64,000 nt of DNA from Microbispora catharanthi (GTDB lineage: Bacteria; Actinomycetota; Actinomycetes; Streptosporangiales; Streptosporangiaceae). Position 1 is the first letter of the stretch; every line of letters starts with the position of its first letter. The notes under the pieces are model-generated. The model saw only the letters and a program-made list of their open reading frames with translations, ran no database searches and was not told the origin of the DNA. Made by a program: the position numbers and the translations under genes. Shown here one piece after another: positions 1 to 64,000 of the stretch. The stretch spans positions 248,001 to 312,000 of the forward strand of contig NZ_VDMA02000002.1 in assembly GCF_006334915.2 (NCBI RefSeq). Reading direction: 5' to 3'.

Positions 1-337
1 GTCCTCCCGGCTCGTGCCGCTGCACGGAGATCAGCAGACGCAGCGCGGGCACGTGCTCGCCTCGCGCGGCCAGTGCGTGGGCGCGGGCCAGCGCGGTGCC
101 GAGGAAGACCGGCTCCTCCAGGGGGAACAGGTCCGGCCCGCCGCCCGGCCCGGCCAGCAGCCGCGCCAGCATCTCGTGCGCCTCGGGCAGGGCGGGATCG
201 TGGGCCAGCGCCGCCGCGACGTGCGCGGCGGCGTGCCCGGTCTCCCCGTCGGCCAGGGCCAGCCGCGCCATGCTGACCTCGCCCTCGGCCTGGGCGCGGG
301 GATCGTCCATGCCCTCGTCGATGCCCTCGTGCGTCAT
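1..337 (-). CDS. TPR-like repeat protein, N-terminal part, cut by the left edge
   Basis: The minus strand is open from an ATG at 335-337, preceded by a GGAGGA ribosome-binding site at 341-346, to the window edge: about 112 codons with no stop. The visible protein has an acidic start and then Ala/Leu-rich helical repeats spaced like tetratricopeptide units (AHVAAALAHDPALPEAHEML is typical). Such proteins act as scaffolds for protein contacts. The 3' end lies outside the window, so any further domain is unseen. It is transcribed in the same direction as the downstream peptidase's opposite neighbour side and shows no clear operon link here. Confidence 0.6.
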   Translation of the reverse strand, partial: MTHEGIDEGMDDPRAQAEGEVSMARLALADGETGHAAAHVAAALAHDPALPEAHEMLARLLAGPGGGPDLFPLEEPVFLGTALARAHALAARGEHVPALRLLISVQRHEPGG

Positions 338-403
338 ACGTCCTCCGATCCGGCAGTCGTGATCATCACTCTGCCAGAGCGGCGGAGAGCACGGCCGCAG
401 GGA

Positions 404-1531
404 TCAGTCGACCACGACCAGGTCCCTGGTGGTGTTGTTCATCCGCTCTCCGGCGGTCTCGCCGCAGACGACGATGTCCTCGATCCGGGCGCCGTGCCGT
501 CCGGGCAGGTAGATGCCCGGCTCGACGGAGAAGGCGAACCCCGGCCGCATCTCCTCGGTGTTGCCCGCGACGATGTACGGCTCCTCGTGCGTCTCCAGGC
601 CGATGCCGTGCCCGGTGCGGTGGACGAAGTACTCGCCGTACCCGGCCTCCGTGATCACCTCGCGGGCGGCGGCGTCCACCGACTCGCAGCTCACGCCGGG
701 CCTGACGTGGGCACAGGCGGCCTCCTGGGCGCGCTTGAGCACCTCGTAGTACGCCGCGAAGTCGGCCGGGGGCTCGCCCACGCAGTAGGTCCGCGTGGAG
801 TCGGAGCAGTAGCCGCTCGGCATGACGCCGCCGATGTCGACCACGACGGGCTCGCCGGGCCGGATCACCCGGTCGGTCAGCTCAGCGTGCGGGCTGGCGC
901 CATTCGGGCCCGAGCCCACGATCACGAAGTCGACCCGGGCGTGACCCGCGTCGATGATCGCCTCCGCGATGTCCTTGCCGACCTCCCGCTCGGTGCGGCC
1001 GGCCTTCAGCAACTGGGGCACCAGGTTGTGCACGGCGTCGATGGCCGCCCCCGCCTCCGCGAGCGCCGCCTTCTCCGCGGGCGACTTGCGCATGCGCAGC
1101 TCGCGCAGGACGCTCCCGGCCAGCACCTGCTCGGCCCCGGGCATGGCCGCGCGGAACCGCAGCGACTGCAGCGCCCACATGCGGTCGGCGAGCCCGACCC
1201 GGGCGACCGGGCCCAGGCGGCGGGCCACCTCGGCGAACGGGTCGTCGGTCTCGTCCCACGCGACGAACTCGATGCCGAGCCGGGAGGCAGGCGAGTGCTC
1301 GGCGGCCGGCAGCTCCAGGCGCGGCACCATCAGGAACGGCGCGCCGGACGCCGGCACGACCAGGCAGGTCAGGCGTTCCAGCGGCATCGCGTCGTAGCCG
1401 GTCACAAAGCGCAGATCGGGGCCTGGCGTCAGCAGCAGCGCGTCGAGGCCGGCGCGGTCGACGGCCTCGCTCACTGCGGCCGGACGGGTCGTGGGATACA
1501 GGTCGGAGTGCTCCGGGGACATCGTCGTCAC
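404..1531 (-). CDS. M24-family metallopeptidase (Xaa-Pro aminopeptidase-like)
   Basis: A 375-aa two-domain protein: an N-terminal creatinase-like domain (about 1-145) and a C-terminal pita-bread M24 domain. All five metal ligands of the family are visible: D232 (VVVDIGG), D244 (YCSDSTRT), H308 (HRTGHGIG), E337 (SVEPGIY) and E351 (ARIEDIV). The family removes N-terminal residues next to proline using two metal ions in the cytoplasm. No signal peptide is present. The start may be GTG at 1531 or ATG at 1522. It stands alone between the TPR gene and a divergent phosphatase gene. The exact dipeptide specificity (aminopeptidase P or prolidase) cannot be read from the sequence. Confidence 0.9.
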   Translation of the reverse strand: MTTMSPEHSDLYPTTRPAAVSEAVDRAGLDALLLTPGPDLRFVTGYDAMPLERLTCLVVPASGAPFLMVPRLELPAAEHSPASRLGIEFVAWDETDDPFAEVARRLGPVARVGLADRMWALQSLRFRAAMPGAEQVLAGSVLRELRMRKSPAEKAALAEAGAAIDAVHNLVPQLLKAGRTEREVGKDIAEAIIDAGHARVDFVIVGSGPNGASPHAELTDRVIRPGEPVVVDIGGVMPSGYCSDSTRTYCVGEPPADFAAYYEVLKRAQEAACAHVRPGVSCESVDAAAREVITEAGYGEYFVHRTGHGIGLETHEEPYIVAGNTEEMRPGFAFSVEPGIYLPGRHGARIEDIVVCGETAGERMNNTTRDLVVVD

Positions 1532-1740
1532 GCGACCTAATCTAACGAGCGCGGGCCCTGACGACCTACTCAGGTGCGCATACCACAGGCGCCACGCGGG
1601 CGAGCTTCGCGGGGCTCTGGCTTATTCCACGCCATAGAAGAAAACCAACCCCTGCGGAATGCAGGACTGCTACGCTCCGCGTCAGGGCGAGCACGGAACG
1701 TCCGCACGGCACTGCAAGAGCGGCATCGAGAGCGAGACAA

Positions 1741-2637
1741 ATGGTCGGCGTAGTGGGCGGCACGAGGCCCGCCCTTCCCCCCGCGGACGACCGCGACCCG
1801 GACATGACGCCCGGCGCCGCCCCCGTCGGCACCCTCGTGGTTCAGGACATCGGCGGACGGCGGTGGGCCGAGCGCCGGGAACGCGCCGTCGAGGAGCGCC
1901 GCGTCACCCTGGCGCTGCGGGAGGCGATCCTGCCCGAGCCCGGCGCGTCGATCGACCTGCCCTACGCCCGGATCGCGGTCCGGTACGTCCCGGCGGGCCG
2001 GGCGTCGAGCCTCGGCGGCGACTGGTACGACGCCGCGCCGCTGCCCGACGGACGCATGTTCCTCGCGGTGGGCGACGTGTCCGGACACGGCCTGCCCGCG
2101 ATCGCCGAAATGGCTCAGCTGCGTCACGCGCTGCTCGGCCTGAGCATGACGGGAGCCTGCCCCGGCAGGCTGCTGACGTGGCTGAACACCCTGGTCCTCA
2201 CCCGGTTGGACGACACCACCGCGACCGCCGTGTGCGGCCACTTCGACCCGGCGACCCGCCTTTTCACGTGGGCACAGGCGGGCCACCCCGCCCCGATCCT
2301 GGTGCGTCGCGGGGGCGCGCGCCAGCTCGGGGCGCCCCGGGGGGTCGTGCTCGGGGCGACGTCGAGCCTGCCGTACGGGGTGGCCGACGTCCGCCTCGAG
2401 CCCGGCGACCTGCTGCTGATGTTCACCGACGGCCTGGTCGAGCGCCGCTCGCGCGACATCGGCGCCGGGGTCTCCCTCATCGTGGAGGCGGCCGTGGCGA
2501 CCGGGCTCGGCACGGCCGGAGCGGACCTCGACGCGGGCCTCGACCGCCTGCTGGAGGCGATCGGCGGCCCCAACCCCGAGGACGACACCTGCCTGCTGGC
2601 CGTGGCGGTGACCGGAGAGGGCCCGCGGCACCCCTGA
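1741..2637 (+). CDS. SpoIIE/RsbU-type PP2C serine phosphatase
   Basis: A 298-aa protein whose residues about 60-290 form a SpoIIE-class PP2C phosphatase domain. Metal-binding motifs are intact: GGDWYD (92-97), GDVSGHG (111-117), AGHPAPIL, FTDGLVE (228-234) and a late DDT (281-283). Such enzymes dephosphorylate anti-anti-sigma factors in partner-switching stress pathways. There is no PAS, GAF or membrane segment, only a short N-terminal tail, so any sensing must come from a partner. No anti-sigma or anti-anti-sigma gene is adjacent. An internal ATG at 1804 is a possible alternative start. Confidence 0.9.
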   Translation: MVGVVGGTRPALPPADDRDPDMTPGAAPVGTLVVQDIGGRRWAERRERAVEERRVTLALREAILPEPGASIDLPYARIAVRYVPAGRASSLGGDWYDAAPLPDGRMFLAVGDVSGHGLPAIAEMAQLRHALLGLSMTGACPGRLLTWLNTLVLTRLDDTTATAVCGHFDPATRLFTWAQAGHPAPILVRRGGARQLGAPRGVVLGATSSLPYGVADVRLEPGDLLLMFTDGLVERRSRDIGAGVSLIVEAAVATGLGTAGADLDAGLDRLLEAIGGPNPEDDTCLLAVAVTGEGPRHP

Positions 2638-2656
2638 CAGGCGTGACAATGGCAGG

Positions 2657-3553
2657 GTGCTGATGCTTCTCGACACCCCGTCGCTGTACTTCCGCGCCTT
2701 CTACGGAGTCCCGGAATCGGTGACCTCGCCGGACGGCATGCCGGTCAACGCGGTGCGCGGGCTCCTCGACATGATCGCCACCCTGGTCCGGCAGCACTCC
2801 CCCGCCCAGATCGTGGCGTGCATGGACGCCGACTGGCGGCCGGCGTTCCGGGTGGCCGCGATCCCGTCGTACAAGGCGCACCGGGTGGCGAGCGGCGACG
2901 AGGAGGAGGTGCCGGACACGCTGGCCCCGCAGGTCCCGGTCATCGAGGAGGTCCTGGACGCGCTGGGCATCGCCCGCGTCGGCGTCGCCGGATACGAGGC
3001 CGACGACGTGATCGGCACCTACGCGACCGCCGCCGCCGACGCCGTGGACATCGTCACGGGCGACCGCGACCTGTTCCAGCTCGTCGACGACGAGAAGCCC
3101 TGCCGTGCCCTTTACACAGTAAGGGGAATCCGCAACCTCCAGATCATCGATGAGGCGTTCGTCCGGGAGAAGTACGGCATCCCGGGCCGGGCATACGCCG
3201 ACTTCGCGACGCTGCGCGGCGACCCGAGCGACGGCCTGCCCGGTGTCGCCGGGATCGGCGAGAAGACGGCGGCGGCCCTCATCACGCGCTTCGGCTCGCT
3301 GTCCGCGCTGCTCGCCGCGCTGGACGACGGCGGCGCCGACGGCTTCCCCGCGGGCGCACGCAACAAGCTCGCCGCCGCCCGCGACTACCTGGAGGTCGCC
3401 CCTGCCGTGGTTCGGGTGGCCCACGACGTCCCGGTCCCGGACGTCGACATCACCCTGCCCGCCGCGCCGCGCGACCCCGAGCGGCTGGTCGCGCTGTCGG
3501 AGAAGCACGGCCTGGACAGCCCGCTCAACCGCCTGCTCGCCGCGTTGGCCTGA
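2657..3553 (+). CDS. 5'-3' exonuclease (PolI N-domain/FEN-like)
   Basis: A stand-alone 298-aa 5'-3' exonuclease equivalent to the N-terminal domain of DNA polymerase I. Acidic metal-binding residues are seen in LLDTPS at the start, ACMDADWRP, GYEADDVIG and TGDRDLFQLV. A helix-3-turn-helix DNA grip with GLPGVAGIGEKTAAAL follows. It would remove flaps or RNA primers during replication and repair. The GTG at 2657 gives the longest form, but ATG at 2663 is better spaced from the GGCAGGG upstream. It starts 20 bases after the phosphatase gene, and the next gene (an RNB ribonuclease) starts about 50 bases downstream, so co-transcription is plausible. Confidence 0.93.
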   Translation: MLMLLDTPSLYFRAFYGVPESVTSPDGMPVNAVRGLLDMIATLVRQHSPAQIVACMDADWRPAFRVAAIPSYKAHRVASGDEEEVPDTLAPQVPVIEEVLDALGIARVGVAGYEADDVIGTYATAAADAVDIVTGDRDLFQLVDDEKPCRALYTVRGIRNLQIIDEAFVREKYGIPGRAYADFATLRGDPSDGLPGVAGIGEKTAAALITRFGSLSALLAALDDGGADGFPAGARNKLAAARDYLEVAPAVVRVAHDVPVPDVDITLPAAPRDPERLVALSEKHGLDSPLNRLLAALA

Positions 3554-3602
3554 CCCCCGGCCGTTACGGCCCGGAATGTCCACACTCGGGTAGGTTGATC
3601 GC

Positions 3603-5039
3603 GTGCCGTACACGACGATCCGCCTCCCCCACGAGGACGGGCTCCGCCCGGGGTTGAAAGCAGGGTTCGCCCGCATCCGCGGCGAGTTCGACCTGCCGGA
3701 CGGTTTCCCCGCCCCCGTGCAGGAGGAGGCCGAGCGGGCCGCCGTCTCCCCCGCCGTACCTGGCGAGGATCAGACCGGCCTACCGCTGGTGACCATCGAC
3801 CCGCCCGGCTCGATGGACCTCGACCAGGCGCTGTGCATCGAGCGGCGCGGGACGGGCTACCGCGTCTGGTACGCGATCGCCGACGTCGCGGCGTTCGTCC
3901 GGCCCGGCGGGGCGATCGACGCCGAGGCGCGGGTCCGCGCCGAGACCGTCTACATGGCCGACGGGCGTGTGCCGCTGCACCCGCCGGTCCTGTCGGAGGG
4001 CGCGGCCAGCCTGCTGCCCGGGCAGGCCCGCCCCGCGGCCCTGTGGCGGCTCGACCTCGGGTCCGACGGGGAGATCGAGGCGGTGGACCTGCGCCGCGCG
4101 CTGGTGCGCAGCCGGGAACGGCTCGACTACGAGACGGTCCAGGCCGCGGTGGACAGCGGCCGAGCGGAGGGGACGATCGCGCTGCTCGCCGAGGTGGGGC
4201 CGCTGCGGCTGGAGCGTGAGCGGGCCAGGGGCGGGCTGTCGCTGCCGACCCCCGAGCAACAGGTGGTCCCCGACGGGAACGGCGGCTACCGGGTGGAGTT
4301 CCGCACGAACCACCCCTGCGAGGCGTGGAACGCCCAGATCTCGCTGCTCACCGGCATGGCGGCCGCCCGGATGATGCTGGACGCGGGCGTCGGCGTGCTG
4401 CGGGTCCTCCCCGAGGCGGGCCCGGAGGACGTCGGCAAGGTCCGCAGGGTCGCCGCCGCGCTCGGCGTGCCCTGGCCCGACGGCACGTCGTACGCCGAGG
4501 TCGTGCACGGGCTCGACCCAAAGATCCCCGGCCATGCCGCCTTCCTGCACGAGTCGACGGTGCTGCTGCGCGGCGCGGCCTACGTCGCCTTCGACGGCTC
4601 GGCACCCACGCAGGTGCTGCACGCCGCCCTGGGGGCGCCGTACGCGCACGTTACCGCGCCGCTGCGGCGGCTGGTCGATCGGTACGGCACCGAGGTCTGC
4701 CTGGCCGTGGCCGCGGGCCGCCCGGTCCCCGAGGAGGTCGCGGCGGCGCTGCCCGACCTGCCGGAGCAGATGGCCGCGGGCGGCAGGCGGGCCGGCGCGG
4801 TGGGGCGGGCCTGCGTGGACCTGGTCGAGGCGGCCGTGCTGCACCCCAGGATCGGCGAGGTCTTCGAGGCGGTCGTGGTCGACGTCACCGACGGAAAACC
4901 TGGCGGGCAGGTGCAGGTCACCGAGCCCGCCGTCATCGCCCGCTGCGACGGCGACCGCCTGCCACTCGGCGAGCGCGTCCCCGTACGGCTCACGCGCGCC
5001 GACCCCGCCACCCGCGAGGTCCGCTTCACCGCCGCCTGA
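3603..5039 (+). CDS. RNB-domain ribonuclease (RNase II/R family)
   Basis: A 478-aa protein starting at GTG. The RNB catalytic domain starts at about residue 55, with the family signature TIDPPGSMDLDQAL carrying the aspartates that bind Mg2+, followed by YAIADVAAFV and later HVTAPLRRLVDRY near the catalytic arginine region. It lacks long N-terminal cold-shock domains and a clear C-terminal S1 domain, so it is the compact RNB form found in actinobacteria and plants rather than full RNase R. It degrades RNA 3' to 5' in the cytoplasm. It follows the exonuclease gene on the same strand. Confidence 0.9.
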   Translation: MPYTTIRLPHEDGLRPGLKAGFARIRGEFDLPDGFPAPVQEEAERAAVSPAVPGEDQTGLPLVTIDPPGSMDLDQALCIERRGTGYRVWYAIADVAAFVRPGGAIDAEARVRAETVYMADGRVPLHPPVLSEGAASLLPGQARPAALWRLDLGSDGEIEAVDLRRALVRSRERLDYETVQAAVDSGRAEGTIALLAEVGPLRLERERARGGLSLPTPEQQVVPDGNGGYRVEFRTNHPCEAWNAQISLLTGMAAARMMLDAGVGVLRVLPEAGPEDVGKVRRVAAALGVPWPDGTSYAEVVHGLDPKIPGHAAFLHESTVLLRGAAYVAFDGSAPTQVLHAALGAPYAHVTAPLRRLVDRYGTEVCLAVAAGRPVPEEVAAALPDLPEQMAAGGRRAGAVGRACVDLVEAAVLHPRIGEVFEAVVVDVTDGKPGGQVQVTEPAVIARCDGDRLPLGERVPVRLTRADPATREVRFTAA

Positions 5040-5115
5040 GCGGCCACGCGCCGCCTTTCCGGGCTTTCGGTGATGACCGTCGTTATTCTGCGATGATCAC
5101 GTCGGCGGAGGCCAC

Positions 5116-5631
5116 ATGACCACAGACGACTCCGCGCCGGAATCCGGCCGCGGCCCCCGCCCATGGGGCGAGTACGCCCTCATGATCCTCGGCCTCTCGG
5201 TCCTGTGGGGCGGCGCGAACTGGTTGAAGAAGACCTGCGAACCGCCGAACGCCGTGTGGGCGGCGGGCATCCCCGCCGTCGCCCGATTCTTCGCCGCCAA
5301 CCCGCTGCGCGCCCTCGGGTACGCGGCCGAGGGCCTCAGGATGGGCACCGCACCGGCCGTGCTCTTCATCTGCCAGGAGCTACGCACCACCCGCCCGCTG
5401 CGGCAGTACCTGGCGATGTGCCTCACGCTGCTCGGCGTGGCGCTGCTGACGCTGGCGGGCGGACTGGTGATCCCGTCGAACGCCGCCGCCTACTCCGTCG
5501 CGATGGGCCTGCTGCTCGGCACCGCGCTGCCGGGCGCCGCCGGTCTCGTCCACGTCGCGTTCGCCTGGATACGGGACCGGACGGCGGGCCGCCGTGCGGC
5601 AGCCGGCGCGGGTCAGCTGACGGAGGAGTAG
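5116..5631 (+). CDS. Small membrane protein of unknown function
   Basis: A 171-aa protein that I do not recognise. After a polar N-terminus there is a hydrophobic stretch at about 22-38, a helix near 75-90, and two strong membrane segments at about 97-115 and 122-146, followed by a basic, Ala-rich tail. The ATG at 5116 is preceded by GGAGG (5107-5111). The last 19 bases overlap the 3' end of the convergent helY gene, so the tail shares DNA with the helicase terminus. No function is assigned. Confidence 0.7.
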   Translation: MTTDDSAPESGRGPRPWGEYALMILGLSVLWGGANWLKKTCEPPNAVWAAGIPAVARFFAANPLRALGYAAEGLRMGTAPAVLFICQELRTTRPLRQYLAMCLTLLGVALLTLAGGLVIPSNAAAYSVAMGLLLGTALPGAAGLVHVAFAWIRDRTAGRRAAAGAGQLTEE

Positions 5632-8330
5632 GCGACGACCCCGCGGCGCATGGCGTCGATGGCCTTGACGGCGTTCTCGGCGACCTTGCTCCCCTTGGGC
5701 GCGGCGTCCCTGAGCTGGCCGAGCAGGTCGAGCAGCTGCTTGACCCAGCGGACGAAGTCGCCCGCCGCGAGATCGCAGTCGGTCAGCACGGCGTCGAGAC
5801 TGTGGCCCTTGGCCCAGCGGAAGGCCGCCCAGGCGAAGCCGACGTCGGGCTCGCGGACGAACGACAGGCCGTGGTCCTGCTCGATGCCCTCCAGCTCGCC
5901 CCACAGCCGCACCATCTCCCCGAGCGCCTCGCGCGTGGCCCCGGCCGGGATCTTGGGGCTGCGGACGTCGTCGGCCTGCCGCGACTCATACACCAGCGAC
6001 GACACGCACGCGGCCAGTTCGGCGGGGTCGAGACGGTTCCACACGCCCGCCCGCAGGCACTCGGCCGTGAGCAGGTCCAGCTCGGTGTAGAGCGAGGCGA
6101 GCCTGCGGCCCTGTTCCGTGACGGTCTCGCCGTCCAGGTAGCCGAGCTGGTCGAGCACGCCGCAGACCCGGTCGAAGGTCCGGGCGATGACGTGGGAGCG
6201 CCCCTCGACCCGGCGGCGCAGCCCCTCGGTCTCCCTGAGCAGCTTGTGGTAGCGCTCGGCCCAGCGGGCGTGGTCCTCACGCTCGTCGCAGCCGTGGCAG
6301 GGGTGCTGGCGCAGCTCCCGCCGCAGGCGCGTGATCTCCTCGTCCTCCGCGGCGTGGTCGCGCGCCCGCGGCGGCTTGCCGAGGTCGCGGTCGCCCAGCT
6401 TCGCGTGCACCGTCGAGACGAGGTTGGCCCGTTCCTTCGGCGAGCGCGGATTGAAGCCCTTCGGAATCCTGATCTTGTCGACCGGCTCGACCGGCACCGG
6501 GAAGTCGGCCGCCGACAGGCGCTTGACCTGCTTGCCGATCGTCAGCACGAGCGGCGCGGGGCCCTCGTGTCCCCGGCCGTTGACACCGGGGTCGAGCACG
6601 ACCGCGATGCCCGCACGGCGCCCGCCCGGCACCCGGATGACGTCGCCGGGCTTGAGCACCTCCAGGGACTGCACGGCCTGGGCGCGGCGGGCCGCCCCCC
6701 GCTGGCGCGACAGCTCGGCCTCGCGGTCCGACAGCCGCCTGCGCATCGCGGCGTACTCCTCGAAGTCGCCGAGGTGGCAGGTCATGGCCTCGGCGTAGCC
6801 CTCGAGGGCCTGCTCCGCCTTGCGGAGCTGACGGGCCAGCCCGACCACGGCCCGGTCGGCCTGGAACTGGGCGAAGGAGTCCTCCAGCAGGGTCCGCGCC
6901 CGCTCCCGGCCGACCTGCCCGACGAGGTTGACCGCCATGTTGTACGACGGCTTGAAGCTGGAGCGCAGCGGATAGGTGCGGGTGCCCGCGAGACCGGCGA
7001 CGGCGAGGGGATCCATCCCCGGCTGCCAGACCACCACCGCGTGGCCCTCGATGTCGATGCCGCGCCGCCCGGCCCGGCCGGTGAGCTGGGTGTACTCCCC
7101 CGGGGTCAGGTCGGCGTGGGTCTCGCCGTTCCACTTGTCGAGCTTTTCGATCACCACGGACCTGGCCGGCATGTTGATGCCGAGCGCCAGCGTCTCGGTC
7201 GCGAAGACCGCCTTCACCAGCCCCTTGGTGAACAGCTCCTCCACGACCTCCTTGAAGGCCGGGAGCATGCCCGCGTGATGGGCGGCCAGGCCGCGCTCCA
7301 GGCAGTCGCGCCATTCGAGGTAGCCGAGCACCGCGAGGTCCTCGTCGGGCAGGTGCGCGGTGCGCTCGTCCACGATCTGGCGGATCTCGTGGCTCTCGGC
7401 CTCCGTGGTGAGGCGCAGCCCCGAGTAGAGGCACTGCATGACGGCGGCGTCGCAGCCGTTCCTGGAGAAGATGAAGGTGATCGCCGGCAGCAGGCCCTCG
7501 GCGTCGAGCTTCTCGATCACGTCCGACCGGCTCGGCGTCGTGCCCCGGCCGGGCCGCGAGTAACCCCGTCTGCCCCTGGCCTGGGCCAGCCGCATCTCGT
7601 CTCGGGAGATCCGCATGAGGGACGGGTTGACCCGCAGGGTGCCGTCGCCCTCGTCGACGAACAGGTCGAACATCTTGTTGCCGACCAGCATGTGCTGCCA
7701 CAGCGGGACCGGCCGGTGCTCGTCCACGATGACCGTGGTGTCGCCGCGCACCTCGCCCAGCCACTCGCCGAACTCCTCGGCGTTGCTGACCGTGGCCGAC
7801 AGGGCCACCACCCGCACCGACTCCGGCAGGTGGATGATGACCTCTTCCCAGACCGCGCCGCGGAACCGGTCGGCCAGGTAGTGGACCTCGTCCATCACCA
7901 CATATGCGAGGCCGGTCAGCGTGTTCGAGCCCGCGTACAGCATGTTGCGCAGGACCTCGGTGGTCATGACCACGATCGGGGCCTCGCCGTTGACGCTGTT
8001 GTCGCCGGTCAGCAGGCCGACCTTGCGCGCGCCGTACCGCCTGACCAGGTCGTTGTACTTCTGGTTGGACAACGCCTTGATCGGCGTCGTGTAGAAGCAC
8101 TTGCGGCCCTGCTCCAGCGCCAGGTGGACGGCGAACTCCCCCACCACCGTCTTGCCCGACCCGGTCGGCGCGGCCACCAGCACGCCGTCCCCGGCCTCCA
8201 GCGCCTGACAGGCGTCGATCTGGAACTCGTCGAGCTCGAAGTCGTATAGTTCGCGGAACGAGGCGAGAGCGGGTCCGGCGCCGGACTGCCCCTCACGGAA
8301 GGCGGCATAGCGTTCCGCTGGCGTACTCAT
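5613..8330 (-). CDS. helY: Ski2/Mtr4-like DEAD/DEAH RNA helicase HelY
   Basis: A superfamily 2 helicase of about 905 aa, the same size as mycobacterial HelY. Visible motifs are Walker A APTGSGKT, TTPIKALSNQKY (motif Ia region), DEVHYL (DEVH Walker B), SATVSN (motif III), and the QLTGRAGRRG motif VI. A long C-terminal region with an rRNA-processing-arch-like and helical part follows. It is likely to act in RNA turnover. The start is set at ATG 8330 because MSTPAERYA aligns with the family N-terminus. An upstream ATG at 8372 with an AAAGGA site would add 14 residues. It is the last gene of the pafBC-tatAC run, as in Mycobacterium. Confidence 0.92.
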   Translation of the reverse strand: MSTPAERYAAFREGQSGAGPALASFRELYDFELDEFQIDACQALEAGDGVLVAAPTGSGKTVVGEFAVHLALEQGRKCFYTTPIKALSNQKYNDLVRRYGARKVGLLTGDNSVNGEAPIVVMTTEVLRNMLYAGSNTLTGLAYVVMDEVHYLADRFRGAVWEEVIIHLPESVRVVALSATVSNAEEFGEWLGEVRGDTTVIVDEHRPVPLWQHMLVGNKMFDLFVDEGDGTLRVNPSLMRISRDEMRLAQARGRRGYSRPGRGTTPSRSDVIEKLDAEGLLPAITFIFSRNGCDAAVMQCLYSGLRLTTEAESHEIRQIVDERTAHLPDEDLAVLGYLEWRDCLERGLAAHHAGMLPAFKEVVEELFTKGLVKAVFATETLALGINMPARSVVIEKLDKWNGETHADLTPGEYTQLTGRAGRRGIDIEGHAVVVWQPGMDPLAVAGLAGTRTYPLRSSFKPSYNMAVNLVGQVGRERARTLLEDSFAQFQADRAVVGLARQLRKAEQALEGYAEAMTCHLGDFEEYAAMRRRLSDREAELSRQRGAARRAQAVQSLEVLKPGDVIRVPGGRRAGIAVVLDPGVNGRGHEGPAPLVLTIGKQVKRLSAADFPVPVEPVDKIRIPKGFNPRSPKERANLVSTVHAKLGDRDLGKPPRARDHAAEDEEITRLRRELRQHPCHGCDEREDHARWAERYHKLLRETEGLRRRVEGRSHVIARTFDRVCGVLDQLGYLDGETVTEQGRRLASLYTELDLLTAECLRAGVWNRLDPAELAACVSSLVYESRQADDVRSPKIPAGATREALGEMVRLWGELEGIEQDHGLSFVREPDVGFAWAAFRWAKGHSLDAVLTDCDLAAGDFVRWVKQLLDLLGQLRDAAPKGSKVAENAVKAIDAMRRGVVAYSSVS

Positions 8331-8422
8331 ACCGTCAACCCTACCGATAACGGGATTCCGGGCGTCCGTCATCGGAGATCCTTTTACGCGACCGCCTTTA
8401 CGCCGTAGATCAGCATGGTCGG

Positions 8423-9307
8423 TCAGGGGGCCAGGACACGCAGCGCTCCCGGCTCCACGGCGCAGGTCAGGGGGGCGGGGCCGGCCCGCTCGCCGTCGGC
8501 GTACGCGACGACGTCCCCGTCCAGGGCCTCGATCTCCACCCGCCGGGCCCGCCGTAGGGTCACGGCGGGGTGCCCGGTGTGGCTGCCCCGGTAGACGCGG
8601 GGGAACGTGCGCAGGAACTCGCCCTTGGGCACCGCCCCGAGCACGAGGACGTCGAGCAGGCCGTCGTCGGGCCGGGCGTCCGGGCACACCCGCATCCCGG
8701 CGCCGTACGACCGGGTGTTGGCCACCGCCACCAGCATCGCCTCGCGCTCGGCGGCCTCCCCGTCGAGAGTGATCCGGAAGGGGATCGGCGTGAACGACCG
8801 CAACTCGCGCACGAGCGCGACCAGGTATTTCGCCATTCCGGGCGGCCGGGTCATGGCGTTGGCCCGCTCGTTGACCCGGGAGTCGAACCCGCAGGCGAGG
8901 ACGCCGGCGAACCACTCGCCCGTGCCCAGCCTCGCGGCGTCGATCGTCCGGCAGGCGCCCGCGGTCACGATGTCCGCGGCGGCGAGCGGATCCTTGCGCG
9001 GGATGCCGAGGGCGTCGGCGATGTCGTTTCCGGTCCCCGCGGGCACGATCCCGAGCGGCACGGCCGTCCCTGCCAGGGCCTGCAGGGCCAGGTGGACCAG
9101 GCCGTCGCCGCCGAAGGCGACGAGCGCGGCCGGTCCGGCGGCGACGGCCTCGCGGGCCCGGCCCAGGGCGTCCGCCGCCGAGGTCCCGACGACCACCGAG
9201 ACCGGGCGGCCGCCCGCCCGCAGCCGCCGCAGCACCGGGTCGAGCAGGCGCAGCGTACGGCCACCGCGGGCGGCGGGATTGACCAGCACGACGATCTCAT
9301 CGGCCAT
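8423..9307 (-). CDS. Diacylglycerol/lipid kinase (DgkB/YegS family)
   Basis: A 294-aa protein with the DAGK catalytic signature: VLVNPAARGG at the N-terminus, the nucleotide-binding loop FGGDGLVHLA, and PAGTGNDIA. The C-terminal beta-sandwich contains DDGLLDVLV, typical of the family. It would phosphorylate diacylglycerol or another lipid alcohol at the cytoplasmic membrane face to recycle phospholipid precursors. It lies between tatC and helY on the same strand, about 48 bases after tatC, and probably belongs to that operon. Confidence 0.9.
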   Translation of the reverse strand: MADEIVVLVNPAARGGRTLRLLDPVLRRLRAGGRPVSVVVGTSAADALGRAREAVAAGPAALVAFGGDGLVHLALQALAGTAVPLGIVPAGTGNDIADALGIPRKDPLAAADIVTAGACRTIDAARLGTGEWFAGVLACGFDSRVNERANAMTRPPGMAKYLVALVRELRSFTPIPFRITLDGEAAEREAMLVAVANTRSYGAGMRVCPDARPDDGLLDVLVLGAVPKGEFLRTFPRVYRGSHTGHPAVTLRRARRVEIEALDGDVVAYADGERAGPAPLTCAVEPGALRVLAP

Positions 9308-9355
9308 AGGCGGAACCTACCGCCACCCACCAGGCGACACCAGAGGGATATTCGG

Positions 9356-10225
9356 TCAGTCCCTCACGTCGACCGAGTCCGCTGTGCCCTCGGCGGCGGA
9401 CGGCCCGTCGAGCTCCTCCTCGATGGCCCGCGCGTGCGCCGCGTCGGCGGCGTCGCGCTTCTTGTCGTGGAAGTACATGAACGCCTCCGCGACGAAGAAC
9501 AGCGCGACCATCGGGAGCGCCAGGGCCAGCATGGTGACGGGGTCCTGGCTGGGCGTCGCGACGGCAGCGAAGACGAACATCAGGAACACGACCATGCGGG
9601 TGTGCTTGGACACCGTCTTGAAGCGGAGCACCCCGATGACGTTGAGGAACACCAGCAGCAACGGCATCAGGAAGGAGACCCCGAAGATGATCAGCATCGC
9701 CATCGCGAAGCTGAAGTACTCGTTGATGCTCACCAGCGTCAGCGTGCCCTCGGGGGCGAAGCTGAGCAGCAGCGCAAGGCCCTTGTCCAACGTAAGGTAG
9801 GCCAGGCCCGCTCCGGCCGTGAACAGCGGGACGGAGAGCCCGAGGAACGCCATGGTGTAGCGGCGCTCGTTCTGGTACAGGCCCGGGGTCACGAACGCCC
9901 AGATCTGGTAGATCCAGAACACCGCCGAGACCACCACGCCGAAGATCACGGCGACCTTGAGGTTGACGAAGAACGAGTCGAAGACCCCGTTCACCACCAG
10001 CGTGCACTTGTCGCCGTTCAGCTGATGGGCCTGCGGCAGCCGGCAGTACGGCTGCTTCAGGAAGTTCCAGATGGGCTCGAAGTAGATGAACCCGACGGCG
10101 GTCCCGACGACCACCGCCAAGATGGCCTTGATCAGCCGGTTGCGCAGCTCGCGGATGTGCTCCATGAGCGTCATCCGCCCGTCATGTGCCGTGGCGGCGG
10201 GAGTCGACCGTTTCAACAGGGCCAT
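9356..10225 (-). CDS. tatC: Sec-independent protein translocase TatC
   Basis: A 289-aa integral membrane protein with six predicted membrane helices. The conserved cytoplasmic N-terminal segment MTLMEHIRELRNRL (from about residue 18), which recognises twin-arginine signals, is present, as is the first periplasmic loop. A charged C-terminal tail follows the last helix. TatC is the receptor of the twin-arginine translocase for folded proteins. It is directly downstream of tatA (34-base gap), in the same order as in mycobacteria. A short Lys/Arg-rich N-terminal extension precedes the core. Confidence 0.96.
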   Translation of the reverse strand: MALLKRSTPAATAHDGRMTLMEHIRELRNRLIKAILAVVVGTAVGFIYFEPIWNFLKQPYCRLPQAHQLNGDKCTLVVNGVFDSFFVNLKVAVIFGVVVSAVFWIYQIWAFVTPGLYQNERRYTMAFLGLSVPLFTAGAGLAYLTLDKGLALLLSFAPEGTLTLVSINEYFSFAMAMLIIFGVSFLMPLLLVFLNVIGVLRFKTVSKHTRMVVFLMFVFAAVATPSQDPVTMLALALPMVALFFVAEAFMYFHDKKRDAADAAHARAIEEELDGPSAAEGTADSVDVRD

Positions 10226-10259
10226 CTGGTTCGTCCTGGGGTCAGTGGGGGTGCGGCGC

Positions 10260-10583
10260 CTAGTTGGAGCGCTGCTCGTTCTGCGAGCTCACCGGCTGCT
10301 GGCTCTCACGCAGCCTCCGGTTCTCCTCCTCCAGGACACGCAGCCGCTCCTCGACGGACGGGGTGGCCGGCGGGATCTGCGCCGCCGGCGGAGCGACGGG
10401 CTCGGCCTGCGCCTTGACCGTCTGCCGCTCCTCGTCCTCCTCGCTCATCTTGCTGGTTTCCTTCTTGAACATGCGCAGCGACTGCCCAAGGGCCCTCGCG
10501 GTGTCCGGGAGCTTCTTCGCGCCGAAAAGAAGGATCAGAACCAGGAGGATCAGAATCCATTCCATGGGTCCGAGGTTGGGCAT
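10260..10583 (-). CDS. tatA: Twin-arginine translocase subunit TatA
   Basis: A 107-aa protein with an N-out transmembrane helix (residues about 7-21), the conserved FGAKKLPDTARALGQSL amphipathic helix and the phenylalanine-glycine hinge. The tail is longer than minimal TatA and ends in a predicted coiled coil (VEERLRVLEEENRRLRE). TatA oligomers form the translocation pore with TatC, the next gene. The start ATG is at 10583. It follows the 47-aa membrane protein gene and pafC on the same strand. Confidence 0.95.
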   Translation of the reverse strand: MPNLGPMEWILILLVLILLFGAKKLPDTARALGQSLRMFKKETSKMSEEDEERQTVKAQAEPVAPPAAQIPPATPSVEERLRVLEEENRRLRESQQPVSSQNEQRSN

Positions 10584-10697
10584 GTCATGTCCTTACCGCG
10601 AGGGCCGTGGGTACTACCCCCCGATCGTACGCGCACCGGCCGCCAAAGTTCACCTGTCCTCGGGGCTCAAAATCACATCAATCGTGGGCAAAGTCCC

Positions 10698-10841
10698 TTA
10701 TTCGGACACTCCGAGCCGCCCCTTGGCCCGCTTGACTTCGGCGTGCAGGTCCCGCGCCGCGGCCAGCACCCGGACGGCCGGCCACATGAGGACGGCGAGC
10801 CCCGCCACGGCCACCGCGGACAGGGCGAAGATCAAAGTCAT
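10698..10841 (-). CDS. 47-aa single-pass membrane protein between pafC and tatA
   Basis: A short frame from ATG 10839-10841 to TAA 10698-10700 encodes 47 residues. Residues 3-27 form one hydrophobic helix (MTLIFALSAVAVAGLAVL at the start), followed by a basic, charged helix with AARDLHAEVKRAKGRL. A GGGGGAG ribosome-binding site lies just upstream, 13 bases after the pafC stop codon. Location and design suggest a conserved small membrane protein co-transcribed with pafBC and tatAC. Its function is unknown; an accessory Tat or envelope role is only a guess from position. Confidence 0.65.
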   Translation of the reverse strand: MTLIFALSAVAVAGLAVLMWPAVRVLAAARDLHAEVKRAKGRLGVSE

Positions 10842-10854
10842 GCGCTCCCCCAGG

Positions 10855-11805
10855 TCACACGGTCTCGTAGTTGGCCAGCGCCTGCTTGGCGGTGGCCGTC
10901 ACCCGCTCGGCGAGGGACGCCGGCGACAACACCCGGCCACTGTCGCCCAGCCGGAGCGCGAGCCGCACCAGCCAGGACTGGTCGCGGGCCCGCAGCGAGA
11001 CGCGCAGGCGGCCTTCGCCCAGCTCGGTGACCTCCTCGCAGGGGTAGTACTCCGCCACCCAGCGGCCCGCCGGGGTCAGTTCCAGCTCCACCAGCTCGTC
11101 GCTGTCCGACGGCCGGAACACGCCCCGGGTGACATCCATCGGCTCGGCCCCGGCCGGCGGGTCCACGGGCACGTCGAGGATCTCGACGTCGAGGATCCGG
11201 TCGACGCGGAACATCCGCATCGCCTCGGCGCGGTAGCACCAGCCCTCCAGGTAGTGCCGCCCGTCCACGAGCACGACCCGCAGCGGGTCGACCTCCCTGG
11301 GGGTGATCTCGTCGCGCCCCGGCACGTAGTAGCGCAGCGACAGCCTGCGGCCCCTGCGGGCGGCGTCGGTGATGACGGCGTGGGCGTCCGGCGCCGCGCC
11401 GATCTCCACCTGGACCTGGCTGCTCACCGTGGCCGCGCCCTCGCCCGCCGCCTGCTCCAGCTTGGCGATGACCCGGCCGAGCACGTCGCGGCCCTGGAAC
11501 TCGGGCAGTTCGTCGAGCATGCGCAGCGCGACGAGCAGCGCGCTCGCCTCGTCCACACCGAGCTTGAGCGGCCGGGCGATCGCCTCGGCGTTGTCGATGA
11601 GGATCTCGCCGCCGTCCCACGAGACGTCGATCAGGTCGCCGGGCGTGTGCCCGGGCAGGCCGCACATCCAGACGAGCTGGAGGTCGTCGACGAGCTGCTT
11701 TTCCGACAGGCCGAACAGTCGTGCCACCTCGGGCACCTGCGCGCCCGGATGCGACATGAGGTAGGGCACGAGCGCCAGCAGCCGCGGCAGCCGGTCCGAA
11801 CTCAC
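10855..11805 (-). CDS. pafC: PafC, WYL-domain transcription factor of the DNA-damage response
   Basis: About 316 aa. An N-terminal winged-helix region (LPRLLALVPYLMSHPGA... EVARLFGLSEKQL) precedes a WYL domain (HYLEGWCYRAEAMRMFRVDRI) and a WCX-type C-terminal part. With PafB it forms the PafBC activator, which in mycobacteria controls the LexA-independent DNA-damage regulon. The start is set at GTG 11805 because its bases overlap the pafB stop (GTGA), and a GAAGGGGG ribosome-binding site lies inside pafB. The longer open frame upstream is read-through in the pafB gene and is not part of the protein. Confidence 0.92.
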   Translation of the reverse strand: MSSDRLPRLLALVPYLMSHPGAQVPEVARLFGLSEKQLVDDLQLVWMCGLPGHTPGDLIDVSWDGGEILIDNAEAIARPLKLGVDEASALLVALRMLDELPEFQGRDVLGRVIAKLEQAAGEGAATVSSQVQVEIGAAPDAHAVITDAARRGRRLSLRYYVPGRDEITPREVDPLRVVLVDGRHYLEGWCYRAEAMRMFRVDRILDVEILDVPVDPPAGAEPMDVTRGVFRPSDSDELVELELTPAGRWVAEYYPCEEVTELGEGRLRVSLRARDQSWLVRLALRLGDSGRVLSPASLAERVTATAKQALANYETV

Positions 11806-12743
11806 TGCAACGCCCCCTTCAGACGGCGGATCACGGCATCGCGCGCGTCCGGCGGGTCCAGCACGACGGCGTCCGCGCCGAGGCTGGCCAGCCACCCGGC
11901 GAGCCGTTCCGCGTCGGCGAAGGTCACCTCGGCCTCGTCCCACTCCCCCGGCCCGTTACGCACTGCCTGGGCGGCGTGCCGCAGACCGAGGCAGGTGCCC
12001 TTACGTACGCGCACCAGGGCGACCCGCTCGTTCGGCAGCTCCTGGTAGCCCACCATGGCCCGCAGGTCCAGCCCCTCCGGCACGGTGAACGCCCCCGGCC
12101 GCCCGAGCGTGGACACCGCCCCGGTGATCCGGCTCAGCCGGAAGACCCGGGCGGCGCCGCGGTCGCGGTCGTGCCCGACCAGGTACCACCGGCCGCGCCT
12201 GCTGACGACCCCCCACGGCTCGACCGTCCGCCGCAGCACCGACTCGCTGCCGGCCGACCGGTAGTCGAAGGCGACCCCGCGCCGGTCCCGCACGGCCTCC
12301 CACAGCGCGGGGAACGCGGGGTCGCGGGTGTCCACCCGCAGCTCCAGCGGGCTCTCCGCGAGGTCGGCGTGCACGCCGCCCGCGGTCAGCTTCAGCAGCG
12401 CCCCGCCGGCCGCCTCGGCGAGGCTCGCCCGCTGCCACACCTGCGCGGCCAGGCCGATGACGGCGGCCTCGTCGGGCTCCAGGGTGATCTCGGGCAGCTC
12501 GTACGCCTCGCGTACGATCCGGTAGCCGGGGTCGTCCTCCCAGGGGTCCTTGTGGACCTCGATGGGGATGCCGATCTCGCGCAGCTCGTTCTTGTCGCGC
12601 TCGAACATACGCTGGAAGGCCTCGTCGTTGTCCGGGTCGTACCCGGGGACGGCCTGCCGGATCTGCTCCGCGCTCAACGGCCGCCGCGTCGCGAGCAGGC
12701 AGATAACCAGATTGAGCAGCCGCTCGGTCTTCCGCCGCGACAT
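11802..12743 (-). CDS. pafB: PafB, WYL-domain transcription factor
   Basis: A 313-aa protein with an N-terminal winged helix (TERLLNLVICLLATRRPLSA then EQIRQAVPGY) and a WYL domain containing PWGVVSRRGRWYLVGHDRD and VFRLSRI. A WCX domain with LLDPPDA-like residues ends the protein. It partners with PafC in DNA-damage activation, where the WYL domain is thought to sense single-stranded DNA. The stop overlaps the pafC start by four bases, indicating translational coupling. It is divergent from the DUF3866 gene with about 39 bases between starts. Confidence 0.92.
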   Translation of the reverse strand: MSRRKTERLLNLVICLLATRRPLSAEQIRQAVPGYDPDNDEAFQRMFERDKNELREIGIPIEVHKDPWEDDPGYRIVREAYELPEITLEPDEAAVIGLAAQVWQRASLAEAAGGALLKLTAGGVHADLAESPLELRVDTRDPAFPALWEAVRDRRGVAFDYRSAGSESVLRRTVEPWGVVSRRGRWYLVGHDRDRGAARVFRLSRITGAVSTLGRPGAFTVPEGLDLRAMVGYQELPNERVALVRVRKGTCLGLRHAAQAVRNGPGEWDEAEVTFADAERLAGWLASLGADAVVLDPPDARDAVIRRLKGALQ

Positions 12744-12782
12744 CGGGCCTCCCTTCCAGTCGAGAACGCTACCCTTTTCGGC

Positions 12783-13850
12783 GTGATCAGATGGCGCAAG
12801 GGCGAAGTGGTGCGGGTCCGGCGCGAGTGGCCGGGGGCGGTGGAACTCGACGTCGCCGTCGCCGAGGGCGAGTGCCGGGCGCTCGCCTATCCCCCGCTGG
12901 TGGGACGCCCTGAAGTGGGCGACACCGTGCTGCTCAACACGACCGCCCTCGCCATGGGTCTCGGTACGGGAGGGTACGCCATGGTGGTGGCCGTCCCGGA
13001 ACGTTTACCGCAAGATCCTTCCGGTCCCGGCCACCTGGTGAAAGCACGCTACACCCCGTTGCAGGCCACCGTGCTCGGCGCGGACGAGCAGGGGTCCCCG
13101 CACCACGAGGCGCTGCGGGAGGCCGATTCGGTCGATGGAATGCCCGTCGTGGTCGCCGACCTGCACTCCGCCCTGCCCGCGATCCTGTGTGGTCTGTACG
13201 CGGACTCCCCGGGGATCAGGGTGGCGTACGTGATGCAGGACGGCGGGGCGCTGCCGGCCTGGTTCTCGATGTCGTGCGCGACGCTGCGCGAGCGCGACTG
13301 GCTGTGCGGGGTGGTGACGACCGGCCAGTCCTTCGGCGGGGACGTCGAGGCGGTCACGCTCCACACCGGCCTGCTGGCCGCCCGCCACGTGCTCGCGGCC
13401 GACGTCGCCGTCGTGACGCAGGGGCCGGGCAACCTCGGCACCGGCACCCGCTGGGGCTTTTCCGGCGTAGCCGCGGGCGAGGCCGTGAACGCCGCCGCCG
13501 TGCTGACCGGGCGGCCCGTGGCCGCGCTGCGGGTCAGCGAGGGCGACCGCCGCGAGCGGCATGTCGGGGTGTCGCACCACTCGCTCACGGCGTACGGCCG
13601 GGTCGCGCTGGCCCCGGCCCAGGTCGTCGTGCCTGATCTGCCCGGCGCGTTCGGGGCGACGGTGCGCGAGCAGACCGCGGCCCTGGCCACGCGTCACGAG
13701 ATCGTGACGGTGCCGGTGGAGGGCCTGCACGAGGCGCTCAAGGCGTCCCCGGTGCGGCTGTCCACCATGGGCCGCGGCCTGGAGGAGGACCTGGCCTACT
13801 TCGTGACCTCCGCCGCCGCCGGGAGGCACGCGGCGTCACTGCTGTCGTAG
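12783..13850 (+). CDS. DUF3866 family protein
   Basis: About 355 aa from GTG 12783 (MIRWRKGEVVRVRREWPG). The longer open frame upstream is antisense to pafB and is not coding. The protein matches the actinobacterial DUF3866 family in composition and length: a small beta-rich N-terminal part (about 1-90), then an alpha/beta region with VVVADLHSALPAILCGL, VTQGPGNLGTGTRWGFSG and HHSLTAYGRV. No catalytic function is established for the family that I know of. It shares a short intergenic region with pafB. Its 3' end overlaps the convergent DUF3291 gene by 55 bases. Confidence 0.85.
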   Translation: MIRWRKGEVVRVRREWPGAVELDVAVAEGECRALAYPPLVGRPEVGDTVLLNTTALAMGLGTGGYAMVVAVPERLPQDPSGPGHLVKARYTPLQATVLGADEQGSPHHEALREADSVDGMPVVVADLHSALPAILCGLYADSPGIRVAYVMQDGGALPAWFSMSCATLRERDWLCGVVTTGQSFGGDVEAVTLHTGLLAARHVLAADVAVVTQGPGNLGTGTRWGFSGVAAGEAVNAAAVLTGRPVAALRVSEGDRRERHVGVSHHSLTAYGRVALAPAQVVVPDLPGAFGATVREQTAALATRHEIVTVPVEGLHEALKASPVRLSTMGRGLEEDLAYFVTSAAAGRHAASLLS

Positions 13851-14272
13851 AAGTCCTTGAACGTGAACGCCTCCGGGCCCGGCCCCTGAGCCCGGAGCAG
13901 GTCCAGACGTGCCACGGCCTCGTCGAGCGGCGGCAGGTGGCCCTCTGGCACCCACCACATCACCGTGTACGGCTCGGCGATCCGATGGAACCACTCCCGG
14001 CGGCGCCGCATCACCTCCAGGTGCGCACTGCGGTAGACGAAGTTCCACAACGTCTCGCGGGACTCCCAGACCGAGAGGTTCACGACCAGCATCGGTCCGT
14101 AGTCGTGCTGGATCAGGTCCGTGGGCTCATCGCCCTCCTTCATGCGCCAGACGAAGCCGGGCGCGGCGTCCGACACCTGGTAGATCGGCGCCAGGGCGGC
14201 GAGGAAGTCCGCCAGCGTGGGGGAGTCGAGGGGTTCCCTGAGATGGGCGACGTTGAGCTGAGCGAGATGCAT
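13796..14272 (-). CDS. DUF3291 domain protein
   Basis: A 158-aa protein of the DUF3291 type: MHLAQLNVAHLREPLDSP, then LVVNLSVWESRETLWNFVY and MRRRREWF, VMWWVPEGHLP, ending with a short Ala-rich tail. This is a ferredoxin-like/antibiotic-monooxygenase-like fold of unknown reaction. It starts 14 bases after the stop of the HTH regulator upstream, so the two probably form one transcript. The C-terminal tail is read from DNA that also codes the end of the convergent DUF3866 gene. Confidence 0.85.
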   Translation of the reverse strand: MHLAQLNVAHLREPLDSPTLADFLAALAPIYQVSDAAPGFVWRMKEGDEPTDLIQHDYGPMLVVNLSVWESRETLWNFVYRSAHLEVMRRRREWFHRIAEPYTVMWWVPEGHLPPLDEAVARLDLLRAQGPGPEAFTFKDFYDSSDAACLPAAAEVTK

Positions 14273-14286
14273 GCCGGGATTCTATG

Positions 14287-14943
14287 TCAATCTACGTTGT
14301 TTTTAGAAGGCGTGAAGGCCACACAACACTCCTCCGGTCTCGGGTCCAGCCTCGCGGCGAACCCACTCTCGCCCAGACCGGCCAGCAGCCCCTCGCACAG
14401 CGCGAGGTTCATCGAGCACACGAGCAGCGGATGGCTGTCGGCCAGCACATGGAAGGGGCAGTTGCGCAGCCGCACCCGCCCGTCCTCCTCGTACGGCTCG
14501 TAGCCGCGCGCGCGCAACACCTCCAGGAGATCGCCGGAGGCGGCATCGGAGGCGACGAGGCGCTCCCCCGCCCGCCGGGCGGCCTCCTCGGCCTTCTCCT
14601 CGCCGCCCAGCAGGTCGACGGTCTCCGCCAGCACGAGCGCGAGCGTGCGGTAGTCGCGGGGCGGCAGGCTCACGGTCCGCTCCTCGCGCACCCGCCGGTA
14701 GACCTTCGCCGGGCGGCCGCCGCCGGGGCCGGCTTTGCCGCTGAGCCGCCGGAAGCCCGCCTCCAGCAACCCCGCGTCTACCAGTTTGTCCAGGTGGTGG
14801 GCGGCCAGCGTGCGCTGGACGCCGGTCGCCTCGGCCGCCTCGTTGCGGCCCACGTCCCGCCCCTGCTCGGCCACGAACCGGTACAGCGCCCGCCGTACGG
14901 GATCGCCGAGCACGCTCATCGACTCCAGGTCGTCGCTCGTCAC
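14287..14943 (-). CDS. ArsR/SufR-like HTH regulator with C-terminal cysteines
   Basis: A 218-aa winged-helix regulator. The N-terminal region carries VLGDPVRRALYRFVAEQ, an RNEAAEATGVQRTLAAHHLDKL recognition helix region and the SGKAGPGGGRPAKVYR wing. The C-terminal half has five cysteines (NCPFH, LLVCSMNLALCEG and EECC), an arrangement resembling Fe-S or metal-binding regulators such as SufR. It probably represses by sensing a metal cluster or redox state. It heads a two-gene transcript with the DUF3291 gene and is divergent from the chitosanase gene (about 200 bases between starts). The ligand is inferred, not proven. Confidence 0.8.
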   Translation of the reverse strand: MTSDDLESMSVLGDPVRRALYRFVAEQGRDVGRNEAAEATGVQRTLAAHHLDKLVDAGLLEAGFRRLSGKAGPGGGRPAKVYRRVREERTVSLPPRDYRTLALVLAETVDLLGGEEKAEEAARRAGERLVASDAASGDLLEVLRARGYEPYEEDGRVRLRNCPFHVLADSHPLLVCSMNLALCEGLLAGLGESGFAARLDPRPEECCVAFTPSKNNVD

Positions 14944-15010
14944 AGCCGGAGTTTAGGTCGTGGCGGCCGCCACCATCGGACGCCGGCCGGGACGGCCGGT
15001 CAAGGGGCTG

Positions 15011-15055
15011 TTGACACCACCGCGGAGTACTGCTTTCATTAGGAAACCTTCCTAA
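15011..15055 (+). promoter_or_regulatory. Chitosanase promoter with overlapping palindromic operator
   Basis: A perfect -35 hexamer TTGACA lies at 15011-15016. A perfect inverted repeat TTAGGAA-ACC-TTCCTAA occupies 15039-15055, over the expected -10/start region. The chitosanase GTG/ATG region follows at 15145. Palindromes rich in GGAAA/TTTCC upstream of actinomycete chitosanases are known repressor targets (CsnR type), so this site is a candidate operator. The regulator gene is not identified here. Confidence 0.65.
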
Positions 15056-15144
15056 CTAAACCCCCTCACGGAGGGCTCATCCCCCGCCCCGCGCCCCCTT
15101 CCCGCCACGACGCATGGCCGCGGGCGGAGAACGGAGCGACGCAC

Positions 15145-16011
15145 GTGAAAGACCCGCTGATCAGGCGCACTCCCCGGCGCGCGGCTCTGCTGCTCGTGGC
15201 CGCCGCCGCGGCCGTACTCCCCTCGAACGCGGCGGGAGCCGCCACCGGCGGCCCGGCCGCCACCGCGGAGACCGTGAAGGTGACGGTCAAGGCGGCGCCG
15301 GTCGACCTCACGGACCCGAAGAAGAAGGAGATCGCGATGGAGCTCGTCTCCAGCGCGGAGAACTCCTCACTCGACTGGAAGGCCCAGTACAAGTACATCG
15401 AGGACATCGACGACGGGCGCGGCTACACCGCCGGGATCATCGGCTTCTGCTCGGGCACCGGCGACATGCTCGATTTGGTCGAGCTCTACACCACGCGCAA
15501 GCCCGGCAACGTGCTGGCCAGGTATCTGCCCGCGCTGCGGAAGGTGAACGGCACCGACTCGCACCAGGGGCTGGCCCCGAACTTCCCCAAGGACTGGCGC
15601 GCCGCCGCCGCCGATCCCGTGTTCCGGCAGGCGCAGAACGACGAGCGCGACCGGGTCTACTTCAACCCCGCGGTGGCCCAGGCCAAGGCCGACGGCCTGC
15701 GCGCGCTCGGGCAGTTCGTCTACTACGACGCCATCGTGATGCACGGCCCCGGCGCCGACCCGGTCAGTTTCGGCGGCATCCGCAAGACGGCCATGAAGAA
15801 GGCGAAGACCCCGGCGCAGGGCGGCGACGAGGTCGCCTACCTCAACGCGTTCCTCGACGCCCGCAAGGCGGCGATGAAGACCGAGGAGGCGCACAGCGAC
15901 ACCAGCCGGGTCGACACCGCCCAGCGGGTGTTCCTCAAGAACGGCAACCTCGACCTCGACCCGCCGCTGCGGTGGAAGGTCTACGGCGACGGCTACCAGA
16001 TCCTCGGCTGA
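15145..16011 (+). CDS. Secreted GH46 chitosanase
   Basis: A 288-aa secreted protein. Residues 1-33 are a signal peptide with an RR pair, a hydrophobic core and AGA-like cleavage sites, and the mature GH46 domain starts at about 52. The two catalytic acids are visible: E72 in SSAENSSLDWKAQY and D90 in IEDIDDGRGYT, 18 residues apart as in Streptomyces N174 chitosanase (E22/D40). The family hydrolyses chitosan endo-wise with inversion. It is monocistronic, bounded by an operator upstream and a strong hairpin downstream. The RR pair may allow Tat export, but this is uncertain. Confidence 0.95.
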   Translation: MKDPLIRRTPRRAALLLVAAAAAVLPSNAAGAATGGPAATAETVKVTVKAAPVDLTDPKKKEIAMELVSSAENSSLDWKAQYKYIEDIDDGRGYTAGIIGFCSGTGDMLDLVELYTTRKPGNVLARYLPALRKVNGTDSHQGLAPNFPKDWRAAAADPVFRQAQNDERDRVYFNPAVAQAKADGLRALGQFVYYDAIVMHGPGADPVSFGGIRKTAMKKAKTPAQGGDEVAYLNAFLDARKAAMKTEEAHSDTSRVDTAQRVFLKNGNLDLDPPLRWKVYGDGYQILG

Positions 16012-16023
16012 CGCCCGTACGCC

Positions 16024-16060
16024 AGGGGCCCCTTCCCACCGCCGGGTGGGAGGGGCCCCT
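16024..16060. terminator. Strong bidirectional terminator hairpin
   Basis: An inverted repeat with arms AGGGGCCCCT(T)CCCACC and GGTGGGAGGGGCCCCT, one bulged base and a four-base loop, sits between the convergent chitosanase and FKBP genes. No T-tract follows, as is common in high-GC actinomycetes. It can serve both strands. Confidence 0.85.
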
Positions 16061-16074
16061 GTCGTCCGTCGCTG

Positions 16075-17037
16075 TCAGGCCGCGCCGAGGACGTCCACGA
16101 CGAAGACGAGCGTGTCGGTGCCCTTGATGCCGCCCTGCGCGTTGCCCTCCTTGCCGTAGCCGAGGTCCGGCGGGATCGTGATCAGGACGCGGCTGCCGAC
16201 CGGGACGCCGGTCAGGCCCTGCGCCCAGCCCTTGACGACCTGGTCGAGGGCGAACGTCGCGGGCTGGCCGCGGTCCCAGCTGGAGTCGAACTTCTTGTCG
16301 GTGCCCCAGATCTTGCCGACGTAGTGGGCGAGGACCGTCTGACCGGCCTTCACCTCCGGGCCGCCACCCTTGATCACGGTCTTGACGACCAGCTTCTTGG
16401 GCGCCTTCTCGCTGGTCTTGGTGGTCAGCGCCGGGGCCTTGTCGCCGCTCGGGTTCTCGACCTTCACGCCGTTCACGGCGGGGTCGACGGCGGTGCCCTG
16501 GACGGACTTCAGCGCGGCCCCCAGCACGTCGATGACCAGCACCTGGGACACGGCGTTGAAGTCCTGACCCTGCTGCTTGGCCTGGTTGAGCTGCTCCGCG
16601 CTCAGGTTGTCCTTGGCGATCACGGCCATCACCCGGCCGCCCGGCTTGGCGCCGATAAGCGCCTCGTGCAGCGCCTTGGGCAGCTGCGGGCTGACCGAGA
16701 CGAACTCCGACTTGCCCTGGTCGTAGTCGGAGCCTGCCGCCTTGTTCTCCTTGCCGTCCCAGTTGTAGACGGTGACGTTGGCGGTGAGGACGTCGCCGTC
16801 CTTGGCCGGGGTGCCCTGGCCCTCGACGACCTTGATGGAGGCCGACGTGAGCGAGGGCTTGCCCGCCGGGAAGGTCACGGTGGGCTTCTTGCCGGCCTCT
16901 CCCGTCACCTTGATGGCCGAGGCCGCGGCCTGGCCACTGGAGGCGGGGCTCGCGCTGGACGTGCTCTTCTGCGCGGTTCCGCAGGCGGCGACGAGCAAGA
17001 AGGGTAGGGCGGCGACGAGTGCCGTACGACGGCGCAT
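16075..17037 (-). CDS. FKBP-type peptidyl-prolyl isomerase lipoprotein
   Basis: About 320 aa from ATG 17037. The N-terminus is a lipoprotein signal: MRRRTALVAALPFLL, then lipobox VAAC at about residue 19. Two FKBP-like regions follow: a divergent one (about 70-185, with DGDVLTANVTVYNWDG) and a well-conserved C-terminal one (about 235-320, with VLAHYVGKIWGTDKKFDSSW, LTGVPVGSRVLITIPPDLGYG). It would catalyse proline isomerisation of proteins outside the membrane. The upstream extension of the frame is not used because the lipobox defines the start. It lies next to pafA, a common neighbour in actinomycetes. Confidence 0.92.
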   Translation of the reverse strand: MRRRTALVAALPFLLVAACGTAQKSTSSASPASSGQAAASAIKVTGEAGKKPTVTFPAGKPSLTSASIKVVEGQGTPAKDGDVLTANVTVYNWDGKENKAAGSDYDQGKSEFVSVSPQLPKALHEALIGAKPGGRVMAVIAKDNLSAEQLNQAKQQGQDFNAVSQVLVIDVLGAALKSVQGTAVDPAVNGVKVENPSGDKAPALTTKTSEKAPKKLVVKTVIKGGGPEVKAGQTVLAHYVGKIWGTDKKFDSSWDRGQPATFALDQVVKGWAQGLTGVPVGSRVLITIPPDLGYGKEGNAQGGIKGTDTLVFVVDVLGAA

Positions 17038-17108
17038 ATGGGAATCCTCAAACAGACAGCGGGTCCGGGCCAGGCTACCCGAACCCGCCGTCAGAGCGGT
17101 GTAAGAGA

Positions 17109-18470
17109 TCACATACCCGCGATGAGCTTCTCGACTCTCTCGTCGACGCTGCGGAACGGATCCTTGCACAGCACCGTCCGCTGGGCCTGGTCGTTGAGTT
17201 TCAGGTGGACCCAGTCGACGGTGAAGTCACGCCGCTTCTCCTGGGCCTTGCGGATGAACTCCCCGCGCAGCTTGGCCCGTGTGGTCTGCGGCGGAACCGA
17301 CTTGGCCTCGAAGATGCGCACGTCGTCGGCCACCCTCTCGACGGCCCCCCGCTTCTGCAGGAGGTAGAACAGCCCGCGCTTGCGGTGGACGTCGTGGTAG
17401 GCCAGATCGAGCTGCGCGACGCGCGGCGACGACAGCGGCAGGTCGTACTTCTGTCTGTAACGTTCAATCATCTGGTACTTGGTGACCCAGTCGATCTCCC
17501 GCGAGACGAGGTCGAGGTCGCCCGTATCGACCGCCCGGAGCGTGCGCTCCCACAGCTCCAGCACCCGCTTGGCGATGGCGTCCCCGCCGCGCCGGTCGAC
17601 GAAGTCCTGCGCCTTGGTCAGGTACTCCTGCTGGATCTCCAGCGACGAGGCCTCGCGGCCGTTGGCCAGGCGCACCCTCCGCCGGCCCGTCATGTCGTGC
17701 GACACCTCCCGGATCGCCCTGATCGGGTTCTCGAGGGACAGGTCGCGCATCACCACACCGGCCTCGATCATGCGCAGCACCAGGTCGGTGGCGCCGACCT
17801 TGAGCAGCATCGTGGTCTCGCTCATGTTCGAGTCGCCCACGATGACGTGCAGCCTGCGGAACCGCTCGGCGTCCGCGTGCGGCTCGTCGCGGGTGTTGAT
17901 GATCGGCCGGGACCGGGTGGTCGCCGAGGAGACGCCCTCCCAGATGTGCTCGGCCCGCTGGGAGACGCAGTAGACGGCTCCGCGCGGGGTCTGCAGCACC
18001 TTGCCCGCACCGCAGATGATCTGGCGGGTCACCAGATAAGGGATCAGGACGTCGGCCAGCCGCCCGAACTCCCCGTGCCGGCCCACGAGGTAGTTCTCGT
18101 GGCAGCCGTAGGAGTTGCCGGCCGAATCGGTGTTGTTCTTGAACAGGTAGATGTCTCCCGCGATGCCCTCCTCGCGGAGCCGCTTCTCGGCGTCCACGAG
18201 GAGGCCCTCCAGGATCCGCTCCCCCGCCTTGTCGTGGGTGACCAGCTCCACGACGTTGTCGCACTCAGGGGTGGCGTACTCGGGATGGCTGCCCACGTCC
18301 AGGTAGAGACGTGCGCCGTTGCGCAGGAATACGTTGCTCGATCGGCCCCAGGACACCACTCGCCGGAACAGGTACCGCGCCACCTCGTCCGGCGACAGCC
18401 TCCGCTGCCCGCGGAACGTGCAGGTGACGCCGTACTCGTTCTCCAGCCCGAATATGCGTCGATCCATCAC
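17109..18470 (-). CDS. pafA: Pup-protein ligase PafA
   Basis: A 453-aa carboxylate-amine ligase of the glutamine-synthetase-like fold. The ATP/Mg2+ loop FGLENEYG lies near residues 7-14, and the catalytic aspartate is D58 in [33 protein letters not shown] and [13 protein letters not shown] are shared with Dop, as expected for the family. PafA uses ATP to join the C-terminal glutamate of Pup to lysines of target proteins. Two consecutive ATGs (18470, 18467) can start it. Its neighbours are an FKBP lipoprotein downstream and, upstream, a lipoprotein then prcA and prcB. Confidence 0.97.
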
Positions 18471-18536
18471 CTCACACTATTCCCATAAACCGGCGGCCGA
18501 ACAGTGATCAGGCGGTGGAATGCCGAGAAGGAGCCG

Positions 18537-19223
18537 TCAGGCGGCGTAAATCTCCGTCACCTTGACGATCTGCCCGCCCTGAACGGTGATGAGCGCCCGC
18601 AGGTCGCCCGCGTCGGCCCGCAGGACCAGCTTGCCCCGTGAGCAGCGCTGGGTGCCGAGGTACTTGCTGTCGATGGTCTGGTCCTTGCCGTCGCAGCCGA
18701 CCGCGCTGAGGAACACGACGTTCTTCGCGATCGGCGCGGCGAAGGCCGTCACGTCTCCCCCCGGCGGCCCCTCGAAGTGGCCGCTGGTGCTGCCGCCGTA
18801 CTCCTTGACGAACTTGACGGGCCGGTACTCCGCCACGTTCTCGTCGTGCATGGCGACCAGCTGGCCGCGTACGACACCGTCCCTGCTGGGGCTGAGCCCC
18901 TTGGTGAAGTCGTGCCCGGGGTCCGACTGGATGGTCCCGCCGAAGGGGGCCGGCGTCTTGTCCGTGATCGGCGGCCCGGCCTTGCCCGGCTTCCGCGTCG
19001 GCGCGGTCGTGCTCGAGTCGGTGGGCGTGTCCGCCGCCGGGGTGTCGGAGGCCGCCGGATCGGCGGACGGCTCCGCGGGCGACGCCGGGGCCGTCACCGT
19101 CACGGTGGCGGTCACGGTGGGCGAGGCCGAGGTGCCGGAGGCTCCGGAGCATGCGGTCAGCGACAGGAGGGCGACGGCGGCGGCCGGAACGCCCGCTCGC
19201 CGGAAGAGATCAAAAGTCGTCAT
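18537..19223 (-). CDS. Putative lipoprotein of unknown function
   Basis: About 228 aa from ATG 19223. It begins with a lipoprotein signal (MTTFDLFRRAGVPAAAVALL, lipobox LTAC), followed by a Thr/Ser/Pro/Ala-rich linker (about 28-90) and a globular C-terminal part with two cysteines (AVGCDGKDQ and TQRCSRGKL) that could form a disulfide. No enzyme motif is recognised. It sits between pafA and prcA on the same strand, 66 bases from pafA, so it may be co-expressed with the proteasome genes. Confidence 0.75.
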   Translation of the reverse strand: MTTFDLFRRAGVPAAAVALLSLTACSGASGTSASPTVTATVTVTAPASPAEPSADPAASDTPAADTPTDSSTTAPTRKPGKAGPPITDKTPAPFGGTIQSDPGHDFTKGLSPSRDGVVRGQLVAMHDENVAEYRPVKFVKEYGGSTSGHFEGPPGGDVTAFAAPIAKNVVFLSAVGCDGKDQTIDSKYLGTQRCSRGKLVLRADAGDLRALITVQGGQIVKVTEIYAA

Positions 19224-19347
19224 AACCGGATGAGGGTAGCGAAATCGGGGGTTGGCTGGACCGAAATGCCCGAGCCGACCGCATGAGACGGCGGCGCCGC
19301 GCCCCTGATGAGGGCGCGGCACCGCGGTGTACGGACGGGAGGACGGG

Positions 19348-20172
19348 CTACTCGCCTGAGCCCGTGTCGATGTCGCCCTCGGGGGCGATCGGCGGGGCGG
19401 TGTCGGGAGCCTGCTCGGCCTGTTCCCGCTCTGCCTGGGCCTCCTCGGCGGCGGGCTGCCGCGCGCCCCCCTGGCTCTCCTGGGCGGCCTCCAGGAGCTT
19501 CTCCAGGCGGGACCCGGTCAGGCGCAGGAACTTGCGGTGCTCCCTGCCCCGGTCGAGGACGGCGACCTCGATCTGGGTCACCGGGGGACGCTCGCCGCCC
19601 GGCTCGGTCAGGGCGGCCAGCGCGGCGTCGAGGGCCTGCGGCAGCGGCAGTCCCTCGCTGTAACGCTCCTTCAGGCGCCCTCCGACGGCTTCGGCCTGGC
19701 CGCCGATCACGGCCATGCCCTGCTCGTCGAAGACGGAGCCGTCGAAGGTGATCCGGTAGATCTGGTCGTCCTCGGCCGCCTCGCCGACCTCCGCGACGAC
19801 GATCTCCACCTCGAACGACTTGATCGACTCGGTGAAGATCATGCCGAGGTGCTGGGCGTACAGGTTCGCCAGGCCGCGGCCGGTGACGTCGTTGCGGTTG
19901 AACGTGTAGCCGTTGATGTCCGCGTAGCGGATGCCGGCCAGGCGGAGCGACTCGAACTCGTTGTAGCGCCCCACTGCGGCGAAGCCGATGCGGTCGTAGA
20001 TCTCGCTGATCTTGTGCAGCGCCTTGGACGGGTTGGGAGCCACGAACAGGATGCCGTCCGCGTACTGCATCACGACCACGCTGCGACCGCGAGCGATGCC
20101 CTTGCGGGCATACTCCGCCCTGTCCCGCATGATCTGCTCGGGCGAGGCATATCCTCCGAAGGGGATGGACAC
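19348..20172 (-). CDS. prcA: 20S proteasome alpha subunit PrcA
   Basis: A 274-aa proteasome alpha subunit starting at GTG 20172 ([25 protein letters not shown]). It has the alpha-specific N-terminal helix and gate, without a catalytic N-terminal threonine. The body shows [30 protein letters not shown] and GGQAEAVG. The C-terminal tail (about 225-274) is long, acidic and Gln/Ala-rich. Heptameric PrcA rings cap the PrcB chamber and bind the Mpa ATPase. It starts about 21 bases after the prcB stop, so the two are co-translated. Confidence 0.96.
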
Positions 20173-20193
20173 CGGGGGTGATCCTCTCTTGGG

Positions 20194-21030
20194 TTAGCGC
20201 AGCGGCGCGGTCGGGCCTTCGGGGGCGGTCATCCGCCTCTCCAGCATGGACTCCACGAACTCGGCGACCTCGTCGTCCGGGAGGCGGCGGAAGCCGTCGG
20301 CGGTGATGACGGACACGACCGGCCAGATCTTCCGCATCACGTCGGGGCCGCCGGTCGCCGAGTCGTCGTCGGCGGCGTCGTACAGGGCGTGCAGGCAGGC
20401 CAGGACCGTGTCCTGCGGGCTGGAGTTCTCCCGGTAGAGCTTCTTGAGCGAGCCCCGGGCGAAGATCGAACCCGAGCCGATCGAGTGGAACTCCCTCTGC
20501 TCGTACGGCCCGCCGCCCACGTCGTAGCTGAAGATCCGCCCGGTGTCGTGGGACGGGTCGTAGGCCGCGAAGAGCGGCACGACCACGAGGCCCTGCATGG
20601 CCATGGGCAGGTTTCCGCGGATCATGGTGGCCAGGCGGTGCGCCTTGCCCTCGGTCGACAGCGAGCGACCTTCGGTCTTCTCGTAGTGCTCCAGCTCGAC
20701 GCGGTAGAGCCGGGCCAGCTCCAGGCCGGTGCTCGCGGTGCCCGCGATGCCCATGCAGGAGTAGTCGTCGGTGCGGAACACCTTCTCGATGTCCCGCTGC
20801 GAGATGATGTTCCCGGAGGTCGCACGCCTGTCGCCCGCCATCACCACGCCGCCGGCGCAGGTCGCCGCGACGATGGTGGTCGCGTGCGGGATCTCGTCAC
20901 CCACCGGCGCCGCCAGCGACTCGTTGCGGGCGGGCAGCAGGTTCGGCGCGTGCACGCCTAGGAACTCCGAGAACGACGACGATCCCGTATATGTGAAGAG
21001 GCTGTTCATCCAGGCTGGCTGAGATGCCAC
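20194..21030 (-). CDS. prcB: 20S proteasome beta subunit PrcB
   Basis: About 278 aa from GTG 21030, chosen because GGAGGG lies seven bases upstream; a further start upstream is less likely. A propeptide of about 50 residues ends at PHA, followed by the catalytic N-terminal threonine (T51) in [21 protein letters not shown]. Conserved D and K/S contacts are in GDRRATSGN and GIAGTASTG. PrcB makes the proteolytic inner rings and is activated by autocleavage. It is the first gene of the prcB-prcA-lipoprotein-pafA group here. Upstream is a divergent sugar ABC operon rather than pup, which is unusual. Confidence 0.96.
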
Positions 21031-21242
21031 GCGACTCCCTCCAAGCATGCGTTGTTACGCCCGACCATACTCAGGTCTCAGCGCTGGTTGCACTCTTCCC
21101 GATCAGCTCAGCGCGAACCAGACATCCCGCAAGAGGCCGGGCGCGCGTCCCTTACTCGTTCACCAAACCGTTTCTTTACGTGTCGGTAATCGCGTGCGAG
21201 TGTCGATTTGTCCGTACGTCAGGACTTACGGGGAGGTCGATC

Positions 21243-22616
21243 ATGAGACCTGCGCTCGCGGTGGCGGCGGTGGCCCTGTTGACCCTGGGCGCCTGCGGCA
21301 CCGGCGGCTCCGGCGACTCCACAGACGAGGGCGTCACCCTGACCGTCACCGCCAACGCGATCTCCGGCGGCAAGAACGCCGAGACCGCCGACTGGACGGC
21401 CAAATGGGTCATCCCGCGGTTCGAGGCCGCGCAGAAGGCCAAGGGCCGCGACGTCCGCGTGGTGTTCCAGCCGAGCGGCGTGGACGACGAGCAGTACAAG
21501 ACGAAGGTCGCCCTCGACCTCAAGTCACGGGCGGGCGCCGACGTCATCGACCTCGACGGCATCTGGGTGGGCGAGTTCGCCCAGGCCGGGTACGTCAAGC
21601 CGCTCGCCGAGGTGGCCGGTCCCGAGGCGGACTCCTGGGAGGGCTGGAGCCAGATCCCGCAGGCCGTGCAGGGCCTCGGCGCGTTCGAGGGAAAGAGGTA
21701 CGGCCTGCCGCAGGGCACCGACGGGCGGGTGCTGTTCTACAACAGGGCCCTGTTCCGGAAGGCCGGCCTGCCGGACCACTGGCAGCCGCGGAGCTGGCAG
21801 GAGATCCTCGACGCCGGCGCGGCGCTCAAGAGGGCCGGAGTCCCCGTCCCGATCCAGATCGACGCCGGCACCGCCATGGGCGAGGCGACGACCATGCAGG
21901 GCGCGCTGCCGCTGCTGGCGGGCGCGGGGGCGCAGATCTACGCGGACGGCAAGTGGACCGGCGCCTCCCGGGCGCTCAGGGACGTGCTGGACTTCTACCG
22001 GCAGGTCTACTCCGGCGGCCTCGGCGACCCCAGGCTGCAGCAGGAGGCGCGGGGGCGGGACAAGTCGTTCGCCCAGTTCGCCGAGGGCAGGATCGCCATC
22101 CTGGCGGAGGGCGACTACTTCTGGCGGTCGGTGATCGAGCCCGAGGCCGAGGTCGCCCCGATGAAGGACCGCGACTCCGTCGTCGGCTACGCCCTGATCC
22201 CCGCCCAGCGCCCCGGCGCCGGCGTCCGGGGCCAGGACTTCGTCAGCATGTCCGGCGGCGCCGTACGGGTGCTCAACCCCAACTCGAAGAACCCGAAGCT
22301 GGCCTGGGAACTGCTGTCGTTCATGCACTCGGCCGAGGCCACCAGGTCGCAGCTCGCCGGGGCCGCCCGGATCACGGCGCGCAAGGACGTGAACGACACG
22401 GTGCTGGGGGCCGACCCGATGCTGAAGTTCGTCTCCGACGAGGTCCTGCCCCTCACGGCGTACCGGCCGCCCCTGGCCGTCTACCCGCAGGTGTCGGTCG
22501 CCCTGCAGGAGGCCACGGCCGCGGTCGTGGCGGGCACGAGCGTGGACGAGGCGGCCGCCGCCTACCAGCGCAAGGTCGAGTCCCTCGTCGGCGGCCCCGC
22601 CCATGTCGCGAGCTGA
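21243..22616 (+). CDS. Sugar ABC transporter substrate-binding lipoprotein
   Basis: About 457 aa from ATG 21243, with GGGGAGG upstream. A lipoprotein signal (MRPALAVAAVALLTLGACGT, Cys about 18) is followed by an extracellular solute-binding protein type 1 fold: VTLTVTANAISGGKNAETADW, VIDLDGIWVGEFAQAGYVKPL and YGLPQGTDGRVLFYNRALF. Family members bind mono- and oligosaccharides. It is the first gene of an operon running to the GH38 mannosidase, which suggests that the ligand is a mannoside, but this is inference. The long upstream frame extension is not coding. Confidence 0.93.
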   Translation: MRPALAVAAVALLTLGACGTGGSGDSTDEGVTLTVTANAISGGKNAETADWTAKWVIPRFEAAQKAKGRDVRVVFQPSGVDDEQYKTKVALDLKSRAGADVIDLDGIWVGEFAQAGYVKPLAEVAGPEADSWEGWSQIPQAVQGLGAFEGKRYGLPQGTDGRVLFYNRALFRKAGLPDHWQPRSWQEILDAGAALKRAGVPVPIQIDAGTAMGEATTMQGALPLLAGAGAQIYADGKWTGASRALRDVLDFYRQVYSGGLGDPRLQQEARGRDKSFAQFAEGRIAILAEGDYFWRSVIEPEAEVAPMKDRDSVVGYALIPAQRPGAGVRGQDFVSMSGGAVRVLNPNSKNPKLAWELLSFMHSAEATRSQLAGAARITARKDVNDTVLGADPMLKFVSDEVLPLTAYRPPLAVYPQVSVALQEATAAVVAGTSVDEAAAAYQRKVESLVGGPAHVAS

Positions 22617-22618
22617 GC

Positions 22619-23509
22619 ATGGCGCGAGCTGAGTCCGGCACGCTGGGCCGCCGTCCCGCCGTGGGGTTCGTGCTGCCGGCGCTGGTGCTGATCGGGGTGT
22701 TCCTGGTCTTCCCCGCGCTGTGGACCGTCTATCTGGGCCTCACGGACTACCGGCTCACCGGCCTGGCGGCGGCCGATCCGCAGGTGGTGGGGGCGGCCAA
22801 CTACGCCGAGGCGCTGGGCGACGAGCGGTTCCGCACGTCGCTGTGGCTCACCGTGCAGTTCGTGCTCGGCTCGGCCGTGCTCGGGCAGGCGGTGCTCGGG
22901 TTCGCGATCGCGTGGGCGCTGCGCGACCGGCGGGGGCCGCTGAAGAGCCTCACCGAGGGGCTGGTGCTGCTGGCGTGGATCCTGCCGTCGTCGGTCGTCG
23001 CGTTCCTGTGGATCGCGCTGCTCGACCGCGACGGCGGGACGCTGAACGCGATCCTGCACACGCCCGGCTTCGCCTGGCTGCTCGACCACCCCATGGCGTC
23101 GATCATCGTGTTCAACGTCTGGCGCGGCACGGCGTTCTCGATGATGCTGTACGGCGCGGCGCTGGAGAACGTGCCGCCGTCGCACCTGGAGACCGCCCGG
23201 CTCGCCGGCGCGTCGACGCTCCAGCAGCTCAGGGACGTGGTCCTCCCGCACATCAAGGGGCATGTGCTGACGAACCTGCTGCTGATCACGCTGTGGACGT
23301 TCAACGACTTCACGGCCTTCCAGCTCACCGCCGGAGGGCCCGAAGGGCGGTCGGAGATCCTGCCCGTCTACATCTACAACGTCGCGATGAGCGGCGGCAG
23401 GCTCGGTTTCGGCGCCGCGGTCTCCTTCCTCGTCCTCGTGGTGAACCTGGTCCTGGCCTTCGGCTACCTGCGCCTCCTGCGGTCCCGGGGGGAAGTGAGG
23501 CCGTCATGA
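22619..23509 (+). CDS. Sugar ABC transporter permease (MalF type)
   Basis: About 296 aa from ATG 22619, starting two bases after the binding-protein stop. Six hydrophobic helices are visible, and the EAA loop ETARLAGASTLQQLRDVVLPHI that contacts the ATPase is near residues 190-210. It forms one half of the membrane channel for the carbohydrate transporter. Its stop overlaps the next permease start (ATGA). Confidence 0.94.
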   Translation: MARAESGTLGRRPAVGFVLPALVLIGVFLVFPALWTVYLGLTDYRLTGLAAADPQVVGAANYAEALGDERFRTSLWLTVQFVLGSAVLGQAVLGFAIAWALRDRRGPLKSLTEGLVLLAWILPSSVVAFLWIALLDRDGGTLNAILHTPGFAWLLDHPMASIIVFNVWRGTAFSMMLYGAALENVPPSHLETARLAGASTLQQLRDVVLPHIKGHVLTNLLLITLWTFNDFTAFQLTAGGPEGRSEILPVYIYNVAMSGGRLGFGAAVSFLVLVVNLVLAFGYLRLLRSRGEVRPS

Positions 23510-24330
23510 CGCCGGTGCGCCACATGCTGGGGACCATCGGGCGGGCCGCCTTCCTGGCCCTGGTGCTGGGGTTCTTCGCGCTGCCGCTGCTGTGGCTGGC
23601 TTCGGCGCCGTTCGACGCCCACCCGTCGATCACGGCCTCGGTGCCGGAGTTCACGCTGGCGAACTTCCGGGCTCTGCTGGACAACCCGTACGCGCTGGGC
23701 TCGCTGCGCAACTCGCTGATCCAGGCGTGCGGCAGCGCGGCCCTGGTCGTGACGCTGGCCGCGCTGGCGGCGTACGCGCTGTCGCGGGCGCGGGTGCCCG
23801 GCCGCGACGCGCTGCTGTACGTCCTGCTGCTCCTGTCGTCGGTGGTGACGGGGACGGCGGCGATGGTGCCGCTGTTCGAGCTGGCGACCCGGCTGAACCT
23901 GATCGACACCCACCTCGGCGTCGTGCTCACGCTGTCGGGTGGCCTGCTCCCCGCCGCGATCTTCATCCTGAAGGACTTCATGGACGCCACGCCCACGTCG
24001 TACGAGGAGTCGGCGCGGGTGTTCGGCGCGTCGCCGGGGCAGGTGCTGCGGCACGTCGTGATCCCGCTGGTGCGGCCCGGCCTGGCCACGATCGCGGTGT
24101 GGGCGGTCGCAGGAGTGTGGGGCAGCTTCCTGCAGCCGTTCATCCTGCTGCGCGACCCGGACAAGGCCCCCGGCGCGGTCATCCTCTACACGCTCTACAC
24201 CGAGGGCGGCGCGCCGCGCCTCGATGTGATCTCGGCGTTCTCGCTGCTCTACTCGCTGCCGGTGGTGGTGATGTACGTGTTCGTCAGCCGGAGGTACGGC
24301 TTCCGCTTCCACGGGGGGATCAAGCGGTGA
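23506..24330 (+). CDS. Sugar ABC transporter permease (MalG type)
   Basis: A 274-aa permease with six membrane helices, LLWLASAPFDAHP near the first helix and an EAA loop YEESARVFGASPGQVLRHVVIPL at about 165-190. It pairs with the MalF-type permease. It starts at ATG 23506, overlapping the upstream stop by four bases, and ends by overlapping the ATPase start (GTGA), so the three are tightly coupled. Confidence 0.94.
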   Translation: MTPVRHMLGTIGRAAFLALVLGFFALPLLWLASAPFDAHPSITASVPEFTLANFRALLDNPYALGSLRNSLIQACGSAALVVTLAALAAYALSRARVPGRDALLYVLLLLSSVVTGTAAMVPLFELATRLNLIDTHLGVVLTLSGGLLPAAIFILKDFMDATPTSYEESARVFGASPGQVLRHVVIPLVRPGLATIAVWAVAGVWGSFLQPFILLRDPDKAPGAVILYTLYTEGGAPRLDVISAFSLLYSLPVVVMYVFVSRRYGFRFHGGIKR

Positions 24331-25385
24331 TCGCGTTGCGCGGCCTGACCAAGGAGTTCCCCGGCGGGGTGCGGGCGGTCGACTCGCTCGACCTGGAGAT
24401 CGGCGACGGCGAGTTCTTCGCGCTGCTCGGCCCGTCGGGCTGCGGCAAGACGACGCTGCTGCGGACGATCGCCGGCCTGGAGACCCCCACCTCGGGGCGG
24501 ATCGAGATCGGCGGCGTGGACGTGACCGGAACGCCTCCGGGACGGCGGGACGTCGCGATGGTCTTCCAGGACTACGCGCTGTTCCCGCACATGGACGTGA
24601 CCGCCAACATCGCCTATCCGCTGCGGATCAGGAAGGTCCCGCGGGCCGGGCGCGAGGCGAAGGCCGCCGAGACGGCGTCCCGGCTCAGCCTGTCGGAGCT
24701 GCTGGACCGCAGGCCCGGCCAGTTGTCCGGCGGGCAGCAGCAGCGCGTGGCGCTCGCGCGTGCGGTCGCCTGCCACCCCAAGGCGTTCCTGTTCGACGAG
24801 CCGCTGTCGAACCTGGACGCGCGGCTGCGCCTGGAGGCCCGCACGTTCCTCAAGCGCCTGCAGCGCGAGCTGGCGGTGACCACGGTCTTCGTCACGCACG
24901 ACCAGAGCGAGGCGCTCGCGCTGGCCGACCGCATCGCGGTCATGTCGGCCGGGCGGATCACGCAGCTCGGCACGCCGTCCGAGGTGTTCCGCCGCCCGGC
25001 CACCACGTTCGTGGCCTCCTTCATCGGGTCGACGCCGATGAACCTGCTGCCGGGCGTCGCGAAGGACGGCGTGCTGCGGGTGGCCGGGGCCGAGTTCCCC
25101 CTGCCGGACGGCGCGCCCGAGGGCGAGGTCCTGTACGGCCTGCGGCCCGAGTACGCCGACCTGACCACCCGGGAGCCCGGGGAGAAGGGGGCGTTCCCGG
25201 GGAAGGTGGCGGTGGTGGAGAACCTCGGCACGGCCCATCTCGTCACGCTGGAGTGCACGGACCACTTGCTGCAGGTGGTGGTCCCCGAGGGCGCCGAGCC
25301 CCCGCCGGGGACGGCCGCCTGGGCGGTGCCCCGCCCAGGCCGGGCGCTGCTCTACCGCGACGACACCCTGGTGGGTGGCGCGTGA
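24327..25385 (+). CDS. ABC transporter ATP-binding protein (MsmK/UgpC-like)
   Basis: A 352-aa ATPase with Walker A GPSGCGKTT, the Q-loop FQDYALFPHM, the signature LSGGQQQRVALARAVA, Walker B FLFDEPLSN and the H-switch VTHDQ. A C-terminal TOBE-like regulatory domain (about 240-352) is typical of carbohydrate importers. It powers the two permeases immediately upstream. The start is GTG 24327, which overlaps the previous stop. Confidence 0.95.
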   Translation: MIALRGLTKEFPGGVRAVDSLDLEIGDGEFFALLGPSGCGKTTLLRTIAGLETPTSGRIEIGGVDVTGTPPGRRDVAMVFQDYALFPHMDVTANIAYPLRIRKVPRAGREAKAAETASRLSLSELLDRRPGQLSGGQQQRVALARAVACHPKAFLFDEPLSNLDARLRLEARTFLKRLQRELAVTTVFVTHDQSEALALADRIAVMSAGRITQLGTPSEVFRRPATTFVASFIGSTPMNLLPGVAKDGVLRVAGAEFPLPDGAPEGEVLYGLRPEYADLTTREPGEKGAFPGKVAVVENLGTAHLVTLECTDHLLQVVVPEGAEPPPGTAAWAVPRPGRALLYRDDTLVGGA

Positions 25386-26653
25386 CGACCAGGGCCGCGA
25401 TCAGCGGGACGTGGACGCTGGACGACCGGCTGGCCGGGCCGGTGGCGGAGGTGCCGGTGGAGGTGCGGCCCGGCACGGCCGCCCTCACGGTGCGCCTGTC
25501 CTACGACCGGTCGGCCGGCGTGCTCGACCTCGGCTGCGCCGGGCCGGCCGGGTTTCGCGGCTGGTCGGGGGGCGCGCGCTCCGAGTACACCATCACCCCG
25601 TCCTGGGCCACCCCGGGCTATCTTCCGGGCGAGATCGAGCCGGGGGTGTGGCGGGTGCTGGTCGGGCTGCACCGGGTGCCCCTCGGCGGCCTGCCGTACG
25701 AGATCCGGGTGATCAGGCACGTGCGGCCGCCCGCCCGGCCGCGCCGGCGCCGCAGCCGCTTCTCCCGCGTGCCCGCGCCCGTCCCGCCCGAGCCCGCCGC
25801 CGTACGGCGCCGCCTGCCGTCGCCGCCGGGATACCGCTGGCTCGCCGGGGACCTGCACGCGCACACCGACCACTCGGACGGGACGCTGAGCGTCTACGAA
25901 CTGGCCTGTGTGGCGGCCGCGGCCGGGCTGGACTTCCTCGCGGTGACCGACCACAACACCGTCAGTCACCACGTGGAGCTCGCGGCGGCCTCGGCGCTGG
26001 CCGGCCTCGTGCTCGTGCCGGGGCAGGAGGTGACCACCGACCTCGGGCACGCGGGCGCGCTCGGGGACGTCGGCTGGATCGACTTCCGGCGGCCCCCCGA
26101 CGAGTGGGCGAAGGCCGTACGGGACCGGGGCGGGGTGCTGTCGGTCAACCATCCGGTGGCGGCCGACTGCGCCTGGCGGCACCCGATGGCCGACCGGCCG
26201 CGGGTCGTCGAGTTGTGGCACTGGAGCTGGTGGGACCGCAGCTGGGGCGCGCCGCTGGCCTGGGCGCAGGCCTGGACGCACGATTCGATCGGCGACCCGG
26301 CCGGCGATCTCGTGGTGGTGGGCGGCGGCGACTACCACCGGCCCGAGGAGGGTCACCTGCCCGGCGCGCCGACGACGTGGGTGCTCGCCGAGGGCGACGG
26401 CCGCGGTCCCGAGGCGGCCGGGGCGGTCGTGCGGGCCGTGGCGGAGGGGCGGACGGCGGTGTCGGCCTCCCCCGGCGCCCCGCTGCTGCTGCGGCTGGAG
26501 GACGAGTTCCTCGCCGTGGACGCCGACGGGCTGGTGCTGTGGGGTCCGCAGACCCGGCGGGTGGTCAGGGGGGACCTCGCCCTCCTGCCCGCCCATCCCG
26601 GGGTGCACCGGCTGGAGACGCCCGCCAACGAGGTGGTGGCCGTCTGCACGTGA
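25382..26653 (+). CDS. CehA/McbA-type PHP metallohydrolase
   Basis: A 423-aa protein. Residues about 1-115 form a beta-rich N-terminal domain. The PHP phosphoesterase domain starts near 153 with DLHAHTDHSDG (159-167), followed by VTDHN and VPGQEVTT, then a late HHxxEEGH-like region (GGGDYHRPEEGHLPG) with further metal-binding residues. The CehA/McbA branch of PHP hydrolyses carbamates and other esters; here it is probably a sugar or cofactor hydrolase, but the substrate is unknown. The start (GTG 25382) overlaps the ATPase stop, placing it inside the operon. Confidence 0.88.
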   Translation: MTTRAAISGTWTLDDRLAGPVAEVPVEVRPGTAALTVRLSYDRSAGVLDLGCAGPAGFRGWSGGARSEYTITPSWATPGYLPGEIEPGVWRVLVGLHRVPLGGLPYEIRVIRHVRPPARPRRRRSRFSRVPAPVPPEPAAVRRRLPSPPGYRWLAGDLHAHTDHSDGTLSVYELACVAAAAGLDFLAVTDHNTVSHHVELAAASALAGLVLVPGQEVTTDLGHAGALGDVGWIDFRRPPDEWAKAVRDRGGVLSVNHPVAADCAWRHPMADRPRVVELWHWSWWDRSWGAPLAWAQAWTHDSIGDPAGDLVVVGGGDYHRPEEGHLPGAPTTWVLAEGDGRGPEAAGAVVRAVAEGRTAVSASPGAPLLLRLEDEFLAVDADGLVLWGPQTRRVVRGDLALLPAHPGVHRLETPANEVVAVCT

Positions 26654-26721
26654 CGGGGGGTTGCGCTCCGCCACCGATGGGGAGGTGCAGGGCAGGCCGC
26701 CGAGCGGAGGAGGGTGAGGAC

Positions 26722-27933
26722 GTGGAGACGGTGAAGGTGGGGATCGCCGGGCTGGGCGTGGTCGCGCAGGTCGTCTACCTGCCCCTGCTCGCGCGGCGGC
26801 GCGACCTGTTCCGGGTCGCGGCCGTGTGCGACCTCGACCGCGGGCACGCGGAGACGGTCGGCCGGGAGGCGGGCGTCCCGGCGTACGACGACCCGCTGGC
26901 GATGCTCGACAGGGGCGGGTTCGACGCGCTGATCGTGCTCACGCCGGGATCCCACGGGCCGCTGGTGCGGGCCGCCCTCGAACGCGGCCTGTGGGTGCTG
27001 TGCGAGAAGCCCCTCGCCTACAGCCGGGCCGAGCTGAGCGGCTTTTCCGGCGAACGGCTGATGGCCGGCTACATGAAGCAGTACGACCCGGCCTCCCAGC
27101 GGCTGCTGGAGGCGCTGCACGAGGCCGGCGGGCCGGAGGTCGTCCGCCACCTGGACGCCACCGTGCTGCACCCGTCGGAGGAGTCGCAGCTGCTGTTCGC
27201 GCGGGCGCGGCCCGGACATCCCGCGCCCGAGCGGGTGGCCCCCTACGCGGAGGCCGACGAGCGGGCGCTCACCGCCGCGCTCGGCACGCCGTCGGAGCGG
27301 CTGCGGCGGCTGTACGCCGAGGTGCTGCTGAGCAGCCTGTGCCACGAGCTGTCGCTGATGCGGCTGTTCACGGGGTCTCCCGACACGGTGGACCACGTGG
27401 CCGTGTGGCCGGTGGAGGCGTTCCCGCCGTCCCTGGAGGTGAGCGGGACGCTCGGAGGCGAATGCTCCGGCAGATACGGCATCCGCTGGCACTACCTGCC
27501 GAGCTACCCGGCCTACCACGAGGTCATGACGCTGCACCACGAGCACGGCTCGCTGGAGCTGCGCTTCCCCTCCCCCTATCTGCTGAACGCGCCCACCCGG
27601 CTGACGGTCACCTGCCGCGTCGGCACCACCGAGCGGACGGTCGTCAACGAGGACGTCGCCGAGGCGTTCGAACGCCAGCTGCGCGCCTTCCACCGCTTCG
27701 TCACCCAGGAGGAACCGCCGCTCACCGGACTCGACGGGGCCCTGGAGGATATCGTCACGGCGCAGCGGATCGTGCACCGGTACGCGCGGTGGTCGGGCAT
27801 CCCCATCGGCGGAGAGTGCGCCCAGGAGGTCACCGGCGCCCCGCGGGAGGCGACCGCCGGGGCCGACAGCAGCTACGCCGAGGAGGGCGGGAGTGGAGCC
27901 AGCGGTCACGCCGAGGAGAGCCTCAGCAGATAG
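26722..27933 (+). CDS. Gfo/Idh/MocA-family NAD(P)-dependent oxidoreductase
   Basis: About 403 aa from GTG 26722 with GGAGGAGGG just upstream. A Rossmann GIAGLGVVAQ motif at about 7-16 binds NAD(P), and EKPLAY at 95-100 is the family's EKP motif. The C-terminal half is the beta-sheet substrate domain. Members oxidise or reduce sugars and sugar acids. The context (GH38 and an ABC importer) suggests a role in a mannose-derived sugar pathway. Its last 41 bases overlap the start of the mannosidase gene. Confidence 0.9.
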   Translation: METVKVGIAGLGVVAQVVYLPLLARRRDLFRVAAVCDLDRGHAETVGREAGVPAYDDPLAMLDRGGFDALIVLTPGSHGPLVRAALERGLWVLCEKPLAYSRAELSGFSGERLMAGYMKQYDPASQRLLEALHEAGGPEVVRHLDATVLHPSEESQLLFARARPGHPAPERVAPYAEADERALTAALGTPSERLRRLYAEVLLSSLCHELSLMRLFTGSPDTVDHVAVWPVEAFPPSLEVSGTLGGECSGRYGIRWHYLPSYPAYHEVMTLHHEHGSLELRFPSPYLLNAPTRLTVTCRVGTTERTVVNEDVAEAFERQLRAFHRFVTQEEPPLTGLDGALEDIVTAQRIVHRYARWSGIPIGGECAQEVTGAPREATAGADSSYAEEGGSGASGHAEESLSR

Positions 27934-30688
27934 CGACAGGATCGTGGTGGTCCCGCACACGCACTGGGACCGGGAGTGGTACCTCCCCTTCCAGCGGTTC
28001 CGGGTCGGGCTGGTGCGAGTGCTCGACGAGGTCCTGGACGCCATGGCCGCCGACCCCGCCTACCGCTTCACGATGGACGGCCAGCTCGCGGCGATCGAGG
28101 ACTACCTCGAGATCCGGCCCGCGCGGCGCGGCGACGTCGCCCGCTTCGTCGCCGAGGGACGGCTGGCCGTCGGGCCCTGGCTGATCCTCGCCGACGAGTT
28201 CCTGTGCTCGGGCGAGACCCTGCTGCGCAACCTGGAGTACGGCATGCGGGGCGCCGCCGCGCTCGGCAGCGCGATGCCCGTCGGCTACCTGCCCGACCAG
28301 TTCGGCCACTGCGCCCAGATGCCGCAGATGCTGGCGCTGGCGGGGCTGCGCCTGGCGTGCCTGTGGCGCGGCGTGCCCGCGCACGTGGACCGCGACGCCT
28401 TCGACTGGACCGGCGCCGACGGCACCACGATCAGGACCGGATATCTGCCCGGCGGCTACGGCAACGCCTTCGGCCTGTTCACCGGCCCGGCCGAGGGCAT
28501 GCCCGACCGCGTGACGGCCTTCGTCTCCACGGCGGAGGGCTGGGCGGCCGGTGACACCCTGCTGGCGATGTACGGCGCGGACCACTCGGCGCCCGCCCGC
28601 GAGATCACCGCGTCGGGGCTCCGCGTCGCCACCCTCGCCGAGGCCCTGACCCGTGATCCGGCGAATGGAGAGGTGCCGCGGGTGGCGGGCGAGCTGCGCT
28701 CGCACGCGCGGGCCAACATCCTGCCCGGCGTGATCTCGGCCCGGGTGCCGCTGAAGCAGGCCATGGCCCGCGCCGAGCGGGTCCTCACCCGCTACGCGGA
28801 ACCGCTGTCGGCGCTGTGGCTCGCCGACCGGTCCGCCGGTGAACGCCTCATCGACATGGCCTGGCGGTCGGTCATCGCCTGCAGCGGGCACGACTCGGTC
28901 ACCGGCTGCGGTTCGGACGAGACCGCCCAGCAGGTGGCCGCGAGGATCGCCGAGGCCGGGCAGACGGCCCAGGCGGTCGTGGACCTGGTCGCGGCGTCCC
29001 TCGCCGAGGCCGCGCCGAAGGGCGCGCTCGTGGTCGTCAACCCGTCCCCGTTCGAGCGGACCGGCCTGGTGCTCGCCGACCTGCCGGAGGACCGCGCGTC
29101 CCTGGCGGACGCCTCGGGGCGGGCCGTCCCCGTCCAGCGGCTCGAACACGCTCCGACCCTGCTCGACGAGACCGTCATGGACGACCTCTCCCGGCTTCTC
29201 GGGCGCGTCCACGAGCGGGAACTGTACGGCCACGAGATCGTCTCCTGGCACGCCGGGGACGGCGTGTTCACCGTCACCGTGAGCAGGCACGCCTCCGGCG
29301 CGTACGCCTACGAGGACCTGCGCCGGGCGGTCCTGGAGGCCGGTCCCGGGCCGTGGGTCGTCCGCACGGTGGCCGAGCCCGTGGTCACCGTGGCCGCGCT
29401 GGTCACCGTGCCGCCGCTCGGCCGTGCCGTCCTCACGGCCCGTCCGCCCGCGCCCGGCCTGACCGCACCCGTCGCGAACGCCCTGAAGACCGACCCGTAC
29501 GGATTCGAGCCGGTGCTGGACAACGGGCTGCTGCGGGTGCGCGTGGCCGGCGACGGGACGCTCTCGCTGCGCGGCGCGGACGGGGCCGAGGTCCACGGCG
29601 TCGGGCGGATCGTCCACGGCGGGGACGCCGGGGACACCTACAACCACGCGCCCCCGCCGGACGACCGGCTCCTCGACCGGCCCTCCCGCGTCGTCGTCGA
29701 GGAGGTCTGCTCGGGCCCGCTGACCGGCGCGTACGAGATCACGCGGGTGTACGACTGGCCGGCCGGCCTCGGCGACGACGAGACCGTGCCCACGGCCGTC
29801 ACGACCCGGGTGGAGCTCAGGGCGGGCGAGCCGTTCGCGCGGTGCGAGATCACGATGGACGTGCGCTGCCGCGACCACCGCGTCCGCTGGCACGCGCCGC
29901 TGCCCCGCGCGGCGGCCGAGTCGTACGCAGAAGGGCAGTTCGCCGTGGTGCGGCGCGGCCTGGCGGCCGAGGGCGGGGGCGGCGAACGCCCGATCCCGAC
30001 CTTCCCCGCCGAGTCCTTCGCCGCCGCCGGCGGCCTGGCCGTGCTGCTCGACCACGTCACCGAATACGAGATCGTCAGGGACGAGATCGGCGGGGACGGG
30101 ACGGAGATGGCGCTGACGCTCGTGCGGTCCGTCGGCTACCTGTCCAGGAACCGCAACCCCTACCGCGACGAGCCCGCCGGGCCCGAGGTGCCCACCCCGG
30201 CCGCCCAGTGCCAGGGGCCGCTGGCCGTGCGCTTCGCCGTCCTGCCGTACGCGGGCGAGTGGCACGAGGCCGGGCTGCCGAGGCTCGCCGAGGAGTTCCG
30301 CCACGACCTGCTCGCCGTACCGGGCACCGGCGGGGCCAAGGCGGGGGACATGGACGGGGACGGCCCGGGCGGAGGCGGTCGCGTCGCGATCAGCGGGGAC
30401 GGCGTCATGATGGCCGCCCTGCGCGAGCGGGACGGACGGCTGGAGGTCCGCCTGGTGGCCGAGCATTCCACGGCCACCGAGGCGGTCGTCCGGGGAGATT
30501 TCACCGCGGCCTGGACGGCCGGCGTGCTGGGCTCTCCCCTGAGCCCTCTGGAGGTGTCCCGCGACGAGGTGTTCCCCGGCGACGGGGCGGACGGACAGGG
30601 GCCCGCGAGGTCCCCTGGGTCATGGCGGACAGTGCGCGTCCCGCTGAATCCGTTCGAGATCGCGACCGTTCTTCTCGGCGGAGCCTGA
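27893..30688 (+). CDS. GH38 alpha-mannosidase
   Basis: A 931-aa cytoplasmic (no signal peptide) GH38 glycoside hydrolase. The zinc motif HTHWDREWY (H24, D26) and the nucleophile D135 in YLPDQFGHC are present. GHDSVTGCGSDE near residue 330 supplies a further zinc ligand. The long C-terminal beta-sandwich domains follow. It removes alpha-linked mannose. GTG 27893 is preceded by GAGGAGGGCGGGA. It is the last gene of the importer operon and is followed by a pup-specific hairpin on the other strand. Confidence 0.94.
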   Translation: MEPAVTPRRASADSDRIVVVPHTHWDREWYLPFQRFRVGLVRVLDEVLDAMAADPAYRFTMDGQLAAIEDYLEIRPARRGDVARFVAEGRLAVGPWLILADEFLCSGETLLRNLEYGMRGAAALGSAMPVGYLPDQFGHCAQMPQMLALAGLRLACLWRGVPAHVDRDAFDWTGADGTTIRTGYLPGGYGNAFGLFTGPAEGMPDRVTAFVSTAEGWAAGDTLLAMYGADHSAPAREITASGLRVATLAEALTRDPANGEVPRVAGELRSHARANILPGVISARVPLKQAMARAERVLTRYAEPLSALWLADRSAGERLIDMAWRSVIACSGHDSVTGCGSDETAQQVAARIAEAGQTAQAVVDLVAASLAEAAPKGALVVVNPSPFERTGLVLADLPEDRASLADASGRAVPVQRLEHAPTLLDETVMDDLSRLLGRVHERELYGHEIVSWHAGDGVFTVTVSRHASGAYAYEDLRRAVLEAGPGPWVVRTVAEPVVTVAALVTVPPLGRAVLTARPPAPGLTAPVANALKTDPYGFEPVLDNGLLRVRVAGDGTLSLRGADGAEVHGVGRIVHGGDAGDTYNHAPPPDDRLLDRPSRVVVEEVCSGPLTGAYEITRVYDWPAGLGDDETVPTAVTTRVELRAGEPFARCEITMDVRCRDHRVRWHAPLPRAAAESYAEGQFAVVRRGLAAEGGGGERPIPTFPAESFAAAGGLAVLLDHVTEYEIVRDEIGGDGTEMALTLVRSVGYLSRNRNPYRDEPAGPEVPTPAAQCQGPLAVRFAVLPYAGEWHEAGLPRLAEEFRHDLLAVPGTGGAKAGDMDGDGPGGGGRVAISGDGVMMAALRERDGRLEVRLVAEHSTATEAVVRGDFTAAWTAGVLGSPLSPLEVSRDEVFPGDGADGQGPARSPGSWRTVRVPLNPFEIATVLLGGA

Positions 30689-30896
30689 CACCCGGCCTGC
30701 ACGGCGTCACCCCATCGGGGCCACCTTCACGGGGCCGGTGGAACCGGGACGCCTGCCGGATACCGCGTCGTCTGGCACGTCATCGTCTGGCACGTCGTCT
30801 GCCGCATCGTCGCCGAGGACGGCTTCGCGCGCCGGTCATCGCGGCGCGGCGGCGAGGGCGCGTTCGACCGGAGTTTCCGGGCCCGGCGGCGGCCAT

Positions 30897-30917
30897 GCCG
30901 GGGGAAGCTCCCCCGGC
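30897..30917 (-). terminator. Perfect hairpin downstream of pup
   Basis: GCCGGGGGA and TCCCCCGGC pair perfectly around a three-base AGC loop, about 36 bases past the pup stop codon on the minus strand. It also sits between the convergent GH38 gene and pup, so it may end transcripts from both sides. This supports pup being its own transcript. Confidence 0.7.
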
Positions 30918-30952
30918 GCGACCGCCACCGGCCCGGACGCCTCCCGCCGGGG

Positions 30953-31162
30953 CTACTGCCCCCCCTTCTGCACGTAGGAACGGACGAACTCCTCCGCGTT
31001 CTCCTCGAGGACCTCGTCGATCTCGTCCAGGATCGCGTCCACGTCGTCGGTGAGCTTCTCGTGGCGCTCCTGGACGTCCGGGGACGCCTGCGCCTCGGTC
31101 TCTTCGACTTCGTGCTCCTGGCGCCCTGTCTGCTTCTGGCCGCCGGTCTCCTTGGTCGCCAT
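30953..31162 (-). CDS. pup: Prokaryotic ubiquitin-like protein Pup
   Basis: A 69-aa protein from ATG 31162. It is polar and mostly disordered or helical: MATKETGGQKQTGRQEHEVE, then LTDDVDAILDEIDEVLEEN (the Mpa-binding coiled-coil region) and a C-terminal FVRSYVQKGGQ. The GGQ end is diagnostic: Dop deamidates the glutamine to glutamate, then PafA attaches it to lysines. An earlier TTG would add 21 residues without Pup similarity. The gene stands alone between the GH38 gene and a protein kinase gene, whereas pup is usually next to dop and prcB. Confidence 0.97.
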   Translation of the reverse strand: MATKETGGQKQTGRQEHEVEETEAQASPDVQERHEKLTDDVDAILDEIDEVLEENAEEFVRSYVQKGGQ

Positions 31163-31468
31163 CCCTGACACCTCCGCTGCTCGGGGGGACGCCTCTCCCC
31201 ATATCTTCCCCGAACCGACCGACAATGCGCGCGAAAGAGCGTGCGATCTTCGGCCCGGCCACTGTGGCCAGACAACCCGGTGAACGCCGGGAAGGCAAAC
31301 GCGCGGGGATTCGGGCCTGCGGCGGGCAATGCCGGCCCACGGGAACCGTCTTCGTTAGACCGGATCGTTATCGACCTCACACTCCCCGTGGCCGCCTTTC
31401 GGCGCAGAGCGACCGCGTCCGGGACGACAATTGATGGATCACGGCACGACCTAGCGCACGGGTGGTCG
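31163..31468. other. Intergenic region between pup and a divergent kinase gene
   Basis: About 306 bases with no convincing gene. It must hold the promoters for pup (leftward) and the kinase (rightward). A short palindrome GGCCACTGTGGCC lies at about 31258-31270. I see no clear riboswitch or tRNA. Frames through here belong to upstream extensions of the neighbouring genes. Confidence 0.5.
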
Positions 31469-32521
31469 ATGGCATCGCACGCACGGCAACTGCTGGCGGA
31501 TCGGTACAAGCTGCTGACGCCCTTCCATCGTGACGGCGGCGGAATCATGTGGCAGGCACACGATCTCCGCCTCAAGCGCGACGTCGCGATCAAGGAAGTG
31601 CAGCCGCCGTACCGGGTGGACGTGGCCGACCTGCCGGCCGCCCGGCGGCAGGCGCTGCGGGAGGCCCGTTCCGCGGCCCGGCTCAGCCACCCGGCCGTGA
31701 TCACCGTGCACGACCTGCTGGAGGACAAGGGCCGGCTCTGGATCGTGACAGAGCTCCTGCAGGGCCTCACGCTGGGCGCCACCGTCCGCCACCTCGGCCG
31801 GCTGCCGGTCCACTGGGCCGCCTGGGTGGGCTTCCAGCTCCTGTCGGGCGTACGGCACGCGCACGCGATGGGCGTCGTCCACGGGGACATCCGGCCCGCC
31901 AACGTCGTGCTGACCGAGGACCGGGTGGTGCTGACCGACTTCGGCATCGCCGCCTTCGACCGGGATCCCGGCGGGTCGACGACCGTGCCCGTGGCGCGGT
32001 CCGGCGCCTACCTCGCCCCCGAGCGGCTGCGCGGGAAGGGCCTGGCCCCCGCCGCCGACCTGTGGTCGTTCGGCGCCACGCTCTACTGCGGGGTCGAGGG
32101 GCGGCCGCCTTATCCGACCACGGAGCCGCTGCCGGCCGCGGCGCTGCTGGGCCGCGAGCCGGAGCCGCCGCGCCGGGCGGGCCTCCTACGACCGCTGATC
32201 GAGGGCCTGCTGCGGCACGACCCGGACGAACGGCTCACCGTCGACCAGGCGATGCACGTGCTCGTGGACGTTCTGCGGCGGCAGGGCATCCCGGCGGCGA
32301 CGCCGGGCCGTACGGCCGGAGAGTTGCCCAGCCGCACCGCGCCCAAGCCGAGCGGGACGCACCCCTACAAGCCGCCGCCTTCCGGCCACGGGTGGCCTCT
32401 GGCACCCGGGGAGCTCACGACCGGACGCTTCCACGACGTGGAGTCGCGTCGCCGGGACAATCCCTACTGGCCCGCCCCCACGACCGGGTCCCGCCGACCC
32501 GGGCCTCCGCGCCTCCCGTAG
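31469..32521 (+). CDS. Serine/threonine protein kinase with atypical catalytic loop
   Basis: About 350 aa from ATG 31469, chosen because the kinase fold begins with RQLLADRYKLL. The ATP lysine is K42 (VAIKEVQ), the catalytic loop is HGDIRPANVV (138-147) instead of the usual HRDLKPxN, and DFG is 157-159. The glycine loop region (RDGGGIMW) is also non-standard. The tail after about 280 is Pro-rich with no membrane segment or PASTA repeats, so it is cytoplasmic. Substrates are unknown. It is upstream of a hairpin at 32591. Confidence 0.85.
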   Translation: MASHARQLLADRYKLLTPFHRDGGGIMWQAHDLRLKRDVAIKEVQPPYRVDVADLPAARRQALREARSAARLSHPAVITVHDLLEDKGRLWIVTELLQGLTLGATVRHLGRLPVHWAAWVGFQLLSGVRHAHAMGVVHGDIRPANVVLTEDRVVLTDFGIAAFDRDPGGSTTVPVARSGAYLAPERLRGKGLAPAADLWSFGATLYCGVEGRPPYPTTEPLPAAALLGREPEPPRRAGLLRPLIEGLLRHDPDERLTVDQAMHVLVDVLRRQGIPAATPGRTAGELPSRTAPKPSGTHPYKPPPSGHGWPLAPGELTTGRFHDVESRRRDNPYWPAPTTGSRRPGPPRLP

Positions 32522-32590
32522 CCTCCGGACCGCCGGGCCTCCGGCTTCGCGGGACGGGTCGGCGGCGAGCCGGTCAAGCAGCTCGGCCGC

Positions 32591-32619
32591 GCCGGCCCCC
32601 GCCACATGTGGGGGCCGGC
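32591..32619. terminator. Hairpin between kinase and methyltransferase genes
   Basis: GCCGGCCCCC and GGGGGCCGGC are perfectly complementary with a nine-base loop, located between two convergent genes. It probably terminates both. Confidence 0.8.
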
Positions 32620-32630
32620 CTTCATCGTGC

Positions 32631-33491
32631 TCAGCGCGCCGCGCGCACCGCCGAGACCAGTCCGCCGACGCCCTCGTCCTGCTGCGACGGGGTGAGCACC
32701 GGACGCCCGTAGGCCTCGGCGCGCTCACGAAGGGTGAAGGTCTCCGCCTCCCAGCCGAGGCCGTCCAGCCAGCCAACCGGGTCTTCCGGCATCTCCCAGA
32801 CCCACATCGACGCCGGCGATCCCGGAGTGGCGTCCCCGCGGAAGCGTTCGACCACACCGGGCGAGCCCAGTGTCAGGCCCATCCTGCTGCCTGCAGCGGA
32901 CAGCGCGCCGACCCGTTCGAGCAGCGACTGCACCGCGTCCTCGGGCAGATAGATCAGCAGTCCCTCGGCGATCCACACCGTCGGCTGCGCCGGATCGTGC
33001 CCGGCCGCGGCCAGGGCGCCGGGCCAGTCCTCACGCAGGTCGATCGGGACGGTGATCCGCTCGCAGCGCGGAACGGCCCGCTCCTGACGCAGCACCGACG
33101 CCTTGAAGCCCAGCGGTTCGGCCGTGTCGACCTCGAACAGCCGGGTCCCCGCAGGCCAGTCCATCCGGAAGGCCCTGCTGTCCATCCCGGCTCCGAGCAG
33201 CACGACCTGCCGGACGCCGGACGCGACCGCCCGGTCCAGCAGGTCGTCGAGGAACTTCGTCCGGATGACGATCGAGAAGGCTACAGCGAGCCGGCGACGC
33301 CGCGCCGCCTCGTCCGCGTGCGGGGGCGGCGGCACCCCAGGGCCTCTCCCGCCGGCCGTGGCGAAGGCCAGGGCCAGCGGGTCCCGGAACAGCGGCTGCT
33401 CGCGGGCCGTCTCCATCGCCCTCACCCGGGCCACACCCAAGGCTGTGGCCCACACCCCGGACGGCTCGACCCGTCCCGCCGCATCGGTCAT
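32631..33491 (-). CDS. SAM-dependent methyltransferase (TIGR00027/LCM-like)
   Basis: A 286-aa class I methyltransferase of the LCM-like/TIGR00027 type that is abundant in actinobacteria. The SAM motif VVLLGAGMDSRAFR (about 94-107), FEVDTAEPLGFK and a downstream WIAEGLLIYL support this. It methylates an unknown substrate in the cytoplasm. It ends 11 bases from a hairpin and its start lies close to the left end of the IS982 element (33501), so its promoter may be affected by that insertion. Confidence 0.88.
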   Translation of the reverse strand: MTDAAGRVEPSGVWATALGVARVRAMETAREQPLFRDPLALAFATAGGRGPGVPPPPHADEAARRRRLAVAFSIVIRTKFLDDLLDRAVASGVRQVVLLGAGMDSRAFRMDWPAGTRLFEVDTAEPLGFKASVLRQERAVPRCERITVPIDLREDWPGALAAAGHDPAQPTVWIAEGLLIYLPEDAVQSLLERVGALSAAGSRMGLTLGSPGVVERFRGDATPGSPASMWVWEMPEDPVGWLDGLGWEAETFTLRERAEAYGRPVLTPSQQDEGVGGLVSAVRAAR

Positions 33492-33500
33492 GCGTTCACC

Positions 33501-33516
33501 CTAGACGAGTAAGTCC
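33501..33516 (+). repeat. Left copy of a 16-bp inverted repeat (probable IS end)
   Basis: CTAGACGAGTAAGTCC, whose exact reverse complement lies at 36615-36630. It is 10 bases outside the IS982 transposase stop codon, a normal distance for an IS terminal inverted repeat. No target-site duplication is visible on the two outer flanks (GTTCACC and CCAGTCT). Confidence 0.7.
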
Positions 33517-33525
33517 GATCTCCGG

Positions 33526-34419
33526 TCAGTGGTCGTAGGCGATCAGCGACCGGGTGATCGGGGCGTTGGTTGCGTTGTTGTGCCAGATCGCGGTGGCCAT
33601 CGTAAGGACGCGCTGGGCGACGCGGACGGCGACACCCTCGAAGGACCGGCCACCATGGTCTTCCAGGTTGAGCTGGCCCTTGAGGGTGTCGTTGACCGAC
33701 TCGATCAGTTGCCGGACCTTCTTGAGCATCGGCTCGCCGTAGCGGGCCTTCTCGTCCTTGCGGGACGGCCGCAACATCCTGATCCCATACTCGCCCAGCA
33801 GCGTCTCGAAGTCCTTCCCGGCGAACCCCTTGTCGCAGATCAGCAGGATGCCGTCGTGCTCAGCCGCCACGCCCGCCTCGACTTCGAGCAGCGCGGCCAG
33901 TACCTCGCGCTCGCCGATCTTCGGGTCGGCCAGGGCCCACAGGATCGGCATGCCCGCAGGGGTGCACACCAGGTACAGCTTCAGCCCCCAGTAGAACCGC
34001 GAGTGGCTGGCGCAGTAGCCGTAGCCCGCCCATCCGGCCAGGTTTGAGCGTTTCACGGTGGGCCGGGACATGCCACAGGGTATCGGGGTGGAGTCCACGA
34101 TCCAGCAGTCGTCGAGCCAGAAGTCGCTCGATTTCGCGAGCATCCGGATGACCCGTTTGATCAGCCCGAGCGCGGCGCGCAGCCGCTTGTTGTAGCCGGA
34201 CTGCTGCGACAAGTAGGGGAACAGGTCCCTCAGGTGCTTGCGGGCGTAGCGCAGCCAGTGGGCCTTGGAAGTGAAGCCGAGCATCGACTGGGCGACCGCG
34301 ACACAGACCAGTTCGGAGTCGGTCAACACGGGAGGTCTGCCCATCCATCGCGGTCCGCCCAACTCGTCGTCGATCTTCACGTACAGTGCGGTCAAGAGGG
34401 TGTTCAGGTCTTGCGTCAC
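33526..34419 (-). CDS. IS982-family transposase
   Basis: A 297-aa transposase typical of actinomycete IS982 elements: MTQDLNTLLTALYVKIDDEL, then LLGFTSKAHWLRYARKHL. A DDE triad is visible: D109 (WIVDSTPIP), D196 (LLICDKGFAG) and E240 (KVRQLIES). Length and motifs are complete, so it may be active. The N-terminal HTH-like part binds the ends. It lies between the methyltransferase gene and an MFS fragment whose 5' end is missing. Confidence 0.92.
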   Translation of the reverse strand: MTQDLNTLLTALYVKIDDELGGPRWMGRPPVLTDSELVCVAVAQSMLGFTSKAHWLRYARKHLRDLFPYLSQQSGYNKRLRAALGLIKRVIRMLAKSSDFWLDDCWIVDSTPIPCGMSRPTVKRSNLAGWAGYGYCASHSRFYWGLKLYLVCTPAGMPILWALADPKIGEREVLAALLEVEAGVAAEHDGILLICDKGFAGKDFETLLGEYGIRMLRPSRKDEKARYGEPMLKKVRQLIESVNDTLKGQLNLEDHGGRSFEGVAVRVAQRVLTMATAIWHNNATNAPITRSLIAYDH

Positions 34420-34463
34420 AACATGATCCTGAATGCCCTCTGCTCATTCCTGATCACCGGCCA

Positions 34464-34810
34464 CAGACCGGGCTGGCGTTCCTGCCGAACACCCTGCTAA
34501 CCATGCTGGTGGGCCTGAAGGTGACGCCGTGGCTGATGCGCCGCACCGACGATCGCGTGCTCATCGTCGCTGCGGCCGACGCGGGGGCAGCCTCCGGGCT
34601 GATGAACACCGGCAAGCAGATCGGCGGCGCGCTCGGCCTGGCCGCCCTGGTCGCTGCAACGGCGGGGGAGGGTGGCGAACCCGGCGGCCCGGCCCCGCGC
34701 AGGAGCTGGCGGCCGGCTACGGGCAGGCCTTCGCCGCCATCGCCGTGGTGCTGGCCGCCGTCGCTCTCCTGGCGGCCGCACTGCCGCGACGGCGCCACGC
34801 CGCCCCGGCG
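34464..34810 (+). pseudogene. Remnant of a DHA2-type MFS efflux transporter
   Basis: Two frames together resemble the C-terminal part of a DHA2 drug exporter: first FLPNTLLTMLVGLKVTPWLM and SGLMNTGKQIGGALGLAALVA (frame from about 34464 to 34672), then AQELAAGYGQAFAAIAVVLA (from 34697). A frameshift near 34680 and absence of the first ten helices show that it is broken. The 5' end was probably lost at the IS982 boundary. A TetR gene next to it is the kind that would once have regulated it. Confidence 0.7.
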
Positions 34811-34899
34811 CACCCGGCGCTTCCCTCGTCGCCGGCCAGCACTGCGTACGAGCGCAGCCCCGCCCCTGGCCACGGCGGCGCCTGCCATGCCGGCATCTC

Positions 34900-35511
34900 C
34901 TACGTGTCGTCTCGATCGTGGCTTGCGAGCAGGGGCAGGACGATCTGGTCGACGATCTCGGCGAGTGCGGTCTCAGGCAGCGGACGGTGATGGACGAGCG
35001 TCTCCACGGCGACGAGCGTGATGGGCGCGACAGCGACCCGGGCCGGGGTGCGGGCGTGGTTGATCTCGCCGCGTACCACAGCGCGTTGGAGCAGGGCGTC
35101 CATCTCGCGCGTACCGGCCTGGCTGAGGCGCTCGCGCAGGTAGTCGGTGAGATCGCTGTCATCTGCCCGGCCGTCGCCGATGACTTGAAGGACGGGGGCG
35201 AGCTCGATCATGCGTGAGCTGACCAGGCGGAGCAGGGTCAGCAGGTCGGTGCGCAAAGAGCCGGTGTCAGGTATGGGCGGGGGTGCTGGCACCTGCTGAC
35301 GCATGGCGGCCAGCACCAGGTCACGTCGATGCGGCCAGCGGCGATAGAGCACCGTCCGGCTCGTCTGGGCGCGGGCGGCCACGGCGTCGTAGGTGAGCTC
35401 GTGGTAGCCGACAGCGCGCAGTTCCTGCCAGGCCGCCTCTAAGAGGACCGTCTGCAGTTCCGCCCCCCGGCGGCGTCTGCGCCGGGATCCATCCATCTCC
35501 GTTTTAGGCAC
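34900..35511 (-). CDS. TetR-family transcriptional regulator
   Basis: A 203-aa TetR repressor: Arg-rich N-terminus, HTH with ELTYDAVAARAQTSRTVLYRRWPHR, and a ligand-binding C-terminal half with helices of the TetR_C_16-like type. It is divergent from the TIM-barrel hydrolase gene (54 bases between starts), so it may control that gene and formerly the MFS transporter. The short AT-rich shared region contains TTCT-ACTTA-AGAA, a possible operator. Confidence 0.9.
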   Translation of the reverse strand: MPKTEMDGSRRRRRRGAELQTVLLEAAWQELRAVGYHELTYDAVAARAQTSRTVLYRRWPHRRDLVLAAMRQQVPAPPPIPDTGSLRTDLLTLLRLVSSRMIELAPVLQVIGDGRADDSDLTDYLRERLSQAGTREMDALLQRAVVRGEINHARTPARVAVAPITLVAVETLVHHRPLPETALAEIVDQIVLPLLASHDRDDT

Positions 35512-35564
35512 ATCATGTATCTTATCTTCTACTTAAGAAACAAAACGAACCTTAGGGGAGAGTC

Positions 35565-36590
35565 ATGCGTGGCAAAGGCGTGCAGTACGACACCGGTACC
35601 TTTCCCAACGGCGACAGCAGCCGCAGCCTCTTCGACCCGGCGACCGTCGCACGCGAGATGCGCATCATCGCCGACGACCTGCACTGCAACGCCATCCGGA
35701 TCACCGGCGGCGACCTCGATCGACTCACGACCGCCGCCCAGCACGCGGCCGAGGCCGGACTGCAGGTCTGGTTCTCACCATTTCCCTGTGAACTTACCGA
35801 GCAGCAGATGCTGCCCTACTTCGACGACTGCGCCGACCGGGCCGAAACGCTGCGCCGCCAGGGCGCCGACGTCGTGCTCGTCACCGGGTGCGAGCTGAGC
35901 CTGTTCGCCCGCGGTTACCTGCCTGGCGACACCTTCACCGAACGCATGCAGGCCCTGCGCGCAGCGCCCGAGGAGCGCGCCGCGGCACTGGCCGCGCTCC
36001 CCCGCCCCGTCAACGCCTTCCTCTCCCAGGTCGCCGCCTCCGTACGCCCCCGCTTCGGCGGCCCGCTCAGCTACGCCTCCATCCCCATCGAGCACGTCGA
36101 CTGGACGCCCTTCGACATCATCGGCGTGGACGCCTACCGCAACCGGCACAACGCCGCCACCTTCCGCCAGGACCTGCGCGAGCACTTCACCCACGGCAAG
36201 CCCGTCGCCGTCACCGAGGCCGGCTGCTGCACCTTCCGCGGCGCGGCCGACTGGGGCGCCGGCGGCTGGACCGTGGTTGAGAACGGCCGCGTCAAGCCCG
36301 GCACCGAACGCGACGAGGGCGAGCAGGTCCGCTACATGGACGACTTGCTGACCGTCTTCGACGAGGTCGGCATGGACACCGTCTTCTGGTTCAGCTTCGC
36401 CGGGTTCGAGCTCCCGCACCGCGCCAACCCCACAGACGACCTCGACATCGGCTCCTACGGCATCGTCAAGATGCTCGACGGCGCCCAAGCCACCACCTAT
36501 CCCGGCATGCCGTGGGAGCCGAAGGAAGCCTTCCACGCCCTCGCTAGCCACTATGCGAGCAGGACCAGGACCGCGACGACATCGCCCTGA
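35565..36590 (+). CDS. Glycoside-hydrolase-like TIM-barrel protein
   Basis: A 341-aa protein with a TIM-barrel pattern: MRGKGVQYDTGTFPNGDS, NAIRITGGDLDRL, FDIIGVDAYRN, AVTEAGCCTFRGA and FWFSFAGFELPH. The acidic residues in GVDAYRN and TEAGC are placed like catalytic acids of GH-A clan enzymes. There is no signal peptide. Proteins of this type are sometimes named abortive infection proteins in databases, but I see no evidence for phage defence. Its final residues run close to a 16-bp inverted repeat at 36615, and the last codons may have been altered by it. Confidence 0.7.
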   Translation: MRGKGVQYDTGTFPNGDSSRSLFDPATVAREMRIIADDLHCNAIRITGGDLDRLTTAAQHAAEAGLQVWFSPFPCELTEQQMLPYFDDCADRAETLRRQGADVVLVTGCELSLFARGYLPGDTFTERMQALRAAPEERAAALAALPRPVNAFLSQVAASVRPRFGGPLSYASIPIEHVDWTPFDIIGVDAYRNRHNAATFRQDLREHFTHGKPVAVTEAGCCTFRGAADWGAGGWTVVENGRVKPGTERDEGEQVRYMDDLLTVFDEVGMDTVFWFSFAGFELPHRANPTDDLDIGSYGIVKMLDGAQATTYPGMPWEPKEAFHALASHYASRTRTATTSP

Positions 36591-36614
36591 TCGCCACCAC
36601 CGTGCCATCACATA

Positions 36615-36630
36615 GGACTTACTCGTCTAG
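36615..36630 (-). repeat. Right copy of the 16-bp inverted repeat
   Basis: GGACTTACTCGTCTAG is the exact reverse complement of 33501-33516, 3.1 kb away. It follows the hydrolase gene by 24 bases and is followed by a transposase remnant. With the left copy it brackets the IS982 transposase, MFS remnant, TetR and hydrolase genes. Confidence 0.7.
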
Positions 36631-36643
36631 CCAGTCTGGGGCG

Positions 36644-36838
36644 TCACACCGGCGTGGTGGGAAACAGCGCTCCGGGGGCCAGGTGCGACCTGGCGGCGAC
36701 GACGTCCTTGGGCGAGATGAGGTCCAAGTGCCAGTCGCCGAAGCGGCGTATGGTGCGCGTGATCAGGGGGCAGACGGTGGCCAGGTCGTCGGGGTCCACG
36801 AGATGGCCTTCGGCGACGAGGGCGTCGGCGGCATCGGC
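36644..36838 (-). pseudogene. C-terminal remnant of a transposase, possibly Tn3 family
   Basis: A 64-residue minus-strand fragment follows an in-frame TAG and ends at TGA 36644. The text DDLATVCPLITRTIRRFGDW and HLDL resembles the C-terminal end of Tn3-type transposases. There is no start codon in frame and no N-terminal part, so it is a fragment. Assignment to Tn3 is from memory of motif style and is tentative. Confidence 0.4.
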
Positions 36839-36861
36839 CTACAAGCCGCCTCGATCCGGGC

Positions 36862-37428
36862 TCAGGCCGGCCGGGCGGCGGGCCGGAGGCCGTCCATCAG
36901 GAGGTCCAGCAGGCGACCGGCCTTGGCTTCATGCTCGCGCCGGGGGGCCACGGTGAAGATGCCGATGAGGGAGGCGGCGATGTCTTCGGCGGTGACGTCG
37001 GAGCGGAGGTCGCCCGCCACGCGACCGGCGTCGAGAATCGTGGTGATGGCCGCCAGTAGCTCGCTCCGGGTCTGCGCATGGGCGATCTCGCCCGACTCGA
37101 TCATCGCGAGCAGCGTGTCGAGCATGCCGTTCTTGGTCGCGATCCAGTCCCCGAACAAGTCCATCCAGCGCCGCATCGCCGCAGCCGGAGGCAGCTGGCC
37201 GAGCAGCTCGCGGGCGCCGGCCGTCAGCCGCACGACCTGGTCCCGGTAGACCGCATCGACCAGCGACTCGCGGGTCGGGAAGTGCCGGTAGACCGTGGCG
37301 ATGCCGACTCCGGCCTCGCGGGCGATCGCACGCATCGACGGCTCGGCGTCAGCCGACATGAACACGCGGGTCGCCACCGCGAGCAAGTGGTCGCGGTTAC
37401 GGGTTGCGTCCGCCCGTGGCGCGCGCAT
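36862..37428 (-). CDS. TetR-family regulator of the adjacent oxidoreductase
   Basis: A 188-aa TetR protein from ATG 37428. The HTH VFMSADAEPSMRAIAREAGVG then IATVYRHFPTRESL is clear, followed by an SBP/YsiA-like ligand domain. A longer start at TTG 37443 lacks a ribosome-binding site. It is divergent from the oxidoreductase gene; two related palindromes lie in the shared region, so it probably represses both genes. The ligand is unknown. Confidence 0.9.
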   Translation of the reverse strand: MRAPRADATRNRDHLLAVATRVFMSADAEPSMRAIAREAGVGIATVYRHFPTRESLVDAVYRDQVVRLTAGARELLGQLPPAAAMRRWMDLFGDWIATKNGMLDTLLAMIESGEIAHAQTRSELLAAITTILDAGRVAGDLRSDVTAEDIAASLIGIFTVAPRREHEAKAGRLLDLLMDGLRPAARPA

Positions 37429-37441
37429 CTCCGCCTCAGCC

Positions 37442-37462
37442 AAAACGGATCACGCTCCGGTT
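37442..37462. promoter_or_regulatory. TetR operator, half-matched palindrome
   Basis: AAACGGA-TCACGC-TCCGGTT: the same half-sites and six-base spacer as the perfect operator at 37481, with one mismatched base in the right arm. It lies just upstream of the TetR start. Confidence 0.55.
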
Positions 37463-37480
37463 GTGTTAGGGTCATCCATG

Positions 37481-37502
37481 GAAACGGAGCATAGTCCGTT
37501 TC
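37481..37502. promoter_or_regulatory. TetR operator, perfect 8-bp-arm palindrome
   Basis: GAAACGGA-GCATAG-TCCGTTTC, perfect dyad symmetry with a six-base centre, placed between the divergent TetR and oxidoreductase starts (37428 and 37538). Together with the site at 37442 it gives two operators about 39 bases apart. Confidence 0.75.
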
Positions 37503-37537
37503 AAGGCGTTCCCTAGCCCCCAAGGAGACAGGCGTAC

Positions 37538-38494
37538 ATGCAGGAACAGAGCGATCAACCGCCGACGGGCAGGAGCAGGGCGGTCCGGCTCGATTCATTC
37601 GGCGGCCCCGAAGTCCTGGACATCCGTGAGGTTCCCGCTCCGCAGGCCGGCCCGGGACAGATCCGCGTGCGGGTCACCGCGGCCGGTCTGAACCCGATGG
37701 ACTGGATCATGACCGCCGACGCGGACACCGCCGCCCGGTTCGGCTTGAGCCTCCCGGCCGGGTTCGGGACCGACTACGCGGGACTGGTCGACCAGGTCGG
37801 TGACGGGGTGACCGGCTTCGCGCCCGGCGACCGGGTGTTCGGGGGCGCCCTGTCCCGCGCGGTCTCCGACTTCGTCGTGATCGACCTGGCCGGGGGGATC
37901 GCGGCGAACGAGGCCCATTACACTCCCGACGGCGTCGACGACCGCACCGCCGCCACCCTCACGATCGCCGGCCGCACGGCATCCGCCGCCCTCGCCGTGG
38001 TCGACCCCGGCCCGGACGACACAGTGCTGATCGGCGGCGCGGCGGGCGGGGTCGGGGTGTTCGCCGTCCAGCTGGCCCGGATCGCAGGAGCGCGCGTGAT
38101 CGGGACGGGATCGGCGACATCATCCGATTTCCTGCGCGATCTCGGAGCCGAGCCGGTCGCCTACGGCGACGGCCTGGCCGACCGGGTCCGAGCCCTCGCT
38201 TCCGGCGGTGTCACCGCCGCCATCGACCTGCACGGGACGGAGACAGTGCACGCCGCAAGGGAACTCGGCGTCCCGGACGGCCGCATCTGCACCATCGCCG
38301 CGCAAGTCGACGGCGTGTCGACGGCCAACGGCGCGAACGCCGCCCCCGGCGCCCTGGAAGAGGTCGCCCGCCTGGTCGCGGCGGGCCGACTCCGGGTGCC
38401 CATCGCGGCGAGCTTCCCGGTCGAGCAGATCCGCCGCGCGGCCGAGCTCCAGGCCGGCCGGCACGTGCACGGCAAGGTCGTCATCGACCTCTAG
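37538..38494 (+). CDS. MDR-family NADP-dependent oxidoreductase (quinone-reductase-like)
   Basis: A 318-aa zinc-free medium-chain reductase: GRSRAVRLDSFGGPEVLDIRE, VTAAGLNPMDW, GTDYAGLVDQVGDGVTGFAPGD and the cofactor site LIGGAAGGVGVFAVQLAR. It transfers hydride from NADPH to a quinone or enone in detoxification. The repressor lies upstream on the other strand. The start is ATG 37538, with AAGGAGA upstream. Confidence 0.92.
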   Translation: MQEQSDQPPTGRSRAVRLDSFGGPEVLDIREVPAPQAGPGQIRVRVTAAGLNPMDWIMTADADTAARFGLSLPAGFGTDYAGLVDQVGDGVTGFAPGDRVFGGALSRAVSDFVVIDLAGGIAANEAHYTPDGVDDRTAATLTIAGRTASAALAVVDPGPDDTVLIGGAAGGVGVFAVQLARIAGARVIGTGSATSSDFLRDLGAEPVAYGDGLADRVRALASGGVTAAIDLHGTETVHAARELGVPDGRICTIAAQVDGVSTANGANAAPGALEEVARLVAAGRLRVPIAASFPVEQIRRAAELQAGRHVHGKVVIDL

Positions 38495-38852
38495 ATCAAG
38501 GCCGTCGCGACGATGAACGCGATGTCGTCGTCACTGATCGGGCGGGGACGGACCGGACCCGGTTGGCGCGACAGCCTCTGACAAGCTGCGGCACTCATCG
38601 CCGCATTCTCGGCGGCCCTGGACGATGACGCGCATGCCGAGAGTGCCGCCGAATCATGAGGCAGCCCAGTTTCCCGGCATGCCTACCCTCCCGAGCGATG
38701 ACCTCTGGAGAAGCTCGCTTGATCTCCTCCCCGAGGACCTCAAACCCGACGCTCGAACTGCTCGCACGCGCTGACCGGCGGAAAGGTCCCGCCGGTGAGG
38801 TGGCCGACGGGACGTTCGCATGGAGTGGTCAGCGCCTGCGGCGAGTCGTGTG
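38495..38852. other. Intergenic region with weak transposase-like remnant
   Basis: About 358 bases without a confident gene. On the minus strand next to the oxidoreductase stop, a short reading (38491 to about 38575) VRPRPISDDDIAFIVATALI resembles the part of IS630-type transposases before their catalytic region, but it is too short to be sure. The rest shows no gene-like pattern. Confidence 0.35.
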
Positions 38853-39470
38853 TCAGTTCGGCGTGACGGTCACCGGGGCGTCGTCCCCGAGGTGCACGTC
38901 ATCCATGCCCTCACCGAGCTCCTTGGGCAGGGGGCACTTGAAGCGCGCCTTACCCTCCGGGGCCGGCTTGCCGCCGACGTAGACCTTCTCGTCGCTCGTG
39001 CCGAACTCGCCGCTCCCGTCGCCCTTGACGTGCACGATGCAGACGACGCCCTTGCCGGGCAGCGGAGGCTGCTTGCAGAGGGTGCGCAGCTTGCTCTTCG
39101 GGACCTCCTTGCCGTCCACGAAGACCTTGCCGCCCCTGAACTTGTCCTCCCAGAACTTGCCGCCCTTGTCGGCCCTGTCGCCCTTGGCCTTCATGATGCA
39201 GGCGACGCCCTTTCCGGGCAGCGGAGGTCGCTTGCAGAAGGTGCGCAGCTTGCTCTTCGGGACCTCCTTGCCGTCCACGAAGACCTTGCCGTCCTGGTCG
39301 ACCTTGACGGTGGTCTTGCCCTCCCCCATGGCCGTCGGCCCACCCTTCACGGCGCAGCCGACCCCCGGCTTCGGGGCGCCGGTGGAGGTCGCGGACGCGG
39401 CCGTGGCGCCGCCGATGCCGAGGCCCACCGTCATGACGACCCCCGCGAGGATCATGCTCCTCTTCTTCAT
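38853..39470 (-). CDS. Secreted protein with two 53-residue repeats
   Basis: About 205 aa from ATG 39470. Residues 1-30 are a signal peptide (MKKRSMILAGVVMTVGLGIG...). The mature part has two near-identical 53-residue units (VFVDGKEVPKSKLRT, CK-PPLPGKGV-CI) and a third degenerate one (KVYVGGKPAPEGKARFKCP). Each unit has two cysteines. It is Lys/Gly/Pro-rich with no enzymatic motif; a wall-bound or ligand-binding secreted protein is plausible. It is divergent from a two-component system that likely controls it. I do not recognise the family. Confidence 0.8.
   Translation of the reverse strand: MKKRSMILAGVVMTVGLGIGGATAASATSTGAPKPGVGCAVKGGPTAMGEGKTTVKVDQDGKVFVDGKEVPKSKLRTFCKRPPLPGKGVACIMKAKGDRADKGGKFWEDKFRGGKVFVDGKEVPKSKLRTLCKQPPLPGKGVVCIVHVKGDGSGEFGTSDEKVYVGGKPAPEGKARFKCPLPKELGEGMDDVHLGDDAPVTVTPN
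39045..39290 (-). repeat. Direct repeats of 159-nt period within the secreted protein gene
   Basis: Two copies (39045-39131 and 39204-39290) are near-identical over about 87 bases and lie 159 bases (53 codons) apart. They indicate a recent intragenic duplication in the coding frame. Confidence 0.85.
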
Positions 39471-39556
39471 TCTGCTGGTCACTCCCCTAGATCGGCTGCC
39501 CGTGGGGGGCTGCCCGTGATCGGTTGACGGAACGCTCAGCAGTTTGGGCCCCTACA

Positions 39557-39574
39557 CCTGAAGCGAGCCTGAAG
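39557..39574. promoter_or_regulatory. Direct-repeat site for the adjacent OmpR-type regulator
   Basis: CCTGAAG at 39557-39563 and again at 39568-39574, an 11-base period that is typical of OmpR/PhoP-type tandem binding. It lies between the divergent secreted-protein gene and the regulator gene. It is a candidate target of that regulator. Confidence 0.55.
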
Positions 39575-39628
39575 AGGTAAGCGATGATCTTCATGTTCAC
39601 CTTAGGTTCTTACCTTCACCCTGTTGCC

Positions 39629-40297
39629 GTGCGCCTACTTCTGGTGGAAGACGAACGCAGGCTGACCGAGCTGCTCAAAGACGGCCTGACCAAAGAGGGC
39701 TTCGCGGTCGATCTCGCCTACGACGGGCGCGAGGGCCTGTGGATGGCGACCGAGCATTCGTACGACGTGATCGTGCTGGATGTGATGCTGCCGTTGCTGC
39801 ACGGCTATGGGGTCTGCGCGAAGCTGCGGAAGGCCGGGAACTGGACGCCGATCCTCATGCTGACCGCGAAGGACGGAGAGTACGACGAGGCGGAGGCACT
39901 GGACATCGGCGCGGACGATTATCTGACCAAGCCATTTTCGTACGTCGTACTGCTGGCGCGACTCAGGGCACTGGCCCGGCGCAAGGTGCGGGAGCGGCCG
40001 ACGGTGCTGACCATCGGGGATCTCCGGGTCGATCCGGCGGGGCTGAGGTGCAGTCGCGGGGACGTACAGATCGCGTTGACACCCAAGGAGTTCGCGATCC
40101 TGCACTGCCTGACCCGGCACGCGGGCGAGGTGGTGACCAAGTCCGAGCTGCTCGCCCGGGCGTGGGACTTCGCGTACGACGGCGATTCGAACGTCGTCGA
40201 GGTCTACATCAGCGCGCTGCGCCGCAAGATCGACAAACCGTTCGGACGGACGACGCTGAAGACCGTGCGGGGCGTGGGCTACCGGCTGGAGGGCTGA
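39629..40297 (+). CDS. OmpR-family response regulator
   Basis: About 222 aa from GTG 39629. The receiver domain is complete: VEDERR acidic pocket, D51 in VIVLDVMLP, and K near TKPFSY. The C-terminal winged helix has SELLARAWDFAYDGDSNVVEVYISALRRKI. ATG 39584 would add 15 odd residues; GTG is preferred because the receiver starts immediately and a TAGGTT -10-like hexamer lies at about 39603. It is followed after one base by the histidine kinase gene. Confidence 0.93.
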   Translation: MRLLLVEDERRLTELLKDGLTKEGFAVDLAYDGREGLWMATEHSYDVIVLDVMLPLLHGYGVCAKLRKAGNWTPILMLTAKDGEYDEAEALDIGADDYLTKPFSYVVLLARLRALARRKVRERPTVLTIGDLRVDPAGLRCSRGDVQIALTPKEFAILHCLTRHAGEVVTKSELLARAWDFAYDGDSNVVEVYISALRRKIDKPFGRTTLKTVRGVGYRLEG

Positions 40298-40298
40298 C

Positions 40299-41624
40299 AT
40301 GGGCGTACGTCTACGCACGACGCTGACGGCCACCGCCGCGGTGGCGGCGGCGCTCTGCCTGGCCTCGATCGCGCTGTTCGCCGCGCTGGACTCGAGCCTG
40401 ACGGCCTCCACCAAGGAGTTGGCGGCGAACGACGCCAAGAAACAGATGCAACATCTGAAGGCGGAGTCGGAGCCGGGCGACCCGGGGTACGGAAAGGGAA
40501 TGGTGCCACCGCTTGGAAAGGGAGCGGTGCCGCCGGGCGGGAAGGGACCGTTGCCGGGCTCGGCTGCCACCGGCGAAGACGACGGCCCCCCGTTACCCGA
40601 CGAGGCCGTGCTCGTGGTCAGACGGACGTTCGAGACCGAGGACGGCCCGGTCACCGTCCTCGGAAAGGCCTCCAAGGGACCCGCCCTGGCGGCGATGACC
40701 ACGCTGAGGAACCTGCTGATCCCGGGGGTTCCGGCGCTCCTCACGGTGGTCGCGCTGTTCACCTGGCTGGCGGTCGGCCGCGTGCTACGGCCGGTCTCCG
40801 CGATCAGGGCGAAGGTCGCCGACATCACCGCGTACGGCCTGCACGAACGCGTGCCGGAACCGGACACCCGAGACGAGATCGCGGCACTGGCCCGTACCGT
40901 CAACGCGACCCTCGACCGGCTGCAGACCGCCGTCGACGCGCAGCGACAGTTCGTCGCCGACGCCGCACACGAACTCCGCAGCCCACTGGCGATCCTGCGA
41001 ACCCGACTGGAGCTGGCCCTGCCCGCCGAGAAGCCGCTGGCGACTGCGGCACTGGACGATGTCGCACGCCTCCAGTCCCTTTCCGCCGACCTCCTCCTGC
41101 TGGCCCGGCTCGACGCCGGCGAACCCCTGTCGCGGGCCGAGGAACTGGACCTGGCCCAGGTCGTCGCCGAGGAGGCCGTCCGCAAACGCCCTCGTCCGGA
41201 CGTCCACGTGTACCTCGACCTCACCCCCGACCTGCTCGTCAACGGCTCCGCCGACCAACTCCGCCGCCTTGTGGCGAACCTCGTCGACAACGCGGTCCGC
41301 CACGCCTCCACGTCAGTCCACGTCACCCTCACGTCTCCGGACGACCACGCCGTCCTCGACGTCGTGGACGACGGCCCCGGCATCCCCCCGGAACACCACA
41401 CCATCGTCTTCGACCGATTCACCCGCCTGGACCACGCCCGCACCCGGGACACGGGAGGCTCGGGGTTGGGGCTGCCGATCGCCCGGGATATCGCGCGGGC
41501 TCACGGGGGGACCCTCCATGTCGTCCCGCACAGCCCGGGCGCACGGCTACGCGCGGTCTTCCCGTTGTCCGGACGGTCTGTTGCGTACCCGCTGGGTGAC
41601 CTTGCGGTGCGGGCCCGCGTGTAG
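40299..41624 (+). CDS. Membrane sensor histidine kinase
   Basis: A 441-aa sensor kinase: two transmembrane helices (about 10-32 and 138-160) flank an extracytoplasmic domain with a Gly/Lys/Pro tract (GYGKG...PLGKG...GGKG at about 63-86). HAMP is about 160-210, the phosphoacceptor is H224 (DAAHELRSPL), then N-box NLVDNAVRH and G-boxes DDGPGIP and GGSGLGL. It pairs with the response regulator one base upstream. The signal is unknown. Confidence 0.94.
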   Translation: MGVRLRTTLTATAAVAAALCLASIALFAALDSSLTASTKELAANDAKKQMQHLKAESEPGDPGYGKGMVPPLGKGAVPPGGKGPLPGSAATGEDDGPPLPDEAVLVVRRTFETEDGPVTVLGKASKGPALAAMTTLRNLLIPGVPALLTVVALFTWLAVGRVLRPVSAIRAKVADITAYGLHERVPEPDTRDEIAALARTVNATLDRLQTAVDAQRQFVADAAHELRSPLAILRTRLELALPAEKPLATAALDDVARLQSLSADLLLLARLDAGEPLSRAEELDLAQVVAEEAVRKRPRPDVHVYLDLTPDLLVNGSADQLRRLVANLVDNAVRHASTSVHVTLTSPDDHAVLDVVDDGPGIPPEHHTIVFDRFTRLDHARTRDTGGSGLGLPIARDIARAHGGTLHVVPHSPGARLRAVFPLSGRSVAYPLGDLAVRARV

Positions 41625-41708
41625 GAGGCGCAGCCGCGGGGGGTACTGACTTCTCGCCCCATGCGCTCGCCGGCATCGCCGCCCGACGCGCCCGCGGCCG
41701 GGTCGCGG

Positions 41709-42086
41709 TCACGACGAGGCCGGTGTCACCGTGCCGGATGTCAGAGCCGCCTGCACGATGCGGATCGCCTCGCCCGTATCGATGCCGACGCTGGCGACCA
41801 CGGCCGCGTAGTCGGCGGCGGCCCGGCGGGCCCGCTCCAGGCCATCCTCGCCGGCGGCCGACACGAACGAGCCCGCCCGCCCGCGCGTCTCGATCAGTCC
41901 TGCCTCCTCCAGCTCCCGGTACGCCCGGCCGACCGTGTTCACGGCCAGGCCAAGGTCGGCCGCGAGCTGGCGGATGGTCGGAAGGCGGGTGCCCACGGCC
42001 AGCGTGCGATCCTGAATCTGCCGGGCGAGCTGGGCCCGCAGCTGCTCGAACGGCGGCACCGGCGAGGCCGCGTCGATGACGATCAT
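41709..42086 (-). CDS. GntR-family (YtrA-like) regulator
   Basis: A 125-aa protein with an N-terminal GntR winged helix: PPFEQLRAQLARQI, then LPTIRQLAADLGLAVNTVGRAYRELEEAGLIETRG, and a short C-terminal helix. This is the YtrA subfamily size, which often regulates ABC or membrane protein genes. ATG 42086 overlaps the stop of the preceding membrane protein by four bases, so the two are coupled and the regulator likely autoregulates. Confidence 0.92.
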   Translation of the reverse strand: MIVIDAASPVPPFEQLRAQLARQIQDRTLAVGTRLPTIRQLAADLGLAVNTVGRAYRELEEAGLIETRGRAGSFVSAAGEDGLERARRAAADYAAVVASVGIDTGEAIRIVQAALTSGTVTPASS

Positions 42087-42898
42087 CGGACGCTCATCAC
42101 CCGCCGGGCCACCGTCGCGCTCGACGGCGTCCTGACGCGGAGCGCGACGCACGCGACCACGCCCAAGATGACGTTGGCGACCGCAGCGGCGCTCAACCAG
42201 CCGGGCGCGGTGCCGAACAGCAGCACCATGGGCAGCGACCACTGCACGCTCGGCGTGGTGAGGTCGCGGGCGTCCTCGACGCGCATGATGACGTCGGCGA
42301 TCAGCGACTCCTCGTCCTCCGCCACGACCGGGCGCCGCAGCAGGTGGCGCAGTTGCATGGCGCTGATGGCTGTCACGCCGAGCAGGCCGATCAGCAGGAC
42401 GACGGCCAGTTGCCGCACGGTGGGGTCGGGAACGGCCAGGGCGCTCCCGGCCAGCACCATCGCGCCGGCGAACGTGGCGACCGCGAAGACGGCGTACGGC
42501 AGGCCGAGCACGGCCCGCCAGCCGGGCTGGATCGGATGGGCGGCCCTGCGGGACAGCGACGCGCCCGCCCGCTGATCGACGCGTCGCACCCACCAGTCGA
42601 GCAGCGACTGTGCGAGCAGCAGCCCGGCCACCAACGCGGTCAGGGCCAGCAGCGGCAGCGGGCGATGCGACTGGAAGCCACCGAAGGCGGAAGTGGCGGC
42701 GAGCGCACTCGCGATGATCAGCACGGCCAGGATGAGGTGAGCGGCGAGGCGGGCGCGTCCCCGGACCGCCAGCCGGCTGGCCAGCAGCGGGGTCGGGCGG
42801 GCACCGGACAGGCCGTGCCGGGAAAGCCACTCGCCCGCCAGTCGCAGATCGGCGGCACGCGCCGACGGGCCGGCGTCCGGTAACGGTTCATGGGCCAT
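42083..42898 (-). CDS. Multi-pass membrane protein next to a GntR regulator
   Basis: A 271-aa protein with about six hydrophobic helices (from residue 55 onward) and a polar N-terminus with WLSRHGLSGARP. I do not recognise the family, but its pairing with a YtrA-type GntR regulator and overlap of four bases are typical for regulated membrane proteins of envelope stress. ATG 42898 is preceded by AAAGGAGGGG, a strong ribosome-binding site. Confidence 0.8.
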   Translation of the reverse strand: MAHEPLPDAGPSARAADLRLAGEWLSRHGLSGARPTPLLASRLAVRGRARLAAHLILAVLIIASALAATSAFGGFQSHRPLPLLALTALVAGLLLAQSLLDWWVRRVDQRAGASLSRRAAHPIQPGWRAVLGLPYAVFAVATFAGAMVLAGSALAVPDPTVRQLAVVLLIGLLGVTAISAMQLRHLLRRPVVAEDEESLIADVIMRVEDARDLTTPSVQWSLPMVLLFGTAPGWLSAAAVANVILGVVACVALRVRTPSSATVARRVMSVR

Positions 42899-42930
42899 AA
42901 CCCCTCCTTTGTCGCAAGATTTGTAGCAAC

Positions 42931-42960
42931 ATCATGAGACATACCTTGAGACAAAGTCAA
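42931..42960 (-). promoter_or_regulatory. Promoter with direct-repeat operator for the membrane protein/GntR pair
   Basis: A -35 TTGACT (42955-42960) and -10 CATGAT (42931-42936), spacer 18, stand upstream of the membrane protein gene. In the spacer are two TGAGACA copies (plus-strand text) at 42935 and 42947, a 12-base period, likely bound by the GntR protein. Confidence 0.5.
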
Positions 42961-43047
42961 CGCCCCGTGAGCTCCTCATCGGGACGTGGCCGTTCGGCCG
43001 GTGCGTGAATGCAGCGTCGGCGCGGAGGCGGGTTGTCGCGAGAGCCC

Positions 43048-43218
43048 TCACGCGCCGTACTCGTCGGTGTCGGCGATCTCGGCTATCCGTACGCGGTCCA
43101 GCTGCAGACCCCACCAACGGCCGACGTCCGCGGGGTACGGCAACGTCTCACGCCTCTGCCGACACCACCAGTTCCACGGCAGCGCATCGGCGGCGGATGC
43201 ACGGTCATCATGGGTCAC
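43048..43218 (-). CDS. 56-aa peptide with WNWW motif, coupled to upstream small ORF
   Basis: GTG 43218 overlaps the TGA of the preceding small ORF (GTGA). The 56-residue product has a natural composition: ALPWNWWCRQRRETLPYP, then RWWGLQLDRVRIAEIADTDEYGA. I recognise no family; it may be a gene fragment. It lies in debris left of dop. Confidence 0.35.
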   Translation of the reverse strand: MTHDDRASAADALPWNWWCRQRRETLPYPADVGRWWGLQLDRVRIAEIADTDEYGA

Positions 43219-43340
43219 CCACGCCGGTCGGCGTCGTTGTCGTCCTCGGCAGGCAGGGCGCCGCAGTGCCCGCACTCGCCCCTTCCGCGCTGGGCTTCGC
43301 GGCACGTGGTCAGCTCGGCTGTACAAGCGCGGCCAGCCAC
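43215..43340 (-). CDS. 41-aa Cys-rich small ORF
   Basis: From GTG 43340 the frame reads ACTAELTTCREAQRGRGECG then HCGALPAEDDNDADRRG, with a C-x2-C pair and an acidic tail. It overlaps the end of a receiver-domain fragment and is coupled to the next ORF by GTGA. It could be a zinc-finger-like fragment. No ribosome-binding site is clear. Confidence 0.3.
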   Translation of the reverse strand: MAGRACTAELTTCREAQRGRGECGHCGALPAEDDNDADRRG

Positions 43341-43525
43341 GCGGCGCTGTAGGGCTTGACCACGTAACGGTCGGTACCGGCGTCGAGCAGGCGGACCATG
43401 TCGGCCTTCCCGTCCCTGGCGGTGGCGACGATGACCGGGCCACGGCTCGCCGCGCGGAGCATGCGCAGCAGGTCGGCGCCGTCCATGTCGGGCAGACCGA
43501 GGTCGAGCACGATCGCCGGCGGGGT
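43310..43525 (-). pseudogene. Receiver-domain fragment of a response regulator
   Basis: The minus frame shows PPAIVLDLGLPDMDGADLLR, the phosphoacceptor D and the KPYSAAWLAALV end of a receiver domain, followed by a stop. The first about 45 residues and the whole DNA-binding domain are missing, and an in-frame TGA precedes it. It is a decayed response regulator fragment next to dop. Confidence 0.7.
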
Positions 43526-43586
43526 GCCGGTCCCCCCGGATCACCCGGCACGGCTGATCGGGGTCACCGGCCGGCGCCGGTCTCGC

Positions 43587-45104
43587 TCAGCCCTCGCCGG
43601 TGAGGGCGGCGACGAGGTCGGCGGCCGTACGGCACCGGTCGAGCAGGTCGCCCACATGCGCCTTGGTGCCGCGCAGCGGCTCCAAGGTCGGCACGCGCTG
43701 CAGTGACTCGCGGCCCGGGATGTCGAAGATGACCGAGTCCCAGGAGGCGGCGGCGACCGACTCGCTGTACTGCCGCAGGCACCGGCCGCGGAAGTAGGCC
43801 CGGGTGTCGGTGGGCGGCATCTCGACCGCGCGGTCGACGTCCTCGTCGGTCACCAGACGCTGCATCCGGCCCCTGGCGACCAGCCGGTTGTACAGGCCGC
43901 GGTCGGGGCGGATGTCGGAGTACTGCAGGTCGACCAGTTGCAGCCGCGGATGCGACCACGGCAGGTTGTCGCGGGTGCGGTAGCCCTCAAGGATCTCCAG
44001 CTTGGCGACCCAGTCGAGCTCCCGGGACAACTGCATCGGGTCCTCCGCGAGCCGGGTGAGCACCGACTCCCAGCGGTTGAGCACGTCCTTGGTGAGGTCG
44101 TCCACGCCCGAGCCGAAGCGGTCCTCGACGTACTTGCGGGCCTGCTCCAGGTACTCCATCTGCAACTGCACGGCGGTCATCTTCCGCCCGTTGCGCAGCG
44201 CGATCTCGTACTTGCAGGTCGGGTCGTGGGAGACCGCGCGCAGCGCCGCGACCGGCGACTCGGGGGTCAGATCGATGGTGAGGAACCCCTCCTCGATCAT
44301 CGCCAGGACCAGCGCCGTCGTGCCCAGCTTCAAATATGTCGAAATTTCCGACATGTTGGCGTCGCCGATGATCACGTGCAGCCGCCGGTACTTCTCCGGG
44401 TCGGCGTGCGGCTCGTCGCGGGTGTTGATGATCGGCCGCTTGAGCGTGGTCTCCAGCCCGACCTCGACCTCGAAGAAGTCGGCCCGCTGGCTGATCTGGA
44501 AGCCCTCGCCGCGCGAGTCCTGGCCGATCCCGACCTTGCCCGCGCCGCAGACGACCTGCCGCGACACGAAGAACGGCGTCAGGTGCCTGACGATGTCGGC
44601 GAACGGCGTCGCGCGGCGCATGAGGTAGTTCTCGTGGCAGCCGTACGACGCGCCCTTGGCGTCGGTGTTGTTCTTGTACAGCTGGATGGGGGCGTTGCCG
44701 GGCACGGCGGACGCCCGCACGGCGGCGTCGTACATCACCCGCTCGCCCGCCTTGTCCCAGAGCACCGCGGCCCGGGGGTTGGTGCACTCGGGTGTGGAGT
44801 ACTCCGGGTGGGCGTGGTCGACGTAGAGGCGCGCGCCGTTGGTGAGGATCACGTTGGCGAGCCCGAGGTCCTCGTCGGTGAGCTGGCTCTGGTCGGCCAC
44901 CTCACGGGCCAGGTCGAACCCTCGGGCATCGCGGAGCGGGTTCTCCTCCTCGAAGTCCCACCGGGCCCGGCGAGCCCGGGCGGCCGACGCCGCCAGGTAC
45001 GCGTTGACGACCTGTGAGGAGGTCACCATCGCGTTCGCTCCCGGTTGACCGGGCACGGCGATGCCGTACTCGGTCTCGATGCCCATCACCCGCCGAACCG
45101 TCAT
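43587..45104 (-). CDS. dop: Pup deamidase/depupylase Dop
   Basis: A 505-aa glutamine-synthetase-fold enzyme. E10 and E12 in MGIETEYG bind Mg-ATP, the catalytic D96 is in [12 protein letters not shown], and the Dop-specific loop (about 52-80, [20 protein letters not shown]) that separates it from PafA is present. It deamidates the C-terminal Gln of Pup to Glu and removes Pup from proteins. ATG 45104 gives the family N-terminus [14 protein letters not shown]. Usually followed by pup; here it is followed by fragments and the accessory block. Confidence 0.97.
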
Positions 45105-45180
45105 TCGCACCCCGCCTGCTTCAGGCCGTCGTAGTCCATATCCGAGCCTAGCCCTTTCTCTATGCCCTGCTACCGAACAG

Positions 45181-46434
45181 TTACGGCACAGATGCCTCGG
45201 GACTTTGCGCCGGAATGGCCGTCGCAGTCCGGGAGGCACCCCCACGGCCCCGGGGATGGGACCTCCGGGACCGGTCGAGCAGGGCCCCCAGCCTGGCACG
45301 AAGCCAGCGCTGACCGGGCTTGTCCACCATACGGTAGATCAGGTACGCGAGCCCGATCGAGACCGCCATCGTGATCGCGACCAGCGGCCACGGGTCGATC
45401 ACGTCCCGGTACGCGGGGATCACGACGGCCGAGACCGTCTGGTGCAGGAGATAGAGCGGATACGTGAGGGCCCCCAGGGTGACGAGGCGGCGCCAGCGCA
45501 CCCACCGCAGCCAGCCGAGGGCGACCGCGGCCATCAGAAGGTAGACGACCGTGATCGCGACGACGACGGCCTCAGGGGGCGCGGGGTAATGCTTGATGCC
45601 GACCAGGCGCACCCGCTCCCCTACGCGCTCCATGGCGGCGTACAGGGACATTCCGTAGCCCGCGGCCACGAGCAGCCACGGGATGAAAGCCCCCGAACGC
45701 ACCCCGAAGCGATGGATCAGGAAGAAGGCCATGCCCGCGATGAAGTACGGCGCCTGCCGCGGCATGAAGACGAAGACCAGCGTCTCGTTCTGGGTGAACT
45801 CGGCCAGCAGCGCCAGGCCGAACCAGGCCGCCAGGAACACCAGGCAGCGCCGCAGCGTGATCCCCACGAGAGAGAACAGCGCCACGAGGACGTAGAACCG
45901 CAGCTCCACCCAGAGTGACCAGAAGACGCCGCCGGCGTGGCCCACGCCGAAGGCCCCCTGGAACATGGTCAGGTTGAGCAGGTACTCACCGTCGCTGAGC
46001 TTGGGGTCGAACCCGGCGACCCCGCTGAAGCGGTACATGATGAAGATCACGAGCACGGCGAACCAGTACGCCGGATACAGCCGCGACACCCGGGAGACGG
46101 CGAACTCCCCGATCGTGTGCCCCCAGACGCTCATCAGGATGACGAACCCGCTGATGAGGAAGAACAGCTCGACGCCGAGGATGCCCAGCGTGGTCAGGCG
46201 GGCGACCGGCTCGAACAGCTTGGTGGGGAACTCGTCCCACAGCGACTTGCTGGCCGCCATGAAGTGGAAGGCCATGACGGCGAAGGCGGCCACGAAGCGC
46301 AGGACGTCGAGCTCGACCAGGCGGCGGCTCCCGACGGCCGCGGCGGCGGCCCGGACGGGGACCGCGTCCGGCGCGGCCGAGGCCGGATCGGACCGGCGCA
46401 CCGGCTGTCTTACAGGCTGTCCCACAGCGGTCAC
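45181..46434 (-). CDS. Acyltransferase-3 family membrane protein
   Basis: A 417-aa integral membrane acyltransferase of the OafA/YrhL type. Conserved start region [21 protein letters not shown], then [20 protein letters not shown] and [15 protein letters not shown] are present with ten or so hydrophobic helices. It acylates cell-surface sugars or lipids using an acyl donor from the cytoplasm. It is inserted between dop and mpa on the same strand, which is not the usual neighbour. Confidence 0.93.
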
Positions 46435-46582
46435 CCGCGCGAGCCAAGGAAGATCATGCCTTCTTTGACGTGATCACTCAGGGTTTCGGTTCCCTCGGAT
46501 CACGATCGTCACGAAAGGTCACTTTTGTCCCGCCTGCTGCCGCCTGTCTGCGTGCCGACGCCGGAAAGGGCCCGGAAAGCCG

Positions 46583-46617
46583 GAGGAGCGGCGCGACCCG
46601 GGGTCGCGCCGCTCCTC
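46583..46617. terminator. Long perfect hairpin downstream of mpa
   Basis: GAGGAGCGGCGCGACCC and GGGTCGCGCCGCTCCTC, 17 paired bases with a one-base centre, located 31 bases after the mpa stop and before the acyltransferase start. It would end the mpa transcript. Confidence 0.85.
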
Positions 46618-46647
46618 GATGGCACCGGTCCGGCCGGAGCCGGGGTG

Positions 46648-48411
46648 TTACAGGTACTGGCCGGTGTTGGCGACCGTGTCGATCGACCGCCCGGCCTCGG
46701 TGCCCTGCTTGCCCTGCACGAGGGTGCGGATGTAGACGATCCGCTCGCCCTTCTTGCCGGAGATGCGGGCCCAGTCGTCGGGGTTGGTGGTGTTGGGCAG
46801 GTCCTCGTTCTCGGAGAACTCGTCCACGCAGGCGGCCAGCAGGTGCGAGATCCGCAGGCCCTTCTGCCCGGTGTCGAGGAACTCCTTGATGGCCATCTTC
46901 TTGCCCCGGTCCACGATGTTCTGGATCATGGCGCCGGAGTTGAAGTCCTTGAAGTAGAGGACTTCCTTGTCGCCGTTGGCGTAGGTCACCTCGAGGAAGC
47001 GGTTCTCCTCGCTCTCGGCGTACATCCGCTCGACGACCCGCTGGATCATCGCGGCGATCGTGCCGTCGCGGCTGTCGCCGTGCTCGGCCAGGTCGTCCGG
47101 GTGCAGCGGCAGGTCGCTGACGATGTACTTCGAGAAGATGTCCTTGGCCGCCTCGGCGTCGGGCCGCTCGATCTTGATCTTGACGTCCAGGCGGCCGGGC
47201 CGCAGGATCGCCGGGTCGATCATGTCCTCGCGGTTGGAGGCGCCGATGACGATGACGTTCTCCAGGCCCTCGACACCGTCGATCTCCGAGAGGAGCTGGG
47301 GGACGATGGTGTTCTCGACGTCGGAGGACACACCGGAGCCGCGGGTGCGGAAGATCGAGTCCATCTCGTCGAAGAACACGATCACCGGGGTGCCCTCGGA
47401 CGCCTTCTCACGCGCCCGCTGGAAGACCAGGCGGATGTGCCGCTCGGTCTCACCGACGTACTTGTTGAGAAGCTCGGGGCCCTTGATGTTGAGGAAGAAG
47501 CTCTTGCCGGACTGGCCGGTCTTCTCCGCGACCTGCTTGGCCAGGGAGTTGGCCACCGCCTTGGCGATGAGCGTCTTGCCGCAGCCGGGCGGGCCGTACA
47601 GCAGCACGCCCTTCGGCGGCCGGAGCTTGTGCTCGCGGAACAGGTCGGCGTGCAGGTAGGGCAGCTCGATGGCGTCCCTGATCTGCTCGATCTGCCGGCC
47701 GAGGCCGCCGATCTCCTCGTAGGAGATGTCGGGGACCTCCTCGAGGACGAGCTCCTCCACCTCGGACTTGGGGATGCGTTCGTAGACGTAGTTGGAACGG
47801 GGTTCGAGCAGGAGGGAGTCGCCGGCCCGCAGCGGCTGGTCCAGCAGCGAGTGGGCGAGCTTGACGACCCGCTCCTCGTCGGCGTGCGAGATGACGAGCG
47901 CGCGGTCGCCGCTCTCCAGCAACTCCTTGAGCATCACGATCTCGCCGACGTCCTCGTAGCCGAGGGCCTCGACGACGTTGAGCGCCTCGTTCAGCATGAC
48001 CTCCTGGCCACGCTTGAGCGAGTCGACGTCGACCGCCGGACTGACGTTCACACGGAGCTTGCGCCCGCCCGTGAACACCTCGATCGTGCCGTCATCCCTG
48101 GCCTCGAGGAAAACGCCGAATCCGGACGGCGGCTGTGCCAGCCGGTCGACCTCCTCCTTGAGGGCGACGATCTGATCCCTGGCCTCCTTGAGGGTGGAGA
48201 CCACACGCTCGTTCTGGCTTGTGAGGGCGGCCACCTGTGCCTGCGCCTCGTGGAGACGCTCCTCGATGACCCTGGCCTGCCGGGGAGACTCGGCCAGCTT
48301 CCGGCGCAACGCGGTGATCTCCTCTTGCAGGAAGGAGACCTGTGTTGTGAGATCCGCGACCTCCCGTTCGCGCTGCGCGGCTCGAGCCTCAGCGTCGTCG
48401 CGAGCTGCCAC
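46648..48411 (-). CDS. mpa: Proteasome-activating AAA ATPase Mpa/ARC
   Basis: A 587-aa AAA+ ATPase. The N-terminal coiled coil (about 1-95) binds Pup; the two OB folds are about 100-225; the AAA domain follows with Walker A GPPGCGKT (273-280), Walker B IVFFDEM (344-350) and sensor residues. The last residues are GQYL, the motif that docks on PrcA rings. The start GTG 48411 is preceded by a full AAGGAGGTGA Shine-Dalgarno. It is between trmI and an acyltransferase gene. Confidence 0.97.
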
Positions 48412-48616
48412 GCCCCGTCACCTCCTTCCCCGTCGAGAACGACTACTCAAGACCCTACCTATCTTGGCGCTGTACGTAACCTGGCCGGGCAGTGTTCGTG
48501 TAGTTACGTTGGGTGTTCGGCGTTTGATACCTTATGGACCGATTGTTCGGTTCACCATTAGGAACACACCCATATGTTCCCGTGTCACGCGGCTTTGCCG
48601 GGTTGTGGCTGAATCG

Positions 48617-49480
48617 TCACACTTGTTCGATCCCCTCTCCATACGCCCCCTTGGCGGGACGCCTGCGCCGCGGCGGGGGCGTGACGCCGTCCGCCATGCG
48701 ACGGGCCATGACGAGAAATCCCGTGTGGCCGACCATCCGGTGGTCGGGCCGTACGGCGAGACCTTCGACATGCCAGTCGCGAACCAGGGTCTCCCACGCG
48801 TGAGGCTCGGTGAAACTCCCGTGCTCCCGCAGGGTTTCCACCGTTCTGGACATCTGGGTCGTTGTCGCAACATAGCAGCAGATAACTCCCCCGGGGGTAA
48901 GGGACTTCGCCGCCGCGTCAACACACTCCCAAGGCGCGAGCATGTCGAGGATGACGCGGTCGACGTCCGCCTCGTCCAGCGCGTCGACGAAGTCACCGAC
49001 CACCAGGCGCCACTGCCCCATCGGGCCGCCGAAGAACTTCTCCACGTTCTTGGTGGCCACCTCGGCGAAGTCCGCGCGCCGCTCGTAGGAGGTGACCTTC
49101 CCCTCCTGGCCGACCGCGCGCAGCAGGAAACAGGTGAGCGCGCCGGACCCCACGCCGGCCTCGACCACCCGGGCGCCGGGGAAGATGTCGGCCATGGCGA
49201 CGATCTGGGCCGCGTCCTTCGGGTAGACCACCGCGGCGCCGCGCGGCATCGACACCGCGTAGTCGGCGAGCAGGTGCCGGAACGCCAGGTAGGCCGTGCC
49301 GCCTGAGGACCGCACCACGGACCCCTCGGGCTGTCCGATCAGGTCGTCGTGCGGGATCGACCCCTTGTGCGTGTGGAAGACGCCGCCCTCTTTCAGCGTC
49401 ACCGTGTGCCGCTTGTTCTTGGGGTCGGTGAGCTGGACCTGATCTCCGGCCCGGAAGGGGCCGTGCCTGCGAAAACCCAT
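48617..49480 (-). CDS. trmI: tRNA (adenine-58-N1)-methyltransferase TrmI
   Basis: A 287-aa class I methyltransferase. ATG 49480 gives MGFRRHGPFRAGDQVQLTDP. The SAM motif VVEAGVGSGALTCFLLRAVG, YERRADFAEVA and DRVILDMLAPWE are typical for TrmI. It methylates adenine 58 of tRNA T-loops, forming a tetramer. It is the classical neighbour upstream of mpa; a 205-base gap to mpa holds the promoter. Confidence 0.95.
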   Translation of the reverse strand: MGFRRHGPFRAGDQVQLTDPKNKRHTVTLKEGGVFHTHKGSIPHDDLIGQPEGSVVRSSGGTAYLAFRHLLADYAVSMPRGAAVVYPKDAAQIVAMADIFPGARVVEAGVGSGALTCFLLRAVGQEGKVTSYERRADFAEVATKNVEKFFGGPMGQWRLVVGDFVDALDEADVDRVILDMLAPWECVDAAAKSLTPGGVICCYVATTTQMSRTVETLREHGSFTEPHAWETLVRDWHVEGLAVRPDHRMVGHTGFLVMARRMADGVTPPPRRRRPAKGAYGEGIEQV

Positions 49481-49586
49481 GCGGAAAAGGCTAGTGCCGC
49501 GACCGACGAGATTCGCCCGGACGGGGAGCGGCGACGGCCGGGAAAACACCTGGCCGGTGCGGTGTCACTGCTGGTAACAATGGGAC

Positions 49587-50699
49587 ATGTTGCCCCAAGA
49601 GGCGATCCCCGCCGGGCCGGCCGTTCTGCGCCTGCCGGTCGAGGGGGACGCCGACCAGATCGCCCGAGCCTGCGCCGACCCCGAGATCGCGAGGTTCATC
49701 CCCTTCGTTCCCTCGCCGTACACGCGTGACGACGCGCTGGCGTGGATCACGAAGGTCGTCCCCGCCACCTGGGAGAACGGCGGCGCCGACTTCCTCATCG
49801 CCGACGCCGCCACCGACCAGGTGCTCGGCACCGCCGGGCTCAAGCCGCCGGACCGGTTCGGCGCGACGGAGGTGGGCTACTGGCTCGCGCCCTGGGCTCG
49901 CGGGCGCGGCGTCGTCACGGCCGCCGTGCGGGTGCTCGCCGAGCGGGCCTTCGCCCGGGGTGTCCCCCGCATCTCGCTGATCGCCGAGGTGGACAACGTC
50001 CCGAGCCAGCAGGTCGCCCACCGGTGCGGTTTCACGCACGAGGGCGTGCTGCGCGCGGCCGGCTCCACCGGTGGGGAGGTCCGCGTCGACCTGGCGGTGT
50101 TCGGGCGGCTGAGCACCGACCCCGGCGACCCGATCGCGCCCTTCCTGCCGTTCTTCCCCGGAGGGTTCCCCGGCGGCTCGCTCACCGACGGCGTCGTCCG
50201 GCTCACGCCGCTGACCACCGCCGACGCGGCGGACTATTTCGCGCTGGCTTCGGTGCCCGACGTGATGGACTCGCACGTGCCGCCCACGCAGCCGGAGTAC
50301 GCGGACACCGAGGTCGTCTGCCGGTACGCCGGGCACCGGTGGCTGACCGGCCAGCGGGCGGACATCGCCATCAGGGACGCGGCGACCGGCGAGTTCGCCG
50401 GGGACATCCAGCTCACCGGCGTCATCCCGCCGCTCGGCCAGGCGATGCTCGGCTACAGCCTCCGTCCCGACTTCCGCGGCAGGGGCCTGGTGACGCGGGC
50501 GGCGAACCTGCTGGTCGAGTGGGCGTTCGCGAACACGCCGCTGAGAAGAATCGTCGCCGGGACCTCGCCCGGCAACACGGCCTCCCACCGCGTGCTCGAA
50601 CGGGCGGGATTCACCCGGGAGCACCTCGTCAAGGGGCTGCTGCCCGGCCCCGGAGGCACCCGCCTGGACGACATCCAGTGGGCCAGGACACGCCCCTGA
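49587..50699 (+). CDS. Tandem-GNAT N-acetyltransferase
   Basis: A 370-aa protein with two GNAT domains (about 10-170 and 190-365). Each has an acetyl-CoA loop: GYWLAPWARGRGVVTAAVR and LGYSLRPDFRGRGLVTRAANL. They resemble RimJ/RimL-type acetyltransferases of amino groups. Fusion of two copies suggests a duplicated gene, both likely active by motif. It is divergent from trmI; a 16-base stem terminator follows. Confidence 0.9.
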   Translation: MLPQEAIPAGPAVLRLPVEGDADQIARACADPEIARFIPFVPSPYTRDDALAWITKVVPATWENGGADFLIADAATDQVLGTAGLKPPDRFGATEVGYWLAPWARGRGVVTAAVRVLAERAFARGVPRISLIAEVDNVPSQQVAHRCGFTHEGVLRAAGSTGGEVRVDLAVFGRLSTDPGDPIAPFLPFFPGGFPGGSLTDGVVRLTPLTTADAADYFALASVPDVMDSHVPPTQPEYADTEVVCRYAGHRWLTGQRADIAIRDAATGEFAGDIQLTGVIPPLGQAMLGYSLRPDFRGRGLVTRAANLLVEWAFANTPLRRIVAGTSPGNTASHRVLERAGFTREHLVKGLLPGPGGTRLDDIQWARTRP

Positions 50700-50712
50700 G
50701 CGGAACGGACCT

Positions 50713-50755
50713 CCCGCGCTCGGGCGCCGCCCGGAACCCGGCGCCCGAGCGCGGG
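50713..50755. terminator. Bidirectional terminator between GNAT and aminotransferase genes
   Basis: CCCGCGCTCGGGCGCC and GGCGCCCGAGCGCGGG pair perfectly (16 bases) around an 11-base loop, between two convergent genes. Confidence 0.85.
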
Positions 50756-50812
50756 GGCGTCCGCGGCACGGCACGCCCGTCGGGCGTCCCGGCCACGCCG
50801 GTGCAGGCCGCC

Positions 50813-52036
50813 TCAGTCGGCTCCGTACGCGGCCCTCAGCTTGGCGAAGGCGGCGTCGGCGCCCTGGAGGGCCCGGTCGATCTCCTCGTCGGTGTGCGCG
50901 GCCGACAGGAACCAGTTGTGCCAGGGATGGAGATAGACCCCCTCCTCCAGGCAGGCTCCGGCCCAGGCGATGCCCTTCTCCAGGGTGTCGTCGCCCTCGA
51001 ACGACAGCCACGGCACCTGCACCGGGCCGGTCTGGCGGACCACGAAGCCGTGCGCGGCCGCCTGGGCGGCGAGCCCCTCGCGCAGCCGGGTCCCGGCCCG
51101 GTGCATGAGCGCGACGCCGTCGGTCTCGCGCAGGATCTCGATCGTCGCCTTGGCGGCGGCCATGGCCGTGGCCGAGAACCAGAAGGAGCCGGTCGAGTAC
51201 AGCGTCTGGGCCGCCCCGCGCAGCGCGTCGGTCCCGGTGAGCGCCGCGATGGGGAAGCCGTTGGCCATCGCCTTGCTCCAGGCCGTCAGGTCGGGACGCA
51301 CGCCGAGCGGCTCCCACGAGCCGCGCAGGTCCAGCCGCCACCCGGCGCGTACGTCGTCGATGACCAGCGCCGCGCCGATCCGGTCGGCCAGCGCCCGCAC
51401 GCCCCGGGCGAAGTCCGCGTCGGCGTGCTCCTGGTCCTCGAACGAGTCGTGCTTGAACGGGGTGACCAGGATGGCGGCGACGTCGCCGTCCGCCTGGGCC
51501 GCGGCGGCCTCGGCGCCGGCGAGGTCGTTGTAGGTGAACTCGATCGTGTCCGCCCGCTGGTCGGGGGTGACCCCCGACAGACCGGGCGTGCACCAGGGGT
51601 CGGCGCCGTGGTAGGCGCCGTGGGCGACCAGCGCCTTGGTCCTGCCCGTCGCCGCCCTGGCCACCATCAGGGCCTGGGTGGTGGCGTCGGTGCCGTTCTT
51701 GGAGAACATGGCCCAGTCGGCGGAGGGGATGAGGTCCACAAGCAGCTCGGCGAGCTCCACCATGACCGGGCCGGGGCCGTTCAGGCAGTCGCCCTCCGCC
51801 TGCTGCGCCGCGGCGGCGGCCTCCACCCGCGGGTTGCGGTGGCCGACGATCATCGGTCCCCAGCTGCACATCAGGTCGACGTACTCACGGCCGTCGGCGT
51901 CCCACTGCCGGGCGCCCTCGGCCCGCACGAAGAACTGGGGGTAGCGGTCCCCGTGCAGGGCCGCGTTGAGGTGGCCGTACATGCCACCGGGGATGACCTT
52001 CGCGGCACGGGCCCGCAGGGAGGCGTCGAGGGACAT
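50813..52036 (-). CDS. Class-III PLP aminotransferase/aminomutase (HemL-like)
   Basis: A 407-aa PLP enzyme from ATG 52036: MSLDASLRARAAKVIPGGMY. MFSKNGTDATTQAL, VIDDVRAGWRLDL and the PLP lysine in WSKAMANGFP are present. It resembles glutamate-1-semialdehyde aminomutase, but the context with a PfkB kinase suggests another amino-sugar or amino-acid substrate. It is the second gene after the kinase (49-base gap). Confidence 0.88.
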   Translation of the reverse strand: MSLDASLRARAAKVIPGGMYGHLNAALHGDRYPQFFVRAEGARQWDADGREYVDLMCSWGPMIVGHRNPRVEAAAAAQQAEGDCLNGPGPVMVELAELLVDLIPSADWAMFSKNGTDATTQALMVARAATGRTKALVAHGAYHGADPWCTPGLSGVTPDQRADTIEFTYNDLAGAEAAAAQADGDVAAILVTPFKHDSFEDQEHADADFARGVRALADRIGAALVIDDVRAGWRLDLRGSWEPLGVRPDLTAWSKAMANGFPIAALTGTDALRGAAQTLYSTGSFWFSATAMAAAKATIEILRETDGVALMHRAGTRLREGLAAQAAAHGFVVRQTGPVQVPWLSFEGDDTLEKGIAWAGACLEEGVYLHPWHNWFLSAAHTDEEIDRALQGADAAFAKLRAAYGAD

Positions 52037-52085
52037 GGGCGGCACTCCTGAGATCGGGGGAATCGGGGAGGTGGGGAGCCGGGGA

Positions 52086-53006
52086 TCAGGCGTCCGGGCC
52101 GGGGTCGTCAGCCACGAAGCCGTCCAGCCCGGCGTCGGAGCCGAGCCCGCCCGCGACCCGCGCGGCGACGGCCGTGCCGAGGCGGGCGGCGCCGAGGACG
52201 TCCCGGCCGCGCAGCAGTCCCGCGGCGAATCCGGCGCAGTACGCGTCGCCGCAGCCCGTGGTGTCGACCACCGGCACGTCCAGGGCGGGCACACGGGTGA
52301 GCCCCGCGGCGGTGGCCACGAGGCTGCCGGCCGCCCCGAGAGTGACGATCACGCCCTTCGGGCCCTCGGCGAGCAGCGCGGTCGCGGCCTCCTCCGGCGT
52401 CGACGCCCCGCTGAGCATGAGCGCCTGCTCCTCGTTCGGCAGAAGGTAGTCGACGTGGGGCAGGAACGCGCGGACGCCGGGCATGAGGTCGGGCATGTTC
52501 GACAGCAGGTCCAGCGTGACGGCCGTGCCGCCCTCGCGGGCCTTGTCGAGCAGCGCGAAGAAAGCGGGGTCGTGCAGGCCCCAGGTGACGTCCATGCCGC
52601 CGAGGTGCACCACCTGCGCGCCGGTGAGACGGTCCGCGTCGAGGTCGGCGGTCGCCAGGCCCAGGTTGGCCCCGGGCACGTGGAACGACGGCCGTCCGCC
52701 GTCGGGGCGGATGGGCAGGATCGAGGCCGCCGTCTGCTCCCCCGCCCTGCGCACCACGCCGCTCACGTCGACGCCGCGCCGCGCCATGATCATCAGGAGG
52801 AAGTCGCCGAGCTCGTCGTCGCCGACGGCGCCCATCGAGGCGACCGGCACGCCGATCTTCGCCAGGGCCACGGCCGTGCCCGCGGCCGCACCGGCCGCGG
52901 TGATGCGGATCTGCTCCAGCAAGTGGGTGTCCTGACCGGCCGGGATGGACTCGACCGGGCGGGCCAGGACGTCGACGATATGCACGCCGACCGTCACTAC
53001 CGTCAT
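52086..53006 (-). CDS. PfkB-family carbohydrate/nucleoside kinase
   Basis: A 306-aa ribokinase-fold kinase. The substrate site is in ITAAGAAAGTAVALAKIG, the inner motif YLLPNEEQA, and the ATP/anion hole DTTGCGDAYCAGFAAGLL (about 249-266) with the catalytic D. It phosphorylates a sugar or nucleoside. It is the first gene of a two-gene transcript with the aminotransferase and is divergent from a TetR gene (about 52 bases). Confidence 0.92.
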   Translation of the reverse strand: MTVVTVGVHIVDVLARPVESIPAGQDTHLLEQIRITAAGAAAGTAVALAKIGVPVASMGAVGDDELGDFLLMIMARRGVDVSGVVRRAGEQTAASILPIRPDGGRPSFHVPGANLGLATADLDADRLTGAQVVHLGGMDVTWGLHDPAFFALLDKAREGGTAVTLDLLSNMPDLMPGVRAFLPHVDYLLPNEEQALMLSGASTPEEAATALLAEGPKGVIVTLGAAGSLVATAAGLTRVPALDVPVVDTTGCGDAYCAGFAAGLLRGRDVLGAARLGTAVAARVAGGLGSDAGLDGFVADDPGPDA

Positions 53007-53058
53007 GAGCGGATAATAGACGGGCGCCCGACTAAAATGTCAACCGAGGTGGTGGACC

Positions 53059-53649
53059 ATGCCGAAGATCGTCAATCACGAGGAGCGCAGGGGTGAGGTC
53101 GTCGCGGCGGCCCGCCGGATCATCCTGCGCGAGGGCATCGAGGCCGCGACGACGCGGGCCATCGCCAAGGAGGCCGGCTACTCCAACGGGGTGCTCACGC
53201 ACTACTTCGCCGACAAGGACGAGATCCTGCTGTCGGCCCTGGAGGCCTCCCATCGCCGGATCGCCGACCGGCTGCGGGAGAAGCTGTCGGGCCGCACCGG
53301 CCTGGCGGCGCTGCGCGAACTGCTGCTCGACAACGTGCCCCTCGACGAGGAGCGGGCCGGGGAGACCGGGCTGGAGGTGGGCTTCTGGGGCCGCAGCCTG
53401 ACCAGCCCCGCGCTGCTGGAGGTCCAGCGGCGGGAGGCCGCCGAGCTCCGCTATCTGGTGACGAGCCTGCTCAGGTCCGCCGCCGAGGCCGGTGAGATCC
53501 GTACGGACGAGGACCTGGAGGACGTGGCGGAACGGCTGCTTGCGCTCGTGGACGGGCTGAGCGTGCACCGGCTGCTGTATCCCGCGCACGTCACAGGCGA
53601 GCGGCTGGAACGGCTGATCCTGAGCGAGATCGACCGGCTACGCCCCTGA
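53059..53649 (+). CDS. TetR-family regulator (BetI-like)
   Basis: A 196-aa TetR regulator: MPKIVNHEERRGEVVAAARR, HTH ATTRAIAKEAGYSNGVLTHYFADKDEI, with the C-terminal BetI-type pocket. The divergent arrangement with the PfkB/aminotransferase genes points to local repression. The start is ATG 53059, preceded by GAGGTGG. The inducer is unknown. Confidence 0.92.
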   Translation: MPKIVNHEERRGEVVAAARRIILREGIEAATTRAIAKEAGYSNGVLTHYFADKDEILLSALEASHRRIADRLREKLSGRTGLAALRELLLDNVPLDEERAGETGLEVGFWGRSLTSPALLEVQRREAAELRYLVTSLLRSAAEAGEIRTDEDLEDVAERLLALVDGLSVHRLLYPAHVTGERLERLILSEIDRLRP

Positions 53650-53690
53650 TCCGGCCGCCGGAGCCGGTGGCCCCGGCGGCCTCGGGATCG

Positions 53691-55235
53691 TCAGGCGTTG
53701 CGGTGGGGCTCGTACCTCATCGTGCGCGAGACGCCGACACGCACGGTCGTGCCGGGCAGGATCGGCACCGGCTCGTTCGGCGGGATGTCGTAGAAGTTGG
53801 GGTCGCCGGGCGGCTGGATCTGGGTGCCGTTCACCGAGCCCAGATCGAGCAGGTTGACGTCCCAGTTGTCCAGGAAGACCCGCAGGTGGCGGCGCGACAC
53901 CGAGCCGTCGGGGCTGGTGACCCTGGCCGGCCTGGCCTCGCCCGACTGCACCTCGGGCGCGCGCTCGGGGTCGCGGCCCAGCAGGTAGTCGGCCTCCAGC
54001 GGCAGCGCCATGCCGTCGTCGAGCAGCAGCACGCCGAGCAGCGGCCGCGGACCCTTGTACGGCACCACCGCCCGCTGGTCGATAGGGATGCCGCAGACCG
54101 CGCAGTAGGGCGCGCGCGGGTCGTTGAAGTGGTCGTTCTTGCAGTCGACTCCGTAGACCATCGGCCGCTGCTCCAGCTCGGGCGCCGCGTCCATCTGGGT
54201 CGCCTCGCCCGGCTCCTCGTCGGCGGGTGCGTGCGGCACCGGCTCGAACGGCCCGCTCGGCGGGCCGTCCGGCCCGCCCAGATCATGCGGCCCACCCAGG
54301 TCGTGTGGCCCGCCCAGGTCGTGCTGGAGGTTCAGGTCGTGCGGCGGGTTGAGGTCGTGCGGAGCGCCCCGATCCTCGGCGGGTTCGGGCAGCGGGGGCA
54401 ACGGCTGCGGCCCCGAGTGGTGCAGCGGATTCGGGTCGGAGAGGGCGGGCGGCAGCGGCGGCAGCGGCTGGGAGACGTGGGACGGCGGCTGGACGGGCGG
54501 CGGCGCGAGCGGCTGGGAGGATCCCGGGGACGGCGCCCCCTGCTCGGCCGACGGCCCGCCGCCCGGCATGGGACCGGACGGGAACGGCGACACGGGCGGC
54601 GGCGGCACTGGCGACGGCACTACGGGCCCGCGCGGGGCGATCGGCTCAGGAGCACCGATGGGCGGGGGCTGCACGCCCTGCTGCTGCCCCTGCTGCTGTG
54701 GCTGGGGCGGGCGCGGAGGCAGCGGCGGGAAGGCGAGGTCGCCGTGCCGGGTGAGGTCGCACTCCAGCCCCGCCCCGGTGACCACACCGCCGTCCAGCCT
54801 GGCGTACGGGCTCGACGGGCCCGCTCCGGGCAGGCGCAACTCGACCCGGGACACCGGGCCGTTGACGAGACGGTCGGTCCAGGTCAGCGCGTCGTGCCCG
54901 GCGAGGCGGACCTCGCCGTCGGGGCCGCCCGACACGGTCGCGTACGCGGCCCCGCTGACCAGCACGGCCACGCCGCCCCCGGCCGGCCCGGCGACCGCGC
55001 AGGCCACCGGCTCACCGCCGATCGACCTGTCCATGGCGCGCGCGAGGACCTGGGCCACCCGCCGGGCCAGCGCCCGGCCGTCCCCGCCCGTCGTGGCGGT
55101 CTCGCTCAGCGCGCCCAGCAGGTCGTCGACCGGCTGGTCGCCGCCGGTGGCGCACACGAGCAGCAAACCGTTCAGATGGGCGACCACGCCCTCCCCCGGC
55201 AGCGGGCGGACCACCCCCACGCCCTGTTCCGTCAC
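53691..55235 (-). CDS. FHA-domain protein with zinc-ribbon-like and Pro/His-Asp-Leu-rich linker
   Basis: About 514 aa from GTG 55235 (GGAGGGAG upstream). Residues 1-165 are a globular PP2C-like or unrecognised domain (ALARRVAQVLARAMDRS), about 165-345 are a Pro-rich linker with five six-residue HDLGGP-type repeats, then a cysteine pair region (CKNDHFNDP...YCAVCG) and a C-terminal FHA domain (LLGRDPER, SVSRRHLRVF, DLGSVNGTQI). FHA binds phosphothreonine, so it is a likely target of Ser/Thr kinases. No transmembrane segment is seen. Confidence 0.88.
   Translation of the reverse strand: MTEQGVGVVRPLPGEGVVAHLNGLLLVCATGGDQPVDDLLGALSETATTGGDGRALARRVAQVLARAMDRSIGGEPVACAVAGPAGGGVAVLVSGAAYATVSGGPDGEVRLAGHDALTWTDRLVNGPVSRVELRLPGAGPSSPYARLDGGVVTGAGLECDLTRHGDLAFPPLPPRPPQPQQQGQQQGVQPPPIGAPEPIAPRGPVVPSPVPPPPVSPFPSGPMPGGGPSAEQGAPSPGSSQPLAPPPVQPPSHVSQPLPPLPPALSDPNPLHHSGPQPLPPLPEPAEDRGAPHDLNPPHDLNLQHDLGGPHDLGGPHDLGGPDGPPSGPFEPVPHAPADEEPGEATQMDAAPELEQRPMVYGVDCKNDHFNDPRAPYCAVCGIPIDQRAVVPYKGPRPLLGVLLLDDGMALPLEADYLLGRDPERAPEVQSGEARPARVTSPDGSVSRRHLRVFLDNWDVNLLDLGSVNGTQIQPPGDPNFYDIPPNEPVPILPGTTVRVGVSRTMRYEPHRNA
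54271..54360 (-). repeat. 18-nt tandem repeats in the FHA gene linker
   Basis: Five copies of an 18-base unit encode the HDLGGP-like hexapeptide series. Copies differ in a few bases, so it is an in-frame tandem array that can change length by slippage. Confidence 0.85.
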
Positions 55236-55422
55236 AGAAGTTCTCCCTCCGGAAACGCCACCGGATGACCGGCACCATCGCCGGCACGCCATGTGCCGGA
55301 TCGATCACCCCAGAAAGTAGCAAAAAAGAGTGATGAACCGGCCTGCCGGAGTCCGCGGCGGGCGGCCGGACGGCGCCCGGCCCCGGTCTCGATCAGCACC
55401 CTAGTCCCCGGCGACGCCGCGC

Positions 55423-56592
55423 TCACACACCGCTGAACATGCGGTTGACGTCGGCCGTGGCGAGCACTCCGTAGATCTCGCCGCCCCGCTCGACGAGCAG
55501 GTACTCCGGCGCGGGGGTGTCCCGCATGGCGTCCAGCAGGGGCTCCCCCTCCAGGTCGGCGCCGAGCACGAGCGAGGGCTCCAGGGCGCGTGACAGGGCG
55601 CCGACGTTCACCCACGGCCTGCGCTGCTCGGGAGTGGCGTTGACCGCCGCCTCGTTGACGATGCCGACCGGCCTCCCGTCGTGGTCGACCACCACCATGG
55701 CCCCCGCCCCCGCCTCGCGCGCCCGGCGCAAGCCCTCCGACAGCGGCACCTCGGCGGTGACCGGGATCGCCCGGCGGGCCAGCACCCGGGCCCGCAACTG
55801 CGGCAGCCGGGCCCGTACGCGGGCCACCCGCAGCGACTGGGAGGCCCCGAGCCAGATGAACGACGCCAGCACCACCGTCCAGAGCATGCTCCCGATGCCG
55901 GGCTCCTGCCCGGCCATGAGGTTCATGAGGAGCGGCACCACGACCACCGCGACCGCGACGCCGCGGCCGACCCAGGCGGCGGCCATCGTGCCCGTGCCCG
56001 CGTCACGCCTGATCTTCCACACGGCCGCCCGCAGCATCCGCCCGCCGTCGAGCGGCAGCCCGGGCAGCAGATTGAAGATCCCCACAATCAGGTTGGACGA
56101 CCAAAGCTGCCAGATCAGCACCGGCACGAGCCCGTCGGGCGGGTGCAGGAACATCGACAGCGGGTCGACGGGACCGGTCACGAACGCGACTGCGGACACC
56201 AGGTAACCGATCGTCGCAAGGCCCAGCGAGAGCAGGGGCCCGGCGAGCGCGACGTTGAACTCCCGGCCCGCCGTCTCGGGCTCACGTTCGATCTCCGAGA
56301 CGCCGCCGAGCATGTAGAGGGTGATCCGGCGCACCGGCAGGCCGTAGTACTTGGCGACGACGCAGTGCGCCAGTTCATGGAGAAGGACCGAGGCGTAGAG
56401 CAGGACGGCGAAGACGAGCGCCACCGCGGAGCTGCCTATGAGCCCGTATCCGGGAAGACTGGCGGCGAAAACCGGCTGGAAGCTGAACGTGATGAACGCC
56501 GCCACGATGAGCCAGGTGGGTGAGACGTAAACCGGGATGCCGAACGGCCGTCCCATCCGAAGTCCGGTGGACTCCTTGACCGGTGTGCTCAT
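55423..56592 (-). CDS. Site-2 protease family metalloprotease with CBS domains
   Basis: A 389-aa membrane protease from ATG 56592. HELAH (72-76) in the membrane helix and D182 in LPGLPLDGGRML form the zinc site. Four or more membrane helices are followed by a C-terminal pair of CBS-like modules (about 250-385: IPVTAEVPLSEGLRRA, VVVDHDGRPVGIV). Such intramembrane proteases cleave anti-sigma factors or other membrane proteins. The gene is divergent from the sensor kinase gene at 56750. Confidence 0.94.
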   Translation of the reverse strand: MSTPVKESTGLRMGRPFGIPVYVSPTWLIVAAFITFSFQPVFAASLPGYGLIGSSAVALVFAVLLYASVLLHELAHCVVAKYYGLPVRRITLYMLGGVSEIEREPETAGREFNVALAGPLLSLGLATIGYLVSAVAFVTGPVDPLSMFLHPPDGLVPVLIWQLWSSNLIVGIFNLLPGLPLDGGRMLRAAVWKIRRDAGTGTMAAAWVGRGVAVAVVVVPLLMNLMAGQEPGIGSMLWTVVLASFIWLGASQSLRVARVRARLPQLRARVLARRAIPVTAEVPLSEGLRRAREAGAGAMVVVDHDGRPVGIVNEAAVNATPEQRRPWVNVGALSRALEPSLVLGADLEGEPLLDAMRDTPAPEYLLVERGGEIYGVLATADVNRMFSGV

Positions 56593-56749
56593 GTGGCCGC
56601 CTTCCCCTCCCACGCCCCTCGATGCTACGCGCCGGGCCGTGAGGTCAGCCTAAGAGCTCGCCCGCCCCTCGCGCACCGTGTGATCGTCTCGGCGCGCGGG
56701 TCTGGGCGGCGGCCGGCGGACCGGCGCGGCGGCCGATACGGATTCCCGC

Positions 56750-57769
56750 GTGCCGCGGGTAAAAATTCGCACACACTTTCGCGCCGTGTGGGTCACTCCC
56801 GCTCTCCTGGGTAGGCGGGCGCACATGGGCCTGCGCGCGCGCCTGTCCGACAGCATGACCAGCGCCCTGACGTCGGCGCTGCTCGTGCGCGTGGGGTGGC
56901 TGGCGCATCGGCTCGTCCGGCCCGAACCCGTCCTCGTCGAGCGGTTCCGCCGACGCCTCGACGAGATCAACAGCGGTGACGGCAGCGGGCGGATCCAGAA
57001 GCCGGAGCACCGCACGGGAATGGCCCCGCTGGCCGAGGGCATCAACGCCGCGCTCGACCACGCCGCTCGGTGCTCCCGGTTCGCCTCCGACGTCTCGCAC
57101 GAGCTCCGCGGCCCCCTCACCGCCCTCCGGGTGAGATTCGAGGAGGCGCAGCTTCACATTCCGGAGACCGAGCTGGATGAACTGCTCCGCGAGGGCTTGC
57201 GGGACATCGACCGGCTGGAATCCATCATCGACGACCTCCTCACGTCGTGCCGGCTGCGGGCGGGGATCTCGATCACCCGGCCGCGCCCGGTCGACGTCTC
57301 CGAGGTGGTGAAGGAGGACGTCTCCCGGCAGAGCGGACCCGTCCCGGTCCTGCTCCGGCTCCAGCCCGGCGTGTACGTGAACGGCGTGCCTACACAGCTC
57401 GGCCGGATCCTGCTCAACCTGCTGAGCAACGCCCAGCGGCACGCCAGGCGATCGATCGTCGTCACCGTGCGGCGTGATCGTGACATCGCCGAGATGGCCG
57501 TCGACGACGACGGGGACGGGGTGCCGCCCGCCGATCGGGAGCGGCTCTTCGAGCGGTTCTTCAGGTCGGAGAAGTCGCTCCGAGTCGATCCTCACGGCGC
57601 CGGGCTCGGTCTGGCGATCTGCCGGGAGATAGCCTCGGCGCACGGCGGCACCATACACATCGAGGACTCCGCCGCCGGCGGCGCGCGCTTCGTGGTCCGG
57701 CTGCCCGCCATCGATCCGGTGAGGCGTGATGTGCCGGTCCTCGCCGCCGCGGGGTCGGGCTCGGCCTGA
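56750..57769 (+). CDS. Sensor histidine kinase lacking a sensor domain
   Basis: A 339-aa protein: HisKA with the phosphoacceptor H in SDVSHELRGPLTALR and HATPase_c (NLLSNAQRH, DDDGDGVPPAD, GAGLGLAICRE). The N-terminus (about 1-75) has only weak hydrophobicity and a HAMP-like remnant, so the usual membrane sensor is missing. No response regulator is adjacent, so it is an orphan. An alternative start is ATG 56825. It could be a truncated kinase or a soluble one. Confidence 0.8.
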   Translation: MPRVKIRTHFRAVWVTPALLGRRAHMGLRARLSDSMTSALTSALLVRVGWLAHRLVRPEPVLVERFRRRLDEINSGDGSGRIQKPEHRTGMAPLAEGINAALDHAARCSRFASDVSHELRGPLTALRVRFEEAQLHIPETELDELLREGLRDIDRLESIIDDLLTSCRLRAGISITRPRPVDVSEVVKEDVSRQSGPVPVLLRLQPGVYVNGVPTQLGRILLNLLSNAQRHARRSIVVTVRRDRDIAEMAVDDDGDGVPPADRERLFERFFRSEKSLRVDPHGAGLGLAICREIASAHGGTIHIEDSAAGGARFVVRLPAIDPVRRDVPVLAAAGSGSA

Positions 57770-57835
57770 GCTCGCCACGGCGCGCGTGGAGAGGGGCGGG
57801 AGCGTTCTGTCGGCCCGGTGTCCTACAGTTCCGGC

Positions 57836-58696
57836 ATGACCCTCGCCGAAGAGCGCGCCGTCATCGGGGCGCTTTCCCCCTCCCGGGCCGGTGACTTCAT
57901 GACCTGCCCCCTGCTCTACCGGTTCAGGGTGATCGACCAGCTCCCCGAGCGGCCCTCGGCCGCCGCGGTCAGGGGCACGCTCGTTCACGCCGTGCTGGAA
58001 CGGCTGTACGACCTGCCGGCGGAGGCGCGGACGGTCGCCGCCGCCCAGGATCTGCTGGAGCCCCAGTGGCGGCGGCTGCTCGCCGAGGAACCCGACTACG
58101 CGGGGCTGTTCGAGGACGACGGGGAGCGGGACGCCTGGCTGGCGCAGGCCCGTGGCATGGTCGACCGTTACTTCACGCTGGAGGACCCGCAGCGGCTGGA
58201 GCCCGCCCAGCGCGAGATGTACGTCGAGGTCGTGCTCGACAGCGGGCTGCTGCTGCGCGGCTACATCGACAGGCTCGACGTGGCCCCGACCGGCGAGATG
58301 CGGGTCGTGGACTACAAGACGGGCACGGCGCCGGGTCGCGACTGGGAGGCCAAGGCGCTGTTCCAGATGAAGTTCTACGCGCTGGCGCTGTGGCGGCGCA
58401 GCGGCCAGGTCCCCCGGATGCTCCAGCTCATGTACCTGGGCAACGGCGAGATCGTCCGTTACGTCCCCGACGAGGCGGACCTACGGGCGACCGAGCGCAA
58501 GGTCGAGGCGCTCTGGGCGGCCATCGAGCGCGCCGTGCGCACCCGCGAGTGGCGCGCCCGCCGCTCGCGGCTGTGCGACTGGTGCGACCACCAGGCGCTG
58601 TGCCCGGAGTTCGGCGGCACCCCGCCGCCCGTACCCGACCGCGAGCCCGGGCTGTCCGCCCGCGTGAGCAGAAGGTCGGCCAGCGACGAGCTGTGA
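57836..58696 (+). CDS. RecB-family exonuclease with Fe-S cysteines
   Basis: A 286-aa protein with the PD-(D/E)XK/RecB nuclease pattern. Residues MTCPLLYRFRVIDQL provide a first cysteine, GTLVHAVLERLYDL, VVDYKTGTAP (D, K) and the C-terminal CDWCDHQALCPEF provide three more cysteines, as in AddB-type Fe-S nucleases. It likely acts in DNA repair. GTG 57818 would give a six-residue longer form; ATG 57836 is preferred. It lies in the conserved neighbourhood of trmI-mpa-dop in actinomycetes. Confidence 0.93.
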   Translation: MTLAEERAVIGALSPSRAGDFMTCPLLYRFRVIDQLPERPSAAAVRGTLVHAVLERLYDLPAEARTVAAAQDLLEPQWRRLLAEEPDYAGLFEDDGERDAWLAQARGMVDRYFTLEDPQRLEPAQREMYVEVVLDSGLLLRGYIDRLDVAPTGEMRVVDYKTGTAPGRDWEAKALFQMKFYALALWRRSGQVPRMLQLMYLGNGEIVRYVPDEADLRATERKVEALWAAIERAVRTREWRARRSRLCDWCDHQALCPEFGGTPPPVPDREPGLSARVSRRSASDEL

Positions 58697-58848
58697 CTGT
58701 GTCTCCCGCTTCGCTCATCGGGCGCTCACATCCGCCGATCGTGTCGAAGGCTCGCTCGGACTCCTCCTTTGGGCTCCTTCGTGGGGAGGAGGGGGGATAT
58801 CCCTCCCGGGCAGGGTGGACGCGGGCGGCGAACGCCTAGATTTGGTAC

Positions 58849-60063
58849 GTGCGCACCACCCCCGGCAGTACGCGGTCCTGGCTTCGGGCTCATCCCCTGA
58901 TCTACGACTCGATCCTCGCGGTGGTGCTGACGACCGCGTCCCTGTGGTGGATCGCCTCGGCCGCCCCCGGGCAGGAGGCCGGTTGGCTGCGCTCCGCATC
59001 GCCGCGCCCGACGGACGCGCTGAACCTGATCCTGGCGGCGGCCTGCACGCTGCCCGTGGCCCTGCGGCGTAGCCGGCCCTTCGTGCTGCTGGTGGCCACC
59101 TGCGTCCCTCAGGCGGCGCTCGACACGCTCCACTACGACCCCGGCCTGAGCGAGTTCGGCGGGCTCGTGCTGCTCTATTCGGTGGCCGCCTGCCGGGGGC
59201 TGGCGCTGAGCCTGGCCGCCCTCGTCGTCTCCTTCGCCTCCTACGTCGCCAGCGCCGTCGCCGGGGTCATCACCCCGTCCTGGACCGACCACGTCGTCGT
59301 CACCGCCGTCCTGCTGCTGTGCTGGGTGTGCGGCCGGGCGCTGCGGCTGCGCCGCGCCTACCTCGCGGAGCTGGTCCAGCGGGCCGACCGGCTGGAGCGG
59401 GCGCGGGAGGCCGACACCAGGGCCGCCCGGGCCGAGGAGCGCTCCCGCATCGCCCGGGAGCTGCACGACGTCGTGGCCCACCACGTCAGCGTGATGACGG
59501 TCCAGGCCGCCGCCGCCCGCAGGATGCTCGACACCAAGCCCGACGTGGCGCGGGACGCCCTCACCGCCATCGAGGAGATGGGCCGTACGGCGATGGCGGA
59601 GATGCGCAGCATCGTCGGCGTGCTGCGCACCGACGGCCCGGCCGAGCGGGGGCCGCAGCCGGGCATGCACGACCTGCCGGCGCTGGTGGAGCAGATGCGC
59701 GAGGCGGGGCTGCGGACCCAGCTGTGGATCGAGGGCGAACGGCGCGGCCTGCCGCCAGGGGTGGATCTGGCCGCCTACCGGCTCGTGCAGGAGGCGCTGA
59801 CCAACAGCCTGCGGCACGCCGGGCCCGCCGCCCGCGCCTGGGTGACCGTACGGCACGAGCCGAACGAGCTGAGCATCCACGTGGAGGACGACGGGCGCGG
59901 CGCGGCGGAGGAGTCGGCGCGGATCGGAGGCAAGGGACACGGCCTCGTCGGCATCCGCGAGCGTGTGGCGCTCTATGGTGGAGTTCTGCGGATCGGTCCC
60001 CGCGCCGGGGGCGGGTTCGAGGTCCGCGCACACTTCCCCCTCAATCACAGCCCCCTCAAGTAG
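58849..60063 (+). CDS. NarL-type sensor histidine kinase (HisKA_3)
   Basis: A 404-aa sensor with four or five membrane helices (about 18-160), a coiled coil, and HisKA_3 with H in SRIARELHDVVAHHVSVM and a HATPase domain (LVQEALTNSLRHA, DDGRGA, GHGLVGIRERV). There is no large extracellular loop, so the signal may be membrane-derived. It is followed by the LuxR-type regulator after a stretch of 15-base repeats. The start is GTG 58849. Confidence 0.94.
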   Translation: MRTTPGSTRSWLRAHPLIYDSILAVVLTTASLWWIASAAPGQEAGWLRSASPRPTDALNLILAAACTLPVALRRSRPFVLLVATCVPQAALDTLHYDPGLSEFGGLVLLYSVAACRGLALSLAALVVSFASYVASAVAGVITPSWTDHVVVTAVLLLCWVCGRALRLRRAYLAELVQRADRLERAREADTRAARAEERSRIARELHDVVAHHVSVMTVQAAAARRMLDTKPDVARDALTAIEEMGRTAMAEMRSIVGVLRTDGPAERGPQPGMHDLPALVEQMREAGLRTQLWIEGERRGLPPGVDLAAYRLVQEALTNSLRHAGPAARAWVTVRHEPNELSIHVEDDGRGAAEESARIGGKGHGLVGIRERVALYGGVLRIGPRAGGGFEVRAHFPLNHSPLK

Positions 60064-60090
60064 AGCCCCCTCAAGCAGAGCCCCTTCAAG
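60049..60090 (+). repeat. Three 15-nt tandem repeats at the end of the kinase gene
   Basis: AGCCCCCTCAAG at 60049, 60064 and (one change) 60079, a 15-base period. The kinase stop TAG (60061-60063) lies inside the array. It indicates slippage at the gene end. Confidence 0.85.
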
Positions 60091-60098
60091 GACAGACC

Positions 60099-60164
60099 AT
60101 GACGATCAGGGTGTCCCCCTCCACCCGGCGGCCCGCCGCCCCTCTCAGGACGGACGCATCATGA
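60099..60164 (+). CDS. 21-aa leader peptide overlapping the response regulator start
   Basis: ATG 60099 opens a 21-codon frame (MTIRVSPSTRRPAAPLRTDA) whose TGA overlaps the regulator ATG as ATGA. Its first five codons repeat the regulator's first codons (ATGACGATCAGGGTG against ATGACGATCCGGGTG). It could be a translational coupling peptide or a relic of a local duplication. Confidence 0.35.
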   Translation: MTIRVSPSTRRPAAPLRTDAS

Positions 60165-60844
60165 CGATCCGGGTGTTGCTGGTCGACGACCAGCCGCTGC
60201 TGCGCACCGGGTTCCGGTTCATCCTGGAGGCGGAGCCGGACGTCACCGTCGTGGGCGAGGCGGGTGACGGCGCGGTGGCCATGGAGCAGTCCCGGGCCCT
60301 GCTGCCCGACGTGGTGCTCATGGACGTCCGCATGCCCGGCACCGACGGCATCGAGGCGACCCGTCGCATCGTGCGGGAGGCCGCGCCCAGCGCCCACGTG
60401 CCGAAGGTGCTCGTGCTGACCACGTTCGACCTGGACGAGTACATCGTGGAGGCGCTGCGCGCGGGCGCGAGCGGGTTCCTCCTCAAGGACGTGCCGCCGG
60501 ACGAGCTGGTCCAGGCGATCCGCGTGGTGGCGGCCGGCGACGCGATCGTGGCGCCGAGTGTCACCCGGCGGCTGCTGGACAAGTTCGCCACCCGGCTGCC
60601 CTCCGCCCACCAGCAGGCCACCCCCGCGCGGCTCGACCGGCTCACCGAGCGCGAGCTCGAGGTGCTGCGCCTGATTGCGAAGGGCATGTCGAACGCCGAG
60701 ATCGCCGCCCAGCTCGTGGTCAGCGAGACGACCGTGAAGACCCACGTGGGCAACGTGCTGACCAAGCTGGGGTTGCGCGACCGGGTCCAGGCGGTCGTGC
60801 TCGCGTACGAGACCGGCCTGATCGTCCCCGGCGCCTTCTCCTGA
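60161..60844 (+). CDS. NarL/LuxR-family response regulator
   Basis: A 227-aa regulator from ATG 60161: receiver with D55 in VVLMDVRMPG, the TTFD motif and KDVPP, then a LuxR HTH (LTERELEVLRLIAKGMSNAEI, TVKTHVGNVLTKLGLRDR). It pairs with the upstream NarL-type kinase. Its start overlaps a leader peptide. Confidence 0.95.
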   Translation: MTIRVLLVDDQPLLRTGFRFILEAEPDVTVVGEAGDGAVAMEQSRALLPDVVLMDVRMPGTDGIEATRRIVREAAPSAHVPKVLVLTTFDLDEYIVEALRAGASGFLLKDVPPDELVQAIRVVAAGDAIVAPSVTRRLLDKFATRLPSAHQQATPARLDRLTERELEVLRLIAKGMSNAEIAAQLVVSETTVKTHVGNVLTKLGLRDRVQAVVLAYETGLIVPGAFS

Positions 60845-60991
60845 CCTTCGGTCTACGACCACGGGAGTAGCGAGGCGGGCCCCGGTCCTCCCACGGTCGC
60901 GGGCGAGAGCCGTACGGGAGGCCGATGCCGGGTGGAGGCACGCCCCGATACCGTCGTAACAGGGGCGTGGCCGAGGTGGCGGAACACGCCC

Positions 60992-61048
60992 CGCCGGTAC
61001 GGCTCCCGCGGACCGTCTGGGGGGAAGACGGCGGGGGCCGTACCGGCG
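60992..61048 (-). terminator. Large branched hairpin downstream of the oligopeptide ABC genes
   Basis: CGCCGGTACGG (60992) pairs with CCGTACCGGCG (61038). Inside, CCGTCT pairs with AGACGG. It ends the minus-strand ABC operon whose stop is at 61056 and is also close to the convergent response-regulator gene. Confidence 0.7.
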
Positions 61049-61055
61049 GAAAGAC

Positions 61056-62093
61056 TCAGTCCGCGGGAGCGGCGGCCGTCTCCGGCGAGGCCGCGGACCC
61101 GCCGCCCGAGGGGGCGTTCTCCGGGAAGTGGCAGGCCACCTGGTGGCCGGGGGCGAGCGTCTCCAGCGGCGGCTCGACCTGCTTGCAGATCTCCTGCGCC
61201 TTCCAGCAGCGGGTGTGGAACCGGCAGGCGGGCGGCGGGTTGAGCGGAGAGGGCACGTCGCCCTGCAGCCGGATCCGCTCCCGTTCCTTGCGCCGCTTCG
61301 GGTCCGGGATCGGGACCGCCGACAGCAGCGCGTTGGTGTACGGGTGCATCGGCGCGTCGTACAGGCCCTTGCGGTCGGAGATCTCGACGATCTTGCCGAG
61401 GTACATCACCGCGACGCGGTCGCTGATGTGCCGCACCACCGACAGGTCGTGCGCGATCACCACGTAGGTGAGGTCGAGCTCCTTCTGCAGGTCCTCGAGC
61501 AGGTTGACGACCTGGGCCTGGATCGACACGTCGAGGGCCGACACCGGCTCGTCCGCGATGATCAGCTTGGGCTTGAGCGCGAGCGTCCTGGCGATGCCGA
61601 TGCGCTGCCGCTGACCGCCGGAGAACTCGTGCGGGTAGCGGTTGTAGTGCTCGGGGTTGAGGCCGACCAGTTCCAGGATCTCCTGGACCGCCTTCTTGGT
61701 GCCCTGCTCGGTCTTGATGCCCTGGATCCGGAACGGCGCGCCCACGATGGCGCCGACCGTGTGCCGGGGGTTGAGCGAGCTGTAGGGGTCCTGGAAGATG
61801 ATCTGCACGTCCCGGCGGAGCGGACGCATCCGGCCCTGGGACATGTGCGTGATGTCGTTGCCCTCGAACAGGATCTTCCCGCCGGTCGGCTCGATCAGCC
61901 GCGTGATGAGGCGTCCGGTGGTGGTCTTGCCGCATCCCGACTCGCCGACCAGGCCGAGGGTCTCGCCCTTCTGCACGTCGAAGCTGATGCCGTCGACGGC
62001 CCTGACCGCGCCGACCTGCCGCTTGAGCAGGCCCTTCGTGACCGGGAAGTGCTTTTCCAGCCCCTGTACGGACAGCAAGGGCTCCTCGTTCAC
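61056..62093 (-). CDS. Oligopeptide/dipeptide ABC transporter ATP-binding protein (OppF type)
   Basis: A 345-aa ATPase from GTG 62093, which overlaps the upstream stop (GTGA). Walker A GESGCGKT, signature [14 protein letters not shown], Walker [12 protein letters not shown] and H-switch IAHDL are clear. The C-terminal cysteine-containing segment ([14 protein letters not shown]) is typical of OppD/F-type ATPases with an Fe-S or zinc motif. It energises peptide import with the next gene's partner. It is the last gene of the operon, followed by a hairpin. Confidence 0.95.
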
Positions 62094-63115
62094 GAAGCCT
62101 CCAGGTTCGGCTTGATCTCGTTCTCCCAGATGGCGCGCCGCCGCTCGCGCGGCAGGTGACAGCGCACGAGGTGGCCGCCCTCGGTCTCCAGCAGCTCGGG
62201 GACCTCCGCCTTGGCCCGGCCGCCCGTACGCTCCTCGAACACGCAGCGCGGGTGGAAGGCGCAGCCGGACGGCACGTTGATCAGCGAGGGCGGCGAGCCC
62301 TTGATCGGCATCAGCCGCTCGGTCGGCTCGCGGTCCAGGCGCGGCATCGAGCCGAGCAGGCCCCAGGTGTAGGGATGCTCGGGCCGCTCGAAGATGTCCT
62401 CGGACGTGCCGTACTCGATGCACTTGCCGCCGTACATCACGAGGATGTCGTCGGACAGCTCGGCGACGACGCCGAGGTCGTGCGTGATGATGATCAGCGC
62501 GGCGTTGAAGTCGCGCTGCAGGTCGCGCATCAGGTCGAGGATCTGCGCCTGCACGGTCACGTCGAGCGCGGTCGTCGGCTCGTCGGCGATCAGCAGCTCG
62601 GGGTCGCAGCTCAGCGCCATCGCGATCATGGCGCGCTGCCGCATGCCGCCGGAGAACTCGTGCGGGTAGCTGTCCACCCGCCGGTCCGGCTGCGGGATGC
62701 CCACCCGGCCCAGCATGTCGATCGCGTGCTTGCGCGCGACCTTCTTGCTGACGTCGTTGTGGATGCGGTAGGCCTCGATGATCTGGTCGCCGACCGTGTA
62801 GAACGGGTGCATCGCCGACAGCGGGTCCTGGAAGATCATCGCCATCTTCTTGCCGCGCAGCGTCCGGACGTGCTCCAGGCTGGCGCCGACGAGTTCCTCG
62901 CCGTCGAGCCAGATCTCCCCGGAGATGCGGGCGCGGCCGCCCTTGTGCAGGCCGAGGATGCCGAGGCTGGTCACGCTCTTGCCGGAGCCGGACTCGCCGA
63001 CGATGCCGAGCGTCTTGCCCCGCTCCAGCGTGAACGACAGCCCGTCGACCGACTTGACCAGGCCGTCGTCGGTCGGGAAGTGGATGCGCAGGTCCTTCAG
63101 TTCCAGGAAGCTCAT
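62090..63115 (-). CDS. Oligopeptide/dipeptide ABC transporter ATP-binding protein (OppD type)
   Basis: A 341-aa ATPase from ATG 63115: Walker [10 protein letters not shown]-loop IFQDPLSAM, signature [16 protein letters not shown], Walker [14 protein letters not shown]-switch ITHDLG. The C-terminus has the [11 protein letters not shown] motif. It forms the heterodimeric ATPase with the OppF-type protein. Its start overlaps the permease stop by four bases. Confidence 0.95.
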
Positions 63116-64000
63116 CCCAGCCTCACCCTCGGGTCCACGACGGCGTACAGGAGGTCGACGATCAGGTTCGCGAAGACCACGAAGAACGCGGCGACGAGCG
63201 TCACGCCCATGACCTTCGGCAGGTCCTGGGCGAGGATCGCGTCGATCGCGTACTTGCCCATGCCGGGCAGCGAGTAGGTGCTCTCGGTGAGCACGGCGCC
63301 GCCGAGCAGCAGGCCGAGGTCGAGGCCGAAGATCGTGAGAATCGGGGTCAGCGCGCCGCGCAGGCCGTGCTTGACCACGACCGCCCGCTCGTTCAGGCCC
63401 TTGGCCCGTGCGGTGCGGATGTAGTCCTCGTTCATCGTCTCCAGCATGCCCGCCCGGGTGAGCCGCGCGTACCCGGCGGCATACAGGAAGGCCAGCGTGA
63501 TCCACGGCAGGATCAGGTTGTAGGCCCACATGGCCGGGTTCTCCTCGAACGGCGTGAAGCTGCCGCCCGGGGCGGTGATGCGGAACGGATTGCCGTAGCT
63601 GAAGACGACGAGCGAGACGATGCCGGTGAAGAAGATGGGCAGCGAGACGCCGGCCAGGGCGACGCCCATCGCGGCCCGGTCGAACAGGCTGCCGCGTTTC
63701 AGCGCGGACAGCACGCCGGTCGCCACACCGGCTATCACCCAGATGACGGCGGCCCCGATGGCCAGTGAGATCGTCACGGGCAGCCGGTTGAGCAGGTCCG
63801 GCCAGACCGGGAGCCGGGTGAGGAAGGAGTAGCCGAAGCAGGGCGCGGGGCAGTGCTCCACGCCGGGGCCGTAGTCGTAGTCGGCGCCGGCGACGATGCC
63901 CTTGGCGAACCGCCCGTACTGCACGACCAGCGGATCGTTGAAGCCGAGCTTCTCAGCCGCGATCTTCACCTGTTCCGCCGAGGCGGTGCGCCCCACGTAG
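63112..64000 (-). CDS. Oligopeptide/dipeptide ABC permease (OppB type), N-terminus cut by the right edge
   Basis: The minus-strand frame is open to the window edge. The visible 295 residues include [18 protein letters not shown] (family N-terminal region past the first helix), several membrane helices and a typical permease loop [17 protein letters not shown]. The first helix and the start codon lie outside. It pairs with a second permease and a binding protein expected further right. Confidence 0.9.

Follow-up and report, generated by a model that had tools for sequence, protein, structure and literature searches.

The Pup-proteasome genes of a Microbispora strain (Streptosporangiaceae; 9.25-Mb draft genome in 68 contigs) lie in one order on one strand with long runs of unrelated genes in between, which raises the question of how such a locus came to be opened. 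We addressed it in a 64,000-nt stretch of this genome, hereafter the window. A previous sequence-only reading had placed the proteasome genes on the minus strand with order kept, pup and prcB ~9.9 kb and dop and pup ~12.4 kb apart. Pfam coordinates confirmed this, with small refinements of gene starts and gene positions otherwise in agreement:

17109-18470, minus: pafA, Pup ligase (Pfam PF03136, E 9.5e-168)
18537..19115, minus: 192-aa protein between prcA and pafA (gene maps)
19348-20079, minus: prcA, proteasome alpha subunit (Pfam PF00227)
20194-21030, minus: prcB, proteasome beta subunit (PF00227; GTG start at 21030, ribosome site, mature Thr51)
30953-31162, minus: pup, 69 aa, GGQ end (PF05639; translation)
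43587-45089, minus: dop (PF03136, E 3e-197; translation)
45181..46401, minus: acyltransferase between mpa and dop (PF01757; gene maps, tree)
46648-48411, minus: mpa/ARC, GQYL end (Pfam; translation)
48617-49480, minus: trmI (Pfam)

The PrcB of this strain shares 98% identity with the M. bryophytorum DSM 46710 protein and 87% with its M. oryzae counterpart. All six of pup, dop, pafA, mpa, prcA and prcB were found in the one genome, in the order mpa-dop-pup-prcB-prcA-pafA on a single strand. Orthology had been read from diagnostic motifs, and the translations indeed carried the Gly-Gly-Gln end of Pup, the GQYL end of Mpa and the catalytic Thr of PrcB, numbered Thr51 from the GTG at 21030, whereas the Asp in the VDHAHPE stretch of Dop, formerly taken as D96, is residue 91 from the refined start, the Dop start being uncertain. 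Among the matches listed, the genome holds one Pup, two Pup_ligase proteins (Dop and PafA), two proteasome subunits and one Mpa OB domain, all in the window, and these single copies rule out a second contiguous dop-pup-prcBA cluster elsewhere in the genome. This is an ordinary and probably complete Pup-proteasome locus. It resembles the actinobacterial locus described by Barandun et al. 2012 (PMC3511204) and in PMC8223512 in genes, order and strand; however, the former places pup directly upstream of prcBA, usually preceded by dop, whereas here dop, pup and prcB are not adjacent, with 12.42 kb between dop and pup and 9.92 kb between pup and prcB. The proposed split into three pieces was real but understated, as small inserts also occupy the mpa-dop and prcA-pafA junctions. 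The acyltransferase gene at the former is common to the genus and several other genera (gene maps, tree), and the gene for the 192-aa protein, which matched neither Pfam (searched with a longer frame) nor NCBIfam, is common to most genus loci and several other genera.

To place the dispersal in context, we took a census of 80 genomes, namely 15 of the genus (this one included), 34 other family members and 31 from outside the family, in which gaps are distances between domain matches and so include some coding sequence. Within the genus, dop and pup lay on one contig in 13 of 15 genomes and were more than 1.5 kb apart in all 13 (median 4.6 kb; maximum 12.6 kb, in this genome), while the pup-prcB gap was open by at least 2.8 kb in all 14 of the 15 genomes where it was measurable (median 6.2 kb, maximum 12.6 kb). 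Among the other 34 family members, gaps above 1.5 kb separated dop from pup in 12/32 and pup from prcB in 8/33, plus one inverted arrangement. Outside the family, the dop-pup gap exceeded 1.5 kb in 3 and was at most 1.5 kb in 21 of 24 genomes, and no pup-prcB gap exceeded 1.5 kb (0/25), all 25 being shorter than 1 kb (maximum 932 bp). Named maps, covering 31 of the 80 loci, revealed no pup-prcB gap above 700 bp in five streptomycete-type loci, one Nocardioides, one Kribbella and one Motilibacter. In the same maps pup adjoins prcB in Herbidospora and Sinosporangium, two Nonomuraea carry 2.1-2.3 kb of other content at this junction, and the Actinomadura/Actinoallomurus loci carry 0.9-1.8 kb. Gene maps were drawn for 32 taxa (all 15 genus members and 17 of the 65 other genomes, chosen mainly for open gaps), and in these prcB-prcA was the only junction never split.

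The dispersal is not confined to this genome: gene order around pup is dispersed in every measurable congener, and the insert between pup and prcB is older than the genus (see below). Outside the family, on the other hand, this junction is uniformly short. Such compact gaps, together with the order of dop, pup and prcBA described in PMC3511204, make a compact locus the likely ancestor and the dispersed order a likely derived state. The accompanying idea that blocks were inserted into an ancestral compact cluster is thus supported by census and maps, although the opening was earlier and stepwise. The genus tree has short internal branches and is presented without support values.

The pup-prcB gap is filled by seven genes on the strand opposite to the proteasome genes:

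21261..25385, plus: sugar-type ABC transporter, comprising binding protein, two permeases and ATPase (Pfam; gene maps)
25382..26653, plus: PHP-domain, CehA/McbA-type metallohydrolase (Pfam, NCBIfam)
26722..27933, plus: GFO/IDH/MocA oxidoreductase (Pfam)
27944..30688, plus: GH38 alpha-mannosidase, at the end of the block (Pfam)

Functions of this and the other cargo were read from family matches. In the gene maps of 32 taxa, five Microbispora (G000, G002, G010, G012, G013) and three taxa outside the genus (G019, G036, G042) had the whole block; the remaining species had subsets or none, and the block is thus missing from part of the family. Named maps showed all seven genes in Planobispora siamensis and part of the block in Nonomuraea and Sphaerisporangium. 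Cargo trees agreed closely with the proteasome-gene tree (Spearman 0.93 for GH38, 0.96 for the oxidoreductase, 0.94 for the acyltransferase and 0.89 for the kinase near pup), the binding-protein tree less so (0.74, 10 taxa). Missing pieces of the block ended, in window coordinates, at about 25168/21223, 25370/21207, 25383/21206, 25401/21122 and 26659/21141, and these differences between species argue for repeated losses. By this comparison, the block was evidently placed between pup and prcB before the genus arose, inherited with the locus and repeatedly deleted in part.

A different history emerged for the gap between dop and pup, whose contents are as follows:

31547..32521, plus: Ser/Thr kinase divergent from pup (Pfam)
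32562..43326, strand unspecified: mosaic insert in place of the two-component system of congeners (homology break with congeners)
32591..33504, resuming at 36627-36808 after the transposon, minus: module A, SAM-dependent methyltransferase (NCBIfam TIGR00027)
33505..36626, strand unspecified: transposon of 3,122 bp with IS982-family transposase, TetR regulator and a protein of no assigned function
36841..38498, strand unspecified: module C, TetR regulator and zinc-type dehydrogenase/quinone-oxidoreductase-like protein
38749..41672, strand unspecified: module D, protein of no assigned function, response regulator and histidine kinase
41677..42992, minus: module E, GntR regulator and 213-aa protein without family match
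43327..43513, minus: response-regulator remnant (scar) of 187 bp, partial receiver domain

The kinase was present in the locus of 26 of the 32 mapped taxa, adjoining pup or one gene off, and its position near pup is, on this comparison, old. Between dop and the kinase, nine genus members carried a four-gene set in which a small gene of no assigned function accompanies those for a response regulator, a histidine kinase and a PepSY protein; in G003 this set is parted from the kinase by a contig end. G009 and G014 showed only the PepSY gene. The gene maps thus show most Microbispora with a two-component system between dop and the kinase near pup. Several taxa of other genera had cobalamin-type genes there instead, the families being tested in G029 only. 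In our genome, homology to congeners ended 3' of the kinase at 32496-32561 and restarted at 43327-43340, at a stretch 88-93% identical to the intact response-regulator gene of 8 congeners, derived from inside that gene and fused to the dop downstream region. This homology break and the 187-bp scar indicate that the two-component set was removed and 10.8 kb put there, and the alignments accordingly present the mosaic as its evident replacement. The scar joins shared little or no sequence and looked blunt by eye against G013, which fits end joining and is not proof of it.

Of the 15 genus members compared, this genome alone has the 10.8-kb mosaic, an observation that rests on one draft genome. 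Its four modules were about 90-98% identical to pieces at other chromosomal sites of other Microbispora: A at 92-95% in congeners, C at 92-98%, D at 90-95% and E at 91-94%, the last three in 5 congeners each. Within our own genome, no second long copy exceeded 71% identity among the matches listed, and short matches, none above 231 bp, reached 73-74%. Module ends agreed within 4 to 80 bp among hosts; they lay close to stop codons or past the module's promoter side. Contexts were told apart by up to 1.5 kb of flank, leaving out G012 for A, and for C and E the partial copies of G014 and G012 respectively. On this basis A fell into 5 context groups among 6 hosts and C, D and E into 4 among 6 each, this genome standing alone in its context for all four modules. 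A different site for every module in every species is rejected by these counts. In G010 and G012 module D occupies a site that was present and empty here, with 31 bp between its flanks, and the left flanks of A (from G010) and E (from G001) were likewise present without modules. Beyond the genus, a Streptomyces violaceusniger plasmid carries module C at 92% identity, and nine of the 19 records listed are Streptomyces plasmids bearing A-like genes at 81-82%. The genome has a Ku gene, and PMC6722414 ties short insertions in Streptomyces to end joining. These observations fit arrival of the modules by horizontal transfer, presumably with non-homologous joining.

Module A is interrupted by the transposon, which has perfect 12-bp terminal inverted repeats, a 4-bp target duplication (CTAG at 33501-33504 and 36627-36630) and an empty site in G003 (M. 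bryophytorum). Its transposase passed the IS982 model NF033520 (176.9 bits against a cut-off of 130, E 5.1e-52), so that both the transposase and the repeats and duplication at an empty site place the element with IS982. Family members are about 1 kb long, whereas this one is a 3.1-kb repeat-bounded unit with a TetR regulator and a second passenger gene. No further perfect copy of the 12-bp repeat was found in the window.

Retention of gene order was set against 59 gene pairs adjacent in the compact relative G045 and matched within 400 kb around the locus. Order was kept in 59/59 pairs (one apparent false match). Nine exceeded 1.5 kb in this genome, and of these three exceeded 9 kb, namely dop-kinase, pup-prcB and a pair of 217,859 bp that was set aside as an apparent false reciprocal best hit; other pairs were opened by 5.4, 3.7 and 3.2 kb. 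The wide gaps at the locus go beyond what chance would give, judged on this one region and its 59 pairs. The background of G010 behaved similarly, with order kept in 84/86 pairs, 14 above 1.5 kb and 3 above 9 kb, one of them pup-prcB. Conserved order with insertions is therefore the regional rule, of which this locus is the extreme, and random scatter of genes is rejected both by the background pairs and by the locus itself.

It had also been suggested that insertion may uncouple expression of the parts, which prompts a look at the sequence next to prcB, where the alignment of 15 genus loci delimits one further feature:

21031..21121, minus: 91-nt prcB upstream element, putative promoter or leader (alignment of 15 genus loci)

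The element was nearly invariant in all 15 loci, whether the next gene encodes the binding protein, the metallohydrolase or the oxidoreductase, with ungapped identity of 0.83-0.97 inside it, 0.50 at -120..-92 and 0.36-0.37 beyond -121; none of the block deletions extends into it. Its core matched at 14 or more of 16 positions in 28 of 32 loci (0/200 shuffles each), including three with gaps below 0.8 kb (G045, G047, G018) and the inverted G039, and fell below this in G049, G030, G020 and G037, with G030 at 13/16 and also at 0/200 shuffles. A 27-nt core, compared in 20 of the 80 loci by name, matched at 20-26 positions in 9 Streptosporangiaceae loci, although in Sinosporangium its 20 matches were barely above the best elsewhere in the same locus (19). 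For the others of these 20 loci, among them Actinomadura, Actinoallomurus, Streptomyces, Nocardioides and Kribbella, a match at least as good lay elsewhere in the locus. Upstream of pup there is also a conserved block. A RecA-NDp/PafBC motif was considered upstream of pup, but its expected spacing disagreed with the sequence by eye; no RNA family matched at gathering threshold in 15000-50000. The element is, by its conservation, a candidate promoter, and prcBA probably had a promoter of its own before the gap opened. Since it is conserved with every type of neighbour and its core occurs in short-gap relatives, separate expression of the parts would predate the large inserts, which weakens the proposed uncoupling by insertion.

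Collectively, we consider it highly probable that an ancestral compact locus was opened at successive junctions by insertion of unrelated genes, the old block followed by the recent mosaic. Because pup and prcBA would already have had their own upstream elements, which insertions and deletions appear to spare, insertions may have been tolerated; order and strand would then have been kept by inheritance and not by selection for order itself. Dispersal of all measurable genus members could also mean that the open order is ancestral and the compact order of other actinomycetes derived, the least probable of the readings weighed here, given the short gaps outside the family (pup-prcB below 1 kb in 25/25, dop-pup at most 1.5 kb in 21/24) and inserts that vary by lineage, with a two-component system in Microbispora and cobalamin-type genes in others. 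We likewise find it very unlikely that mannosidase and importer, kinase and proteasome genes are kept together for shared work; the kinase in 26/32 mapped taxa and a sugar block common to several genera speak for such a super-cluster, but block genes lie on the opposite strand and were lost piecemeal in many species that retain the proteasome genes, and the cargo between dop and the kinase was replaced outright.

Two further alternatives concern the dop-pup gap, and both are likewise very unlikely. An assembly artefact would suit a draft genome in which segments whose relatives lie at unrelated sites have been placed end to end, but the stretch contains no N, the transposon is bounded by perfect repeats and a target duplication, with its site empty in G003, no second close module copy occurs among the matches listed, one donor-type site is cleanly empty, and the scar sits where congeners carry an intact gene. 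Integration of a conjugative element or phage at a hot spot, equally unlikely, could account for cargo that differs between several lineages at this junction; against it, a tRNA search of the window found none, the 12 proteins from this genome's interval that were submitted to Pfam matched neither integrase nor transfer families, so that neither an integrative conjugative element nor a prophage was recognized by these searches, and no long direct repeat was seen at the scar joins. A more far-reaching extension of the stepwise opening is speculative and on balance doubtful: prcBA of Streptosporangiaceae may have gained a private, strongly constrained upstream control element that turned a single proteasome operon into separately controlled parts, and the freed junctions may then have become docking sites for small regulator-plus-enzyme modules. 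Such modules would move between intergenic Microbispora sites as complete transcription units, their ends nearly constant, with no transposase or integrase of their own. As a separate observation on such mobility, the four modules lie end to end here, each in four or five unrelated contexts among six hosts.

The flux of one-to-many-gene insertions and deletions, with varied gene sets per site, is like that described for Streptomyces (PMC6722414), whose synteny-break hot spots are also the subject of Synteruptor (PMC11195616); unlike those, the site here is within a conserved multi-gene system and its oldest insert was inherited across genera. A search by title and abstract, with subscription literature mostly outside its scope, found no earlier report of this arrangement. 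That dop, pup and the core lie side by side has often been taken for a hallmark, but the locus shows this to be dispensable, and the steps of its loss can be ordered. The mosaic offers a clear example of accessory modules building up within a conserved locus, the compact, half-open, open and inverted loci form a natural series for testing how Pup, Dop and the core are controlled, and a candidate prcB control element is available to test.

Cobalamin-type genes, namely a set of chelatase-like ATPase, CobO and CobB, occupy the gap between dop and pup in other genera (loci L135, L131, L136, L141 and L145). These families were tested in L135 only, the remaining four loci being assigned by clustering, which places CobB alone of the set in the L136 gap. 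The corresponding gap of genome G037 spans 24.9 kb and has content other than cobalamin-type genes. Within the dop-pup gap of the window, the unknown gene of module D (38853-39470), a piece of the recent mosaic, carries an internal tandem duplication of 137 nt (88% identical, spacing 159).

In the window, pup and a Ser/Thr kinase gene are divergently oriented around the intergenic region at 31162-31547, and the kinase is retained at this position in most mapped loci, including that of the otherwise compact G045. Beyond pafA, by ~4.4 kb, the window harbors pafC and a second, pafB-like WYL regulator (10855-12743), separated from pafA by genes for an FKBP isomerase and a GH46 chitosanase, among others.

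Among the matches listed, at least two related genomes contain extra proteasome-family genes outside the main locus:

G018, contig C90, 4438-6540
G016, contig C105, 45837-46376

G039 (loci L139 and L140) has a segment, comprising prcB-prcA and the ABC transporter genes, whose orientation is reversed with respect to pup and pafA. This is the sole inversion across the 80 genomes among the measured gene pairs that share a contig. The inverted segment includes the prcB upstream element, which has moved along with prcB-prcA.
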